This document shows positions 1 to 64,000 of a DNA stretch of 64,000 nucleotides, piece after piece (position 1 is the first letter of the stretch; each line of letters begins with the position of its first letter). This stretch comes from Nostoc carneum NIES-2107. Lineage in GTDB: Bacteria > Cyanobacteriota > Cyanobacteriia > Cyanobacteriales > Nostocaceae. The notes beneath the pieces were generated by a model. That model ran no database searches. It worked only from the letters and a program-made list of their open reading frames with translations, and was not told where the DNA came from. The position numbers and the translations under genes are program-made. The stretch spans positions 1 through 64,000 of the forward strand of contig AP018180.1 in the NCBI GenBank assembly GCA_002368155.1. Reading direction: 5' to 3'.

Positions 1-56
1 GATTGGGGACTGGGGATTGGGGAACTCGGGGCCCCCTCTGGGGATAAGGGGTAATG
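1..56. repeat. G-rich short repeat (GGGGATT/GGGGACT family)
   Basis: Runs of GGGGACT and GGGGATT surround a GGGGCCCCCT core. The same element, inverted and about 90% identical by eye, lies at 25,268-25,320 on the other side of the kinase array. Repeats of this type are common between genes in heterocystous cyanobacteria. Confidence 0.8.
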
Positions 57-228
57 GGGATTGGGATGATTGTGGAATTGAGGTCTGTTTGGTATTTTGA
101 ATTGGTATAACTCATAACCCTTAGCCTGGAATTTGTCAAGCTTTGTTGCAACTTCCTTGTCAGCAAATAAAATGCCGTTACATTGAATATAACTCTCCAC
201 TAGAATCAAGTTGGGGGAAATATTAGCC

Positions 229-327
229 ATGACCGGAATAATTTTATTGTCAGTTTTCTGCTTCCTTTGGTTGCTTGGCTTCTCTCTTTTAGCAGAAGCT
301 TGGTTTTACGAAGAAGAACAACAATAA
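229..327 (+). CDS. possible 32-residue single-helix membrane peptide
   Basis: An ATG is preceded by a GGGGG purine run about 10 bases upstream and opens a 32-codon frame. The product would have a hydrophobic helix (residues about 4-23, beginning IILLSVFCFLWLL) followed by an acidic tail ending EEEQQ. The size and topology resemble the small single-helix proteins of photosynthetic complexes, but I do not recognise it as any named Psb, Pet, Psa or Ndh subunit. It could be chance coding; conservation in related genomes would decide. Confidence 0.35.
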   Translation: MTGIILLSVFCFLWLLGFSLLAEAWFYEEEQQ

Positions 328-716
328 CAATTCAAAATTCAAAACATTTCAGTTAATTTGCATATTTCCAGTGCATAAAAATTCTGTGGGGCGGACAAGA
401 TGTCCACCTCACAATACATACTGGGATATTTTTTTATTTGGAAGTCCCTTATAACGCCTGAAACCCTTACAGTGAAACCGTAGGGATTTACGGAGAAAAA
501 ACAAAAAAAATCAATATTTAAGCCTCTTCTTTACAAATAGAGGTTAATCCAAAATCTAAAATTGAATGACTGATATTTGATTTATCTGCAAGTCCCTTAG
601 TATTTTAAATAGTAAGTCTTGATGGGGGATTTAAACCCCCATCATAATTAATTTCTTTGCCATTTTCCCCGTTGAAAATCAAATAGAATTCCTATATTAC
701 CTATTTCCTGTTTTCA
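328..716. other. gene-free AT-rich spacer
   Basis: I see no open frame, hairpin terminator or RNA gene here. It lies downstream of the last gene of the minus-strand kinase array. Confidence 0.5.
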
Positions 717-3700
717 TTAAAACACGGGTATTTCAATGATAAATTCTGTGCCTTCTCCTACATCTGAGTGACATTTCAACTCACCACCGTGCCTTTCTTC
801 AACAATTTGTTTAGCTATAGCCAACCCTAAACCTGTGCCTTTACCTACTGCCTTAGTAGTAAATAAATGGTCAAATATTTTTTGTCTAATTTCTGCGCTC
901 ATTCCCTTACCATTATCCGCAATGATAATTTTAACTAAATTATTTTCGACTAAAGTTGTCACGTTAATGCGGTTAGGATGAGCTTTAATTTCCTCAAGAT
1001 TACGTCCATGATTCGATTCCTCTAAGGCATCAATACCATTGGCTAAAATATTCATAAATACTTGATTTAGTTGCCCAGGGAAACATTCTATTGGTGGTAA
1101 ATTACCGTAGTTAGTGATTACTTCAATCGCGGGACGTTGTTCGTTAGCTTTCAGACGGTGTTTGAGAATTAATATTGTACTATCAATGCCTTCGTGAATA
1201 TTAAATGGCACTTTGTAATCTTTGTCAGCACGGGAGAAAGTGCGTAGAGAAGTGCTGATATTTTTTAACCTATCGCAAGCCATTGTCATAGAATCAAGCA
1301 TTTTGGGTAGGTCTTCTATACTATATTCCAAGTCAATTTCTGACTCGTGGTCGAGGATTTCTTCAGTTTTATCGGGTAAAGTTGCTTGATAGATTTTCAA
1401 ATGTTCAATAATATCAGTAAAGGTGGGTTTAGCTTGTTTGAGACTTGCCGTAATAAATCCTAAAGGATTATTCATTTCATGGGCGACACCAGCGACTAAG
1501 TTACCCAAGGCGGACATTTTCTCACTTTGAATAATTCGTAATTGGGCTTGTTGTAAGTCTTGTAATGCTTGTTCTAATTCTTGGGATTTTTGCTGTAGGG
1601 CAAGTTCTGCTTGTTTGCGATCGCTAATATCTCGCATCACAACAACCGCACCAACTTTGTTACCCCAAGAATCGAAGATTGCTTGTCCGCTCGCTAACAA
1701 ACTCCTTCGCTCACCCTGCTTAGGTGCAATCACCATTTCGGCATTTTCGACGATTTCCCCTTGTAAGGCTCGCAACAATGGTATTTCTGTTTTTAATAGA
1801 AGTGTTTGACCATCTGCTTGATAGAGTGAGAAATGTTCTGCCCATTGTTCTGGTGGTAATGATTTCACTGGTAAACCATGAAATTCTTCAGTTGCTTTGT
1901 TAAATAAAATCAGTTTGCCACTCGCATCACAAACAACAATCCCATCGGTAATATTCTCAATAATTGCCTTCAAAAACTCTCGTTCTTTGGCTAGGGAGGC
2001 TTCGGTGTGTTGTAATTGTTCTAGTGATGCTTGTAATGACTGAGATTTTTCCTGTTCTCGTTCATAAAGTCGGGCATTTTCTAAGGAAATGGCGGCTTGG
2101 GTGCAAAGCAAATTGAATAGTTCGACGCGATCGCTCGTAAACGCCCCTGTCACTAAATTATTTTCTAGATATAAAATCCCTAACAATTTACCTTGATGTA
2201 AAATCGGGCTACACAAAATACTCTGAGGTTGCTGACGGATAATATAAGGGTCATTGGCTAAGGTGGTATCTGCGGTTGCATCCAATAAGACAACAGTCTG
2301 TTGACTATGCTTGACTTTATAAATGAGCTTGTGGGGAATATCTTGGCTATCTGCAATGGAAAGACTTTGCTGCACAACGGGTTTTGTTCCCTGGGTAATT
2401 GCACCTTGAATTAGTAAATGATTTTCTTGTAGCAGCATTAACACGCATTTATCAGCCCCAGCATTTTCAATCACGATTCTCAGTAACGATGAAAGTAGTT
2501 TGGACAGTTCGATTTCACCAGAAATAGTTTGAGATGCTGTGAGAATTGCTTTTAAATCTAGAGTATCTGAGACACTGCTGCTAGAACTGGAAGATGTCAC
2601 ATTCCCCAAGGCGAAGATAGTTTCATTAGTGGAAACAACAGAACGGCTTTGCTGTAATATCGGGGCGAGTAATTGGGGATAGCGTTTTTCTAAGTCGGCG
2701 ACTTTCGCCTTTGCTCCCCAGCGCGCATAGGCATAGTAAGCTTCAATCATATATTCTTGAGCTAAACGCTGTTTCCCCCAAGCTAGGTAGAATTTAGCGG
2801 CGATTTCGTTAGCTAGTGCTTCTTCTTGGATATATTCATTGGCTTTAGCTAGAGATATTGCTTGGTCATAGAGTTCACTAGCTTCGGCTTTATGTCCGAA
2901 AAAGCGACTTTTTTCTGCCTCTACCAAATCAAACTTATGCTGGTGATTCATGGGTGCATAGTGCGCCCATAGCTGTAATTGAGTTTGATTTTTTTCCACC
3001 CTCTCTAATAGGCTTGATTCTTCACCGGAGAATTGATTTAATTGTGCTAAAGCAATCAATGAATCATAAAAATAAAAAGCAGGTTCACTAATTTTCCCCG
3101 CGCCTCCCATGAAATAGTTTCTACACTCAAGGGCATAATTGTTAGCTTGCTCAATTTCCTCAAACAAAAAGCAAAGGGTCAATTTAGATGAGTAGAAAAT
3201 AAATAATCCATAGAAATCATTTGCAGATAGTAGCAAAGGGAGCAATTCTGTTTCTTGGCAAGCCGAGCCAGATAAAATAGTGGGATGCTCTGCAAAACCC
3301 AGTAAATTTAAAATTACTTGCCAATAAATTACACAATAATTAGCTGTTCCCAACTGCTTCAATTGCACTAAAGCATTGTAGTAAGTGTGAGTTTCTCGTT
3401 CTAAGGTAGCGAGATTTTGACCGCACCAAAAAGAATATCGGCAGAAAGTCTGACCACTATATCCGGCATATTCCAGGTTGCCAACTTCTAGCCCCAATGT
3501 GTAACTTTCACTCAAGAGGGGTAATGTTTCTTTGAGGTGAGATGTGCGGTGGAGAATATAACTGCCCAACAGAAACAATACTTCAGGTTTAGTGGTTTTA
3601 TCATCAAATTTTGATGCCACATTCAATGACAATTGCCCAAATTGTGCTGCCAAATCTATATTTTGCTGCAGATTACAAACAACCAAACTATAGCAAGCAT

Positions 3701-6563
3701 AGTTAGTTGCAGAAATAGATATATTGCCATACTGGAGGAATAATTTGACTAATAAGGTAGCTAGTAATGGATACACAGGAGATCCACAAGTGTAAGCTGC
3801 TGACATGATGCTGCTAGTAATCTGGGCAATGGCAATTTTGTTTGCATCTGTCATCACCGGGAGGTTAACAAAATCTGCGACTTGGCGATCGCCAATCAGG
3901 TCACTAATTTCTTGAATTGACTGTTGAATATCTTCTGGTGTGGGTGATTCGTTGATTGTTACACCCAACCTGTGCAGAAGTTCAATCCCAATTGCCAGCA
4001 CTTCCATGAGTTGACGGTGGGAAATTTTGGCTTGAATTTTAAAACGGTAAACATTGACCTGTTCCAGTAAAGAATTTGTCTGTTGGATGACAGTATCAAT
4101 CAACTTTTCCATCACCTCAAACTCACCACTTAGCATAGCTACTTCCGCAGCTAATTCATGGAAGAAGAGGCTCATTTCATACTGCTGTTGCCAAGCATTT
4201 TCTCCTAACAAAGACAATCCCACTGTGGCATATTCACGGGCTGCTTTATAGGCGGTAGAATTTTTGGCTTTGCGACAGGCGATGAGGTTAAGTTCGGCTA
4301 GTTCTGTTCGTTGTGTTTGTTCGCTAATTAAAGCAGTTCCATAATTTAATTGATTGACTATTTCAAAAATGCGTTCAACTCTTAAATCTGGAGCAGTTTG
4401 TTGCAGCAGTAGTTGACCAATTTGATAGTGAGTTGCTTGTTTTTGGTCATGAGGAATCAGAGAATAAGCCGCTTGTTGTACTCGGTCATGGATAAATTTG
4501 TAGGCAACATTTTGTTGATTTATTGATATGTCTACAATATTTTCTTGCCCAACATAAAACTTATAAACATCCCCAATTGGTACAATCAACCCTTCTTGTA
4601 ATGCTTTCCATAAACAAGCTGCTGTTTCAATTTGAGATTGTTCGGCAACAATGGCTAAAGTGGTTAAATCAAAAGAATTACCAATACAAGCTGCCAGTTT
4701 GATGATTTCTTGTGTTGATGATGATAGCTTACGTAATTGCAGACTCATAAAAGCCACAACATCATCTGTCACCGCTTGCATTGTCACTTGGGAAATATCA
4801 CATTGCCAACAGCCCAATCCAAAATCAAATTGAATCAGTCCATCTTGATATAATGTTTTAATAAATTGAATAGCAAAAAATGGATTACCTTCTGTTTTTT
4901 GGTAGATTAACACAGAAAAATTCCAGGCTAATTCTTCTGGACATTTAAGTGTGTCAGCCACTAATTTATTTACTTGGACGTTACTTAATGGTGCTAAAAT
5001 AATTGTGTTGATTGTGGCTTGTATCTTTTGAATTTCACTCAAAGTTAATAACAATGGATGCCCAGGATAGACCTCGTTATCACGATATGCACCAATAATA
5101 AAAAGATGCCCTGTATCAGCCATTAATAGTTGCATTAACTTTAATGATGCAGAATCAGCCCATTGCAAATCATCTAAAAATATTACTAAGGGGTGTTCTT
5201 TGCTAGTAAAGACTTGGGTGAATTTTTGAAATGATAAATTAAAGCGATTTTGGGCTGCTGTTCCTGATAGTTCTGTAGCTGGTGGTTGTTGACCAATAAT
5301 GTTTTCTAATTCGGGAATTACTTCAATAATTACTTGTCCATTGTCCCCAACAGCCTCTAATATTTTATTTCTCCATTGCTGAATTTGCACATCGCTTTCA
5401 GTCAATAATTGCCCCATTAAATCGCGGAATGCTTGCACAAAAGCACTAAAGGGAATATTCCGTTGAAATTGGTCATATTTACCTTTAATAAAATAACCGC
5501 GCTGTCTGACAATTGGTTTATGCACTTCGTTGACAACGGCTGTTTTACCAATTCCAGAAAACCCAGCAACAAGCATCATTTCTGTTGTACCCTGGCTGAC
5601 TCTATCAAATGCTTCTAGTAGGGTTTGAACTTCCTTGTCTCGTCCATAAAGTTTATCAGGGATGATGAAGCGATCGCACACATCTTTTTGTGCAATTTCA
5701 AAGTTTCTAATCTCACCAGTTGCTCTTAGCTGAATTAAACATTTTTCTAAATCAAATTTCAAGCCTAATGCACTTTGATATCTATCTTCAGCATTTTTCG
5801 CCATCAACTTGCTGACGATTTTTGAGAGAACAGTGGGGATTTGCGGATTAATTTGATCTATGAATGGCGGAATTTTTGCCAGATGAGAATGTACCAATTC
5901 CATTGGGTCATTTGATGCAAATGGTAATTCTCCTGCCAGCAATTCGTAAAAAGTCACTCCCAGAGAATAAAAATCTGTGCGATAATCAATCCCCCGATTC
6001 ATTCTCCCTGTTTGTTCTGGAGAGATATAAGCAAGTGTTCCCTCTAATACATTGGGGTTAACGAGGGTTTGGGTTTCTCTGGGTAATAATGATGCAATAC
6101 TAAAGTCGATTAATTTAACTTGTTTAGTTTCCGGATTAATTAAGATATTGCCGGGTTTAATATCTTTATGAATAATTCTCTCATGGTAGAGTAAGTCTAG
6201 GATGTCACAGAGGGCGATCGCTAAAACTAAAAACTCCTCTAAAGATGTGACACGCTGATTTTTAGTAAAATAATCCTTGAGGGAAATTCCCCCAAAGTCT
6301 TCCATGACTAACATATAGCCATTTTGCAAGGATTCAAGGCTATAGGTTTGGATAATTAGAGGTGAATTGAGATTTTTGCCAATCGTGTACTGATTGCGAA
6401 ATAACAAAAGTTCGCTAAAGCTGGGATAAGAATTTTTCAGCAGTTTGATCACTACTGGTACTGAGTCACTTTCTCGAACTGCGCGATAAACTATTGTTCT
6501 CGAACCATTGTAGATTTCTTCACTAATGCGATATCCGGGAATACTGACAAGAGTGCTAACCAT
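717..6563 (-). CDS. giant Ser/Thr kinase - AAA ATPase - GAF - PAS - histidine kinase (paralog 1)
   Basis: Hybrid sensor of about 1,948 residues. Domains in order: a Ser/Thr kinase-like domain (about 10-275; Lys40, HKD at 132-134, DFS instead of DFG at 153-155); an AAA ATPase (Walker A GFSGIGKT at 334-341, Walker B VIFLDDLQWAD); a long helical TPR-like middle (about 650-1300); GAF (about 1345-1485); PAS (about 1525-1650, ending DISDRKQAEL); and a histidine kinase core with His1695 in GVAHEMNNPLG and the ATP lid [11 protein letters not shown]. This is the multi-sensor kinase family common in Nostocales. It has no transmembrane segment, so it is probably cytoplasmic. The ATG at 6563 is chosen over in-frame upstream codons because paralog 3 begins at the equivalent residue. 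It is the only one of the three with a PAS domain. Its head is almost identical to that of the paralog at 13124-18529. Inputs and partners are unknown. Confidence 0.93.
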   Translation of the reverse strand: MVSTLVSIPGYRISEEIYNGSRTIVYRAVRESDSVPVVIKLLKNSYPSFSELLLFRNQYTIGKNLNSPLIIQTYSLESLQNGYMLVMEDFGGISLKDYFTKNQRVTSLEEFLVLAIALCDILDLLYHERIIHKDIKPGNILINPETKQVKLIDFSIASLLPRETQTLVNPNVLEGTLAYISPEQTGRMNRGIDYRTDFYSLGVTFYELLAGELPFASNDPMELVHSHLAKIPPFIDQINPQIPTVLSKIVSKLMAKNAEDRYQSALGLKFDLEKCLIQLRATGEIRNFEIAQKDVCDRFIIPDKLYGRDKEVQTLLEAFDRVSQGTTEMMLVAGFSGIGKTAVVNEVHKPIVRQRGYFIKGKYDQFQRNIPFSAFVQAFRDLMGQLLTESDVQIQQWRNKILEAVGDNGQVIIEVIPELENIIGQQPPATELSGTAAQNRFNLSFQKFTQVFTSKEHPLVIFLDDLQWADSASLKLMQLLMADTGHLFIIGAYRDNEVYPGHPLLLTLSEIQKIQATINTIILAPLSNVQVNKLVADTLKCPEELAWNFSVLIYQKTEGNPFFAIQFIKTLYQDGLIQFDFGLGCWQCDISQVTMQAVTDDVVAFMSLQLRKLSSSTQEIIKLAACIGNSFDLTTLAIVAEQSQIETAACLWKALQEGLIVPIGDVYKFYVGQENIVDISINQQNVAYKFIHDRVQQAAYSLIPHDQKQATHYQIGQLLLQQTAPDLRVERIFEIVNQLNYGTALISEQTQRTELAELNLIACRKAKNSTAYKAAREYATVGLSLLGENAWQQQYEMSLFFHELAAEVAMLSGEFEVMEKLIDTVIQQTNSLLEQVNVYRFKIQAKISHRQLMEVLAIGIELLHRLGVTINESPTPEDIQQSIQEISDLIGDRQVADFVNLPVMTDANKIAIAQITSSIMSAAYTCGSPVYPLLATLLVKLFLQYGNISISATNYACYSLVVCNLQQNIDLAAQFGQLSLNVASKFDDKTTKPEVLFLLGSYILHRTSHLKETLPLLSESYTLGLEVGNLEYAGYSGQTFCRYSFWCGQNLATLERETHTYYNALVQLKQLGTANYCVIYWQVILNLLGFAEHPTILSGSACQETELLPLLLSANDFYGLFIFYSSKLTLCFLFEEIEQANNYALECRNYFMGGAGKISEPAFYFYDSLIALAQLNQFSGEESSLLERVEKNQTQLQLWAHYAPMNHQHKFDLVEAEKSRFFGHKAEASELYDQAISLAKANEYIQEEALANEIAAKFYLAWGKQRLAQEYMIEAYYAYARWGAKAKVADLEKRYPQLLAPILQQSRSVVSTNETIFALGNVTSSSSSSSVSDTLDLKAILTASQTISGEIELSKLLSSLLRIVIENAGADKCVLMLLQENHLLIQGAITQGTKPVVQQSLSIADSQDIPHKLIYKVKHSQQTVVLLDATADTTLANDPYIIRQQPQSILCSPILHQGKLLGILYLENNLVTGAFTSDRVELFNLLCTQAAISLENARLYEREQEKSQSLQASLEQLQHTEASLAKEREFLKAIIENITDGIVVCDASGKLILFNKATEEFHGLPVKSLPPEQWAEHFSLYQADGQTLLLKTEIPLLRALQGEIVENAEMVIAPKQGERRSLLASGQAIFDSWGNKVGAVVVMRDISDRKQAELALQQKSQELEQALQDLQQAQLRIIQSEKMSALGNLVAGVAHEMNNPLGFITASLKQAKPTFTDIIEHLKIYQATLPDKTEEILDHESEIDLEYSIEDLPKMLDSMTMACDRLKNISTSLRTFSRADKDYKVPFNIHEGIDSTILILKHRLKANEQRPAIEVITNYGNLPPIECFPGQLNQVFMNILANGIDALEESNHGRNLEEIKAHPNRINVTTLVENNLVKIIIADNGKGMSAEIRQKIFDHLFTTKAVGKGTGLGLAIAKQIVEERHGGELKCHSDVGEGTEFIIEIPVF

Positions 6564-6592
6564 ATTGCGCTCATCTGAATAATTTCTCAGTC

Positions 6593-6606
6593 TAGTATTC
6601 CCAGAT
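6593..6606 (-). promoter_or_regulatory. shared TGGGAATA motif upstream of paralog 1
   Basis: On the coding strand this reads CTGGGAATACTA, about 30 bases before the start codon. The same core occurs at similar distances before three other genes of the array and the kinase remnant. Its role as -10 region, operator or RNA element is unknown. Confidence 0.4.
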
Positions 6607-6618
6607 AGATAAGTAGAG

Positions 6619-7905
6619 CTACAATTGACACGGTATCTCAATAATAAATTCAGTACCTTTACTTAGAATAGATTGGCAAGACAACCTACCTCCGTGGCTT
6701 TCTTCAACAATTTGTTTAGCTATAGCCAAACCTAAACCTGTGCCTTGTCCTACAGCTTTGGTAGTAAATAAATGGTCAAATATTTTGCGTTTGACCTCTT
6801 CCGTCATACCTTTACCATTATCAGCCATTGAAATTTTTATATGGTGATTATTTATTGATGTATTAATTTTAATGATATTAGGATTAGCTTTAATTTCTGC
6901 AAAACTGCGCCCTTGATTGGATTCCTCTAAAGCATCAATCGCATTAGCTAATATATTCATAAAGACCTGATTTAATTGTCCCGGAAAACATTCAACCTCA
7001 GGTAAATTACCATAGTTACTGATCACGGTAATAGCCGGACGTTGTTCGTTAGCTTTGAGACGATGTTGGAGAATTAAAATAGTGCTATCAATGCCTTCGT
7101 GGATATTAAAAGACTGCTTGGAGTCGCTATCAGCACGAGAAAAAATCCGCAGACTTTTACTGATAGATATAATGCGATCGCCTCCATCTTTCATCGCCCG
7201 AATGAGTTGTGGTAAATCTTCTTGAACGTAATCTAAATCGATAGTTGCTAGTTCATCTTCAATTTCTGCACCGGGTTCGGGAAATTTCTGTGCATAAAGA
7301 TTGATAATACCTAACAAGTCATTCATATAATCTTGCACGGCATTGACATTGCCCACAATTGCGCTGATCGGATTATTAATTTCATGGGCGACCCCAGCAA
7401 TTAAATTACCAAGGGCAGACATTTTTTCATGTTGAATCAGTTGCAGTTGGGAAGCTTCTAGTTCTGCTGCTTTTTGGGCAACTTGGTCTGCAAGATTTTG
7501 GGTGAGTTGAGATAGTTGCAAATGGGTACTAACTCTTGCCAAAACTTCTTTTTCATAGAAGGGTTTGACTATATAATCTACTGCCCCTAGTTCCAAGGCC
7601 TTAACTTTACTTTCTCCGTCGGAAAGAGCAGTCATAAAAATGATGGGAATATTGCAGGTGCGGTCATTGGCTTTCAGGCGACGGCAGGTTTCAAAGCCAT
7701 CCATGCCCGGCATCATCACATCTAGTAAGATCAGGTCGGGAAGACGGCGTTCGATTTGCTGTAGTGCGCGATCGCCACTGGTGGCTATAGCTATATCAAA
7801 GCCTGCATCGCCCAGAGTCGCGGAAACTACTTCTAGGTTAGAGGGCGTATCATCAACAATTAAAACTAAACCTGTGATGGTAGATATTGGCGGTGTATAC
7901 ATCAT
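6619..7905 (-). CDS. response regulator receiver - histidine kinase fusion
   Basis: This 428-residue protein has an N-terminal receiver (about 12-130; phospho-acceptor Asp62 in LLDVMMPGMDG, conserved Lys in YIVKPF), a coiled-coil linker (about 135-160), and a histidine kinase core with His174 in GVAHEINNP. The ATPase domain has NILANAIDALEE and the lid [11 protein letters not shown]. There is no membrane segment, so it should be a soluble relay protein. The kinase core is of the same subfamily as the tails of the giant paralogs, and its last 20 or so codons closely resemble those of paralog 3. The neighbouring giant kinase upstream in the genome starts 55 bases beyond this gene's stop codon. 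The receiver-first order suits a phosphorelay intermediate or a kinase controlled by another kinase of the array; this is inference. Confidence 0.93.
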   Translation of the reverse strand: MMYTPPISTITGLVLIVDDTPSNLEVVSATLGDAGFDIAIATSGDRALQQIERRLPDLILLDVMMPGMDGFETCRRLKANDRTCNIPIIFMTALSDGESKVKALELGAVDYIVKPFYEKEVLARVSTHLQLSQLTQNLADQVAQKAAELEASQLQLIQHEKMSALGNLIAGVAHEINNPISAIVGNVNAVQDYMNDLLGIINLYAQKFPEPGAEIEDELATIDLDYVQEDLPQLIRAMKDGGDRIISISKSLRIFSRADSDSKQSFNIHEGIDSTILILQHRLKANEQRPAITVISNYGNLPEVECFPGQLNQVFMNILANAIDALEESNQGRSFAEIKANPNIIKINTSINNHHIKISMADNGKGMTEEVKRKIFDHLFTTKAVGQGTGLGLAIAKQIVEESHGGRLSCQSILSKGTEFIIEIPCQL

Positions 7906-7946
7906 TTTGGAACTGTGGACATCAATAAAATTGCAGTAGCAGATGC

Positions 7947-10445
7947 TTAGGGGAAATACTGCTGAATGAATTGTTCAAGTTGTTCGCTTTGGAACTGTTT
8001 TGCCAGTTGGATAATTTTCTGGGTGAAAGGTTTGTATTGATGACTTTGTTGTTCCAGTTGTTCTGCTGCTGCGATCAGCTTCTTCAATCGCCCCTCCTGC
8101 ACGAGTTCTAACCAAGCTTGGAGATCCTCTAGGGGTGGTGAAATTAGTTCTGTTGGTTGCTGCTCATCTACTGATTGATTGGGGGTATCTTCAGTTTTCC
8201 AAGTGAGTTGCAGATGTTTTTCCAGGAGTCTAAACAAATCATTGACTTGCACTGGTTTAGCGAGGAAATCATCGCCACCAGCATCAATACTCATTTGTTG
8301 ATCGATTTGGGCAACGGAGGCAGAAGAGACAAGAATTTTGAGCGAACGCAGTTTTTCCTGTTCCCGAATTCGGCGCAGCAACTCAAAACCATCCATCACA
8401 GGCATGACTAAGTCAGTAACGACTAGATCGGGGAGATTGTGCTGGAGTTGTTCTAAACCAGCTTGTCCATGTTCGGCTTCGGTGATCATGAATCCTAAAG
8501 GCTCTAGCAGATTCATTAAGACAGCGCGATTTTCCCAGCGATCGTCTACCACTAAAATATGCATCTGTCGGCCTTCGTAGCCAATAATTTTACCTATAGA
8601 TGCAGTCTGCTGTTGATTCCAATCACTGGCTAAGGGCAGAACAATCTCAAAAGAAAACTCACTACCTACATCAAGCTGACTCTTGACCTTAATTTGTCCA
8701 CCCATTAACTTTACAAGCTGTTGGCTAATGGCTAATCCTAGTCCTGTGCCTTCTACTTTCCGCTTTTGGTCTCCTACTTGTTCAAAGGTTTGGAAGAGTT
8801 TATTGATATCTGCGGTTGCAATCCCCACTCCAGTATCGACAATGGTAAAGCGCAGTTTGGTGCTATTGTCGGCATCCTGCCCAATGCGGTGAACTTGGAG
8901 GGTAACACTACCGCGATCGGTAAACTTAATGCCGTTACCCAGTAAGTTAATCAAGACTTGGCGGAGGCGTTTTTCATCGGCACTAATACCCAAGGGTAAA
9001 TCAGTATCAGGTTCGTAGTGAAACTCAATACCTTTCTGCTGCGCCCGAATTTGGCAAATTTCCACCACTCCTTGCAGAAAAGACGGCAAGTGAAAAGCTT
9101 GGGGGGCAAGTTCCAGTTTGCGCGCTTCGATTTTGGACAGATCCAAAATATCGTTAATCAGTGTGAGTAAATGAGTACCACACTGGTGGATAATGTTGAC
9201 TCCCTGACGTTCTTTTTCCGGCAAGGCTTTGGAACGTCCGAGAATTTGGGCATAGCCAAGAATCCCATTCAACGGTGTGCGGAGTTCGTGGCTCATATTG
9301 GCGAGAAATTCACTTTTGGCATTGTTGGCACTGTCAGCAATGTCTTTAGCTGCATCTGCTAAGGCTTTTGATTGTTTGAGTTGGGCTTGTTCTGTAGATT
9401 GGACATAAACCAACACCCCAATTAATGCGCCAGCCAAGGCTAAGACTGCTAGAGCGATGATATCTAGCAGTTGTAGCTGAGATTCAATATTTTCACGGGG
9501 AATGACCAGTGCTACTGACCAGTTAGCTTCTTTAAGAGGGAGAAACGCCACATATTTGACAGTTTTGTCGATGTTGACTAAATCAATTCCCTGTTGGCGA
9601 TTGATCATCTTTTTAGCGATCGCGGCTAAACCAGGATCAGCAACATCAACCAATTTGATCCCAGGTTTTTCAATCGTAGTCATGAAGTTGGGGTTAGGAT
9701 GGATGATCGCTTGTCCGGCCGAGTTGAGGGTAAAAGCATAGCTATTGTTGCCGTATTTGAGTCTTTCTGTGACATCCTTGATGCGATCAACAGCAACACT
9801 ACCATGTACTACACCGATCGGGGGGCTGGATGGATTACCATCTTTGCGGATAGGAACGGAGATGGGGACTGATGACACGCCATTGGCTCTCGCAATCATC
9901 GGGTCGCCAACATGGACATATCCAACTATCGACCTTTGAAACCAGCGTCTATCTGTAACATTTGCCCGCTGACTGTTCGGGACTGTACTCTCTCGCCATC
10001 CATCTGGTGTGGTTAGACCAAACAGGGAAAAATCCTGCAGTCGCTCGTCTTCTGCCTTTAAATATTTACTAGCGATCGCCCAATCCACTGAGCGCACTAC
10101 ATCCGTGTTTGCCAACATATCAACTCTCACTTTGAGAATTGCTAGCCAGTGATCAATCTCATCTCGACTCTGTTTCACCTCTGACAGCACTTGATTCTTG
10201 AGATTGCCGAGCATCACACTTCGCAGAGTCTGATAACTAAAATAAGCACCAACAACTACAAATAAAGTAGTACCACCGACAATTACCTTAGCTAACAAAC
10301 TACGCGAAGCTTTACCAGATTTAGTGTTAAGGGGCGAATCACCAAGAGGTTTTTTCTTTGATGAAGAAGAATGCCAGAACGATAAGGCGGACATAGACAG
10401 ATGTGACAGATTCAAGATGGATAATTTATGATGCTCATTTGTCAA
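7947..10445 (-). CDS. dCache hybrid histidine kinase with C-terminal receiver
   Basis: Membrane sensor of about 832 residues. A transmembrane helix (about 52-72) and a second one (about 330-350, [19 protein letters not shown]) flank an extracytoplasmic double-Cache region (contains DRRWFQRS and VPIRKDG). Then come HisKA with His386 in [11 protein letters not shown], HATPase ([25 protein letters not shown]), and a receiver with Asp678 in [12 protein letters not shown]. About 80 C-terminal residues carry no domain I recognise. The frame opens with a TTG at 10445; an ATG at 10394 is an equally plausible start, and neither has a clear ribosome site. dCache domains usually bind small ligands such as amino acids or carboxylates, but the ligand is unknown. 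It is separated by 41 bases from the receiver-kinase gene downstream and may be cotranscribed with it. Confidence 0.93.
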
Positions 10446-10481
10446 GGAAAATGAGCCAAATGAGTTGAGCGAGGAATTTTC

Positions 10482-10688
10482 TCAACGCTTATCGACAAAT
10501 TGATGACTTGAAAACTCAATTAAAATATTGCTAGTTTGAATATTTTTATGCAGAATACACTGGCGGTAGGCTACATCCAAGGGATTGCAGAATGCGATCG
10601 CATTTTCTAAAAATTCCTGTAAAGATAGTTGAGTGTCCCTGGCTGTCCACACCTGAAGAGAAATTCCGCCAAAGTCTTCTATCATCAA
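10482..10688 (-). pseudogene. remnant of a fourth giant Ser/Thr kinase
   Basis: A 68-codon frame matches only the middle of the Ser/Thr kinase domain of the giant paralogs. It starts at the segment equivalent to VMEDFGGISLKD (here MIEDFGGISLQV) and ends shortly after the catalytic loop. HKDIKP has become HKNIQT, so the catalytic Asp is lost. The ATP-binding lobe, activation segment and every downstream domain are missing. A TGGGAATA motif like those of the intact genes survives upstream at 10,731-10,745. It is best read as a decayed or deleted copy left between the two dCache kinases; expression as a functional peptide is unlikely. Confidence 0.75.
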
Positions 10689-10730
10689 CCCATTTCCTCA
10701 GCATAACGATAAATTTTGAATAGCTCTGTA

Positions 10731-10745
10731 TTTAATATTCCCAAA
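10731..10745 (-). promoter_or_regulatory. TGGGAATA motif preserved upstream of the kinase remnant
   Basis: The coding strand reads TTTGGGAATATTAAA, similar to the motif before the intact array genes. It lies about 45-55 bases from the first residue of the remnant frame. Confidence 0.3.
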
Positions 10746-10824
10746 TCCGCTTAAGAAAATTAAAGCAGCAGAATTTTGAGCATAAATAAATATCTAAACA
10801 AAATCAATCGCACACATTATTTCT

Positions 10825-13071
10825 CTATTCCTTGTTCGCGGTTACCGCTTTTAACGATTGAGCTACTAAAGGTAGAGTGATGATAAATTCTGCGCCCTTT
10901 CCTGGGGTAGAATGGCAATGCAGTTTACCTTGATGTAGTTCAGTCACAATTTGATAACTAATAGATAAACCCAAACCAGAACCTTTACCTACATCTTTAG
11001 TTGTGAAGAAAGGGTCAAATAATCTCGTGATAATTGTGTCTGTAATCCCTAAACCATTATCTGCAATAGCAATCATGATTTGCTTTTCACATATCAATTT
11101 AGTATGAATTGAAATTGTGAGAGGATGTGCAGCAATTTCTGTAGGGTTGCGCTGCTGATTGGCATCTTCTAAGGCATCAATAGCATTAGAAAGAATATTC
11201 ATAAACACTTGATTGAGTTGACCAGGAAAGCAAAGTAACAAAGGCAAGTTACTATAGTTTTTTACTACTGCTATTGCTGGGCGCTGTGGTTGCTCTTTCA
11301 GACGATGTTGCAAAATTAATAACGTGCTATCAAGACCCTCATGAATATCAACTGCTTTTAATTCAGCTTCATCTAGCCGGGAAAAATTGCGGAGTGATAG
11401 CACAATTTCGCGGATACGATTTGTGCCAACCTGCATTGAAGATAACATTTTGGGCAAGTCATCTTGAATAAATTCTAATTCTAATTTTTCTGCTTCAGTT
11501 TGAATTTCCGCGACAATATGGGGATAGTGATGCTGATATAGCTGAATAAATTGCAATAAATCTTGGGTGTAGTTTTCTATATGAATGAGGTTCCCGTGAA
11601 TAAAGTTCACAGGATTATTGATTTCATGGGCTACCCCTGCTACCAATTGCCCCAAGGCTGACATTTTCTCACTCTGAATCATTTGAGCTTGGGTACGGCG
11701 TAGTTGTGCAAGTGTGTCTTGTAGGGTTGTGGTTCGTTCCTCAACTCTGAGTTCTAAGGCATTATTGACCTGTTCTAGTTGGGTGAAAGAGGTCTGTAAC
11801 TGGCTGACCATACTGTTAAAAGAACTGGCCAATTCTCCGAGTTCATCCTCTCGTGTAGTGTCGAGATTAATTGCAAAGTCACCGTTAGCAATTTGATTAC
11901 TAGCAACTGTTAATTGTTGGAGGGGTTTAGCAATTTTTTGTTGCAAAACCGACAAGAGTAACAACACTTCTACAATTAGGGCTATTGCACCAGAAATTAA
12001 GATAAATTTAGCTGTATCCCATGCCGCCCCTGATAGTAGTGATTGAGGATAGACTGTGACAAAATACCAGTCTGGGCCTTGTAAGCGAGCCACTGCTAAA
12101 TATTCACGGTCTTGACTATTTTCTAAAATTTGGGTTTGATTTTTTGTGTTTGTAACTAGTTGAAAAATGCGTTTGAGATGGGGGTCGTTAATTGCATCAA
12201 TTTTTAATTGTCCTTGAGCTTGTTGAATTTCCTGAATCTTTTGAGGATGGGCAATTAACCGACCGTCTGAGCGAAAAATGATATTGTAAGTACCTGCTAA
12301 TTTATCCTCAATTGCATGTTGTATTAAATCGGTTAAGACCACATCATGCCCAACAATGCCTAAAAAGCGATCGCCTTCATAAACTGGGACAATTGCCGAA
12401 ACCATCCAGACTTTCACACTGGGATCGAGATAAACCCCTGTCCACTGTGGCGATCGCTTAGGGTTATGTTGAGGATCGGCAATATAAAAATATTCTTCTT
12501 TGGGGTTATTAACTTCAGGTGGTGTTTCTAAGGCAATTGGTACTTCCTTCCAATAGTTCACCCCTGTATTTTCTGGTGTCAGGAAATAGGTATCAATAAA
12601 GCGATTAGACCAAGCAGCACCGTAAGCACTAACCAATTTATTAGCTGTTAGCTGGCGGTGCTTGAGTTCATCAGTAAGCTGCACATTGCGACCAATCATC
12701 GATCCTGCATAGCGCATCGAATCAAATTCTTTAATTGGTCTATTTTGGGGAAAATTGCGAAGAGTACCATCATTCCAAGCAAAATACTGACGCTCAAATT
12801 CCGCCTGGACATCTATATCAATAGGTGGCTTTAATTCCTGCACTAGGCGATCGCGCAAGGAAGTTAGGTTATCTTCTGCGAGTTTAAATATAGTGCTTTC
12901 TTGCTGTCCCCGTCTGGTAATGTACCTTTCTAATTGCGTTTTGGTCTGGGTTTCCAAACGGGATATGACATGAACATAACTCACCCCAGCCGACACAAGT
13001 ACCACCCCGGTTACTCGTAGTGCCATATTGATGAGTGTTTTGTAAGTCAGTGAGGTGGAACGCTTCATCAT
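10825..13071 (-). CDS. dCache-HAMP histidine kinase
   Basis: Membrane histidine kinase of 748 residues. An N-terminal helix (about 14-34) and a second helix (about 355-378, FILISGAIALIVEVLLLLSV) enclose a double-Cache sensor of about 310 residues (contains DPQHNPKRSPQWTGVY and GIVGHDVVLTDL). They are followed by a HAMP domain (KIAKPLQQLTVASNQIANGD), a coiled coil, HisKA with His482 in GVAHEINNPVN, and HATPase with NILSNAIDALED and GKGSGLGLSISY. There is no receiver, so a separate partner is needed. The receiver of the 6619-7905 protein is a nearby candidate, by position only. Two ATG codons in a row open the frame, and the TGGGAATACTA motif lies about 25-38 bases upstream. The kinase core is related to, but more distant than, the tails of the giant paralogs. 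Confidence 0.94.
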   Translation of the reverse strand: MMKRSTSLTYKTLINMALRVTGVVLVSAGVSYVHVISRLETQTKTQLERYITRRGQQESTIFKLAEDNLTSLRDRLVQELKPPIDIDVQAEFERQYFAWNDGTLRNFPQNRPIKEFDSMRYAGSMIGRNVQLTDELKHRQLTANKLVSAYGAAWSNRFIDTYFLTPENTGVNYWKEVPIALETPPEVNNPKEEYFYIADPQHNPKRSPQWTGVYLDPSVKVWMVSAIVPVYEGDRFLGIVGHDVVLTDLIQHAIEDKLAGTYNIIFRSDGRLIAHPQKIQEIQQAQGQLKIDAINDPHLKRIFQLVTNTKNQTQILENSQDREYLAVARLQGPDWYFVTVYPQSLLSGAAWDTAKFILISGAIALIVEVLLLLSVLQQKIAKPLQQLTVASNQIANGDFAINLDTTREDELGELASSFNSMVSQLQTSFTQLEQVNNALELRVEERTTTLQDTLAQLRRTQAQMIQSEKMSALGQLVAGVAHEINNPVNFIHGNLIHIENYTQDLLQFIQLYQHHYPHIVAEIQTEAEKLELEFIQDDLPKMLSSMQVGTNRIREIVLSLRNFSRLDEAELKAVDIHEGLDSTLLILQHRLKEQPQRPAIAVVKNYSNLPLLLCFPGQLNQVFMNILSNAIDALEDANQQRNPTEIAAHPLTISIHTKLICEKQIMIAIADNGLGITDTIITRLFDPFFTTKDVGKGSGLGLSISYQIVTELHQGKLHCHSTPGKGAEFIITLPLVAQSLKAVTANKE

Positions 13072-13095
13072 ACTAAACCCGTAAGATTTATGGCT

Positions 13096-13109
13096 TTAGT
13101 ATTCCCAAC
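13096..13109 (-). promoter_or_regulatory. shared TGGGAATA motif upstream of the dCache-HAMP kinase
   Basis: The coding strand reads TTGGGAATACTAA, 25-38 bases before the ATG at 13071. It matches the motif before paralogs 1, 2 and 3, although this gene is otherwise a different kinase type. Confidence 0.4.
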
Positions 13110-13123
13110 TACACCGAAAAACT

Positions 13124-16100
13124 TTAAAATACGGGTATTTCGATGATAAATTCGGTTCCTTCTCCTAAAGCTGACTCACATTTCAACTTTCCACCGTGGG
13201 TTTCTTCCACAATCTGACGCGCGATCGCTAATCCTAATCCTGTACCTTTACCCACGGCTTTGGTGGTGAATAAATGGTCAAAAATCTTGTCTTTTACGGA
13301 TGCAGTCATACCTTTACCGTTGTCTGCGATCGCAATTTTCACTTTTCTATCTGCAACTGAGGTGGTAACTGTAATCTGGTTGGGATTGGCTTGAATTTCT
13401 GCAAATTTTCGCCCCTGATTGGACTCATCTAAGGCATCAATAGCATTGGCTAAGATATTCATAAATACCTGATTTAATTGCCCAGGAAAACATTCCACTA
13501 AAGGTAAATCGCCATAGTTGGTAATTACTTCAATAGCGGGACGGTGTTCGTTAGCTTTCAGGCGATGTTTAAGAATTAAAATCGTGCTATCTATACCTTC
13601 ATGAATATTAAATGGCACTTTGTAATCTTTATCAGCACGGGAGAATGTTCTTAAACTAGTGCTAATATTTTTTAACCTATCACACGCCATCGTCATTGAT
13701 GCAATCATCTTGGGCAAGTCTTTTAAGCTATATTCCAAGTCGATTTCATCGGCATGATCGAGAATTTCTTCTCCTGGTTCAGTAAAGTTTTGCTGATATA
13801 GATTTAAGTGGTTAACAATATCATTCAAAGTGGGTTGAGCTTGTACCAAGCTAGCAGAAATAAAGCCCAAAGGATTATTCATTTCATGAGCTACCCCGGC
13901 TACTAAATTACCCAAAGCTGACATTTTTTCACTTTGTACGATTTGTAATTGGGCTTTTTGTAAGTCTTGTAATGCTTGTTCTAGCTGTTGGGCATATTTC
14001 TGCGAACGTTGATAAAGTCGGGCATTTTCTAGGGAAATTGCGGCTTGGGCGCAAACTAAATTCAATAGTTCCACGCGATCGCTTGTGAATGCTCCCTTTG
14101 TTAAATTATTTTCTAGATATAAAATGCCCAGTAATTTACCTTGGTGTAAAATCGGGCTGCACAAGATACTTTGAGGTTGCTGACGGATAATATAGGGGTC
14201 ATTGGCGAAAGTCATATCTGTGTTTGCATCCAGTAGCACCACAGTTTGTTGATTGTTTTTGACTTTGTAAATTAGCATTTGGGGAATATCTTGGCTGTCT
14301 GCAATGGGAAGACTTTGTAAAACAATCGCTGGCGTTATTTGGGTAATTGTGCCTTGAATTAATAGATGATTGTCTTGCAACAGTATCAACACGCATTTAT
14401 CAGCCCCAGCATTTTCGATGACGATGGAAAGCAACGATGAAAGCAGTTTTTCTAGTTCGATTTCACTGGAGATAGTTTGAGATGCTTTGAGAATAGCCCC
14501 TAAATCTAAAGCCGCAGAAGCACTGATGTTAGATGTAGCGGAACTGGTGGAGGTGACAGTCCCCAAGGTGAAGATAGTTTCGTTAGTGGAAACAACAGAA
14601 CGGCTTTGCTGTAATATCGGTGCAAGTAATTGGGGATAGCGTTTTTCTAAGTCGGCAACTTTGGCTTTTGCTCCCCAACGGGCATAACAATAATATGACT
14701 CTTGTATATAACCTGCTGCGACTTTCTCTTTCTCCCAGTTCAGATAGAATTTAGCAGCAAGTTCATTAGCAAGGGCTTCTTCTTGGATGTAACCGCTGGC
14801 TTTAGCTTGAGAAATAGCTCGGTCGTAAAATTCTATTGCAGTGGTTTTATCACCTAAAACTCGATGTTTTTCCGCCTCCACTAAATAGAATCGATGCAAC
14901 TGATTCATAGGTGCATAATTTGCCCACTGTTGCATGATTTGTTGATTTTCTGCTACCTGCTGTAAAATATCCTGTTGTTGTATGGTTGATGCTGTAGGAA
15001 ATAAAGCGAGTTGCACTAAAGAATCATAAAAGTTGAGCAATGAGATGCTAGGCAGTGCATATCCTGAACCAGAATATTGTTTAGCTTTAATCGCATATTC
15101 CACTGCCAAATCTAGGACTTGAAACAGATAACAAAGCATCAGTTTGTTGACACAAAAATGCCAGAAACTATTAGGGTCAATACTTTGCTCATTTAATACC
15201 TGCGTTGACTTCTCATCGTAGACTGTACCAACTAATTCCCAAGGTGCAGCTGTTGCTTTGATTAAATTCAAGACTGTTTGGTGATAAATATTGTGAAAAT
15301 TTAGTGCCGCTTGTTTGTGAATTTTGGCTAAAGCTGCACTATAAATCGCCAATTCATTCGCTAGTGTAGTTAATTCTTGACCAACGACATAAGCGTGGTA
15401 GCAATAAGCAGATGCACCATAACAGGCAAAAGCTAAGTCTCCAATCTCTAAACCTCTGGCATAGGCTTGCAGTAAGGGCTTGAGGGTAGCGGTTAGAGGT
15501 TCTTTCCAATGGGTGATAAAACCATTAACAACTACTAGAACTCTCGCTTCATATTCATGGTTTGAAAACTTGGAAAGCAGTTGCAAGGCTAACTGACCAA
15601 ATTCATAACCTTGGGGGATACTGTTTGACTGACCACTCAGCATCAGTCCATACCCTGAATAAACAAAGGCACTGGCGGAGCTATTACCGTATTTGATGGA
15701 TAGAGGCACTTTCTTCAGGACTAGCAAGCGGTGGAGTTGCGGTTTTGCTAAATAAGCAGGGATGTCTACTTTAACTAAGACACGCAAGGCCGCACGTAAT
15801 TCCGGCTGCTGCATTTCTGGTAAATCAGCTAACTCAGTTACTGTTTTATCACACAGAAGAGCCTGAATTTCCTGTAAACCCAGAAAAAAATCTTCATCTG
15901 TTGGTTCTTCTGGAAACTCAATGCCAATTGGCCGCAAAAATTGCATAGCTGTATCAATAGCTGCCAAGAACTGACTTTGGTTTGTGGAGGATTCAATTTT
16001 GACTTCGTAGACTTTGGCTGTATCAATGATTGCTTTGGCTTGTTGTAACACTTCCTGAGCCAAGTTTTCCATTAAGTCTAGTTCGCCACTGAGATAACTG

Positions 16101-18529
16101 GCTTCGGTCGCTTCGTTATATAAGCTTAAGGTGAAATCATAGTCAGATTGCCAAGGGTTGGTGGGGAGTAAATCAATACTGATTTTTAGGTAAGCTAGTG
16201 CAGCATTATAGGCCGTTGAGGCTTTAGCTTTTTTGCCAGCGATAAAGTTTAATCGGGATAGTTGATGGCGTTCTTGTGGTTCACGGAATTGTTCAATGCC
16301 AATATTTAATTGATTTGCGATCGCAAAAACCTGTTCCTCTAGTTCTGCTTCTGGGGTGCTTTCCCACAGTAAACGACCGATTTTGACATGGGTTGTCTGT
16401 TTTTGGTCTTCTGGGATTAATGAGTAAGCCGCTTGTTGGACGCGATCGTGCAGGAATTTATAAACAAAAATTTCCCCATTTTCTTGATTCACATCTTGGT
16501 TTTCTGTACCCACAAAAAACTTATAAATCTCTGTCTGCGGTAAAATCAAGCCTGACTGCAAAGCACTCCATAAACAAGTTGCAGTTTCTACTATAGATTC
16601 TTGACAAACTAAAGCTAATGTTTTTAAATCAAATTCATTCCCAATACAAGCTGCTATCTGTAAAATATTTTGTGTTGCTTGTGGTAGTTTTTGCAGTTGC
16701 ACAGCCATAAACTCAACTACATTATCAGAAATTGCTAAGGCTTTCACTGCACTAATGTCACACTGCCAATTGCTCCCCTCCCAGTCAAATGTAATCAGTC
16801 CATCTTCATACAATGACTTGAGAAACTGCGTACTAAAAAAAGGATTACCCTGGGTTTTATGATATACTAATTGAGTTAATGTTTGAGCAATTATTGGTGA
16901 ACATTTTAGCGTATCTGCCACAAGTAAATTTAAGCTAAAATCATTCAATGGTGCCAGGGTAACAGTATTTATTGTGCCTTGAAACTTAATAATTTCAGCT
17001 AAAGTGAGCATCAAGGGATGGGCGGCTGAAACTTCATTATCTCGATAAGCCCCAATTAATAATAAATATTCGTTAGCTGATTCATTCATCAACAATTGCA
17101 TTAAATTTAAAGATGCTGAATCTGCCCACTGTAAATCATCTAAAAATATGACTAAGGGATGTTCTTTAGTTGCCAATACTCGCACAAACTTCTGGAATAA
17201 TAAATTAAATCTGTTTTGAGCAGCATTACCTGATAATTCTATGGCGGGTGGTTGTTGACCAATAATACGTTCTAATTCGGGGATAACTTCAATAATTACC
17301 TGTCCATTTTCACCAACAGCCGCTAAAATATGACGCTTATATTCCTGGATTTGAGCATCATTTTCTGTTAACAATTGTCCCATTAAATCGCGGAAAGCTT
17401 GCACAAATGCCGAAAAGGGAATATTACGATTAAACTGGTCGAATTTGCCTTTAATAAAATAGCCGCGTTGTCTGACAATGGGCTTATGCACTTCGTTGAC
17501 AACGGCTGTTTTACCAATTCCAGAAAACCCAGCCACCAGCATCATTTCTGTTGTACCTTGGCTGACTCTATCGAAAGCTGCTAGTAGGGTTTCTACTTCG
17601 GTTTCTCTACCATATAATTTATCAGGAATGATGAAGCGATCGCACACATCCCTACTAGCAATCTCAAAACTTTGGATTGCACCAGTTTCTCTTAACTGAG
17701 TTAGACATTTTTCTAAATCAAATTTTAATCCCAACACACTCTGATATCTGTCTTCAGCATTTTTCGCCATCAGCTTACTGACGATTTTTGAGATAACTGA
17801 TGGGATATCTAGATTAATTTCATGTGCCAAAGGTGCTGTTTTAGCAATATGAGAATGTACCAATTCCATCGCATCCTTAGATGGGAATGGTAACTCATTT
17901 GTGAGTAACTCATAGAATGTCACACCGAGGGAATAAAAATCTGTGCGATAGTCAATCCCCCGATTCATTCTGCCTGTTTGTTCAGGAGAAATATAAGCAA
18001 GTGTTCCTTCTAAAACATTCGGGTTAACTAGGGTTTGGGTTTCTCTGGGTAATAATGATGCAATACTAAAGTCGATTAATTTAACTTGTTTAGTTTCCGG
18101 ATTAATTAAGATATTGCTGGGTTTGATATCTTTATGAATAATTCGCTCATGGTAGAGTAAATCTAGGATTTCACACAGAGCGATCGCTAAAACTAAAAAC
18201 TCCTCTAAAGATGTGACACGCTGATTTTTCGTAAAATAATCCTTGAGGGAAATTCCCCCAAAGTCTTCCATGACTAACATATAGCCATTTTGAAAGGATT
18301 CAAGGCTATAGGTTTGGATAATTATGGGTGAATTGAGATTTTTGCCAATCGTGTATTGATTGCGAAATAATAACAGTTCGCTAAAGCTGGGATAAGGATT
18401 TTTCAGTAGTTTGATAACTACTGGTACTGAGTCACTTTCTCGAACTGCACGATAAACTATTGTTCTCGAACCATTGTAGATTTCTTCACTAATGCGATAT
18501 CCAGGAATACTGACGAGAGTGCTAACCAT
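13124..18529 (-). CDS. giant Ser/Thr kinase - AAA ATPase - GAF - histidine kinase (paralog 2)
   Basis: Hybrid sensor of about 1,801 residues: Ser/Thr kinase-like domain (about 10-275, HKD catalytic loop, DFS), AAA ATPase (GFSGIGKT at about 334-341, VIFLDDLQWAD), helical TPR-like middle (about 650-1300), GAF (about 1356-1496), and histidine kinase with His1548 in GVAHEMNNPLG. It lacks the PAS domain of paralog 1. The gene is a mosaic: its first 200 or so codons are nearly identical to paralog 1, its linker and GAF also resemble paralog 1, its kinase core is nearly identical to paralog 3, and its middle differs from both. The ATG at 18529 is chosen to match the other paralogs; an in-frame ATG at 18556 overlaps the upstream motif region. 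Likely cytoplasmic. The signal is unknown, but the divergent middle may set partner specificity. Confidence 0.93.
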   Translation of the reverse strand: MVSTLVSIPGYRISEEIYNGSRTIVYRAVRESDSVPVVIKLLKNPYPSFSELLLFRNQYTIGKNLNSPIIIQTYSLESFQNGYMLVMEDFGGISLKDYFTKNQRVTSLEEFLVLAIALCEILDLLYHERIIHKDIKPSNILINPETKQVKLIDFSIASLLPRETQTLVNPNVLEGTLAYISPEQTGRMNRGIDYRTDFYSLGVTFYELLTNELPFPSKDAMELVHSHIAKTAPLAHEINLDIPSVISKIVSKLMAKNAEDRYQSVLGLKFDLEKCLTQLRETGAIQSFEIASRDVCDRFIIPDKLYGRETEVETLLAAFDRVSQGTTEMMLVAGFSGIGKTAVVNEVHKPIVRQRGYFIKGKFDQFNRNIPFSAFVQAFRDLMGQLLTENDAQIQEYKRHILAAVGENGQVIIEVIPELERIIGQQPPAIELSGNAAQNRFNLLFQKFVRVLATKEHPLVIFLDDLQWADSASLNLMQLLMNESANEYLLLIGAYRDNEVSAAHPLMLTLAEIIKFQGTINTVTLAPLNDFSLNLLVADTLKCSPIIAQTLTQLVYHKTQGNPFFSTQFLKSLYEDGLITFDWEGSNWQCDISAVKALAISDNVVEFMAVQLQKLPQATQNILQIAACIGNEFDLKTLALVCQESIVETATCLWSALQSGLILPQTEIYKFFVGTENQDVNQENGEIFVYKFLHDRVQQAAYSLIPEDQKQTTHVKIGRLLWESTPEAELEEQVFAIANQLNIGIEQFREPQERHQLSRLNFIAGKKAKASTAYNAALAYLKISIDLLPTNPWQSDYDFTLSLYNEATEASYLSGELDLMENLAQEVLQQAKAIIDTAKVYEVKIESSTNQSQFLAAIDTAMQFLRPIGIEFPEEPTDEDFFLGLQEIQALLCDKTVTELADLPEMQQPELRAALRVLVKVDIPAYLAKPQLHRLLVLKKVPLSIKYGNSSASAFVYSGYGLMLSGQSNSIPQGYEFGQLALQLLSKFSNHEYEARVLVVVNGFITHWKEPLTATLKPLLQAYARGLEIGDLAFACYGASAYCYHAYVVGQELTTLANELAIYSAALAKIHKQAALNFHNIYHQTVLNLIKATAAPWELVGTVYDEKSTQVLNEQSIDPNSFWHFCVNKLMLCYLFQVLDLAVEYAIKAKQYSGSGYALPSISLLNFYDSLVQLALFPTASTIQQQDILQQVAENQQIMQQWANYAPMNQLHRFYLVEAEKHRVLGDKTTAIEFYDRAISQAKASGYIQEEALANELAAKFYLNWEKEKVAAGYIQESYYCYARWGAKAKVADLEKRYPQLLAPILQQSRSVVSTNETIFTLGTVTSTSSATSNISASAALDLGAILKASQTISSEIELEKLLSSLLSIVIENAGADKCVLILLQDNHLLIQGTITQITPAIVLQSLPIADSQDIPQMLIYKVKNNQQTVVLLDANTDMTFANDPYIIRQQPQSILCSPILHQGKLLGILYLENNLTKGAFTSDRVELLNLVCAQAAISLENARLYQRSQKYAQQLEQALQDLQKAQLQIVQSEKMSALGNLVAGVAHEMNNPLGFISASLVQAQPTLNDIVNHLNLYQQNFTEPGEEILDHADEIDLEYSLKDLPKMIASMTMACDRLKNISTSLRTFSRADKDYKVPFNIHEGIDSTILILKHRLKANEHRPAIEVITNYGDLPLVECFPGQLNQVFMNILANAIDALDESNQGRKFAEIQANPNQITVTTSVADRKVKIAIADNGKGMTASVKDKIFDHLFTTKAVGKGTGLGLAIARQIVEETHGGKLKCESALGEGTEFIIEIPVF

Positions 18530-18558
18530 ATTGCGCTCATCTGAATAATTTCTCAATC

Positions 18559-18572
18559 TAGTATTCCCAAAT
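18559..18572 (-). promoter_or_regulatory. shared TGGGAATA motif upstream of paralog 2
   Basis: The coding strand reads TTTGGGAATACTA, 30 bases before the ATG at 18529. The whole spacer from here to the start codon is almost identical to that of paralog 1. Confidence 0.4.
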
Positions 18573-18604
18573 AGATGAATTTATCTGTAAGTCCAAGCTA
18601 CAAT

Positions 18605-21600
18605 TTACACGGGTATCTCAATAATAAATTCAGTACCTTCACTGATAAAAGATTGGCAATATAACTTACCATCGTGGGTTTCTTCCACAATCTGACGCGC
18701 GATCGCTAATCCTAATCCTGTACCTTTACCAACTGCTTTGGTGGTAAATAAATGGTCAAAAATCTTGTCTTTTACGGATGCAGTCATACCTTTACCGTTG
18801 TCTGCGATCGCAATTTTTACTTTTTTATCTACAACTGAGGTGGTAACTGTAATCTGGTTGGGATTGGCTTGAATTTCTGCAAATTTTCGCCCCTGATTGA
18901 ACTCATCTAAGGCATCAATAGCATTGGCTAAGATATTCATAAATACCTGATTTAATTGCCCAGGAAAACATTCCACTAAAGGTAACTCTCCATAGTTTGT
19001 AATTACTTCAATAGCGGGGCGTTGTTCGTTAGCTTTTAGGCGATGTTTAAGAATTAAAATCGTGCTATCTATGCCTTCATGAATATTAAATGGCACTTTG
19101 TAATCTTTATCAGCACGGGAGAATGTTCTTAAACTAGTGCTAATATTTTTTAACCTATCACACGCCATCGTCATTGATGCAATCATCTTGGGCAAGTCTT
19201 TTAAGCTATATTCCAGGTCGATTTCATCGGCATGATCGAGAATTTCTTCTCCTGGTTCAGTAAAGTTTTGCTGATATAGATTTAAGTGGTTAACAATATC
19301 ATTCAAAGTGGGTTGAGCTTGTACCAAACTAGCAGCAATAAAGCCTAAAGGATTATTCATTTCATGGGCTACCCCAGCTACTAAATTACCCAAAGCTGAC
19401 ATTTTCTCGCTTTGGACAATTTGTAATTGTGCCTGTTGTAAATCTTGCAATGCTTGCTGTGCTTGTTGATAAAGCCGTGCATTTTCAATTGAGATTGCAG
19501 CTTGAGAAGCAATCATTTTGATTGTTTGCAGGCGTTCTTGAGTAAATACTCCAGATGTTAAACTATTCTCGAGATAGATAATGCCTAACAAATGCCCTTG
19601 GTTAATAATTGGGGTACATAATACACTTTGCGGTTGATGTTGCAGCATATATTCCCCAAGTAACCCAGGAATATTTGTTTGGCAATTATTCATGACAACA
19701 GTTTCTTGAGTATTCTTAACGTAATTGATCAGGTTTCTTGGAATATGTTGACAAGTATCTATTGATTGTGAATCCAGAATGGTTTTTACCTCTGTCTGGA
19801 GAGGAGATTTGTAATCAATAAATGTTAATGCCTGGACTTGCCATTGATGCTCTTGGGGCAGTATCACTACAGATTTTTGTGCCCCAGAGTTTTCAAGGAT
19901 AATGAGAGTTAATTTGGCAATAAGTTCATCTAATTCCAAAGAACTAGAAATTGCTTGCGCTGCTTTGAGAACTGAATTTAAATCTAGAATATCGGAAATA
20001 GTACTTTTAACTGTGCAAGTAGAAGAAGATGTGGAAGTACTAATATTAGTGGCGATGGTTTCTAGGGGATCTAAACCAAATTTTTGTTGTTGTAAAATTG
20101 GTTGTAGCAGTTGCTGATAGCGTTTTTCTAAGTCATCGGTTTTGGCTTTTGCACCCCAACGGGCATAGCAGTAATATGCTTCTTGCATATAGCCAGCAGC
20201 AACCTTTTTTTTGCCCCAATCTAAATAAAATTTAGCTGCTAGTTCATTGGCTAATGCTTCTTCGTAACCATACTCATTTGCTTGAGCTTGGGAAATTGCT
20301 TGCTCATAAAGTTCAATCGCTTGAGTTTTTTCTTTGTTGATGCGTGCTTTTTCTGCTTGGATGAGTAAACATTTGTGCAGGATATTTTCTGGACAAGCTT
20401 TTGCCCAAAGATTTAATCTTTCTTCTAGAGGTATGAGTGCTTGCCAATGACGTTGTTTTTCGGTATTTTCAGTAGCAGTTTCCGCTAGTGCTAAATGCAT
20501 TAATGCTACATAAAAAACACTAGAAGGAACTTTAGCATGGCTAGCAATTGTATTTTCAATGATGCTGAGTTGGGGAATTAAATGAGGATAGGCAATTTTG
20601 TCATCAAATAAATAGGCATGGCGAATTTTTACAGAATATAACCAAGCCAAGTTATAGGGAGAATTATGGTATTTTTGCAAATATTGGGCTTCATTAAAAC
20701 TGTCATCATCAAAAGTAAATCGCGTTTTTGTTAATCCCAGAAGATTGCGAATTGGTTGAATTACTCCGGCTATTAAAGCATCCAAATTATCTAAGCTTTT
20801 GATATGCGCCATAAAAGCGGCGTGGTTTTGGGCGATCGCATACAAATCTTCTAAGTTCTTTCCGTAAGTCAGGCGATCGGAACCACTCTGCATCATCATA
20901 AAGCCGACTGTCAGCCAGTTTCCAGCTTCCATGCCATATTTATAGGCGTTGTTATAGTATTGATCCGCTTCTCTAATTGAGCGACTCCAGCTATGAACAT
21001 CAGCTGCAAACAAAAAGTTAGTCATACCGCGGACATCAGCATTATCAAACTGTTCGCATAGCTGTACAGCCATTTCGCCAAACTGATAAGCTGTAGCACA
21101 GTCTTTAAGTACACCATTGGCGATTAAGCCATAACCGACATAGCCAAAGGGAGACATATCGCTGTTACCATACTGCAAAGACAGTGTGGTCATTTTGGCG
21201 AGTGCTAATAATGCTAAGGTGCTTTGACCATCCAGCCATGCAGCATAGAAGAGAATTTGTAAAATTCGCAGGATTTCTGCAATGTTGGCATCTTGCATTT
21301 TGGCAGCTGCAAGAATGGATTCAATGGTGTGCTGCGCTAAAAATTGTTGAACTGTGGCGATTTCTGCATCTAGGCTAGCTTGAATCGTCTCCTGTGCTTG
21401 TGGCATTGTCCACCCAAGCAGCTGTAAACTTTGACGTTGAATGGCGATCGCTTCAGCATTTCTTCCCTGAAGTTGGTACTGAGTCATTTGTACGCGATAA
21501 ATTATCGCTTGATCCAGGGGAGTTTGAGCATAGGTAAGTGCTTCTCTATATAAAGCTTCGGCTTGGTCAAAGTGACTACAAAGATAAGCCGCTTCGGAAC

Positions 21601-24019
21601 CATCTCGATGTAAACTATACATGAGCGTATAGTTCGTATGCCAAGTATTTTCACACAATAAAGCGATACCAAGGGTGCAATAGTCCTGGGCGGCTTGATA
21701 AGCGGCGGAAAGTTTGGCTTTTTGTCCTGCTTTTAAATTGAGTGTAGCCAATTCTTGTTTCTGTTCATCTGTGGCGATCGCAGCTTTTCCCATATTCAGC
21801 TGGTTCACCAGGTCAAAAATCCGCTCTTCTTGTTCCTGTAGGGATAAGCCTTGTAACAACAATTGACCAATGCGGAAATGAGTATACTGCTTTTGCTCCT
21901 CTGGAATCAATGAGTATGCTGCTTGCTGAACCCGATCATGTAGGAATTTGTAGGTAACAATCTCGGAACCTTTCACCCCATCCTGCGATTCCCGCCCGAC
22001 ATAGAATTTATAAACTTCACTCTGGGGTAAAATTAGCCCTTCTTGTAAAGCTTTCCATAAAGCTGTAGCAGTTTCAGTTGGCGATTTTTCCCAAATAATT
22101 GCCAATGTCACTAAATCAAAAGAGTTACCAATACAAGCTGCAAATTTGAGAATTTCCTGTGTGGTTTCTGGCAATTTTTGTAACTGTAATGCCATAAATT
22201 CGACAACATCATCAGAAAGAGATAAGGCTTTTACTTCTGCAATGTCGCATTGCCAATTGCCTTCATGCAAATTAAATTTAATCAATTTATCTTCATAGAG
22301 TGCCTTGAGAAACTGGGTGCTAAAAAATGGATTTCCTTGAGTTTTTTGGTAAATTAATTGTGTTAATGGCTGGGCAATTTCGGATGAACAACTTAAGGTA
22401 TCAGCCACCAATTGATTTAAACTAGAGAGGCTCAAAGGTGCTAGGGTAATAGTATTGATAGTAGCTTGAGCTTTTCTAATTTCGTCTAAAGTAAATATTA
22501 AAGGATGGGCGGCGGAAACTTCATTATCTCGATAAGCACCAATTAATAATAAATATCCTCCATGCGATTCACCCATCAGTAATTCAATCAACTTCAGTGA
22601 TGCTGAATCTGCCCATTGTAAATCATCTAAAAACATCACTAAAGGATGTTCTTTAGTAGTGAAGACCTGGACAAATTGCTGAAATAATAAATTAAAGCGA
22701 TTTTGAGCCGCAGTTCCCGATAGCTTGGTTGCTGGTGGTTGATGTCCAATAATTCTTTCTAATTCGGGAATAACTTCAATAATTACCTGACCATTTTCAC
22801 CTAAAGCCGCTAAGATCTTAGTTTTCCAAATTTTGATTTGAGCATCGCTTTCTGTAATTAATTGCCTCATTAAATCACGGAAGGCTTGCACAAATGCGGA
22901 AAAAGGAATGTTGCGATTAAATTGGTCGTATTTACCTTTAATAAAATAACCGCATTGACGAACAATCGGTTTATGTACTTCGTTGACAACCGCAGTTTTG
23001 CCAATCCCAGAAAACCCTGCTACTAGCATCATTTCTGTTGTACCGTGACTAACACGCTCAAATGCTTGCAGCAAGTTTTCTACTTCGCTGTCTCTGCCAT
23101 ATAATTTATCAGGAATAATAAAGCGATCGCACACATCCCGTTGTGCAATTGGGAAACTCTCAATCTTGCCAGTTTCCTTTAGTTGAAGCAAACACTTTTC
23201 TAAATCAAATTTTAGCCCTAATGCACTCTGATAGCGATTCTCAGCATTTTTCGCCATCAATTTGTTCACAATTTCTGAGAGTACAGGAGGAATTTTTGGG
23301 TTAATTGTATCTGCTAAAGGCGCAGTTTTCGCAATATGACAATGTACCAACTCCATTGCATCTTGGGTTGTAAATGGTAATTCTCCAGTTAGTAATTCAT
23401 AAAAACTGACACCCAAGGAATAAAAATCAGTGCGATAATCAATTCCCCGATTCATCCGTCCAGTTTGTTCTGGAGAAATATAACCTAATGTCCCTTCCAA
23501 CACATTAGGACTAATTAAAGTTTGCGTTTCTCTTGGTAGTAAAGATGCAATACTAAAGTCAATTAATTTTACCTGTTGCGTTTCCGGGTTAATCAGGATA
23601 TTGGCAGGTTTAATATCTTTATGAATAATCCGCTCGTGATATAGAATATCTAAGGTGTCGCAGAGTGCGATCGCAATCTTTAAAAATTCCTCTAGAGAGA
23701 TGCCACCTAAAGTTTCTACCTTAGCAAAATCCTTCAGAGAAATTCCCCCAAAGTCTTCCATTACCAACGCATAGCCATTTTGGTAAGGTTCCAAGCTATA
23801 GGTTTGGATGATACTAGGGTAGTTGAGATTTTTGGCGATTGTATATTGATTGCGAAACTGCACTATTTCGCCAAAACTGGGGTAAGCATTTTTAAGCAGC
23901 TTGATGACTACACCCAAAGAGTCAGCCTCTCGAACTGCGCGATAAACTAGAGTTCTGGAACCGTTGTAGAGTTCTGCACCAATCTGATATCCGGGAATAC
24001 TAACTACTGTGCTAAGCAT
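18605..24019 (-). CDS. giant Ser/Thr kinase - AAA ATPase - GAF - histidine kinase (paralog 3)
   Basis: Hybrid sensor of about 1,804 residues with the same order as paralog 2: Ser/Thr kinase-like domain (GYQIGAELYNGSRT head, HKDIKPANILI, DFS), AAA ATPase (GFSGIGKT, MFLDDLQWAD), helical middle, GAF (about 1363-1506), and histidine kinase with His1552. Its head is the most divergent of the three, and a short insertion in the kinase domain (KVETLGGISLEEF) repeats the preceding GGISL motif. The histidine kinase core is almost identical, including at the DNA level, to paralog 2, but its last 20 or so codons instead resemble the receiver-kinase at 6619-7905. It is the first gene of the array in transcription order. 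The middle region shares only scattered residues with the other two. Confidence 0.93.
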   Translation of the reverse strand: MLSTVVSIPGYQIGAELYNGSRTLVYRAVREADSLGVVIKLLKNAYPSFGEIVQFRNQYTIAKNLNYPSIIQTYSLEPYQNGYALVMEDFGGISLKDFAKVETLGGISLEEFLKIAIALCDTLDILYHERIIHKDIKPANILINPETQQVKLIDFSIASLLPRETQTLISPNVLEGTLGYISPEQTGRMNRGIDYRTDFYSLGVSFYELLTGELPFTTQDAMELVHCHIAKTAPLADTINPKIPPVLSEIVNKLMAKNAENRYQSALGLKFDLEKCLLQLKETGKIESFPIAQRDVCDRFIIPDKLYGRDSEVENLLQAFERVSHGTTEMMLVAGFSGIGKTAVVNEVHKPIVRQCGYFIKGKYDQFNRNIPFSAFVQAFRDLMRQLITESDAQIKIWKTKILAALGENGQVIIEVIPELERIIGHQPPATKLSGTAAQNRFNLLFQQFVQVFTTKEHPLVMFLDDLQWADSASLKLIELLMGESHGGYLLLIGAYRDNEVSAAHPLIFTLDEIRKAQATINTITLAPLSLSSLNQLVADTLSCSSEIAQPLTQLIYQKTQGNPFFSTQFLKALYEDKLIKFNLHEGNWQCDIAEVKALSLSDDVVEFMALQLQKLPETTQEILKFAACIGNSFDLVTLAIIWEKSPTETATALWKALQEGLILPQSEVYKFYVGRESQDGVKGSEIVTYKFLHDRVQQAAYSLIPEEQKQYTHFRIGQLLLQGLSLQEQEERIFDLVNQLNMGKAAIATDEQKQELATLNLKAGQKAKLSAAYQAAQDYCTLGIALLCENTWHTNYTLMYSLHRDGSEAAYLCSHFDQAEALYREALTYAQTPLDQAIIYRVQMTQYQLQGRNAEAIAIQRQSLQLLGWTMPQAQETIQASLDAEIATVQQFLAQHTIESILAAAKMQDANIAEILRILQILFYAAWLDGQSTLALLALAKMTTLSLQYGNSDMSPFGYVGYGLIANGVLKDCATAYQFGEMAVQLCEQFDNADVRGMTNFLFAADVHSWSRSIREADQYYNNAYKYGMEAGNWLTVGFMMMQSGSDRLTYGKNLEDLYAIAQNHAAFMAHIKSLDNLDALIAGVIQPIRNLLGLTKTRFTFDDDSFNEAQYLQKYHNSPYNLAWLYSVKIRHAYLFDDKIAYPHLIPQLSIIENTIASHAKVPSSVFYVALMHLALAETATENTEKQRHWQALIPLEERLNLWAKACPENILHKCLLIQAEKARINKEKTQAIELYEQAISQAQANEYGYEEALANELAAKFYLDWGKKKVAAGYMQEAYYCYARWGAKAKTDDLEKRYQQLLQPILQQQKFGLDPLETIATNISTSTSSSTCTVKSTISDILDLNSVLKAAQAISSSLELDELIAKLTLIILENSGAQKSVVILPQEHQWQVQALTFIDYKSPLQTEVKTILDSQSIDTCQHIPRNLINYVKNTQETVVMNNCQTNIPGLLGEYMLQHQPQSVLCTPIINQGHLLGIIYLENSLTSGVFTQERLQTIKMIASQAAISIENARLYQQAQQALQDLQQAQLQIVQSEKMSALGNLVAGVAHEMNNPLGFIAASLVQAQPTLNDIVNHLNLYQQNFTEPGEEILDHADEIDLEYSLKDLPKMIASMTMACDRLKNISTSLRTFSRADKDYKVPFNIHEGIDSTILILKHRLKANEQRPAIEVITNYGELPLVECFPGQLNQVFMNILANAIDALDEFNQGRKFAEIQANPNQITVTTSVVDKKVKIAIADNGKGMTASVKDKIFDHLFTTKAVGKGTGLGLAIARQIVEETHDGKLYCQSFISEGTEFIIEIPV

Positions 24020-24045
24020 ACTGTCGCATTTTTAAGACCTCAGCA

Positions 24046-24060
24046 TTTATTATTCCCAGT
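24046..24060 (-). promoter_or_regulatory. shared TGGGAATA motif upstream of paralog 3
   Basis: The coding strand reads ACTGGGAATAATAAA, about 30-40 bases before the start codon at 24019. Confidence 0.4.
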
Positions 24061-24281
24061 TAGTGACAGTAAATAATTGATTATTGACTAAATAGTTATT
24101 ATCAAACGCTTCATTAATGCAAAACTAAAAATGCTTTAGCGTTCTTTTATTTTCGTAAATAAACTAATGATCAGACTATAATTTTGCAAAAATTTGTTAA
24201 TAACTTCTATGTAATAGTGGAAGTTAGAAAAAGTTGACTGCTTCTCTAAGTGAAAGTAATTACAACTGGTTGCTGAATTGG

Positions 24282-24320
24282 TAAAACCGGGGAGATATTC
24301 AGTAATTTTCATGTCTCCCC
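24282..24320 (-). terminator. putative terminator after superoxide dismutase
   Basis: GGGGAGA and TCTCCCC arms (24289-24295 and 24314-24320) form a hairpin on the minus strand. It is followed by GGTTTTACC, so the T tract is weak. It lies 11 bases beyond the stop codon of the superoxide dismutase gene. Confidence 0.5.
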
Positions 24321-24331
24321 ATTACATTTAT

Positions 24332-25087
24332 CTAAGCGAACTTACTAGCAGCAGCAAAGCGCTTATTAATCTCATCCCAATTAACCACATTCCACCACGC
24401 TTCTAAATAGTCAGCACGGCGGTTTTGGTAGTTGAGATAATAGGCGTGTTCCCAAACATCATTGCCTAAAATCGGGTATTTACCTTGGCTTAAAGGAGTG
24501 TCTTGATTGGCTGTAGTAGTTACTTCCAACTTGCCATTTTTGTTGCGAACTAGCCAAACCCAACCACTACCAAATTGACCTGCACCCGCTTCATTAAATT
24601 GTTTTTTGAAAGCTGCAAAATTACCGAAATTCTGATTTATAGCAGTTGCGATCGCCCCTGTAGGTTCACCACCACCTTTAGGCTTCATAATTTGCCAAAA
24701 CATCGAGTGATTGACATGACCGCCGCCATTATTGCGTACAGTTTTGCGAATATCTGCGGGTACTTTGTCAAGTTGACGTAACAGTTCTTCAACAGTTTGA
24801 CCCTTGAGTTGTGGATGTTTCTCCAACGCTGCATTCAAGTTTTTCACATAAGCTGCATGATGCTTATCGTGATGAAACTGCATAGTTTTAGCATCAATAT
24901 GTGGTTCCAGCGCATCATAGGCATAAGGCAGAGGCGGTAATTGAATTGCCCCTTTAGTATCTGATTTTGGTTCCGCAGGTGTTGGGTTTTCGCTAGGAGA
25001 ATTTTCCGCCAAAGCGCAAGCTTCCAGTGCAAAAGTACCTACACCCGCACCAACTAAAAACAAGAAATGGCGACGATTGATACTCAT
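24332..25087 (-). CDS. sodA: manganese superoxide dismutase with Tat/lipoprotein-type leader
   Basis: Dismutates superoxide to hydrogen peroxide and oxygen. In the 251-residue protein numbered from MSINRRHF, the metal ligands are His72 (in QFHHDKHH), His127 ([11 protein letters not shown]), Asp210 and His214 (DVWEHAYY). Gln195 in TTANQD is the outer-sphere Gln position typical of Mn rather than Fe enzymes. The leader has a twin-arginine motif (NRRHFLFL), a hydrophobic stretch and a Cys in ALEAC. This suggests Tat export, perhaps lipidation; Glu before Ala is unusual for a lipobox. The cyanobacterial Mn enzyme is known to be membrane-bound on the periplasmic or lumenal side. The frame opens upstream at a TTG (25105), but the ATG at 25087 gives the canonical leader. 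Confidence 0.93.
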
Positions 25088-25159
25088 AAAAAATTTTGCA
25101 GCCAATGAATAAAATTACTAGACAGCTTTTATTGTCGTAGATTCAGGCTGCAAAAGGAT

Positions 25160-25350
25160 GAGAATTGGGCATTGGTAATGGGTAATGGGTAATGGGTAAT
25201 GAGTAATGGGTAATGAGTAATGAGTAATAGGAATGTTTAATTTATTCTTTTTCCCCCTGCACCCTCTCCCCCCAATCCCCAAAGGGGGCCCCGAGTCCCC
25301 AATCCCCAGTCCCCAATCCCCAATCCCCAGTCCCCAGTCCCCAATCCCCA
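25160..25350. repeat. tandem heptanucleotide repeats (GGTAATG and CCCCAAT/CCCCAGT types)
   Basis: Two blocks are seen: about eight GGTAATG/GAGTAAT units at 25,160-25,232, then repeated CCCCAATCCCCAGT units with an embedded AAGGGGGCCCCGAG core at 25,268-25,350. The core block is the inverted counterpart of the element at bases 1-56. Reading frames through it are low-complexity artefacts. Confidence 0.9.
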
Positions 25351-25358
25351 ATCCCTAA

Positions 25359-26780
25359 TTACCCAAAATGCTTAATAATTGCATCGGCAAATTCAGAACA
25401 CTTTAATGGCTGTACTTGTGGTTCGAGTAAACGTGCTAAATCGTAGGTGACTTGACGATTGGCGATCGCATTTCCTAAGCCTTTCTTGATCAGGTCTGCG
25501 GCTTCTTGCCAACCCATAAACTCTAGCATCATCACACCCGACAAGATTACCGAACCGGGATTGATTCGATCTAAGCCGGCGTGTTTGGGTGCAGTACCGT
25601 GGGTTGCTTCAAAGATGGCGCAGGAATCGCCAATATTTGCCCCTGGCCCCATTCCTAAGCCGCCCACAATGGCAGCAGCCGCATCGGATAGGTAATCGCC
25701 GTTTAAATTCATGGTCGCCAGAATCGAATATTCATCGGGTCTGGTTTGGATTTGTTGAAAAATACTGTCAGCAATCCGGTCATTGACCATGATTTTATCT
25801 TTCCACTTGCCGTTGCCGTGGCTGTCCCAAATTGTGTTAAGAACAGTTTCAACTTCCTTGACAATTTGCGCTTGTTTCTCTGGAGTTAGGGCATCAAATC
25901 CTGGGTCAACTTGACGGGCGTTGTCTTCTAAGGAAAGATTGGGGTTTTTCTCCTTATTACTTAAAATCCAAGATTCCCGTTCGGTGACCGTTTCTTGGCG
26001 AAATTCGGTGGTTGCTAGTTCATAACCCCAATCACGGAAAGCGCCTTCGGTGTATTTCATGATGTTGCCCTTATGCACCAAAGTCACCTGTTGCTTGTTT
26101 TTGGGCAATAACAAGGCGTGTTTGATAGCACGGCGGACTAAACGCTGGGAACCCTTTTTACTAATGGGTTTGATGCCAATACCAGCATCGAGGGGTATCT
26201 GCTTTTTCCCATGTTCTGGGGTGGCGGGGATCAATTCTTCATTGAGAATTTTAATTAAGCGATCGGCAATTTCCGTACCTTGTCGCCACTCAATCCCCAA
26301 ATAAATATCTTCTGTGTTTTCCCGATAAACAATCACATCTAGCTTTTCGGGATTTTTGTGGGGTGAGGGTGTACCTGCATAGTAGCGGCAAGGACGCACG
26401 CAAGCATATAGGTCAAAAATTTGTCTAAGAGCCACATTTAAAGACCGAATACCGCCCCCCACAGGAGTGGTCAAAGGGCCTTTAATAGCAACACCATATT
26501 CTTGAATAGCTGTGAGAGTATCTTGGGGTAAATACTGATATGTGCCGTATAAATCGCAAGCTTCATCCCCAGCGTAAACCTTAAACCAACTAATTTGACG
26601 CTTACCGTTATATGCCTTTGCTACCGCCGCATCCAGTACTTTTTGGGTAGCAGGCCAGATATCTATCCCCGTTCCATCGCCTCGGATAAAGGGGATAATT
26701 GGGTTATCAGGGACAACAGGCTCACCATTCTTAAAGGTAATTTTTTCACCCTTTGTCGGGGGGGTAATCTTGTCGTACAT
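25359..26780 (-). CDS. icd: NADP-dependent isocitrate dehydrogenase
   Basis: Converts isocitrate to 2-oxoglutarate and CO2, reducing NADP. In cyanobacteria this supplies the 2-oxoglutarate used for ammonium assimilation and nitrogen-status sensing. The 473-residue protein has the N-terminal [16 protein letters not shown], the substrate-loop region [27 protein letters not shown], and the C-terminal [17 protein letters not shown] and [11 protein letters not shown] motifs of the family. The start is set at ATG 26780 ([13 protein letters not shown]). An in-frame extension to 26828 is encoded by GGCATGG repeats and is not credible. Length and motifs are normal. Confidence 0.96.
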
Positions 26781-26794
26781 ACATACACTCCTAA

Positions 26795-26905
26795 TTGATA
26801 AATACTTTGGGCATGGGGCATGGGGCATAGGGCATAGGGCATTGCTAATTCTTTCTCTTTCCTAATCCCCAATCCCCGATCCCTAGTCCCCAATCCCCAA
26901 TCCCA
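26795..26905. repeat. GGCATGG/GGCATAG and CCCCAAT tandem repeats upstream of icd
   Basis: Several GGCATGG or GGCATAG heptamers are followed by CCCCAATCCC units. They create a false N-terminal extension of icd. Confidence 0.85.
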
Positions 26906-27095
26906 GCCTTTGCAGCACAGATTTCCCCCTACTTTCCTTGTACAGTATTTAGGGCTAAGGTGTGGGATTGAGTGAAATCAGCGCTATTTTGTACGATCAA
27001 AAATAGTAAACTACTTTTCGCTATCAGTGTTTAATCTTTAAGAACACCCGATAGCCGATCGCATTTTCAAACTCCCACTACAACGAGTAATTGGC

Positions 27096-27809
27096 ATGAC
27101 AGACCCAATGATTGTATCAGGCACTGCTAATGACATCGACTCCCTCCGAAGAACGCTAATCGCTGGGTCTCTTCAAGTCCAACAGCAAACAATCCCAAAG
27201 TTAGCTGAGTTGGGTGATGCGGGATTAGATGTATTGATGGAATTTTTACAGAAACGTAGTGATACCCCAGCGACTTGGATTGATGGCAAGGCCTATCAAG
27301 TACTCTACAACTCTGATGCACCTAAAGCCAAAGAATTTTTGCTTTCCCATTTTCCTGAGGGAATTGTACCTCTAAAATCAGATTGTGGGATTAATTACAA
27401 TTCCTTGCAACAATTACTTGCCGCCCAAGACTTCCAAGCAGCTGATCGCGTAACTATCGAAAAAATGTGTGAACTAGCAGGGCCAACGGCATTACAAAGA
27501 AAATGGTTGTATTTTACCGAAGTAGAAAATTTTCCCTCGGTTGACTTACATACTATTAATAATCTGTGGTTAGTTCACTCGGAAGGCAAGTTTGGGTTTT
27601 CCGTTCAGCGAGAAATCTGGTTAGGTTTAGGTAAAAATTGGGACAATTTCTGGTCAAAAATTCATTGGAAAAATGGCAATAACTGGACTAGATACCCTCA
27701 TGAATTTACCTGGGATTTAAGCGCACCTAGAGGTCACTTACCCCTTTCTAATCAACTACGCGGAGTACGAGTCATTGCTTCGTTATTTGCTCATCCTGCG
27801 TGGAAGTAG
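27096..27809 (+). CDS. gun4: GUN4, Mg-chelatase activator / porphyrin-binding protein
   Basis: Protein of 237 residues with an N-terminal helical repeat-like domain (about 1-90) and a C-terminal GUN4 domain (about 95-235). The latter has LCELAGP-type (here MCELAGPTALQRKWLYFTEV), FPSVDLHTINNLW, GKFGFSVQREIW and FTWDLSAPRGHLPL motifs. GUN4 binds protoporphyrin IX and Mg-protoporphyrin and stimulates the Mg-chelatase ChlH subunit, the entry to chlorophyll synthesis. The match extends over the full length of the cyanobacterial protein as I remember it, so this is the true gun4 rather than a GUN4-domain fusion. It stands alone, divergent from icd. Confidence 0.95.
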   Translation: MTDPMIVSGTANDIDSLRRTLIAGSLQVQQQTIPKLAELGDAGLDVLMEFLQKRSDTPATWIDGKAYQVLYNSDAPKAKEFLLSHFPEGIVPLKSDCGINYNSLQQLLAAQDFQAADRVTIEKMCELAGPTALQRKWLYFTEVENFPSVDLHTINNLWLVHSEGKFGFSVQREIWLGLGKNWDNFWSKIHWKNGNNWTRYPHEFTWDLSAPRGHLPLSNQLRGVRVIASLFAHPAWK

Positions 27810-27956
27810 TCATCAGGCCAATTTTGGATTAATGAATTTTAGATTTTAGATTTTGGATTTTGGAGTAACATCTTAAATAATCTAAAAATTCTCTAAGTAT
27901 CCAGCAAAAATCATTCATCCAATTTGGTATCAGTCATCAGTCCTCAATTATCACAA

Positions 27957-28000
27957 TCAAGGACAAATGACCAAGGACAAATGACCAAGGACAAACTACA
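27957..28000. repeat. AAGGACAAATGACC tandem repeat
   Basis: Two to three copies of a 14-base unit lie directly before the ABC ATPase start codon. They give a false N-terminal extension to that gene. Confidence 0.8.
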
Positions 28001-28004
28001 AACA

Positions 28005-29111
28005 ATGGCAAACGTCCGTTTAGAAGACATCAAACGTAGATTTAACAACGTAACTGCTATCGAGGATATTTCTTTTGAAATTCCCGATGGCGAGTTTTGG
28101 GTTTTAGTAGGGCCTTCTGGTTGTGGGAAGTCTACAATTTTGCGAACGATCGCCGGTTTAGAAACAGCCACCTCCGGGAAACTCTTTATTGGCGATCGCT
28201 TGATGAATAATATCCCAGCTAGACAGCGGGATGTAGCGATGGTTTTCCAAAACTATGCCCTTTATCCCCACATGACGGTGGCGGAAAACATCGCTTTTGG
28301 GATGCAGATGAGGAAGGTTGACCGCAAGGTAATTCAAGATAGAGTGTTAAATGTAGCGCGATCGCTTTCCCTGGAACATTTGCTAGATCGCAAACCCAAA
28401 CAACTTTCTGGGGGACAACAACAACGGGTAGCATTAGGAAGAGCGATCGCGCGTCAACCGCAAGTCTTTTTACTCGATGAACCTTTGTCTAATTTAGATG
28501 CCCAATTACGAGATGATACAAGGGCAGAGTTAAAGCAGCTGCATCAAAATGTGGGAATTACCACGGTATATGTAACTCACGATCAAGTTGAAGCAATGAC
28601 TTTAGCAGATCAAATTGTCGTACTGAATCGTGGACGCATTCAACAAATTGGCGATCCACAAAGCATTTATGCCAATCCCGCTAATCAAATGGTGGCATCT
28701 TTTTTAGGCAATCCACCCATGAATATTTTGCCTGCGATCGCTCAGTATGAAGGTTTTAATGTTAGCGGACAGTTATTAGAAATTCCCACAACTTTACAAG
28801 CTAAATTACAACTGCATCAAGGAAAAAGTGTGGATTTGGGCATTCGTCCAGAGCATATTACCATCAACACAGATTCAGCAGTTACCAGCGAAAACTCTGC
28901 ACTATTATCTGTGGAAGTCAAGGTGGTAGAACCATTGGGAAGAGAAACTTTAATTCGGGCCAGTGTACCTGATTCATCAGTACTGCTGAATGTCCAGGTA
29001 GGTGGTGCGGTGCGTTTACATCCAGGCGATCGCCTTTCCCTAAAACTCGATTTGAATCACTTATTTGTGTTTGATTCTACTACTGGTGACAGGATATTTC
29101 CAGGAAAATAA
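28005..29111 (+). CDS. ABC transporter ATP-binding protein, MalK/UgpC type
   Basis: Cytoplasmic ATPase of 368 residues from ATG 28005 (MANVRLEDIKRRF). It has Walker A GPSGCGKST at about 36-44, the signature LSGGQQQRVALGRA, Walker B VFLLDEPLSNLD, and the H-loop VTHDQ. A C-terminal TOBE/OB domain (about 240-368, with LGIRPEHI) is typical of importers of the carbohydrate/glycerol-3-phosphate family. No permease or binding-protein gene lies nearby, so it probably energises a transporter encoded elsewhere, as one such ATPase often serves several systems. An in-frame extension to 27924 is repeat-derived and rejected. Confidence 0.9.
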   Translation: MANVRLEDIKRRFNNVTAIEDISFEIPDGEFWVLVGPSGCGKSTILRTIAGLETATSGKLFIGDRLMNNIPARQRDVAMVFQNYALYPHMTVAENIAFGMQMRKVDRKVIQDRVLNVARSLSLEHLLDRKPKQLSGGQQQRVALGRAIARQPQVFLLDEPLSNLDAQLRDDTRAELKQLHQNVGITTVYVTHDQVEAMTLADQIVVLNRGRIQQIGDPQSIYANPANQMVASFLGNPPMNILPAIAQYEGFNVSGQLLEIPTTLQAKLQLHQGKSVDLGIRPEHITINTDSAVTSENSALLSVEVKVVEPLGRETLIRASVPDSSVLLNVQVGGAVRLHPGDRLSLKLDLNHLFVFDSTTGDRIFPGK

Positions 29112-29195
29112 CTGTGATTGTACCGATAATACGTACTAAGTTAACAATAAAATTTGTCCCAATTAGATGAGTTAGTTTATTTGCCAACTCCATCA

Positions 29196-29858
29196 TTACA
29201 GTTTATTTGGGTCAATTCCTTGCTGTTGTAATTTTGCTAATAAACTTTGCAATTGTTCTTCTGGGGTTTGGTATCTATTATTATGTTCGTCATACCAAAA
29301 AAGCCATTCTCGGATTCTTCCTTGATAAATACCTTGTTCCCGTCCAATACCCAAACTAATTTCCGGCATCCAAACTTTATCGCCTGGTTGTAAAATGTAT
29401 TTACCTTCAACTAAGCGATAAACTTCTAACCGTTGGCGTTTACGTCTTAGCCGCGTTGGTGCATAGATAACGTAATATAAAATACCTAATTCGGCATAAT
29501 CAATTTTTTTCTGTTCATATTCGCCGTTATAAGTTTGAGAAACTACTTCCAAAGCTAAAATTGGTGGAATTCCATCTTCTTCCCAAAATACATAGCTGGA
29601 ACGTCCATTTTCACCAACAAAACGTTCTACATCCAAACTCAAAAATCCATCGGGGACTATGGCAGGTTTTAATGGTGAATAATAAATTCCCATGTTGATA
29701 CCGAAAAACCAATCATCGCGGTTTTGCCAAATCGCAGCTAAGATGGCTAACAATAAATTGGGAATTAATATTTGCAGCTCATTATCCACAGGGGTATCAT
29801 CAGAATCTGGTAATTCTGCCGATGAAGGTAGGCATTCTAAAGGATTGTAGTTATACAT
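29196..29858 (-). CDS. Uma2 family (DUF820) putative nuclease-fold protein
   Basis: Protein of 220 residues with the features of the Uma2/DUF820 PD-(D/E)XK-like fold: VPDGFLSL (acidic position), ILALEVVSQT (Glu), and KKIDYAELGILYYVIY (Lys and Tyr). It has a charged C-terminus ending LQQQGIDPNKL. Cyanobacterial genomes carry dozens of such genes, and no activity or partner is established for most. It is a single gene with its own spacers. The function is unproven; the fold assignment is secure from the motifs. Confidence 0.85.
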   Translation of the reverse strand: MYNYNPLECLPSSAELPDSDDTPVDNELQILIPNLLLAILAAIWQNRDDWFFGINMGIYYSPLKPAIVPDGFLSLDVERFVGENGRSSYVFWEEDGIPPILALEVVSQTYNGEYEQKKIDYAELGILYYVIYAPTRLRRKRQRLEVYRLVEGKYILQPGDKVWMPEISLGIGREQGIYQGRIREWLFWYDEHNNRYQTPEEQLQSLLAKLQQQGIDPNKL

Positions 29859-29947
29859 AATACCTTGGTAGTTAACAATTATCAGTTAACAGTCATCAAA
29901 ACAAGCTCATTTGTCCTCCTTACATTTAAGGGTAACTCAGTATTATG

Positions 29948-29982
29948 TAGGATGTGTTACGGCTGAAGCCTAACACATCAAA
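29948..29982. repeat. short inverted repeat (GATGTGTTA / TAACACATC)
   Basis: GATGTGTTA at 29951-29959 and TAACACATC at 29971-29979 form a perfect 9-bp stem with an 11-base loop. This is a common intergenic palindrome type in Nostocales. No T tract follows, so it is not a clear terminator. Confidence 0.7.
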
Positions 29983-30049
29983 CCTTGAGTTAAATGCGCG
30001 TTATACTAGCGCTAAGTGAATTTTAAAAATCAAATATGAATTCTCTAAA

Positions 30050-30526
30050 CTATTTTTGAATCTCCATTTGAGAAATTAGAGATTCTTTTTTAGTTTTGCC
30101 GCAAGGTTCAGCACTTTGGCAATCACTGACTGACTCAATTTTATAACTTAAACTGACTTTTTTATTTAAAAATATTTCTGGTTTTTCGCATACTTCAAAG
30201 GTAGCGCCCAAATTATGTTCAGTTCCCTTTTCATCAACTAAGGTAACGTAGCATTTTAAATCGCCATTTACCATTTCTTTAACCGTGCCAATTTGCGGCT
30301 GTGGTGTTTCAGATGTCTCAGCTTCATCACTTTTGGCTTGGCTATGAGATTTTTTATTCGTAGCTTCTATTTTATTTTCTGTAGTTGCGGAAGTTGTTTT
30401 TACAGTTTCCGTTTTTGTAGGTGCTTGTTCTGAAGTTTCCTTGGCACTATCACTGGCTGCATTACTGCAACTAGTAATCCAAATAGAGCAAAGAACTACC
30501 GCAATTGTTGTGGCTAGCTTTTTCAT
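30050..30526 (-). CDS. small lipoprotein of unknown function
   Basis: Protein of 158 residues. The N-terminal signal MKKLATTIAVVLCSIWITSC has a positively charged start, a hydrophobic core and a lipobox-like ITSC, so it should be exported and lipid-anchored at Cys20. A low-complexity Thr/Glu/Lys/Ser spacer (about 25-80) leads to a C-terminal domain of about 75 residues (about 82-158) that starts PQIGTVKEMVNGDLKCYVTLVD. That domain has four Cys (including CYV, CEKP, CQSAEPC) that could form two disulfides. I do not recognise the family. It stands alone between spacers. Confidence 0.75.
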   Translation of the reverse strand: MKKLATTIAVVLCSIWITSCSNAASDSAKETSEQAPTKTETVKTTSATTENKIEATNKKSHSQAKSDEAETSETPQPQIGTVKEMVNGDLKCYVTLVDEKGTEHNLGATFEVCEKPEIFLNKKVSLSYKIESVSDCQSAEPCGKTKKESLISQMEIQK

Positions 30527-30691
30527 AAGTGTAAATTGAAAGTACTGCTATTAGGCTGATTTCACACCTATAAAAAATTCTATGTAAAATTTTTAATAGT
30601 GTGAAATCTTACATCTAGATTAACTAAAGCTTTTTAGCAAAACTTCCGTGCTAATACAGCTATAGTACATAAAGATTTAATGTTTAAAAAT

Positions 30692-31768
30692 TTACACTGC
30701 TTGCTTGACTTGAGATTTTACTAATTCGCTAGGAGCAAAGGCACCATTTTCTGTAATGATGGCTGTAATTAACTCTGCTGGGGTAACATCAAAAGCTGGA
30801 TTATAAAAGTCCACCCCTGAAGGCGTAAGAATAGTATCACCTACTTGATAAATTTCTGCAGGATTTCGTTCCTCAATCGGAATTTGGCTACCATCAGATA
30901 ATGCAAAATCAACAGTAGATAAAGGCGCAGCCACAAAGAAAGGAATATTATGTGCTTTAGCTGCGATCGCTACACTATATGTACCTATTTTATTGGCGGT
31001 ATCACCGTTAGCTGCAATTCTATCAGCACCAACAACCACAGCATGAATTAAACCCTGTTTCATGCAATGGGCTGCCATGTTATCAGTAATTACTGTCACG
31101 GGAATTCCTTCTTGCACGCATTCCCAAGCTGTGAGTTTGGCACCTTGCAAGCGGGGACGGGTTTCGTCAGCAAACACTCGCGCTAAACGCCCTTCTCGCC
31201 AAGCGGAACGCACCACACCCAAAGCTGTACCGTAACCAGCCGTAGCCAACGCCCCAGCATTACAGTGAGTCAAAATTGTCAATTTTTCGGGATTTTTCGG
31301 CAATACTACCAACCCATGATCACCAATCGCCTGACAAGTTTGTAAATCTTCAGCATGAATAGCTTGAGCCGTTTCCAAGAGATTTTGTTTAAGTTCTGCT
31401 ACGCTTCCCAAGTTTTCATAAGCAGTTTTCATCATGCGGCTAATTGCCCAAAATAAATTTACTGCTGTGGGGCGAGTAGAACGCAACAATTGAGCAACTT
31501 GTTCTAAACGCTGCAAAAATTCCTGACGGTTGCTGGTTTCAATTTCCCTCGCACCCAGATAGATACCGTATGCAGCAGCAACTCCAATTGCTGGCGCACC
31601 GCGAACAATCATAGTTTTAATTGCCCACGCCATATCTTCGCTGCGGTGAATTTCTACAAAAGCATACTCATTAGGCAAGCGGGTTTGATCGATTAATGAT
31701 ACTGTGTCGTCATGCCAAATAATTGGATAAACCTGGTTTTGAGAATTTGTCACTTTGCTTTGCTCCAA
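30692..31768 (-). CDS. mtnA: S-methyl-5-thioribose-1-phosphate isomerase
   Basis: Methionine-salvage enzyme converting methylthioribose 1-phosphate to methylthioribulose 1-phosphate. The 358-residue length is normal. Motifs seen are [16 protein letters not shown], the catalytic Cys in [30 protein letters not shown], and the catalytic Asp in [19 protein letters not shown]. The ATG at 31768 is the start. No other salvage-pathway gene is adjacent. The pathway links to metK in this window only functionally, through recycling of S-adenosylmethionine by-products. Confidence 0.95.
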
Positions 31769-32314
31769 ACTTAAAATTTAAAAATCAAAATTAACAGTTC
31801 CCTGATGCACAAAATTTTGCTGTTAATGAAGCAACAAAACTGAGCAGCAATTTTTGGAGGGTGGGCATTGGTAGATATTTCGTTGCAACCCTGATGCTAA
31901 CTTTTGCTCAACCCGGTTAATGGAAAAAGGAAAGACAATACCTTTAACCCTTCCCCTTTACCCAAACCAAATTATGAGTGCAAAATACTCAACGAGTTGT
32001 ATTGCTACTCACTCTACTCTGCATATTTGAAAAATTAGCTACTAATTTTATCTCAATTCAGCCACTCAATACCCTCCTTGGTGAAGAGAAACCACCCTCA
32101 GCAATCCAGGTAATAGCCCAATTATCAATTACCCATTACCCATTACCAATTTTCATCTAAGTTAATTTTTCTAACACTCTGCCTTGATTATGTATCCGGT
32201 GTAAATAAAAACTGCTGTAATAATTCTGAAATCCTACAGCTTAATTCTCAAAATTAAGTTCAGGAAATTTGTTTGCATCTGAATTAGTAGATCAAGGATA
32301 CTCGGACTCTATTT
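31769..32314. other. spacer with short repeats
   Basis: Contains a CCCATTACCCATTACCAATT heptamer block near 32,125-32,155. A 60-codon plus-strand frame (31978-32160) ends inside those repeats and looks like chance. No RNA gene or clear terminator was seen. Confidence 0.5.
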
Positions 32315-33946
32315 ATGCAGTTATTCAAAATGTTCTGGAAAAGAACTAGCAAGAGGTATTATTACCCTCTACTATCTCTACTCCTAGCGGTCATATTAAT
32401 ATTTACTTCAGTCAGCTTCAGCCAAGCGCAAGAAGATAGCAGTACTAGCCAGCCACCTAATACCAACTCTACACCAATAGAGAATACATATACTCCTCAG
32501 CAACCTAGCAATGAAATGTGGAATGCGCCACTTGTGACCACAATTAGAAGCGTTAGCCCCAAGGAATTGTATATCAGCATTCCGCAATCACTTGTACCGG
32601 AAAATATTAATAACTACAACCAAGAAAGACTGAATTTAGTTATTACAGGCGATAATTTTCCCAAAATAGATAATCAAAGTAACAATAAAATTGCCGTCAA
32701 AATTGGGAATCCGCCTGATATTGCTACGACAACTAATATTAGAGTTGCAGATGATAGAAGAGCAATTTATGCAACTTTTAATAACGAGCAATTAAAAAAA
32801 TTAAGCAGAGGAGTACGCCCTGTAATTGTAGAAGTGGAAGGAAATGCCACTAATATAGACCCCTTAGTAGCTGGAGAGCAACTTCAGGTCACAGTCAAGC
32901 GTCCTGTGAGTGGGTTAACTACTTTCATTGTGTTTGCGATCGCAGCTCTGTTCACGTTCCTAATTATAGTCATCATCTATGTACTGGCTACAGAGTCGAA
33001 AAAATCAGACCTACCGCAACCAGTAAAAGAAAGCAATACAAGAAACTACAATTCCTTAGAGTGGTTGATTCTCGATCGCCAAAGCAATACCTTTAGTTTG
33101 GCACGCACCCAGTTTGTTTGGTGGCTGACTATTATTGTATTCGGCTATTTATTTCTCTTCATCGGCCGCGGACTGATTCAAGACATTTGGGAGTTTATTC
33201 CTTTATCAGGATTTGCCTATACCTTTTTAATTAGTTTAGTAACATTAGTTACAGCACAGGCAACTGCTGCCGTGCGTGGTAGTAAAGGTTCTGGGCAAGT
33301 AAATCCTGCATGGTCAGATTTAGTAGTACATGGTGGTGTAGTAGCGTTAGAACGCGTACAGCAGGTAGTTTGGAATCTAATTATTGGTGTTGCTTTTATC
33401 GTGATTCTTTTAGTCACCTATACCACTGCATCTTCCTTACCAAGCATCCCCTCGGAAATTTTAGTACTAATGGGTATCAGCGCCGGGGGTTACATCGGTG
33501 GTAAAGCAGTCCGCAAAGCTGGCCCCAATATTAGCCAAGTAGTGCTGTGGGGTGAACCAATAGACTGGAACACAAATCCTCAACTTACCGTAGCCGGAGA
33601 GCATTTTTCCCTAGCAGGGGGTGTAATTCTGCAAATGGTTTACTTAGACGAATCTTTGAATGAAAAACCGGAAACAAGAATTGAAATCAAACAAGACAAT
33701 GTTTATACCCTAGAGCCAGATCCGTTGAATCCTACGGAGTTTTGCAAAAAATTGCAAATCAATTTTAATGGTTTGAATGCCCTACCAGAGTATGAATGGT
33801 CAGCATGGCTACAAGAATTTGCTAGTAATTTTACAGATAAAAAAGTCAAAATTACTTTAATTAATGCTGATGGGCAGCGGGCTGTTTGGGATGGTTCCAA
33901 TCCTGTACCAGAAAGAAGAGATGCTCCCGCACTCCAAGCACCATAG
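32315..33946 (+). CDS. multi-pass membrane protein of unknown function
   Basis: Protein of 543 residues. An N-terminal signal or anchor helix (about 18-38, LLSLLLAVILIFTSVSF) is followed by an exported domain of about 170 residues with an IPT/TIG-like strand (LNLVITGDNFP). A helix (about 205-228), then several helices (about 260-400: WWLTIIVFGYLFLFIGRGL, FAYTFLISLVTLVTAQATAA, VVWNLIIGVAFIVILLV, and one more) follow. The C-terminal domain again has an IPT-like strand pair (PQLTVAGEHFSLAGGVI). The QFVWWLTIIVFG segment and the split topology suggest an envelope-spanning scaffold or transporter accessory. I do not recognise a named family. It stands alone between spacers. Confidence 0.8.
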   Translation: MQLFKMFWKRTSKRYYYPLLSLLLAVILIFTSVSFSQAQEDSSTSQPPNTNSTPIENTYTPQQPSNEMWNAPLVTTIRSVSPKELYISIPQSLVPENINNYNQERLNLVITGDNFPKIDNQSNNKIAVKIGNPPDIATTTNIRVADDRRAIYATFNNEQLKKLSRGVRPVIVEVEGNATNIDPLVAGEQLQVTVKRPVSGLTTFIVFAIAALFTFLIIVIIYVLATESKKSDLPQPVKESNTRNYNSLEWLILDRQSNTFSLARTQFVWWLTIIVFGYLFLFIGRGLIQDIWEFIPLSGFAYTFLISLVTLVTAQATAAVRGSKGSGQVNPAWSDLVVHGGVVALERVQQVVWNLIIGVAFIVILLVTYTTASSLPSIPSEILVLMGISAGGYIGGKAVRKAGPNISQVVLWGEPIDWNTNPQLTVAGEHFSLAGGVILQMVYLDESLNEKPETRIEIKQDNVYTLEPDPLNPTEFCKKLQINFNGLNALPEYEWSAWLQEFASNFTDKKVKITLINADGQRAVWDGSNPVPERRDAPALQAP

Positions 33947-34410
33947 GCATTGGGTTTAGGGAAAAGGGGAAAGGGTAAGGGTTAAAGGTATTTTCTTGCC
34001 CCTTTCCCCTTCCGCCTTTTCACCCTTAACTCAATACGCTTGGGTTAAGAAAATTAATTGATAACAAACCAAAAAACTAGTACTCTGGCAACCCAACTTT
34101 AAGGGCTAAAGAAACGAACCACGAAGACGCGAAGCACTCAAAGAAAGAGGAAAAGAAAGAACTAGAAAATTTGATGCATCTAGCAAAGTTAACTTGTCAG
34201 ACTACTAGTTACTTAACAAAAAAACCAAACAATAATTTTGGAGGGGGTTTGGGGGACGCAACCGTCACCCAATCGGGGGTTTGGGGGAGAATCCCCCAAT
34301 TTATCTGGCTTTTTTAATTAAGTGACAAATCAATCACTAATGAGCTTAACCCAAGCTTATTACCCCTTAACCCATCAGTAACAATAAATTCCAAATAATA
34401 TTTGATACCC
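33947..34410. other. spacer with degenerate repeats
   Basis: Contains AAGGGGAAAGGG purine runs, a CGAAGACGCGAAGCACTC repeat common in these genomes (about 34,110-34,140), and a duplicated GGGGGTTTGGGGGA unit at 34,241-34,300. No gene was seen. Confidence 0.5.
34241..34310. repeat. duplicated GGGGGTTTGGGGGA unit
   Basis: Two copies of GGGGGTTTGGGGGA are separated by about 30 bases, and the second is followed by a matching TCCCCCAA arm that can pair with it. Confidence 0.6.
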
Positions 34411-35700
34411 TTACAATACCCGTAGTAAGCTAGGGATGCTATCGATCGCGGACAATTCCCGAATTTCTGCCAAAGCTTGGCGAAAGTCCCCTTCTTTCAC
34501 ATCGTGGGTAACAACCACAATCTCAGCTAGTTCTCCTTGAAACCCAGTTTGGACAACAGATTCTAAACTAACGCCGTAATTGCCAAAGCAGGTACCTAAT
34601 TTACCAATCACTCCGGATTGATCTCTAGTTAAAAACCTGGTATAAAAACGAGTTACTAATTCGGAAATCGGGGCAATTTCACAGTAGTCTTGATGCCGAC
34701 AAGCTAAGAGAGGATTCGGGTTAGCTGTACTAGTTTTCAGCGTTGCTACTAAATGTAAGATATCTGATGTTACTGCACTAGCAGTTGCGCCAGCACCAGC
34801 ACCAGGCCCAAACAACATGACTTGCCCAATGGGTTCGCCTTCTACCAAAATGGCATTATACACGCCGTTAATGCTGGCTAAAGGGTGTGCTTTCGGCACT
34901 AAAGTTGGATGAACTCTTACAGATAGCTTTGAGCGATCGCTAGCATGAAGCTTGGCGATCGCTAATAATTTAATTACAAATCCTAATTTCTCCGCATAGG
35001 CGATATCTGTCTTACTGACTTGCCGAATTCCTTCTGCATAGACATCTTCGAGGTGGATGCGTCCACCAAAAGCTAAGGATGCCAAAATCGCAATTTTATC
35101 GCCTGCGTCTAAACCATCCACATCAGCAGTAGGATCGGCTTCCGCATAACCTAATCTTTGAGCATCAACCAATACATCCTCAAAATTGCTACCTTCTTGC
35201 TGCATCCTAGTGAGGATGTAGTTAGTAGTACCGTTAACAATACCTGTGACGGCGTGAATGCGGTTCACACTTAAAGATTGTTTGAGTGGTTGAATTACAG
35301 GTATACCACCACCAACTGCTGCTTCTAGCAAGACATAGACTCCAGCTTGATTAGCAGTGGTGAAGATTTCATCACCAAAACGAGCGATCGCAGCTTTATT
35401 AGCGGTAACTACATGTTTACCATTTTTTAAGGCTTGGAGAATTAGCGATCGCGCTGGTTCCAATCCACCCATGACTTCAACAACAATATCTACCGCAGGA
35501 TCGTTGACGATAGATTCTAAATCTGTAGTCACTACTCCCTCTGGTAGTTGTACCTCACGAGGTTTATCAAGCGATCGGACTCCCACACGGTAGATTTCTA
35601 CCTCCTGCAACAATGGGTTACGGTCAGTTGTATCTTGTAACAACTGTACTGTACCCGTCCCAACAGTTCCTAATCCTAGTATTCCTAGCTTCACACCCAC
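34411..35700 (-). CDS. hom: homoserine dehydrogenase
   Basis: Reduces aspartate semialdehyde to homoserine on the path to threonine and methionine. It has the Rossmann motif GILGLGTVGTGTV at the N-terminus, the catalytic-region GIVNGTTNYILT and EADPTADVDGLDAGDK (substrate-binding Glu/Asp), and a C-terminal ACT regulatory domain (about 350-429, GVIGKLGTCFGNYGVSLESV). Start: the frame is open back to an ATG at 35754, but that extension runs through a palindrome. GTG at 35700, giving MGVKLGILGLG, matches the usual length; a GTG at 35721 is also possible. It lies downstream of petH on the same strand. As I recall, the hom-petH-prk neighbourhood is conserved in Anabaena PCC 7120. Confidence 0.93.
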   Translation of the reverse strand: MGVKLGILGLGTVGTGTVQLLQDTTDRNPLLQEVEIYRVGVRSLDKPREVQLPEGVVTTDLESIVNDPAVDIVVEVMGGLEPARSLILQALKNGKHVVTANKAAIARFGDEIFTTANQAGVYVLLEAAVGGGIPVIQPLKQSLSVNRIHAVTGIVNGTTNYILTRMQQEGSNFEDVLVDAQRLGYAEADPTADVDGLDAGDKIAILASLAFGGRIHLEDVYAEGIRQVSKTDIAYAEKLGFVIKLLAIAKLHASDRSKLSVRVHPTLVPKAHPLASINGVYNAILVEGEPIGQVMLFGPGAGAGATASAVTSDILHLVATLKTSTANPNPLLACRHQDYCEIAPISELVTRFYTRFLTRDQSGVIGKLGTCFGNYGVSLESVVQTGFQGELAEIVVVTHDVKEGDFRQALAEIRELSAIDSIPSLLRVL

Positions 35701-35731
35701 AGATTTTGTACCAAATTTCACCAATAACAAT

Positions 35732-35760
35732 TGTAGGGTGAGCTGTTCGCCCACCCTACA
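35732..35760. repeat. inverted repeat between petH and hom
   Basis: TGTAGGGTG and CACCCTACA form a perfect 9-bp stem around an 11-base loop. It may end petH transcripts or be one of the dispersed hairpin repeats. No T tract follows on the petH strand. Confidence 0.6.
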
Positions 35761-35774
35761 AGTTATGTTTTGCT

Positions 35775-35838
35775 ATTAGTCATTTGTCCGTCGTCCTTTG
35801 TCTAAAACCAATAACTAATGACTAATGACTAATGACCA
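35775..35838. repeat. TCATTTGTCC / AACTAATGACT heptamer-type repeats
   Basis: Several ACTAATG heptamers directly follow the petH stop codon, with TCATTTGTCC-type units beyond them. Confidence 0.7.
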
Positions 35839-35841
35839 AAT

Positions 35842-37149
<1,308 letters not shown>

Positions 37150-37509
37150 TTAACCGTTTTTCAAAAAAAAACTTTTCCTATCACAAGCCAGCTTTAGTTT
37201 ACCGGATTTTCGCTTCACTAAACTGGCGTTCTAGGAAAGACGGCATCATCAATGTAATGCCTTGCTAAGTACACTCACCAAAGACATCCAGGCAGCGCAA
37301 AAACACACCTGTTCACCTTCTAAGTTAAAGGATTAGTCTTTTGGAGAATGTTAATAATGAATCAATTTAATGTTTTCTTCCTGAACTAAAACATCCCAAT
37401 AGGGAGATAGTGAGCTATTACCCAAAGGGCACTTCGCCATAGCAAACTCAGTATAAAGACAGTTTTGATAGGTAGAAGCCACCACTCATTTTGCCCTTAA
37501 AAGCCGCTA

Positions 37510-37659
37510 CTACGCTTGCCTGTTTGCGGCAGATATCTCCAGTAACACCAATCGCGGAAGCTTTGTTCCTTGTAGTTGGATTTCCCGGATTGCACCTTTT
37601 TTCTTCCATTCGACAGAAAACTTTTGTGCAACTTGCATAGAAAATGTTTTTAGTTGCAT
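37510..37659 (-). CDS. possible 49-residue conserved-looking small protein
   Basis: The ATG at 37659 has AGGTGA about 5 bases upstream. The product begins MQLKTFSMQVAQKFSVEW, contains EIQLQGTKLPRLVLLEIS, and has a balanced composition. A different 72-codon frame over the same bases (37448-37666) is rich in Cys and lacks a ribosome site, so this one is preferred. Function unknown. It may be a fragment or a real small gene upstream of petH. Confidence 0.4.
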   Translation of the reverse strand: MQLKTFSMQVAQKFSVEWKKKGAIREIQLQGTKLPRLVLLEISAANRQA

Positions 37660-38350
37660 TGCTCACCTGATCGGGAATAATTTCCCAACTAGGGTAAGTC
37701 TATCTGTAAAATCGAATGATACACGAAGAAATGAGTTAAGCATCTATATTAAGTTTTGCGTGATGTGATCCATCTGTCAACCTCTATCAATAGAGTTTCA
37801 GAGGCTCCGATTTGTATTTGATGATGTTCACAAAGCTACAACAATAATTTTTTGATGTAATTTAGTTGACTCATTCTTGAGATAGATATTAGCTATGAAT
37901 ATGTAGAGTCTTGCTCGCTCGCCAACAAAAATTACCCAATCTCAAAAAATTTCCGGCCGCAGAAAATTATACCTTATAAACTTGAATAATAAAGTTACAA
38001 ACTTTTAGCAGCCTTTGCTAGATAGCTTGATGGTGATGAATTAGGTGGCTTTTCAAATTAGTTACTAAATCATCAACATGATTAATGAACCACTAGATTC
38101 TTATTGACAGTAAACTTGTATAGAATAACCCCTTCTGTTAAAATCAAATATACCACTAGGATTAAATACTTACCAGCAACAAATTCATTTTAGACAGACC
38201 AGTAACAACTATTACTTGGTTAAATACCCGTCTGACTTCGTTATGGCGCTGTGGGTAGCAAGAACGCGGGATGAACCAATGGGGTAAACTCCTAGCTTCA
38301 AAATCTGCTGTGTGAAAAAATTTATTGAATTGACACATCTTTAGTATCTA

Positions 38351-38356
38351 GAGGAG
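38351..38356 (+). promoter_or_regulatory. ribosome-binding site of prk
   Basis: GAGGAG sits 4 bases before the ATG of prk and fixes that start. Confidence 0.6.
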
Positions 38357-38360
38357 ATTT

Positions 38361-39365
38361 ATGACAAGTAAGCCGGAACGCGTGGTACTAATTGGAGTAG
38401 CTGGAGACTCTGGTTGCGGTAAATCTACGTTTTTGCGTCGTTTGATAGATTTGTTTGGTGAAGAATTAATGACGGTTATCTGTTTGGATGACTATCATTC
38501 CCTAGATCGCAAACAGCGCAAAGAAACAGGAATCACCGCTCTTGATCCTAGGGCAAACAACTTTGACTTAATGTATGAGCAAATTAAAGCGCTCAAAAAT
38601 GGTCAAGCAATTGATAAGCCGATTTATAACCACGAAACCGGCATGATCGATCCGCCAGAACGGATTGAGCCGAATCACATTGTAGTGGTGGAAGGGCTGC
38701 ATCCTTTATACGACGAACGGGTGCGCGAGTTAATTGATTTCAGCGTTTATTTTGATATCAGCGACGAAGTCAAAATTGCTTGGAAAATTCAGCGCGATAT
38801 GGCAGAAAGGGGCCATCGCTATGAAGATGTCTTAGCGCAAATCAATTCCCGTAAGCCTGACTTTGAAAAGTTCATTGAGCCACAAAGAGAATTTGCTGAT
38901 GTGGTTCTGCAAGTATTACCAACTAACTTAATCAAAAACGACACAGAGCGCAAAGTTCTGCGAGTACGGATGCTTCAGCGCGAAGGTAAGGATGGCTTTG
39001 AGCCAACTTACCTGTTTGATGAAGGATCTACAATTCAATGGACTCCTTGCGGACGCAAGCTTACTTGTTCCTACCCCGGTATGCAACTGTACTACGGTTC
39101 AGATGTTTACTATGGTCGTTACGTCTCAGTATTAGAAGTAGACGGTCAATTCGACAATTTAGAAGAAGTTATTTACATCGAAACCCATTTGAGTAACACA
39201 TCCACCAAATACCAAGGTGAGATGACCCACTTGTTACTCCAGCACCGTGAATATCCAGGTTCCAACAATGGAACTGGTTTATTCCAAGTGCTAACAGGCT
39301 TGAAAATGCGTGACGAGTACGAGCGTTTAACAGCAAAGGAAGCCAAATTAGCAGTTCAAGTTTAA
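38361..39365 (+). CDS. prk: phosphoribulokinase
   Basis: Calvin-cycle enzyme phosphorylating ribulose 5-phosphate to ribulose 1,5-bisphosphate. The 334-residue protein has the P-loop GDSGCGKST at 15-23. The redox-regulatory Cys19 lies inside it, with its partner Cys41 in VICLDDYHS. A second pair, Cys230 and Cys236 (TPCGRKLTC), matches the C-terminal pair of oxygenic phototrophs. Thioredoxin reduction activates the family, and in the dark it is held with CP12 and GapDH. Length is normal, and a strong hairpin terminator follows. Confidence 0.97.
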   Translation: MTSKPERVVLIGVAGDSGCGKSTFLRRLIDLFGEELMTVICLDDYHSLDRKQRKETGITALDPRANNFDLMYEQIKALKNGQAIDKPIYNHETGMIDPPERIEPNHIVVVEGLHPLYDERVRELIDFSVYFDISDEVKIAWKIQRDMAERGHRYEDVLAQINSRKPDFEKFIEPQREFADVVLQVLPTNLIKNDTERKVLRVRMLQREGKDGFEPTYLFDEGSTIQWTPCGRKLTCSYPGMQLYYGSDVYYGRYVSVLEVDGQFDNLEEVIYIETHLSNTSTKYQGEMTHLLLQHREYPGSNNGTGLFQVLTGLKMRDEYERLTAKEAKLAVQV

Positions 39366-39391
39366 AACAGCAGTGTTTGTGTCAAAGCTTT

Positions 39392-39423
39392 GGGGGATGC
39401 TGAAGGGTATCCCCCTTTTTTTG
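39392..39423 (+). terminator. Rho-independent terminator after prk
   Basis: GGGGGAT (39392-39398) pairs with ATCCCCC (39409-39415) around a 10-base loop and is followed by seven T. Confidence 0.85.
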
Positions 39424-39604
39424 TGTTGCTCAAAACATTTTAGCCACAAGAAATTATATTTTTTCTTCTACCAACATTTAATACCAGTATAGTTTTTTAT
39501 AACTTAAGAAGACACTAACTATTTAATGTGTAAATATTGTTATGATTTCAGAAATTAGAGTAACTGAACTAAATCACTTGATTTAGTCAGCGAAGCACTC
39601 TTAA

Positions 39605-39621
39605 AAGGAGGAATGCCTTTG
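39605..39621 (+). promoter_or_regulatory. ribosome site that selects a TTG start for metK
   Basis: AAGGAGG at 39605-39611 ends one base before an ATG (39613), which is too close for normal initiation. It lies 7 bases before an in-frame TTG (39619), the usual spacing. The TTG start gives [11 protein letters not shown], the N-terminus I expect for cyanobacterial MetK. Confidence 0.65.
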
Positions 39622-40893
39622 TCTCGTCGATATTTATTTACCTCCGAGTCAGTTACCGAAGGACATCCAGATAAAATCTGCGATCAGATTTCTGATACGA
39701 TTCTGGATGCCTTACTGACACAAGACCCCACTAGTCGTGTGGCGGCTGAGGTAGTTGTTAATACTGGCTTGGTGCTGATTACTGGAGAAATCACCACTAA
39801 AGCCAATGTCAATTATGTCAATCTGGCTCGCCAAAAAATTGCGGAAATTGGTTATACCAATGCCGATAATGGCTTTTCTGCAAATAGTACCAGTGTATTG
39901 GTAGCATTAGACGAGCAATCACCTGACATTGCCCAAGGTGTGAACACTGCTCACGAAACCCGCGAACAGGATAGTGAAGAACTATTCGACAGCATCGGTG
40001 CAGGCGACCAAGGAATCATGTTTGGTTTTGCTTGTAACGAAACACCAGAACTGGTGCCCTTACCGATTTGTCTTGCTCATCGTATTGCTCGCCGCTTAGC
40101 AGCAGTTCGCAAAACAGGTGATTTAGCTTACCTACGTCCCGACGGTAAAACCCAAGTTACTGTAATTTATGAAGATGGGCGACCCGTAGGTATAGATACT
40201 ATCCTGATTTCCACCCAACATACAGCCACTATTGGGGAAATCACTGATGAAGAGGCAGTCCAAGCCAAGATTAAACAAGACCTCTGGACAGCGGTAGTGG
40301 AACCTGTGTTTGGTGACATTGACATCAAGCCAGATTCACAGACACGCTTTTTAGTCAACCCCACAGGCAAATTTGTGATTGGCGGCCCGCAAGGCGACTC
40401 TGGTTTGACAGGTCGGAAAATCATCGTTGATACCTACGGTGGTTATTCCCGACATGGCGGTGGTGCTTTCTCTGGTAAAGACCCCACCAAAGTAGACCGT
40501 TCCGCAGCTTATGCAGCTCGCTATGTAGCTAAAAACATTGTTGCTGCTGAGTTAGCAGAAAAATGTGAAGTGCAGCTAAGTTATGCCATTGGCGTAGCGC
40601 GTCCTGTGAGCATTTTTCTAGATACCTTCGGAACTGGCAAAGTCGATGACAATATCTTGTTGGAATTAGTCAAAAAGCATTTTGAACTACGTCCTGCAGG
40701 AATTATCCACGCTTTCAATTTACGTAACCTACCAAATGAAAGAGGCGGACGTTTTTATCAGGACGTCGCGGCTTACGGTCATTTTGGGCGGAATGATTTA
40801 GACCTACCTTGGGAACGTACCGACAAGGCCGACTTGTTAAAGCAAGCAGTTAACGAGTCACTGACAGCCGCGATCGCTCAAGCTCTTAAGTAA
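39619..40893 (+). CDS. metK: S-adenosylmethionine synthetase
   Basis: Forms S-adenosylmethionine from methionine and ATP. The 424-residue protein (TTG start at 39619; an ATG at 39613 would add two residues) has the family motifs [12 protein letters not shown] near the N-terminus, [12 protein letters not shown], and the metal/phosphate loop [25 protein letters not shown], together with [22 protein letters not shown]. Cytoplasmic, essential and of normal length. It has its own upstream spacer after the prk terminator and a very strong terminator of its own, so it is probably monocistronic. Confidence 0.96.
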
Positions 40894-40927
40894 ACTGGTG
40901 TAATATTCCAGAAAATTACTAAATAGA

Positions 40928-40973
40928 GGGGTATGAGTAAATTTTACGGGTTTACTCATACCCCTTTGTTGTT
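40928..40973 (+). terminator. Rho-independent terminator after metK
   Basis: GGGGTATGAGTAAA (40928-40941) and TTTACTCATACCCC (40951-40964) form a perfect 14-bp stem with a 9-base loop, followed by TTTGTTGTTT. Confidence 0.85.
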
Positions 40974-40979
40974 TGGGGA

Positions 40980-41125
40980 ATGTGGGGATTGGGGATTGGG
41001 GACTGGGGACTGGGGACTGGGGACTGGGGACTGGGTAGATGAGGCGGATGAGGAAGACAAGGGGACATAACAAATACCAAATACCAATTACCAAATACCA
41101 ATTACCCATTACCCATTACCCATCT
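40980..41125. repeat. heptanucleotide repeats (GGGGACT, then ATACCAA/TTACCCA)
   Basis: Six to seven GGGGACT/GGGGATT units (40,980-41,036) are followed by ATACCAA, TTACCAA and TTACCCA units (41,070-41,123). Frames read through them on both strands and are artefacts. Confidence 0.9.
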
Positions 41126-41598
41126 TGGAGAATCCATAAAATTGATGATAAGATTGGAAAACAGTTAGCCTGCCAAAAAAGAGCAGTGGTTTTAATACTT
41201 TTTGGTGTAGGAAGCTGGTTTAAAATGCTTTATCCATGTTGATGGAAGCTAATTGAAAGCGGAAGCAGGGTAAATTAGTTGCTGATCTGCCAACTCAAGA
41301 TAGCTGTAATCAACTTTTGTCAAAGTCAATCGATAGCAAAAATACGCTTAGAGGAGTGCATTTTCTTGAGGGAAACGCTTTTGCTAGTAAAAGCGATTTT
41401 TGATGACGTTAGTGTTGATATCTATAAGTCATAGAAAAATAACTTAAATATAATCTAAGGTCATGCCGATTATCTAATGAGCTATAATTTGCTCTTGTCA
41501 TAAAAAAAAGATAATTAAAGTGTTAATCACTAGTCAAATTGCTTGGAAAAATAGGGCTAATGTGATGATTTTTACAGGAGGGTAAGGAGATTTGAGTG
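41126..41598. other. spacer upstream of the histidine kinase
   Basis: AT-rich with no gene visible. An AGGAGGGTAAGGAG purine run at 41,577-41,590 supplies the ribosome site for the kinase. Confidence 0.5.
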
Positions 41599-43323
41599 AT
41601 GCAAACTCAAAAGCCAGCCCCTGTTGAGAGCAGTACAGAAAGCAAAACAGTGCCAGCTGAAGAGCCATATACAGACGAACTCCCGACTATTGAATTTCCC
41701 TCACGAGGGAAACTCAAGGCTAGTTCCTGGCGCATACATCAAAAAATTGGCTACGGATATTTTGTAGCGATTGGGATTGGCTTTTTTGGCTCACTCACAG
41801 GTTTAGTAATCGCTAATCATTATCGGGGAAGAGAAATTAAGCAACTTAACCAAGCTCATGAGCAAGGACAACTACTGACCAACTATAAAGATGCAGTCAT
41901 TGGGGCACAATTATATAGTTCTAACTTAGTTGCAGTTTTGGAAGATCCCCAAAGGCTGCAAACGAAAAAAGCTGAATTCCTCAGAAGTGTGGAGAAAGCC
42001 AAGCACTTAGAGCCACAAATTACTGGTTTTATTGAGAAGAAGCCAAAAACATTAGCAGCAACAAGTTCTACTTTAGAGACTTTATTGCAGAATTATGCGA
42101 CTAATTTAGAGTCTTATGTTAACCAGATAGAGCCTGTATTGCGGGAAATTGACAGGAAAAACGTGCAGAAGCAGGAGCTTGACTCAGTCAGGGAGCGATT
42201 GCTAGCAATTATGCGCGGTGACACTGCAATGCAGCTAGAGCAGCTATCTCAAACACTGACTAACATTTTAGAAAATGCTGAAATCAAAGAAGATGAAAGG
42301 ACACTAGCTGTAGAGCAAGCGAAAGGAGTTGAGAGACTGATCGTGATTGTGAGTATGCTGGTTTCAGTGGCGATCGCAGCCATTGTAGCTTGGCGGACTA
42401 GCCGTGCGATCGCAGAACCAGTCATCACCGTTACTCAAGTTGCTGAACAGGTAGCGAGAAAATCGAATTTCGATTTACGAGCGCCAATAACCACAGAAGA
42501 TGAAATTGGTTTATTAGCTAAATCTTTGAATCGTCTAATTGAACGGGTATCTGAGCGGACGAAAGAACTGCAACAAGCCAAAGAATTAGCTGAAGCAGCT
42601 AGCAAGGCAAAAAGCATTTTTCTGGCGAATGTGAGTCATGAATTGCGTACACCATTAAATGCGGTAATTGGCTTAAGTCAACTCCTACAAGATGATGCAA
42701 CAGATTTAAGTTTATCGGGAGATTTTATCACCGACTTAGAAACAATTAATGCTGCAGGCAGACATTTATTAGAACTAATCAATGACATCCTCGACTTATC
42801 TAAAATTGAAGCGGGGAAAATGACTCTTTACCCAGAGACATTTGAAATTGCCACACTAATTAATAATGTCGTGCTGACAGTTAGACCTGCTGTTGAGAAA
42901 AACGGCAATATTCTAGAAGTAGATTATGACGATAAACTGGGTACCATGTATGCCGATCAAACCAGGATGCGGCAAGTGTTGTTAAATTTGTTGAGTAATG
43001 CTGCCAAATTTACCACCAATGGTAAGGTCACATTAACAGTTAAAAGTGAAAAAGATGACTTTGTCCCCGAAGCTCCTTTTGGCTTCATTACTTTTACTGT
43101 AAGCGACACAGGAATTGGGATGTCCCAAAGTCAACAAAAGCAGTTATTTCAACCTTTTATTCAAGGTGATACATCAACAACTAAAAAGTATGGTGGTACT
43201 GGTTTAGGGTTAGCAATTAGCCGCCATTTTTGCCAAATGATGGGCGGAGAAATTACTGTTAAAAGCCAGTTAGGGGTAGGTTCTACTTTTACTGTACGGT
43301 TACCTTTAACTGTGCAAGACTAA
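41599..43323 (+). CDS. membrane histidine kinase with HAMP domain
   Basis: Sensor kinase of 574 residues: an acidic N-terminal tail of about 45 residues, TM1 (about 50-73, [20 protein letters not shown]), and an external four-helix-type sensor (about 75-245) resembling the CHASE3/methyl-accepting type. TM2 (about 247-266) leads to HAMP ([21 protein letters not shown]), a short coiled coil, HisKA with His347 in [11 protein letters not shown], and HATPase ([24 protein letters not shown]). It has no receiver, so a partner regulator is expected elsewhere. ATG 41599 is chosen over GTG 41596 because AAGGAGA lies 8 bases upstream. Orphan gene; the signal is unknown. Confidence 0.93.
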
Positions 43324-43375
43324 GTGAAATTGAGATGGGTAAATGCGTAGTGGATTATCGTAGAAATCGCCTTAA

Positions 43376-43681
43376 TCAATCATCATTAGATTCCGAAAAC
43401 AGCGATTTCAAATTGCGATATCCGCTTACTACACGCACGATTTCTATTCCGTCAGTAATCACGCGGTAAAGAATGATATAACTATCAAGGAGAATACCTC
43501 GTAAAGATGGTTATATATCAGCATAACTGCGTCCCATATTGGGATATTTGGCTAAATTTTTGCACTTTTCTGCAAAAGAATTGACAAAGCGATCGCCTGC
43601 ATCTAAATTACGACTAGCAAAATAATCAGCAATCTCATCTAAATCTTGAATAGCTGCTGGAGAAATTATATAGTTACTCAT
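43376..43681 (-). pseudogene. ParE-family toxin with a premature stop
   Basis: Translated through the stop, this 102-codon frame reads as a complete ParE/RelE-fold toxin: N-terminal ISPAAIQDLDEIADYFA, a central PNMGRSY, and the C-terminal strands SYIILYRVITDGIEIVRV. Codon 57 is TAA (43511-43513), between YADI and PSLRG, where a polar residue is expected. The frame is intact on both sides, so one substitution (for example CAA to TAA) explains it. The start overlaps the stop of the antitoxin gene by ATGA, the usual coupling. The toxin is probably inactive unless the stop is read through or is a sequence error. Confidence 0.8.
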
Positions 43682-43944
43682 GCTTGGGGATCGCGAGCTT
43701 GATGAAGTTTCTCCCGCAATCTAGCAATCGCAATTTCCCCGTCTATTCCTTCTCCTTGATCAAGCTGTGCTATGCCAATTGCTACTTTTTGACGGGTTTC
43801 TTCTACCCATTTTTCATAATGCTTGTCTCTTGCTTCTAGCAGTTGTAACGCTTCAACAATTACTTCATATGCAGTTGCATATTTACCAGTTTCCAACTTA
43901 CCTTGAATAAATTTTTCTTCTTCTGGTTTTAGGTTGATATTCAT
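43678..43944 (-). CDS. ParD-like antitoxin
   Basis: Protein of 88 residues beginning MNINLKPEEEKFIQGKLETG. It has the ribbon-helix-helix-like N-terminus and acidic helical C-terminus of the ParD/CC2985 antitoxin family (TAYEVIVEALQLLEARD, then EKWVEETRQKV). In this family the N-terminus binds the operon promoter and the C-terminus wraps the ParE toxin. It lies just upstream of the ParE-like frame with a four-base overlap. The antitoxin is intact although the toxin has a nonsense codon. Confidence 0.85.
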   Translation of the reverse strand: MNINLKPEEEKFIQGKLETGKYATAYEVIVEALQLLEARDKHYEKWVEETRQKVAIGIAQLDQGEGIDGEIAIARLREKLHQARDPQA

Positions 43945-44246
43945 AAGTGGAAATTTTACTTTTTCTGTTATTATATCTATCTATCTACTTCCCTGTGACA
44001 CCATAGATGTAAACTGGATTCTGGCAGTTGAACCTCAGTATTAAAATTCCCCAAAGCTTTAGAGCCAGTTACGCGCAGTTTCAAGCACTTGCAAGTGTAA
44101 ATCGTGACTTAAGGCGGGAAAGAATAGCAGAGTAAGATTTTTATACGGAAATTCAGCAAAGTCAAATTGAGATATTTTAATTAGCCTAGAATAATAGGCG
44201 TTGAGTACGATACTCTCAAAATAAGCAATTATCTGCCCAGTCATCC
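43945..44246. other. spacer between the ParD gene and the helicase
   Basis: A divergent-promoter region. A 65-codon minus-strand frame (44059-44256) overlaps the helicase start and shows no recognisable family. No other gene is visible. Confidence 0.45.
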
Positions 44247-46574
44247 ATGACCACAACTATTGACTTTCTCAGCCATCTTAATCCCAGCCAACGTCAAGCC
44301 GTAGAACATTACTGCGGCCCGCTGCTAGTTGTGGCTGGTGCAGGTTCCGGTAAAACACGGGCGTTGACTTATCGGATTGCTAACCTGATTCTGAAACATC
44401 GTGTAGCTCCCGAAAATATTTTAGCGGTGACTTTCACAAATAAAGCCGCTAGGGAAATGAAAGAACGGATTCAAAAGCTGTTTGCGGAAGAAGAAGCAAT
44501 CAAACAACACGGAACGAAGTTTGATTTATTGACGGAATATCAACAGACGCAACTGCGATCGCAAGTTTACCGCGAAACCATCAAAGATTTATGGTGCGGT
44601 ACTTTTCACAGTCTGTTTTCTCGGATTCTGCGGTTTGATATTGAGAAATACCAAGACGAAAAAGGTCGGCGGTGGAATAAGAACTTCTCAATTTTTGATG
44701 AATCTGATGCTCAGAGTTTGGTTAAAGAAATTGTGACCAAACAGCTAAACTTAGACGATAAGAAATTTGACCATCGCTCGGTGCGTTATGCAATTAGTAA
44801 CGCGAAGAACCAAGGTTTTTCACCCCAAGATTTTGAACGCGAACAACCAAATTATCGCGGAAGGGTAATTGCTGATGTTTATAACCGTTATCAAGATAAG
44901 CTAGCAGAAAATAACGCTCTCGATTTTGATGATTTAATTCTGATTCCTACTAGACTATTTCAGCAAAACGAACAGGTATTAGGTTATTGGCATCGCAAAT
45001 TCTGCCATATTTTAGTTGATGAATATCAAGATACTAACCGCACTCAGTATGACTTAATTCGCTTGTTGGTAACTAATGGCGAAGATAGAAAGAGTGAATG
45101 GAAGTGGAAAAATCGCTCGGTCTTTGTTGTGGGTGATGCTGACCAGTCAATTTACTCTTTTAGAATGGCTGACTTCACCATTTTGCTTGAGTTTCAGAAT
45201 GATTTCGGTGATGGTTTACCGGATGCAGACACCAGAACAATGGTGAAGTTAGAAGAAAACTATCGCTCTTGTGAAAATATTCTGCAAGCGGCTAATGAAC
45301 TGATTGAAAATAATACCCAACGAATTGATAAAATTCTGAGACCTACTAGAGGCGCAGGTGAGCAAATTTATTGCCACAAAGCTGATAATGAATTAGATGA
45401 AGCCGCGTTTATCATCGATCAAATTCGTTCTTTAGAATATCAAAACCCCGAATTAAACTGGGGAAGTTTTGCCATACTTTATCGGACAAACGCCCAATCG
45501 CGACCTTTTGAAGAACTTTTAGTGAAATATCAAATTCCTTACACAGTTGTGGGGGGAATGAGATTTTACGATCGCAAAGAAATCAAAGATGTGATCGCTT
45601 ATTTAAGAGCGATCGCAAATCCTGCGGATACTGTGAGTTTGTTACGAGTCATCAATACTCCCCGGCGTGGTATTGGCAAAACAACTATTGATGCTTTGAT
45701 TAACGCCTCCCAGCAATTAGGGACAACTCTCTGGGAAATACTGTCAGACGATACTTCAGTTAATACCTTAGCTGGACGAGGTGCCAAATCTGTTAAAGCC
45801 TTTGCCGAAATGATTAGCCGTTGGCAAGGCGAAATCGGCACCATGCCAGCCGCAGAAATTGTCCAAGGTATATTAGAAGACTCTGGTTATGTGCAAGACT
45901 TGCTCAGTCAGGGTACAGACGAATCCCAAGATAGAATCCAAAACGTCCAAGAACTTTACAACGCTGTACTGCAATTCCAAGAAGAAAACGAAGATGCTAC
46001 CCTACAAGGCTTCTTGCAAAGTACTGCCTTAAGTTCCGATTTAGATAATTTAAAAGAAGGCAAAACAGCAGTTTCTTTGATGACTTTGCACGCTTCTAAA
46101 GGCTTGGAATTTCCCGTAGTCTTTTTGGTGGGATTAGAACAGGGACTATTCCCTGGCTACCGTTCCTTAAGTGACCCCGCATCTTTAGAAGAAGAACGTC
46201 GCCTGTGTTATGTAGGAATTACCCGCGCCCAAGAGAGGTTATATTTATCACACGCTCGTGAACGGAGGCTTTACGGTTCGCGTGAACCTGCAGTGCGATC
46301 GCAATTTTTGGACGAATTACCAGAAGAATTACTAGCTAACGGTCGCAGAGGTCGTCAAACTTATACTAAACCTGCTACCGTTACCAATGGTAATGGTAAT
46401 GGTAAGCAGAATTGGCAAGTAGGCGATCGCGTTTTACATAAGTCTTTTGGAGTAGGCGAAATCACTCATGTATTTGGGGATGGGCACAAGCTTTCTGTAG
46501 CAATTAAATTTGCTAATTTGGGACAAAAAATTATTGACCCCAGAGTAGCGCAGTTACAAAAAGTAGATTATTGA
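44247..46574 (+). CDS. pcrA: UvrD/PcrA-type DNA helicase
   Basis: Superfamily 1A 3'-5' helicase of 775 residues used in repair and in removing recombinase or stalled complexes. Motif I is AGAGSGKT at 30-37, motif Ia VTFTNKAAREMKERI, motif II DEYQDTN, motif III VGDADQSIYSFR, motif IV FAILYRTNAQSR, motif V TLHASKGLEFPVVF, and motif VI RRLCYVGITRAQERL. The C-terminus (WQVGDRVLHKSFGVGEI) is the Tudor-like tail of PcrA that binds RNA polymerase in other bacteria. Length is normal. The symbol follows the closer resemblance to PcrA; uvrD is an acceptable alternative. Confidence 0.93.
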   Translation: MTTTIDFLSHLNPSQRQAVEHYCGPLLVVAGAGSGKTRALTYRIANLILKHRVAPENILAVTFTNKAAREMKERIQKLFAEEEAIKQHGTKFDLLTEYQQTQLRSQVYRETIKDLWCGTFHSLFSRILRFDIEKYQDEKGRRWNKNFSIFDESDAQSLVKEIVTKQLNLDDKKFDHRSVRYAISNAKNQGFSPQDFEREQPNYRGRVIADVYNRYQDKLAENNALDFDDLILIPTRLFQQNEQVLGYWHRKFCHILVDEYQDTNRTQYDLIRLLVTNGEDRKSEWKWKNRSVFVVGDADQSIYSFRMADFTILLEFQNDFGDGLPDADTRTMVKLEENYRSCENILQAANELIENNTQRIDKILRPTRGAGEQIYCHKADNELDEAAFIIDQIRSLEYQNPELNWGSFAILYRTNAQSRPFEELLVKYQIPYTVVGGMRFYDRKEIKDVIAYLRAIANPADTVSLLRVINTPRRGIGKTTIDALINASQQLGTTLWEILSDDTSVNTLAGRGAKSVKAFAEMISRWQGEIGTMPAAEIVQGILEDSGYVQDLLSQGTDESQDRIQNVQELYNAVLQFQEENEDATLQGFLQSTALSSDLDNLKEGKTAVSLMTLHASKGLEFPVVFLVGLEQGLFPGYRSLSDPASLEEERRLCYVGITRAQERLYLSHARERRLYGSREPAVRSQFLDELPEELLANGRRGRQTYTKPATVTNGNGNGKQNWQVGDRVLHKSFGVGEITHVFGDGHKLSVAIKFANLGQKIIDPRVAQLQKVDY

Positions 46575-46722
46575 TCCTCTCTGGACTAAAACCTATAGAG
46601 ATTCTTGGTTTCACAAATCTAATTAAGATTTACTTGATGAATAGTCTCTAAAGTAATGTGACGAATGAGTCCAAGACAGCGCACAGATATGCTTATAGCG
46701 CGCATATCTGGCGTAAGGTCAT

Positions 46723-46822
46723 CCCAAATCAAAAAATGTTTGCGATACATCAATATATTCTAGAGGGCATGGCAGTGCCATGCCCCTACAATCTGTCGCA
46801 TTCCTGTTTCAAATTGGTATTA
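46723..46822 (+). repeat. roughly 100-bp hairpin repeat, copy A
   Basis: Shares CATCAATATATTCTAGAGGG, the hairpin, CCCTACAATCTGTCGCATTC and AAATTGGTATTA with copies at 48,183 and 57,128. The stem is GGGCATGGCA / TGCCATGCCC (46,765-46,785). It is noncoding; a frame through it is an artefact. Confidence 0.85.
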
Positions 46823-46916
46823 CATCTTGAATTACTAATTAGTTAAATAGTAATAATTATTGCTTCAACATAAGTAAAACTAATTAGTTATATTAGTTTT
46901 ACAAAACTATCAGTAC

Positions 46917-46946
46917 TTGATTAACTTTTGTAAATGAGTGTAAAGT
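46917..46946 (+). promoter_or_regulatory. possible psbA promoter
   Basis: TTGATT (46917-46922), 18 bases, then TAAAGT (46941-46946), about 60 bases before the psbA ATG. This is a weak match to the sigma-70 consensus. Confidence 0.3.
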
Positions 46947-46983
46947 AACATTACAGACAAAGACAAACTTGTCTGATTCATAA

Positions 46984-48090
<1,107 letters not shown>

Positions 48091-48127
48091 TTTCTGAGAA
48101 ATTAAGTAATAGCTTCTCTGTGAATTG

Positions 48128-48161
48128 AAAGTGACCTCTCGATTGGGAGGTCACTTTTTTT
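48128..48161 (+). terminator. Rho-independent terminator after psbA
   Basis: AAAGTGACCTC (48128-48138) pairs with GAGGTCACTTT (48147-48157) around an 8-base loop, ending in seven T. Confidence 0.88.
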
Positions 48162-48182
48162 GTTATGAGTCTTATATCTTGT

Positions 48183-48282
48183 ATCAAATCAAATAATGTT
48201 GGCGATACATCAATATATTCTAGAGGGCAAGGCAGTACCTTGCCCCTACAATCTGTCGCATTCTTTTTTCAAATTAGTATTA
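48183..48282 (+). repeat. roughly 100-bp hairpin repeat, copy B
   Basis: Nearly identical to copy A, but the stem reads GGGCAAGG / CCTTGCCC (48,225-48,245): both arms changed, and pairing is retained. Confidence 0.85.
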
Positions 48283-48379
48283 TTAATTATTAGAAATACC
48301 AAGTAAATAAAAATGTATTAATGTTATTTTTTAGTAGTTTTTTAATTAGTTCAATTTAATAAATCGTTATTGATAACAA

Positions 48380-49810
48380 TTAAAACTTCATCCTAAATTG
48401 TCCGTTAAGGTTGCGATTGTTATAAGGGCTGTCTCCAGTATCTAAATTTCGTACATTACTAAAACCATAACCAAAATCAAAATCTATAATTGGTGAAAGT
48501 TTAACTGTACATCGCGTTTGATAGCTATTACCCCCTGTCATGGAGCCATTAAGGATTTGTCGTCCTAAAGTTGTACTGCCTCGACAACGCAAAAATGAAA
48601 AAATATCTCCTTCCCAACCTACTTCAAGGTTCATAACTAGAAAACTACCCGGGGAAAAATAGCCACTAGCTTCTTGTTGATCGCTAGTAAATGCCCAGCC
48701 AAATAAGTTGGCAGCAGTCCAAAATTGACCAAATTTATGTTCTAATCTACTAAAAACTTGCTGTTCAAAGTTACCATCGTTAAACAATCCAAAGCGATAC
48801 AGTGTAAAAAAGCTGGTATTGGGGTCAATTTGCCAGTAAGCATTGAGTCCAGAACGCCAGGATGAAATTCCACTTTCTAATGTTGCTGCACTTGTCTTAT
48901 AAGGGCCATGTTCTAGTACAAACGATAGAAATAAAGCTGATTTTAATTTATAATCATCAGTTAATTTAACAAAAATTGGTCGATCTATTTGACCCGCAAA
49001 ATTGAAAGCCATAGGTAAACGATTAAATATATCTATACCTGCAGCAGCTTTTATATTATATTGACCTGTTTTACCTTGCCATCCAAATTGCAGGGGAATA
49101 TTAGTAACTGTATCTACCTTTGGTTGCTCAAAAGTATTAAATCCTGTTTTAAAAGTAATTTTTTCACCATTAGGCATTTTAAATGTAAATACAGGTTCAA
49201 AAATACGGTTATGCTGATAAAATTTGCTGTAATCATCGCGGAAATCCGGTTGGATACGTTCTAGGACTAATGCAGGTGCACCTGGCTCTTCTGTAGATGT
49301 TACTGGTGGTGGTGGCGGTGACGGTGGTGGTGGTGGCGGTGGTAATTGCAGAAGAGGATTAAAGTTTTCTGGCGCAGCAATCAAGATAGGTTTTGGCTCG
49401 AATTGATAAGGAAGTCCACTTACAAAAGTTTCGATATTGCTGTTGATAATTGTGCCGCTCTTGTTGAAGCTCGCAAAAGCGATCGCCTGTTGAGTCAGTT
49501 GGAAGCTTGAGTGGGAGTTATTATCAATTTGAACAGCAATAAATGGCTGTGTTTCTGTTATTTCTTGTGGTTTTTGGCTGAGGTTTGCCAAATTGGGGAA
49601 TGAGGTAACTGGTTGATGCAATTCTGAGTTAGGATTGCCATTTTTATCTGTTTGAGCTTCTTCAGATTTAGCGACGGATACATTCCAAATTATCAAGCTC
49701 CAGATTACACCTATTGGCAGTAAAAACCATTGCCAAATTAATTTAGATTGTCTACTTTGCCATGAAACAAACAGAGAATTTTTGTGAGAATTGTTATAAG
49801 TGTCTGCCAT
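48380..49810 (-). CDS. proline-rich putative outer-membrane beta-barrel protein
   Basis: Protein of 476 residues. The N-terminal helix (about 25-46, WQWFLLPIGVIWSLIIWNVSVA) looks like a long signal peptide. A low-complexity region of about 110 residues follows, then a polyproline stretch (about 155-168). The C-terminal half (about 185-476) alternates polar and aromatic strands and ends in RMKF with a terminal Phe, as in BamA-dependent barrels. The tract could cross the peptidoglycan. I do not recognise the family, so porin-like is inference. It stands alone on the minus strand downstream of psbA, with convergent transcription. Confidence 0.75.
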   Translation of the reverse strand: MADTYNNSHKNSLFVSWQSRQSKLIWQWFLLPIGVIWSLIIWNVSVAKSEEAQTDKNGNPNSELHQPVTSFPNLANLSQKPQEITETQPFIAVQIDNNSHSSFQLTQQAIAFASFNKSGTIINSNIETFVSGLPYQFEPKPILIAAPENFNPLLQLPPPPPPPSPPPPPVTSTEEPGAPALVLERIQPDFRDDYSKFYQHNRIFEPVFTFKMPNGEKITFKTGFNTFEQPKVDTVTNIPLQFGWQGKTGQYNIKAAAGIDIFNRLPMAFNFAGQIDRPIFVKLTDDYKLKSALFLSFVLEHGPYKTSAATLESGISSWRSGLNAYWQIDPNTSFFTLYRFGLFNDGNFEQQVFSRLEHKFGQFWTAANLFGWAFTSDQQEASGYFSPGSFLVMNLEVGWEGDIFSFLRCRGSTTLGRQILNGSMTGGNSYQTRCTVKLSPIIDFDFGYGFSNVRNLDTGDSPYNNRNLNGQFRMKF

Positions 49811-50234
49811 CAGTCAATACTTACTCGCTGCTATTAATGATGTAGAGACTGATTATTATATTTGCGGTAATTAATATATGTCTTAAGTAGAGCGGTGCAA
49901 TTAAAGATAGCTGGTAAAGGCTGTCATTAGTCATTTGTCATTTGTCAGGGTTTTAAGCCTATTTACGTTTCGTAATATAGTTTGGTGCATTTACCGATTT
50001 ACTTATGTCTGTTTGATTGCGATCGCCTCATTATTATGTAATATATTTGACTAAGTAATAAATATCTACTCTAGCTCGAAATTGCTAGCTAGCATATCAA
50101 ATATTCCTAAAGGTAGGTAAAAAAGATACCAAAAGGAGAATGCGTTGCTGCAAAAAATGATTAGCCAATGTATCAAGAGTAGGAGAGATGTTGTGATCGC
50201 CAAACTCCGATAATGAATTTCCAGCTTTATAGAC

Positions 50235-50258
50235 CAAAAAACCCCTGGTAAGCAGGGG
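50235..50258 (-). terminator. putative Rho-independent terminator on the minus strand
   Basis: On the minus strand CCCCTG, CTTAC, CAGGGG and then TTTTTT. It lies about 195 bases beyond the stop of the methyltransferase gene and probably ends that transcript. Confidence 0.6.
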
Positions 50259-50337
50259 AGAAATCAACTCTAGGAGGTCTTTACTTATTTACCCATCAGC
50301 CCATATTGGCAAGTTTATGCAAAATTGGAAAAAATTT

Positions 50338-50385
50338 TGGGGATTGGGGACTGGGGATTGGGTAATGGGTAATGGGTAATTTCTC
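50338..50385. repeat. GGGGATT/GGTAATG heptamer block
   Basis: Short run of the same intergenic heptamers seen at 1, 25,160 and 40,980. Confidence 0.8.
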
Positions 50386-50452
50386 CTTGTCACCTTTCCC
50401 CTTATCCCCCTGCTTACACAGTGATGGTATATTTATTTTTTGTTACAAGTCC

Positions 50453-51403
50453 CTAAGCGGGTTTTTTGGCGACGATGGTGCGATGGCGAGGATCGCTGGC
50501 TACGGTAATTGGTTGAGCAAAGCCGACTGACTGCAATGTGGCTTCAATATTAAAGGTGTAGTAGTCATCGCTCCAGGGTTCGGTGCTTTTCATTAATGTA
50601 AATAGCACTGGTGGCAAGTTTTGGATGACGCTGGATTTTGGGTTATTATCTACCAGTGCGATCGCACCACCAGGTCGCAGTAGTCGCAAAGCTTCTGCGA
50701 AAATTGCTTGACTAGCATAGCCAGGAAGTTCATGAGTCACAAACTGGAGTGTGACTAAGTCAAAAGAGTTATCTGGTAGCCCTGTATTTTCAGCTTGGGC
50801 GTGTATCCACTCAGATATCTCATGATTGACATCGCGTTTGCGGGCGACGGTGAGCATATAAGGTGATAAATCCAGCCCCACTGTCCGCACTGGATGACTC
50901 TGCTTTTGTTGGTAGTAGCGGTGTAAGGCTTGAGTGGAAATACCCACTGAACAACCTATATCGAGAATATCTCGTACTTCTTGCGGCCCATATTTGGCGA
51001 GAACTTCGTGAAAACTACTTCTAAGCCTTGTATGAGCTACTTCCCAGGTTAAGTTTTCTTTCGGCCAAACCCGCAACGCCATTGCGTAGGTAGCTGGTTC
51101 TGTTTCAAAAGCAGCATCCCAGCAAAGATTACCTTCAGTATAAGCGTGGAAAGGTACTTGATAGTAGTCAGGATAAACAACATTGGGGTTAGTCACTTCC
51201 GCTATTTGCTGTTTTATTCCCGATGATTTGAGCGCCTCGTAGTTTTTGCGCCAGGGAACACCATTTTTCTCAGCAGTTTTGATGAGTACTTTCCTGGCTT
51301 GCTGCTTCATCAATTTATAGATGGGTTTTGTTTGGATCAAGAGATTGACAAACTTGGAGAGTGTATCTTCTCCTGCCCAGTCTGGTTTTAGCTTGTTGTT
51401 CAT
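50453..51403 (-). CDS. class I SAM-dependent methyltransferase
   Basis: Protein of 316 residues with an N-terminal helical extension (about 1-130) and a Rossmann methyltransferase domain: motif I DILDIGCSVGIS (about 146-157), then VGLDLSPYML, ENTGLPDNSFDLVTLQFVTHEL, and LRLLRPGGAIALVDNNP. The DNSFDLV and LRPGG motifs suit small-molecule methyltransferases of the UbiE/Coq5 kind, but the substrate cannot be told from the sequence. It is the only gene of its strand here, with a probable terminator downstream. The start at ATG 51403 gives a typical length. Confidence 0.88.
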   Translation of the reverse strand: MNNKLKPDWAGEDTLSKFVNLLIQTKPIYKLMKQQARKVLIKTAEKNGVPWRKNYEALKSSGIKQQIAEVTNPNVVYPDYYQVPFHAYTEGNLCWDAAFETEPATYAMALRVWPKENLTWEVAHTRLRSSFHEVLAKYGPQEVRDILDIGCSVGISTQALHRYYQQKQSHPVRTVGLDLSPYMLTVARKRDVNHEISEWIHAQAENTGLPDNSFDLVTLQFVTHELPGYASQAIFAEALRLLRPGGAIALVDNNPKSSVIQNLPPVLFTLMKSTEPWSDDYYTFNIEATLQSVGFAQPITVASDPRHRTIVAKKPA

Positions 51404-51724
51404 CGGCTTGCAAAAATAGAGGCAAGATAACTAAGTAGACAGGTGGAAACCAAGATAATTATCAGGTTTATCAGTTGCCTATGGTCATTAAATAAAACTG
51501 AGCAACCTGAAAGCTGCGATCGCCTGAGGTTACATTGGTTTATCGCTATATGCTTATGTATTTTAAATTTGTAAGAGTGCCAAATTTCGTGAATATTAGT
51601 AACGCACAAAAAGCTTTGGCGCTGATGCTGTACTCTCGCTGCTAACGCATCCTACGTGAACTGATGCGGTGATTAGTGGGTAAAACAGTAAAATATAGTT
51701 AAAAATTGTGCTTAAGTTGTTAAT
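51404..51724. other. spacer between methyltransferase and toxin-antitoxin genes
   Basis: A divergent-promoter region. A 69-codon minus-strand frame with one hydrophobic stretch overlaps the methyltransferase start by four bases but has no other sign of being a gene. Confidence 0.45.
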
Positions 51725-52000
51725 ATGCAACAATTTTCGATTACAGAAATCCAAAATATCCATAGTGAAGTATTAAATCAAGCTGCTGTTGAGCCTGTTT
51801 TACTCACAGCAGAATCGCAATCTAGCTATGTAATTATGTCGGTGGAAAAATACGAGCAATTAATGAACCGACTTACTCAATTGGAAGATTTAATTTTAGG
51901 TCAACAAGCTCAAACCGCACTCGCAAATTCGCGGATGGTTGGTACAGAAACTTTTACAGCAGAACTCAAGCGTTTAGCTGCGCTTGATGAGCATAGCTGA
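51725..52000 (+). CDS. Phd/YefM-like antitoxin
   Basis: Protein of 91 residues with an N-terminal Phd/YefM-like fold (MQQFSITEIQNIHSEVLNQA, then PVLLTAESQSSYVIMSVEKYEQLM) and a C-terminal helix that would neutralise the toxin. The YVIMS-x-EKYEQL segment is characteristic of the family. It is followed at once by a RelE-like gene, so the two form one operon. The family autoregulates by binding its own promoter. Confidence 0.85.
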   Translation: MQQFSITEIQNIHSEVLNQAAVEPVLLTAESQSSYVIMSVEKYEQLMNRLTQLEDLILGQQAQTALANSRMVGTETFTAELKRLAALDEHS

Positions 52001-52286
52001 TAATATGCCAAAACTCGATGGTTTGGAAACGGTTCTTGATTTCCTCAAAGGTTTACAGCCTAAAATCGCTGCTCAAATCGCTAAAAAAGTGATGTCGCTG
52101 AATGTTGATGCTCTACCAACAGATTGTAAAGAATTAAGTGGTTATGCAGGATATTATCGTGTAGATTCTGGAGAATATCGCATTGTTTATCGCTTTGATG
52201 CTGAAGCAGATTTGGTTGAAGTGATTTTAGTAGGTAAGCGTAATGACGATGAAGTTTATAAGCAACTTAAGCGTTTATTAGGCTGA
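51987..52286 (+). CDS. RelE/ParE-fold toxin
   Basis: Protein of 99 residues with the core of the RelE superfamily: a helical N-terminus (LDFLKGLQPKIAAQIAKKV), then DCKELSGYAGYYRVDSGEYRIVYRFD, and the last strand VEVILVGKRNDDEVYK. The basic GEYRIVY strand and the GKRNDDEVY end are typical of mRNA-cleaving members. ATG 51987 overlaps the antitoxin by 14 bases; ATG 52005, four bases after it, is equally plausible and would give MPKLDGLET. Unlike the 43.4-kb pair, this toxin is intact. Confidence 0.85.
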   Translation: MSIADNMPKLDGLETVLDFLKGLQPKIAAQIAKKVMSLNVDALPTDCKELSGYAGYYRVDSGEYRIVYRFDAEADLVEVILVGKRNDDEVYKQLKRLLG

Positions 52287-52453
52287 TGCCAATCAATGAG
52301 ATCCTTTGACTCTTCAGGTTCCAGGTTACTACTACAAAATCACTGTGCGATCGCACTTCTCCCCAAAAACCAAACCAGCTTTGTGAACTTTCATGACAAG
52401 GAGCGATAAGAATTTAGCGCAAAATAGAGATGTAATTTGTTCTCAATCTCACC

Positions 52454-53818
52454 TTGACTGAAGCCAATCCAGTGCGTAATCTGCAAGAAACTCATTTAAA
52501 CCGTGCGCGTGCTAGTCTCCGACAAGCGTTGTCTTGGTATGGATATCTTCGCAAGTCAGGACAGCTTGCATCTAATCCAGAATTGGCGGGTTTGGTAAAG
52601 CCAGAATTGGAGGCTTTGAGTACCACACTCAACAAACTAGACTCGAATGTGATTAAAATTGCGGCTTTTGGTTTGGTGAGTCGGGGGAAGTCGGCGGTAT
52701 TGAATGCTTTATTAGGGGAGAAAATTCTGCAAACTGGCCCTTTAAATGGCGTGACGCAATGGCCCCGTTCTGTGCGCTGGCAACCTGGAGGTAAAGTACA
52801 GGTAGAATTAATTGATACACCTGGATTAGATGAAATTGAAGGCGAATCACGGGCGCAAATGGCAACAGAAGTAGCGCGCCAAGCCGATTTAATTTTGTTT
52901 GTGGTCTCTGGTGATATTACGCGCACAGAGTATGAAGCGCTACTTGATTTACGCCAAGCCCAAAAACCATTAATTTTAGTATTTAACAAAATTGACCTGT
53001 ACCCAGATACAGATAGAGCCAAGATTTACGAGAATTTGCAGCAGTTGGGTGCAGGACATCCTGAAGCAGAGCCTTTATTACCCGATGAGATTGTCATGGT
53101 AGCGGCGGAACCAGCACCAATGGAAGTGCGAGTTGAGTGGCCTGATGGAAATGTGACTTATGAATGGGAGACACCACCCACCCAAGTAGACGAACTTAAA
53201 CAGACAATATTAAATATTCTCAACCGTGAAGGGCGATCGCTGTTAGCGTTAAATGCACTCATCCAAGCAAGGGAAGCAGAAGCCGCGATCGCTCAAAAAA
53301 CTATCGACTTACGCCAACAAGAAGCCGAAGAAATTATTTGGCAATTTACCAAATATAAAGCCTTGGTAGTCGGACTCAACCCCATCGCCGTGTTAGATAT
53401 TTTAGGCGGTGCTATTGCCGATTTATTATTAATTCGTTCCCTAGCGCGGTTATATGGCTTACCCATCACCAGCTATGAAGCCGGGAAAATCCTCAAAACG
53501 ATTTTATTAAGTTCCGGTGGCTTATTGCTCAGTGAATTAGGCAGTAGCTTTTTATTCGGTTTAGGCAAAAGTACCGCAGCCATAGCTAGCGGTGACAATC
53601 CCATCAATATTACCGCCTCCGCCGGCAGTGCGATCGCCCAAGCCGGAATCGCCGGTTATGGAGCCTATGCTGTAGGAAAAGCCGCACAAGTGTACCTAGA
53701 AAACGGCTGCACCTGGGGACAATTAGGTGCTAACACCGTCATTCAAGAAATCCTTTCCCAAGTCGAGCCGAACACGATTGTTTATCGGTTACGCCAAGAG
53801 TTAGGTGGTGGGGAATGA
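52454..53818 (+). CDS. Era-like GTPase with DUF697-type membrane tail
   Basis: Protein of 454 residues. The G domain (about 60-270) has G1 GLVSRGKS at about 74-81, G3 DTPGLDE and G4 FNKIDLY. After a linker (REAEAAIAQKTIDLRQQEAEEII), the C-terminus (about 300-440) is hydrophobic and Gly/Ala-rich, the pattern of the DUF697 domain often fused to such GTPases. It probably attaches to the membrane and may act in envelope or stress processes, but no substrate is known. The start is taken at TTG 52454; a GTG at 52472 is possible. It lies in the same direction as the isomerase downstream, separated by a repeat block. Confidence 0.85.
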   Translation: MTEANPVRNLQETHLNRARASLRQALSWYGYLRKSGQLASNPELAGLVKPELEALSTTLNKLDSNVIKIAAFGLVSRGKSAVLNALLGEKILQTGPLNGVTQWPRSVRWQPGGKVQVELIDTPGLDEIEGESRAQMATEVARQADLILFVVSGDITRTEYEALLDLRQAQKPLILVFNKIDLYPDTDRAKIYENLQQLGAGHPEAEPLLPDEIVMVAAEPAPMEVRVEWPDGNVTYEWETPPTQVDELKQTILNILNREGRSLLALNALIQAREAEAAIAQKTIDLRQQEAEEIIWQFTKYKALVVGLNPIAVLDILGGAIADLLLIRSLARLYGLPITSYEAGKILKTILLSSGGLLLSELGSSFLFGLGKSTAAIASGDNPINITASAGSAIAQAGIAGYGAYAVGKAAQVYLENGCTWGQLGANTVIQEILSQVEPNTIVYRLRQELGGGE

Positions 53819-53860
53819 GGGGAAAAGGTGAAAGGGGAAAGGGAAAAGGGAGAAAGTACT

Positions 53861-53957
53861 ATTACCAATTACCAATTACCAATTACCAATTACCAATTAC
53901 CAATTACCAATTACCAATTACCAATTACCAATTACCAATTACCAATTACCAATTACC
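53861..53957. repeat. TTACCAA heptamer tandem array
   Basis: About 13 perfect copies of TTACCAA in a row. This is the best example in the window of the short tandemly repeated sequences of heterocystous cyanobacteria. A plus-strand frame reads ITNYQLP repeatedly and is an artefact. Confidence 0.95.
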
Positions 53958-54020
53958 ATTCCCTATAATCCCTGAGGCTGTAACAATAGTGATGGCAACA
54001 GCTTGGATTATGATCTACCA

Positions 54021-55073
54021 GTGAACGTTCCTACCAGCATCTCGGCACAAACTCAGTCTCGGAAAGCGGAACATATTCGTATCTGTTTAGAAGAAGATGT
54101 TCAATGTCACGAAATAACTAGTGGATTGGAACGCTATCGTTTCACCCATTCTTGTTTACCAGAATTAGACCGCAATGATATTGATATCAGTACTAATTTC
54201 TTGGGAAAACACCTAGGCGCGCCTCTGCTTATTTCTTCTATGACAGGGGGAACTGAAGAAGCGGGAATTATTAACCGCCGCTTGGCAGAAGTGGCTCAAG
54301 AGTACAAAATTGCTATGGGTGTGGGTTCCCAGCGTGTAGCGGTGGAGAAACCCCAGGTGGCTGATACTTTTGCGGTTCGCAAGTATGCTCCTGATGTGTT
54401 GTTATTGGCAAATTTAGGTGCTGTGCAACTTAACTATAGATATGGTTTGGCTGAATGTCTGCGCGTCATCGAGATTCTGGAAGCTGATGCTTTGATTTTG
54501 CACCTCAATCCCCTACAAGAATGCATTCAACCCAAAGGCGATACTAATTTCCGAGGTTTGCTTGACAAAATATGTATATTGTGCAATGAATTGCCTGTGC
54601 CAGTGATTGTTAAGGAAGTAGGTAATGGGATTTCCGCAGTGATGGCGGAGAAACTGCTAGCAGCGGGAGTTAAGGCGATTGATGTGGCGGGTGCAGGGGG
54701 TACTTCTTGGGCTAAAGTGGAAAGCGAACGGGCGGATAATGCTTTGCAACGTCGTTTAGGTAAGACTTTTGCTGATTGGGGTTTACCAACAGCCGATTGT
54801 ATTACAGCAATTCGCGCGATCGCACCGGATGTACCATTAATCGCTTCGGGTGGGTTGCGTCATGGCTTGGATGTCGCAAAAGCGATCGCACTAGGAGCAA
54901 ATATCGCCGGTTTAGCAATGCCATTTTTGCAAGCAGCAGCCGTATCCGAAGCCGCAGTTAAGGATTTAGTTGAGGTATTAATTGCTGAAATCACAACAGT
55001 TTTATTCTGTACTGGTAACGCAACTTTAGAACAATTAAAGCTTTCTGGAAGTTTACAACGGATACAATATTAA
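54021..55073 (+). CDS. fni: type 2 isopentenyl-diphosphate isomerase (FMN-dependent)
   Basis: Interconverts isopentenyl and dimethylallyl diphosphate, feeding carotenoids, the chlorophyll side chain, quinones and hopanoids. The 350-residue protein has the TIM-barrel motifs [36 protein letters not shown] (metal/substrate), [19 protein letters not shown] (FMN), and [18 protein letters not shown] 54021 ([15 protein letters not shown]) is chosen as start; an in-frame TTG at 54003 would add six residues. It is followed by GGGGACT repeats, then sppA. Confidence 0.94.
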
Positions 55074-55076
55074 CCA

Positions 55077-55112
55077 TTGGGGACTGGGGACTGGGGACTG
55101 GGGACTGGGGAA
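55077..55112. repeat. GGGGACT tandem repeat
   Basis: Four to five GGGGACT units directly follow the isomerase gene. Confidence 0.85.
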
Positions 55113-55223
55113 AAGGATTTTCTTCCCTTGGTGTTTTCTATGTGGGGCTAGCTGAACAAGTTTTGCGTTATTTATAGTTCATCATTCATATTTCATACTT
55201 CATACTTCAGCCTTCATACTTCT

Positions 55224-57056
55224 ATGCGTACTTTTTTCCAACAAACCTTTGCTAGCTTGCTTGGCAGCTTATTAGGACTTATTATTTTCAGTGGTATTGG
55301 TACTACTGGACTATTTTTATTGCTATTTGCAGCTGCTAGTTCTAAAGATACGGGGCCGGAAGTCAAAGATAAATCTATGATTGTTTTTGACTTATCAATG
55401 AACATCACCGATGGCGAACCAAAAACTGATGGCTTTATTCAGAAGGTAGTCTCAGGTGTAGAAGAAAACAGAATGGGACTTCGCAGCGTTTTGGATACTT
55501 TAGAAAAGGCGCGACGCGATCCGCGAATTGTCGGTATTTACCTAGATGCAAGCCAATCTGGAAGTAATGGTGCAGGTTATGCATCCTTAAAGGAAATTCG
55601 CCAAGAATTGCAGCAGTTCCGTGCGGCGGGGAAAAAAGTGATAGCCTATGGTAAAGACTGGGAGGAAAAGGATTATTATCTCAGTTCCGTAGCAGATACC
55701 GTTGTCCTGAATCCCTTGGGAATGATGGAAGTTAACGGTTTAAGTTCTCAGCCGATGTTTCTGGCTGGTGCATTAGAAAAATACGGAATTGGTGTACAGG
55801 TGGTGCGCGTTGGGAAATTTAAAGGCGCAGTCGAACCATTTATCTTGAAACAATTGAGTCCAGAAAACCGCGAACAAACTCAGAAATTGTTAGATGATGT
55901 TTGGCAAGAATGGCGTAATGCTGTAGGCGCAAGTCGCAAAATTGAACCCCAAAAAGTGCAGGCGATCGCAGATAATCAAGCAGTATTAGAAGCACCACAA
56001 GCAAAATCTAACGGTTTAGTAGATCGGGTAGCTTATCTTGATGAAGTAGTTAGCGATTTGAAAAAGTTAACCGATAGCGATAAAGATGATAAAACCTTCC
56101 GCCAAATTAGCCTGAGTGAGTACGCCCAAGTTCCTGGTAAATCATTAGGTGTAGAACGCAAATCGAAGAATAAAATTGCTGTAGTCTATGCAGAAGGCGA
56201 GATAGTTGATGGTAAAGGTGGCGATGGTGAAGTCGGAGGCGATCGCTATGCGAAAATATTTAACAAACTCCGCCAAGACGATGATGTCAAAGCTGTGATT
56301 TTGCGAGTTAATAGTCCTGGTGGTAGCGCCACAGCCGCCGAAGTCATGCAACGCGAAGTGCGACTGACTCGCCAAGTCAAACCAGTAGTAGTTTCTATGG
56401 GAGATGTCGCCGCCTCTGGTGGTTACTGGATAGCTAGCGATTCTAACCGAATTTTTGCTGAACCCAATACTATTACAGGTTCCATTGGGGTATTTGGTTT
56501 ACTGTTCAACGGACAAAAATTAGCCAATGATCACGGTATTACCTGGGATTCCGTGAAAACCGGACGCTATGCAGATAGTCAAACCGTTTCTCGCCCCAAA
56601 TCACCCGAAGAGTTAGCACTTTATCAGCGCAGTGTTAACCGTATCTACAATATGTTCCTCAATAAAGTATCTCAAGGTCGCAAACTCCCAGGAACCAGAG
56701 TAGCAGAAATTGCCCAAGGCAGAGTTTGGTCTGGTACAGCCGCCAAAGAAATTGGTTTAGTCGATGAAATTGGCGGATTGAGTGCGGCGATAGAATATGC
56801 AGCCAAACAAGCAAAACTCGGCAAAGATTGGCAAGTCAAAGAATATCCGCAAAATAGCAGCTTTGAAGAACGCTTTTTTGGCATATCCACCCAAGAAGCG
56901 CGCAGTGTTTTAGGAATTCCCAAGGCGCAAGTCAAACAATCCAATCCCCTCACCGCAGAATTTGCCAAACTCCAAGAGGAATTATCAGTTATGCAAAAAA
57001 TGAACGATCCCCAAGGAGTTTACGCACGTTTACCCTTTAATCTCAAAATTGAGTAG
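55224..57056 (+). CDS. sppA: signal peptide peptidase SppA (protease IV)
   Basis: Membrane serine protease of 610 residues. It has an N-terminal transmembrane helix (about 10-38) and two SppA repeats. The catalytic Lys is Lys200 in GKFKGAVEPF and the catalytic Ser is Ser398 in VAASGGYWIAS. Lys and Ser from the two repeats form the dyad by analogy with E. coli Lys209 and Ser409. The long 67-kDa form is as in E. coli. It degrades cleaved signal peptides; in cyanobacteria it is also linked to light acclimation of antenna proteins. No accessory gene is adjacent. Confidence 0.94.
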   Translation: MRTFFQQTFASLLGSLLGLIIFSGIGTTGLFLLLFAAASSKDTGPEVKDKSMIVFDLSMNITDGEPKTDGFIQKVVSGVEENRMGLRSVLDTLEKARRDPRIVGIYLDASQSGSNGAGYASLKEIRQELQQFRAAGKKVIAYGKDWEEKDYYLSSVADTVVLNPLGMMEVNGLSSQPMFLAGALEKYGIGVQVVRVGKFKGAVEPFILKQLSPENREQTQKLLDDVWQEWRNAVGASRKIEPQKVQAIADNQAVLEAPQAKSNGLVDRVAYLDEVVSDLKKLTDSDKDDKTFRQISLSEYAQVPGKSLGVERKSKNKIAVVYAEGEIVDGKGGDGEVGGDRYAKIFNKLRQDDDVKAVILRVNSPGGSATAAEVMQREVRLTRQVKPVVVSMGDVAASGGYWIASDSNRIFAEPNTITGSIGVFGLLFNGQKLANDHGITWDSVKTGRYADSQTVSRPKSPEELALYQRSVNRIYNMFLNKVSQGRKLPGTRVAEIAQGRVWSGTAAKEIGLVDEIGGLSAAIEYAAKQAKLGKDWQVKEYPQNSSFEERFFGISTQEARSVLGIPKAQVKQSNPLTAEFAKLQEELSVMQKMNDPQGVYARLPFNLKIE

Positions 57057-57127
57057 TTGTCATTTGTCATTTGTTATTTGTCCTTTGTCCTTTGTGAATG
57101 ACAATCTCAACGAGAGAATTTGCAACT

Positions 57128-57225
57128 GATACCAATTTGAAAAAAGAATGCGACAGATTGTAGGGGCATGGCACTGCCATGCCCTCTAGAATATATTGAT
57201 AGGTCGCCAATATTATTTGATATTG
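57128..57225 (-). repeat. roughly 100-bp hairpin repeat, copy C
   Basis: Inverted relative to copies A and B. The stem GGGCATGGCA / TGCCATGCCC lies at 57,164-57,184. It begins with GATACCAATTTGAAAA, the inverse of the AAATTGGTATTA end of the others. Confidence 0.85.
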
Positions 57226-57360
57226 TACCGTTTTGAAAAAAGAACGCGACAAATGGGTAAGGGCACGGCACCAGTAAGATATTTGATATGCCAAAAGATT
57301 GTGGATGCCGTGCCCCTACAAAGAATTTATCTATCGCCAACATTATTTGAATTGGTATTA
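57226..57360. repeat. variant hairpin repeat, copy D (long loop)
   Basis: Same flanks as copy C, but the stem is GGGCACGGCA (57,261-57,270) / TGCCGTGCCC (57,306-57,315) with a 35-base loop. It ends in ATTGGTATTA, so C plus D together are bounded by inverted ACCAATT ends. Confidence 0.75.
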
Positions 57361-57490
57361 GCTGATCGTTGGCGGTGCGTTACTGTAGTAACCTGCGCCT
57401 CAACATTTTCAGGTTCTGCTTGAGTTGTAGAAACTTAAGTTAAAGCTGTAGAAACTTCAGCTTTAACGTTTCCGTGTTCCGCGCAAGTTG

Positions 57491-60037
57491 TTACAGAGTA
57501 AACCAACGGCGAATCAATTCCACACTAAAGCAATAATCTTGCCCAATTTCCTCAATCAACTCCCTTTGCAACAGCAACTTGAGAGTCTGATCAGCATGAG
57601 GAAACTGTTGCGATATAGCTTGAATATTCACCATCGCCCCTTCCCCTTGGGCAGCAATGAAGCGTAAAATCGCCCTACCATTTTCATCTACTTGGTTATT
57701 TTGAATATCAGCAAAGAAGAAACCGCCACTTTTAAAAGCTTCAGGAATTGCTGCTTCCGCATCGGCTAAAGTCGCCAACCTTCGCACAGAGGGGTCTTGC
57801 TCATTTTTGAGGGCGATAATTTCCGCACAGAGTAGTTGTATCAAAAACGGGTGACAACGGGTAAGTTGTACCACTCGCTCAACCGCGTCATGTTCATAGC
57901 GCATGGTAAAATCTTTTACAGGGCGTTCAATTAATTGTCGCGCTTCTGCTTCTTTTAAGTACGAGATATGCACTACCTGCACATTTATAAGATAACTAGC
58001 CCAGCGTTGATATTCTTCAATTGTATGGGAACCAGCTAGCAGCAGCTTAAACCGGGGACGATGTTGGATGAGGTGACGCAGCATTCCTAGAACATCTTGC
58101 TCATCAAAACGTCCTTTGGTTATGGCGGTGTCTAGTACCTCGAATTCATCTAACATCAGCAGGGCGGTATTTTGTTCGAGTGTCTGTTCTACTTTATCTA
58201 GCCATTCATCAAAGCTGGTAAAGGGGTCAGAGGTTAGCGCTTCGCGGGTTAGGAGTGGTAGAGTAACTCCTTGCTTCTTTGCTGAGTTCAGCATCCCTCT
58301 TACAAGATTGTAGAGAAAACCTGCATGGTTGCTAGCTGATGAGGGTGCGCCTTGCAAATCTACAAACATGGGAATGATGGTATTAGGTAGCAGCTTGCCT
58401 AAGTTGTTAAGCAGGGAAGTTTTACCCATGCGCCGCTGACCATAAAGTAACAAAGGTGGGCGACGGAAATCTAGGAGTAACTGCTCAATGCGTAAGCCAA
58501 TGCTCGTGCGTCCAGTGAAGATTTCTAACTGCTCGTTGAGAGGTACACCAATAATGTACGGATTGTCAATTTCTTGGTGGAGTTCTGTGGCTTTTGCCAG
58601 TTCTTCTATATGCTTTGAGATGATCTTCAGCCAACTTTGAGCGATAGGGTAGAAACGGGGAGCGTATTCGTTGCTACTGCGACTAATTTCTTGCAAGTCT
58701 ACATCTAAACGCTCTGCAACAGCACTGAGTACTTTACGCTGACTGTAAAAACTTCTCTGGTTCAAGGCAGCATCCACATCCTCACTGATGCCACTGAAAA
58801 TGCTTAGCAGAGTTCTAACTGGACTTACTAGTTCACCAAATGTCAGACTACGATGAGCCTGACTGATAGCTTCCACACTCACACAGCCTTCTAAAAACTG
58901 TGCATCTAGTTCAATTTGGGCGGATTGAGATGCCCAGCGTTGGCGACTAGTACTCACGTATTCTATCGCAGCTTTTCCTTCTACTGGGTTATGTTTTACA
59001 ACGAAAAGCAAATACTCATCCAAGCCAAACACATGTGAACGCTGCCACTCATCCCAGAAAGCAGAATGATAGCGAAATAAACAAGGGCTTTTAGCATTAC
59101 GTCTTTTGTCTAATCTATAAAGTAGAGAATTCCATGCGGTCAGAAATGGAAAGGATAAAACAGATAGCCATGAGTTAATAGTTAAACCCACCCCGATCGC
59201 CACGCCTACTTGTACGCCTACTTGCACGCTTTTCTGTACGCTTTCCGCCATGCCTATTTGTAGGCTTCCTGCTATTTCTCTCGCTACACCTACCGCCACG
59301 CCAAAGCCCAAGCCTACTGCTACACCTACCGCCAACTTTCCCACCCAGCTTTCCGCTAAGCCTACCGCTAATTCCTGTGCTAACCTTCCCCCCAAGCCTA
59401 CCATCAAGCCGACTGCCACGCCTACCGCCATGCCAAACCCTGAGCTGACTACCATGCCAAACCCTAAGCTGACTGCCATGCCTACTGCCCCGCCAAACCC
59501 TATACCAACTGCTAAGCCGACTGCTACGCCGAACACCAATCCTTCCACCAAACCTACCGCCAAGCTTTCTGCCAAGCCGACTGTCACGCCTACTGCCAAG
59601 CCTACCGCTAAGCTTACTGCCAAGCCGCCTGGCACACCGAACACCAAGCTTACTGTCACGCCGAACGCCAAGCCAAACGCCAAACTCACTGTCATTCCTA
59701 CAACTACACCTACTGCCCCCCGAATCACTATAGTTGTGATTGGTTCACCCAATGCCCACAGCACCAAACCTAGCAGTAAGTTGGTCAGGATAGGTAAAAT
59801 GAAGTACCCCTGGATAAACAGTCGCCATAGAGCAAGGTTAAGCCATCGCCCTTGTCTCATATAGGAAATCAGAAACGGGTTTACGTCTAATGTAGGATCA
59901 ATGCGCTTGAGGTGGTTACGCCATGCCGCAGGACGGAAGAAAAGCCAAAATAGCAGTTGCAGACTACCCAGTATCAAGTTAGGGTGCTGTTGCGGTGAAT
60001 CAGTGTAGGCGTTGTGGAGTATGTTTGGCGATACCAT
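57491..60037 (-). CDS. AAA/STAND-like ATPase with long glycine-zipper membrane domain
   Basis: Protein of 848 residues. The N-terminal part has hydrophobic helices (about 65-105, GYFILPILTNLLLGLVLWALG). A roughly 180-residue low-complexity segment (about 106-286) repeats G-x-A-V-G-x-x-V with Gly every fourth position, a glycine zipper. A soluble region follows, then an ATPase of the archaeal-ATPase type: Walker A GQRRMGKTSLLNN at about 533-545 and Walker B LLMLDEFEVLD. A C-terminal winged-helix-like part (FIAAQGEGAMVNIQAISQQF) ends the protein. Function unknown. Membrane anchoring plus an ATPase switch recalls effector or gate proteins of conflict systems; this is inference. It faces the HTH-ATPase gene at 60,415 from the same strand. 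Confidence 0.85.
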   Translation of the reverse strand: MVSPNILHNAYTDSPQQHPNLILGSLQLLFWLFFRPAAWRNHLKRIDPTLDVNPFLISYMRQGRWLNLALWRLFIQGYFILPILTNLLLGLVLWALGEPITTIVIRGAVGVVVGMTVSLAFGLAFGVTVSLVFGVPGGLAVSLAVGLAVGVTVGLAESLAVGLVEGLVFGVAVGLAVGIGFGGAVGMAVSLGFGMVVSSGFGMAVGVAVGLMVGLGGRLAQELAVGLAESWVGKLAVGVAVGLGFGVAVGVAREIAGSLQIGMAESVQKSVQVGVQVGVAIGVGLTINSWLSVLSFPFLTAWNSLLYRLDKRRNAKSPCLFRYHSAFWDEWQRSHVFGLDEYLLFVVKHNPVEGKAAIEYVSTSRQRWASQSAQIELDAQFLEGCVSVEAISQAHRSLTFGELVSPVRTLLSIFSGISEDVDAALNQRSFYSQRKVLSAVAERLDVDLQEISRSSNEYAPRFYPIAQSWLKIISKHIEELAKATELHQEIDNPYIIGVPLNEQLEIFTGRTSIGLRIEQLLLDFRRPPLLLYGQRRMGKTSLLNNLGKLLPNTIIPMFVDLQGAPSSASNHAGFLYNLVRGMLNSAKKQGVTLPLLTREALTSDPFTSFDEWLDKVEQTLEQNTALLMLDEFEVLDTAITKGRFDEQDVLGMLRHLIQHRPRFKLLLAGSHTIEEYQRWASYLINVQVVHISYLKEAEARQLIERPVKDFTMRYEHDAVERVVQLTRCHPFLIQLLCAEIIALKNEQDPSVRRLATLADAEAAIPEAFKSGGFFFADIQNNQVDENGRAILRFIAAQGEGAMVNIQAISQQFPHADQTLKLLLQRELIEEIGQDYCFSVELIRRWFTL

Positions 60038-60414
60038 AGTTTCCCTGTTCGGGTTGACAATGAAATTAACTATGTCATTGAGAATGTAGCATTAGTGCAG
60101 TCAAGTGCAAAGACTGAGATTGCTAAAATACGCTTCACTTCGTTCCGCTCGCAATGACAGCGTCAGTTATTACGCGGAGAAACGACAAAGAGATCGCCAT
60201 GATTTATGGGGGGTTGCGATTGCTGCGCTCCATTCGCAATGATAAAGAGTCCGTCTTTGCGTATGGAGCGATAGCGAAATGACGCAATCTCCTCCTATGC
60301 GATCGCCTTGGGATTGCTTCTGCTCGAGACGCAACGCGAACGCTGCGCTCGCATTGACATTGTGTAATTAATTATGTTTAACTACTTACTCTTAATAATT
60401 ACTAAAAGGCATTT
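60038..60414. other. spacer with degenerate dispersed repeats
   Basis: Contains several CGCTCGCAATGACAG / TCCATTCGCAATGATAAAG units, a type of dispersed repeat in Nostocales, and a HIP1-like GCGATCGC site. No gene is visible. Confidence 0.6.
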
Positions 60415-61521
60415 TCATCCCTCCCTGTGATTATCCAGCAAACCGACAAATGGCTTTATCTGTATTAAGGCTTCTTCTCGCCAATTTTCATCATCCTCAC
60501 CTTCTTCTAGAGTAAATAATCTTTCTCGACAGAGAATTTGTAATAAAATTGGCAAACACTGACTTTGATTTAAAATCCACTTTACATCTTTATCATCAAA
60601 AGGAATGGGTGAACTGGCTATTAATTCCCGCGCTTCTGATTCTGTCAACGCTCCTAAATATGCGGTGTAGCCGAAAATATTGAAAAATGGTGAACTATGT
60701 CCTGTATTTTGCGCTAATTCAATGGGTGATTCGGGAGTAGCTAAGATAAATGCTAAATTTCCACCTGTGTGGTTAGTAGCTAAGGAACGCAAGCTTTCCC
60801 AAAATCCATCATCTAACTCTGGACAGCGTTGCAATCCTACGCCAATTTCATCTAACAAGATGACTGTGGGTTGATGCAAGTTACCGCTGACTACATCCAT
60901 AAAAGAATCTAAGTCGCAAGGGTTGGGTACTGGCATTTTCAAGGATTCTAAAATGTACTTGAGCAAACCCTCCTGATTCTGCATTCGTACATCTTGCATA
61001 TCTATGAAAATCCACTGATAATTTTCTGGATTTAGTAGCCAATCTAACTTTTGACTGGGACGCAGATGTGCGGCTGGGGTGGTGGTGATGTTTTTTAGGT
61101 AATGTAGCAGGGATGTTTTACCACTGCGCTTTTTACCAATGATAGCGGCGTTTTGCAGGGGATGGCGCTTGAGTAAGTTGAAGAGGCGTTTTAGTTCTTT
61201 CTCGCGTCCAAAAAAGTGACGTGGTTGAGTAATGGGTGAACCAGTGATGAAAGGTGAGGCTTCGCCATTCGTTGGCTGGAGTTTAGATGGTTGAGTTTCT
61301 AGTTCTTTGGATGCAAGTTCTTGCCAGTTTAATCCCAACTTGCCGCTAATTTCTACAAAATTGAGATAATCAACAGGTTTACCGCTGAGAAAGTTTTTAA
61401 CAGTGGATAGAGAAATCCCTACTGTACCAGCCAACGACTGCTGACTGGGATAGCCATTACGCAAAAGTGCTGACTTCACTGTTTTAATATAGTCTGGGCC
61501 TACCCGAAGCGATCGCGCCAT
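60415..61521 (-). CDS. HTH - AAA ATPase (STAND-like) protein
   Basis: Protein of 368 residues with an N-terminal helix-turn-helix (about 8-70, PSQQSLAGTVGISLSTVKNFLSG then LNFVEISGKLGLNW) of the kind seen at the head of many cyanobacterial NB-ARC/WD40 proteins. A spacer and an ATPase follow (PRHFFGREKELKRL, Walker A GKKRSGKTSLLHY at about 134-146, Walker B TVILLDEIGVGL at about 218-229). The last about 100 residues (LGALTESEARELIASSP, LPILLQILCRERLF) match the ATPase lid of its neighbour. It ends soon after the ATPase and has no repeat sensor domain, so it may be a compact member. Related Walker regions suggest it and the 848-residue ATPase have a common origin. Confidence 0.85.
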   Translation of the reverse strand: MARSLRVGPDYIKTVKSALLRNGYPSQQSLAGTVGISLSTVKNFLSGKPVDYLNFVEISGKLGLNWQELASKELETQPSKLQPTNGEASPFITGSPITQPRHFFGREKELKRLFNLLKRHPLQNAAIIGKKRSGKTSLLHYLKNITTTPAAHLRPSQKLDWLLNPENYQWIFIDMQDVRMQNQEGLLKYILESLKMPVPNPCDLDSFMDVVSGNLHQPTVILLDEIGVGLQRCPELDDGFWESLRSLATNHTGGNLAFILATPESPIELAQNTGHSSPFFNIFGYTAYLGALTESEARELIASSPIPFDDKDVKWILNQSQCLPILLQILCRERLFTLEEGEDDENWREEALIQIKPFVGLLDNHREG

Positions 61522-61710
61522 TACGCCTCATCTGTTCATACCAATTCACAGTTAATTGTAGAGTAGCAAGTGCGACAGCATCATGGGATAAACTCAACTA
61601 AGACTACAAATCACCTTAGAAATCAACTAAAACTCAGCTTGCACTCAGCTATGTTCTCGCCTATTGCCCAATTTCAATAGATTGTAGAGTTGATTGCAAA
61701 GGCAAACACA

Positions 61711-62049
61711 ATGCATAACCAAAACCAAGTTAATACACAACAGGCAGTAGATACAACTAGCATAACTGTGGACTTAATTTACCAAGAACGCCACAGCATT
61801 TATCAAGAGAGACTCCGCCAAGCTAGTGCAGCATTTAACCTGGCTTTTGCAATGACAACGATTAGTGCGATCGCAGGTTTTGCGGGTATTATGCTGCTGT
61901 TTTCTGGTAACATTTCCGCCGGAACTATCACAGCCGCAGGTGGTGGAATTTATGGTAGTGTCACAGCTTCATGGTTAAAGCTGGCAAAAGATAGCAATGA
62001 CAGGCTAGATGAGGCTGCACGAGCATTAGAAGCTCAGACAGGTGGGTAA
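61711..62049 (+). CDS. small two-helix membrane protein, cyanobacterial TRADD-N-associated type
   Basis: Protein of 112 residues from ATG 61711 (a TTG at 61690 would add seven). The Gln/Asn-rich N-terminus is followed by an ERHSIYQERLRQASAAFNLA helix and two transmembrane segments (about 50-70 and 72-95: MTTISAIAGFAGIMLLFSG, ISAGTITAAGGGIYGSV). Then comes the signature LKLAKDSNDRLDEAARAL. This pattern (RLRQAS-x-x-FN, SG near the turn, TAAGG, LAKDxNDRLDE) matches what I remember of the cyanobacterial TRADD-N-associated 2TM domain described for conflict systems. It is divergent from the HTH-ATPase gene and shares the same spacer. Confidence 0.7.
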   Translation: MHNQNQVNTQQAVDTTSITVDLIYQERHSIYQERLRQASAAFNLAFAMTTISAIAGFAGIMLLFSGNISAGTITAAGGGIYGSVTASWLKLAKDSNDRLDEAARALEAQTGG

Positions 62050-62052
62050 TTA

Positions 62053-62108
62053 GGGCACGACAGCCATAATCTTTTAGCATATCAAATTATCTTACTGGTG
62101 CCGTGCCC
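62053..62108 (-). repeat. variant hairpin repeat, copy E (inverted match to copy D loop)
   Basis: GGGCACGACA and TGCCGTGCCC arms enclose a 36-base loop that is the inverted, near-identical match of the loop of copy D. Confidence 0.7.
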
Positions 62109-62399
62109 CTACGGATATACCTTGGTTGTAAATGCGATCGCCTTTGCTATGAATGCTCATTCATAAACAACCCTAACTCTTTGGTCACCAATGGGTTAAG
62201 GTTCTCTATGGATGAGGTAGCGTTGATAAACAACCTTAACTCTTTGGTCACCAATGGGTTAAGGTTCTCTATGGATGAGGTAGCGTTGATAAACAACCTT
62301 AACTCTTTGGTCACCAATGGGTTAAGGTTCTCTATGGATGAGGTAGCGTTGATAAACAACCTTACCTCCTTGGTCACCAATGGGTTAGGGTTCGGTTAA
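62103..62399 (+). other. 98-codon frame through the 63-bp tandem array (probably not a gene)
   Basis: The plus strand reads a 21-residue unit (LVTNGLRFSMDEVALINN) about four times and the minus strand is open as well. This happens because 63 is a multiple of three. No ribosome site precedes it, so I treat it as repeat DNA. Confidence 0.3.
62165..62399. repeat. 63-bp tandem repeat of hairpin units (four copies)
   Basis: Units begin at 62165, 62228, 62291 and 62354. Each holds AACCTTAAC and GTTAAGGTT arms around TTTGGTCACCAA, an imperfect 17-bp hairpin, followed by an identical spacer of about 26 bases (starts CTCTATGGATGAGG). The last copy is truncated and slightly altered. Spacers are the same in each copy, so this is not a CRISPR array. 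Confidence 0.9.
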
Positions 62400-62426
62400 A
62401 AATTTTTCGTTACTGTTTTGGGGTTG

Positions 62427-62480
62427 TGGAGACGCGATTAATCTGCAAAGACGGAGACGCGATCAATCGCGTCTCTACAA
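62427..62480. repeat. GAGACGCGAT / ATCGCGTCTC palindrome
   Basis: GAGACGCGAT, CA, ATCGCGTCTC at 62,454-62,475, preceded by a partial copy. A better copy lies at 63,769-63,792. Confidence 0.8.
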
Positions 62481-62521
62481 GTACCATAAATAATCGGCGG
62501 TGCGGCGCTTGGCGACAACAC

Positions 62522-62597
62522 TATTACCAATTACCAATTACCAATTACCAATTACCCAATGACAAATGACAAATGACAAATGACAAATGACAAATTA
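62522..62597. repeat. TTACCAA and TGACAAA heptamer arrays
   Basis: Four TTACCAA units and then five TGACAAA units run into the stop codon region of the CheB-GAF gene. Confidence 0.9.
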
Positions 62598-63710
62598 CCC
62601 AACTTTCTGTGCTTGAAACAATTCAATCACATCGCCAGCATGACGGGCGTGCATATCTAGCAGTTTCATTTCCCAGGGTAAAAATCGGCGTGGTTCGCGG
62701 AAATGTGTTGATAATACGCCGACTAAATTACCTGTGCGACTGGTTAGGGGTGTGGATTGGACGGCGCGATATCCTGCGGCTTTGGCGATCGCCCGCACAG
62801 GCGCAAAATTCGCATCGGCTTCGATATCTTCAATAATCACAGTTTCTCCAGAACGCAAGGCGCTGATACAGGGCGAATGTTGGGCGAGGCTAACTGTCTG
62901 CACATTATCGATGGCGGCTGCATTAAAGCCGCGTTGAACTGCTAGCAGCAGAGTGCAGGTATCTTTATCGAACAGATGAATGTAGCCCATATCTGCGCGG
63001 TGCATGGCGATCGCCCGCTCAAGTAAATTTTCTAGGGCATCTAGCAGCATCGGTGATAGCTGTAGGCTACTGTTTAATGGTGCTGCTTTCGGCGATGGTG
63101 TTGCTGATAAGGGATTTCCCTTGCATACCAGGCTTACCAATAAAGGTGCGATCGCTTCCCGTGACACAACTTGGTTAACACAACCTGTAGCGATCGCTGC
63201 CTCGGGCATTCCAAAAGCCACAGAACTGGCTTGATCCTGAGCTAAGACAATGCCATGCTGCTCAGATATTGCACGTACACCCTCAGCGCTGCCTTTACCT
63301 GTACCAGTCATCACAATTACTACAGCGCGTTCTGCATAACTGAGAGCCACCGACTCAAAAAACCGATTTACCCCATAATGCCAGCCTTGTTTTGCTGTTT
63401 GGGGAACTAGCGAGATTGTAGCATCGGGATGGACAACAAAGTAATGCCCAGGCGGGCAGATATACACCACTCCCGCCGCCAGTTGTTCCCCCTCATGGCC
63501 CCAGCGTACAGTCAGATGCGTGCGTAATTGTAATAATTGCGCCAACATATTACTGTCATAATCACTGAGATGCTGTAGGCAGAGAATCGGCGCAGGAAAA
63601 TCCGCAGGCAATCCAGAAAGCACCTTGCGAATCGCCGTCACGCCACCAGCCGACGCTGCGATCGCCACAATCGCAATTTTCGATTTCTGCTGGTGCCTAT
63701 CTCTATGCAT
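62595..63710 (-). CDS. CheB-like methylesterase domain fused to GAF
   Basis: Protein of 371 residues. The N-terminal CheB-type domain (about 10-200) has Ser20 in IAASAGGV, His47 in LQHLSD, and the segment MTGTGKGSAEG (134-144), which aligns with the CheB loop LTGMGxDGAxG. The expected catalytic Asp is Gly140 here. A GAF domain (about 215-365; YIHLFDKDTCTLLLAVQRGF, then STPLTSRTGNLVGVLSTHF) follows. No receiver, CheR or chemoreceptor is adjacent. True CheB demethylates chemoreceptors; the missing Asp suggests a binding or regulatory role. The ATG at 63710 is the start. The gene ends next to heptamer repeats. Confidence 0.88.
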   Translation of the reverse strand: MHRDRHQQKSKIAIVAIAASAGGVTAIRKVLSGLPADFPAPILCLQHLSDYDSNMLAQLLQLRTHLTVRWGHEGEQLAAGVVYICPPGHYFVVHPDATISLVPQTAKQGWHYGVNRFFESVALSYAERAVVIVMTGTGKGSAEGVRAISEQHGIVLAQDQASSVAFGMPEAAIATGCVNQVVSREAIAPLLVSLVCKGNPLSATPSPKAAPLNSSLQLSPMLLDALENLLERAIAMHRADMGYIHLFDKDTCTLLLAVQRGFNAAAIDNVQTVSLAQHSPCISALRSGETVIIEDIEADANFAPVRAIAKAAGYRAVQSTPLTSRTGNLVGVLSTHFREPRRFLPWEMKLLDMHARHAGDVIELFQAQKVG

Positions 63711-63768
63711 CCTTATTAGCCATGTTAATGTGCTGACTTATACAGACGCGATTAATCGCATTTGTTGC

Positions 63769-63792
63769 AGAGACGCGATTAATCGCGTCTCT
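63769..63792. repeat. perfect 24-base palindrome (AGAGACGCGATT half-site)
   Basis: AGAGACGCGATT followed by its exact inverse. A half copy lies at 63,743-63,760 and a related palindrome at 62,454-62,475. It is a common intergenic repeat in Nostocales. Confidence 0.85.
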
Positions 63793-63804
63793 ACAAAATT
63801 TATT

Positions 63805-64000
63805 CTATTCCCCCTGCACCCTGCCCCCTGCCTCTTCATCTCCCCCTGCTCTCTCAATCAACCACTGAATCATCTCCCTAGCTCGCTTAGTTCTCTCCTT
63901 CGCCTGTCGAGCTTCTTCTGTAGCTTGTTGAGCTTTCGCCTTAGCCTGCTGGGTTACTTGAGTAATATTTTGAGCTTTCTCCCTAGCCTGTCGAGCTTCC
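63805..64000 (-). CDS. C-terminal part of a coiled-coil protein (truncated by the window edge)
   Basis: The minus strand is open from the edge for 64 codons to TAG at 63805-63807. The visible part repeats an 11-residue-like Ala/Gln/Glu/Arg pattern (EARQAREKAQ, QAKAKAQQATEEARQAKERTKRA), a helical coiled coil, and ends WLIERAGGDEEAGG. Such tails occur on Uma2/DUF820 and Rpn-family proteins in cyanobacteria; the body is outside the window, so the family is not assigned. The last 10 or so codons are repeat-derived. Confidence 0.6.
   Translation of the reverse strand, partial: EARQAREKAQNITQVTQQAKAKAQQATEEARQAKERTKRAREMIQWLIERAGGDEEAGGRVQGE

Follow-up and report, generated by a model that had tools for sequence, protein, structure and literature searches.

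The three giant sensor kinases encoded in tandem in the window (the whole 64,000-nucleotide stretch analyzed), here named H1, H2, and H3, are a real mosaic, and their locus is probably a plastic tandem HstK array in which homologous recombination within the conserved kinase ends brings in new members. Comparison with three related genomes showed H2 lying inside what is elsewhere a single H3-P6 junction, between two H3-type histidine kinase (HK) copies of about 714 bp. H2 itself was shown by segment comparisons to be a chimera: its core is of an old lineage, the solitary members of which carry a different head and HK, its head and spacer are array-type, and its HK is H3-type. HstK kinases are abundant in filamentous cyanobacteria, and the locus bears on how they multiply while gaining inputs. 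With breakpoints, acquired and displaced 3' ends, and insert-free outgroups all present at a single locus, the sequence itself indicates the route: incoming members would enter at the histidine-kinase seam and keep the resident ends.

The source genome of the window (G000; 9.36 Mb, four contigs) has about 25 HstK-type genes. The open reading frames of H1, H2, and H3 comprise 1974, 1810, and 1804 codons, all on the minus strand and at the place given by the earlier reading of the DNA, which was made from sequence alone (hereafter the sequence-only reading). Besides these three, the array contains three further sensor kinases and one kinase-head remnant; in the direction of transcription, the order is H3, H2, P6, the remnant, P5, P4, and H1 (Table 1). 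The remnant, which appears to be the trace of a lost HstK gene, has counterparts with 95–97% nucleotide identity in genomes G003 and G004, and none was found in G006. Inverted copies of an intergenic repeat are located at both array flanks (1–58 and 25262–25318, 88% identity over 58 bp). A mobile element around the array was considered and rejected, as this 58-bp inverted pair turned out to be a dispersed repeat with 61 genome matches. Rfam gave no match within the window at the gathering threshold.

Table 1 Features of the HstK array, in positions of the window
Feature	Positions	Strand	Remarks
H3	18605..24019	-	HstK-type kinase (STK, AAA_16, TPR-like middle, GAF, HK), 1804 aa; likely start ATG 24019; orthologs in G002, G003, G004, G006
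H2	13124..18529	-	HstK-type kinase, 1801 aa from ATG (likely start 18529); native core, array-type head, H3-type HK
H1	717..6563	-	HstK-type kinase, PAS domain preceding HK, 1948 aa from ATG (likely start 6563)
H1 head block	6008..6608	-	Spacer and codons 1 to about 185, near-identical to those of H2
H2 head block	17974..18574	-	Spacer and codons 1 to about 185
H3 HK block	18674..19387	-	Corresponds to H2 codons 1541–1778; copy 1 of the putative duplicated tract
H2 HK block	13196..13909	-	H3-type; copy 2 of the putative duplicated tract
H3 last 22 codons and stop	18605..18673	-	Apparently acquired end; 65–68% nt identity to ortholog ends (G003, G004, G006)
Spacer, H3 to H2 ATG	18530..18604	-	Array-type
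Putative ancestral 3' end of H3 and spacer to P6	13072..13195	-	Now ends H2; 88–94% nt identity to the H3 ends of three genomes
H2 middle	14900..16447	-	TPR-like; conserved core lineage
H1 middle	2943..4487	-	Nearest among the 21 genes compared: G002 a2
H3 middle	20381..21931	-	Nearest among the 21 genes compared: G002 a9, then G012 d2
P6	10825..13071	-	dCache-HAMP-HK sensor kinase; ortholog adjoins H3 in G003, G004, G006
Ser/Thr-kinase head remnant	10500..10697	-	47% aa identity, E 5e-18; between P6 and P5
P5	7947..10445	-	dCache hybrid HK with receiver
P4	6619..7905	-	Receiver-HK protein
TGGGAATANTA matches	6593-6603, 10733-10743, 13097-13107, 18559-18569, 24048-24058	-	

Pfam searches identified Pkinase, AAA_16 (E-values 5.8e-43 to 8.6e-45), GAF, and HATPase_c domains in each of H1–H3, and a PAS domain in H1 as well. 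All three proteins combine an N-terminal Ser/Thr kinase and a C-terminal histidine kinase, with the GAF domain between both kinases, which is the arrangement of the HstK or cbSTKIII class. When simple patterns were applied to 21 genes (among them a3 of G002, which lacks its HK part), the Walker A pattern was found in 21/21 and Walker B in 18/21; the kinase Lys, HxD, and DF[SG] motifs occurred in 21/21, the H-box and G2 in 20/21, the N-box in 16/21, and G1 in 15/21. H1–H3 read DFS at the kinase motif for which DFG is the usual form.

Sliding windows along the codon alignment and a silent-site permutation confirmed that identity changes in sharp steps. The near-identity claimed for the H1 and H2 heads was borne out: up to column 180 the two genes shared 95% of nucleotides and 87–90% of third positions, which then fell to 86% and 76%, and the tract begins upstream of the ATG, within the spacer. 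Their dS, 0.19 in the head, lay between 0.69 and saturation in each of the nine remaining segments. The same held for the HK tails of H2 and H3, which were 96–99% identical at the nucleotide level until the last window (84%), with dS of 0.09 in the HK (0.09 and 0.11 when codons 1541–1778 were taken in two parts), 0.60 for the last codons, and values between 0.95 and saturation in the remaining segments. The middles (alignment columns 801–1180) were strongly diverged in all three genes, as had been stated, with 13–37% amino acid identity. A GENECONV-like test on silent sites with 10,000 permutations returned two tracts at its floor of p 0.0001, one between H1 and H2 at codons 4–167 (matches at 45/56 sites inside and 157/486 outside) and one between H2 and H3 at codons 1537–1774 (79/93 inside, 91/449 outside). 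A second short H2/H3 fragment, at codons 446–525 (19/35 sites), had a p of 0.0018 when the STK and AAA parts alone were used. No silent-site tract was detected between H1 and H3 (p 0.35), and recombination between these two was rejected on that ground. Recombination between array members is thus firmly supported.

Uneven constraint, that is, conserved catalytic ends and a variable middle without recombination, agrees with one finding: among 16 tandem pairs from named genomes, 15 had a middle with lower similarity than their ends. However, the steps lie in silent sites, the dS between paralogs jumps about tenfold within one gene, the orthologous pair H3 and a9 (G002) stays at a steady dS of 0.18–0.41 from head to HK, and the trees of the segments conflict. 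The silent-site tracts in head and HK rule this explanation out, and we assign it a negligible probability.

Trees were built from 21 HstK genes taken from five genomes (the HK tree had 20), and their topologies differed among head, middle, and HK, as the proposal of separate trees had anticipated for recombination. In the middle tree, H2 grouped with c1, a7, b5, b3, b4, and d3, H1 with a2 and a3, and H3 with a9 and d2, while in the HK tree H2 paired with H3 and then a9. AU tests on the HK rejected H3 with a9 (p 0.0046), H2 with c1 (1e-6), and H1 with H2 (4e-40). For the NTPase, H1 with H2 was rejected (4e-57) and H2 with c1, a7, and b5 was not (0.47); the middle rejected both H1 with H2 (0.013) and H2 with H3 (1e-8). 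The head tree favored the same-genome pair H1/H2 (SH-aLRT 99), but rival groupings were not rejected by AU, with p 0.28 for H2 with c1 and 0.075 for H1 with a2; H2 with c1, a7, and b5 was rejected (0.003). The evidence from the head is therefore weaker than that from the HK. The head likeness of H1 and H2 is also only slightly above that to the best array heads of other species (94–96% versus at best 92–95% nucleotide identity per 50 codons), a5 of G002 ties with it at codons 151–200, and its best 100 codons (96.7%) fall below the 97% criterion that we applied to long runs. Six further genes of the H2 middle lineage sit at differing places in the head, NTPase, and HK trees.

The linker and GAF of H2 had been said to follow those of H1. 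The likeness exists, with nucleotide identity of 77–83% in H1/H2 versus 48–67% in the other two pairs and dS of 0.69 versus 1.43 and 1.54, but it does not denote a private event. The linker-GAF parts of H1 and H2 lie inside one well-supported clade of 12/21 genes, comprising most array genes of the genus, and AU tests on the GAF left both tested clades, H1 with H2 and H2 with c1, unrejected (p 0.18 and 0.31). Since the likeness is old and common to most array genes, it is not peculiar to H1 and H2, and a conversion restricted to these two genes in the GAF was discarded as unsupported by the dS of 0.69 and the breadth of the clade.

The middles, which the sequence-only reading took to be diversifying, are instead old lineages with recognizable orthologs, not fast-changing regions. 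A search of 39 genomes gave partners of the H2 middle with 92, 88, and 86% identity in G004, G002, and G001, all of the same genus. Middle dN and dS values were 0.02/0.23 for H3/a9, 0.06/0.26 for H2/a7, 0.17/0.71 for H1/a2, and 0.04/0.10 for H2/c1; dN between orthologous partners was 0.02–0.07 for H2 and H3 and 0.17 for H1/a2, and the dN/dS ratio in ortholog comparisons was about 0.1–0.4.

The H2 core is matched by c1, a solitary HstK gene of G004, and by a gene of locus L081 from the metagenome-assembled genome of Nostoc sp. TH1S01, where it is preceded by another HstK. Compared with one another, these two genes had dS values of 0.10–0.30 in 7/10 segments and disagreed in the kinase C-lobe (0.61), the post-TPR segment (0.72), and the last codons (2.65). 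From NTPase to middle, H2 showed a dS of 0.07–0.22 to both, but its head (0.67–0.87) and HK (1.56–1.67) were far from theirs, and so H2 is recombinant. At a dS of 0.07–0.10, the H2 core lies two- to fourfold nearer to c1 than seven other G004 genes do to their counterparts (0.20–0.29), which suggests that the core moved between the lineages of G000 and G004. A separate observation concerns an HstK NTPase-middle 53% identical to that of H2 in a metagenome-assembled genome of Candidatus Parabeggiatoa (L136 9875-12673), suggesting transfer beyond cyanobacteria.

In G003, G004, and G006, H3 is directly followed by P6, each time with a 53-bp spacer. In G000, the last 22–23 codons of H2 are 88–94% identical to the H3 ends of those three genomes, and the H2-P6 spacer resembles their H3-P6 spacers; the G000 H3 end resembles the ends of other array genes and is followed by an array-type spacer and the H2 head. 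At the HK end, 22 sites depart from the outgroup majority, 19/22 in H3 alone and none in H2 alone, and of the 67 departing sites in HK codons 1541–1778, 48 are common to H2 and H3. H2 thus carries the original 3' end and spacer of H3, and H3 a foreign end, which places H2 inside the former H3-P6 junction, the polarity of the exchange resting on parsimony. The dS of the HK block was 0.10 between H2 and H3 versus 0.36–0.38 between H3 and its orthologs of four genomes, so that in this tract paralogs are closer than orthologs, as also seen in the AU rejection of H3 with a9. Given the swapped ends and the H3-P6 junction, the shared H2/H3 tail is therefore best read as mainly the footprint of H2 entry, a 0.7-kb duplication.

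In the mechanism that we propose, the incoming fragment would consist of an HK end, spacer, head, and core, and would cross over with the HK of H3 near codons 1779 and 1541; with the two crossover points overlapping on the target, the intervening stretch would be duplicated. Conversion may also have acted later, after H2 entry, and H2 might have come in by simple insertion, with conversion of the HK block following. As recombination would supply an old sensor core with neighboring genes' ends, the locus would gain and reshuffle whole signaling proteins between close relatives. H1 probably entered at the HK end of P4 in a manner like H2, as judged from one outgroup, G003. P4 was 89–99% identical to its G003 ortholog per 25 codons and then 54% in the last 25, and where it diverges, an array-type end, spacer, and the H1 head begin. 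Over its last 50 codons, H1 shows 92 and 86% identity to G003 P4, and its last 25 are 84% identical to the G003 H3 ortholog and 86% to G003 P4.

The same junction could be produced in the opposite direction if the ancestor had been H3-H2-P6 and G003, G004, and G006 had each lost H2 through recombination between the HK repeats. Excision between direct HK repeats would yield exactly the H3-P6 junction, and the G002 array has a gene of the H2 lineage, a7. We nevertheless regard this as quite improbable: three losses are required, or one in a common ancestor of G003, G004, and G006; the H2/H3 HK copies (dS 0.10) are younger than their separation from those three genomes as measured across this block (0.36–0.39); and the closeness of the H2 core to c1 of G004, relative to the seven other genes, points to transfer.

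Entry of new members agrees with the variation at the locus, which was followed in eight genomes of the genus by anchoring on the upstream genes of 489 and 257 aa. No HstK was present in G001, G005, and G007, one in G003 and in G006, at least one in G004 (contig edge), three in G000, and nine in G002, of which one is split, besides a truncated gene. This spread of copy numbers, together with the empty sites and the remnants left in G000, G003, and G004, is the pattern of a birth-and-death array. Elsewhere in G001 there is a five-gene HstK array, and G012, from another genus, has three HstK genes in tandem. The G002 array ends with a 508-aa HstK fragment 92% identical to the N-terminal part of H1 (G002:C1:362712-364238), and one G002 HstK gene is split between the GAF and PAS-HK parts (379618-385414). 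The non-HstK kinases of the locus seem to be duplicated too: G003 has a second P5-P4 pair (G003:C116:174287-182268) with 60–61% identity to P5 and P4, and a stretch resembling the start of P6 follows its P4.

A wider sample of 79 loci, drawn from the best 80 of 274, contained 111 long ORFs (101 with a match), of which 94 complete HstK genes were kept. Adjacent pairs were defined as lying on the same strand less than 1500 bp apart, and the 28 pairs found are partly dependent, with L122 and L135 from one strain and L134 and L141 looking like one lineage; named genomes contributed 16 tandem pairs in 15/79 loci, and in 15/16 of them the middle was saturated or had a dS of at least 2. Long runs (at least 100 codons at 97% or more nucleotide identity) were detected in 7/28 adjacent pairs. 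Six of them carried a run within the HK; it terminated at codons 1780–1789 in five cases, and the long HK run of L134 extended to the stop; in the window, the run coincides with the insertion footprint. Long runs were also present in 2/39 non-adjacent same-array pairs and in 2/158 between-genome pairs, both orthologs. None was found in the 297 G000 pairs involving a gene outside the array (best 89.7%; 25 genes, 300 pairs), and a lowest-window dS below 0.3 occurred in 2/345 distant pairs, both involving H1 and pieces of a single gene located at 1.38 Mb. The tandem pairs of L134 and L141 had HK dS values of 0.06–0.11 with head, NTPase, and middle saturated or nearly so, and are clear further cases of HK exchange.

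These HK tracts, found in six adjacent and two non-adjacent pairs and mostly ending where the last codons diverge, are what would be expected if gene conversion were ongoing among resident tandem genes, H2 being already present and its HK later overwritten by that of H3; the H2/H3 HK block being younger than the H3/ortholog block fits as well. Conversion alone leaves unexplained, however, why H2 has the original 3' end and spacer of H3 and why H3 adjoins P6 elsewhere, and the head tract (dS 0.19) is not younger than the split from G002, for which nine flanking genes gave dS values of 0.04–0.23. We consider this alternative unlikely. Of the original proposal of gene conversion, recombination among array members stands, but the tail is better read as a duplication on entry than as the product of conversion keeping the ends alike. 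Nor do outputs always converge, as had been supposed: the HKs of the array members G002 a5 and a8, G001 b2, and G012 d3 are only 46–49% identical to that of H2.

The TGGGAATACTA motif is a candidate upstream element. Five exact matches of TGGGAATANTA occur in the window (0.2 expected), all on the minus strand and upstream of H1, the remnant, P6, H2, and H3. The genome holds 10 occurrences of TGGGAATACTAAA versus one of its reversed control, 8/10 of them preceding HstK or other HK genes, and a looser form lies upstream of 13/25 HstK loci. The motif is possibly a shared promoter or 5' element.

Structure prediction rendered the middle as an all-helical superhelix (pLDDT mostly >80) and the NTPase part poorly (pLDDT mostly <50). 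The best Foldseek match of the middle model was PDB 6mfv, a TPR-bearing STAND protein (E 1.3e-5, TM 0.28–0.36), followed by general TPR proteins, and the H3 middle matched Pfam TPR_CHK1 at 26.2 bits, just below the cut-off of 27. With 6mfv as the top PDB match, the models place a helical superhelix, the putative sensor, after the NTPase, as in STAND proteins. By sequence, the best 60 of 1961 PDB matches were kinase or HK chains only, and among the 25 matches given in each list no NCBIfam family reached its curated cut-off for H1–H3. From the models we infer that H1–H3 may function as STAND-like switches, with the TPR core acting as sensor, the NTPase as gate, and the two kinases, Ser/Thr and His, as outputs. 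In such an arrangement, entry of a core would couple a new input to the outputs and upstream sequences that are already in place. We would guess from the neighborhood that P4 and P5 receive phosphate from H1–H3.

A tentative extension, which we put forward with less than even confidence, is that the array is a docking platform where NTPase-TPR cores of solitary genes, moved between strains, are spliced through homologous recombination between a resident kinase head and a resident HK. If so, a single step would suffice for filamentous cyanobacteria to link other inputs to outputs they already have, comparable to the swapping of variable parts in immune-receptor or toxin-tip arrays. If cores are exchangeable, kinase-domain trees of HstK would mislead on functional orthologs, and the TPR middle would track identity. 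The array would also be a natural, testable design for chimeric sensor kinases.

Several known systems share features with this locus. In fungal Chk1-like hybrid histidine kinases, the kinase, NTPase, GAF, and HK follow one another much as they do here, although as single genes in fungi, and the H3 middle comes near their Pfam TPR_CHK1 family. STAND NTPases with TPR arms (PDB 6mfv) resemble H1–H3 in that a P-loop NTPase leads into an extended helical TPR superhelix; unlike 6mfv, the predicted switch of H1–H3 sits between a Ser/Thr kinase and a GAF-HK, and the TM-scores are low (0.28–0.36). A search of the open-licence literature turned up no article describing recombination tracts or insertion seams for HstK kinases. 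Zhang et al. (2007; PMC2176072), who cite Phalip et al. (2001), defined the cbSTKIII class with HstK, in which a single protein unites a Ser/Thr kinase, a GAF, and a HisKA domain, a composition like that of H1–H3; they described many copies in filamentous N2 fixers and an adjacent, co-transcribed, iron-responsive pair (Alr0709/Alr0710), and already proposed domain shuffling and duplication. Their comparison is one of domain trees, unlike the tracts, breakpoints, acquired ends, and array variation described here; the terms 'tandem' and 'gene conversion' are absent from the main text. Concerted evolution in prokaryotes (PMC6053082) is described, in a main text from which the term 'kinase' is absent, for genes such as psbA, psbD, and tuf, where paralogs within a genome are closer than orthologs, as are the HKs of H2 and H3. 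Unlike the cases presented there, H1–H3 are alike in parts of the gene only, and their cores differ.
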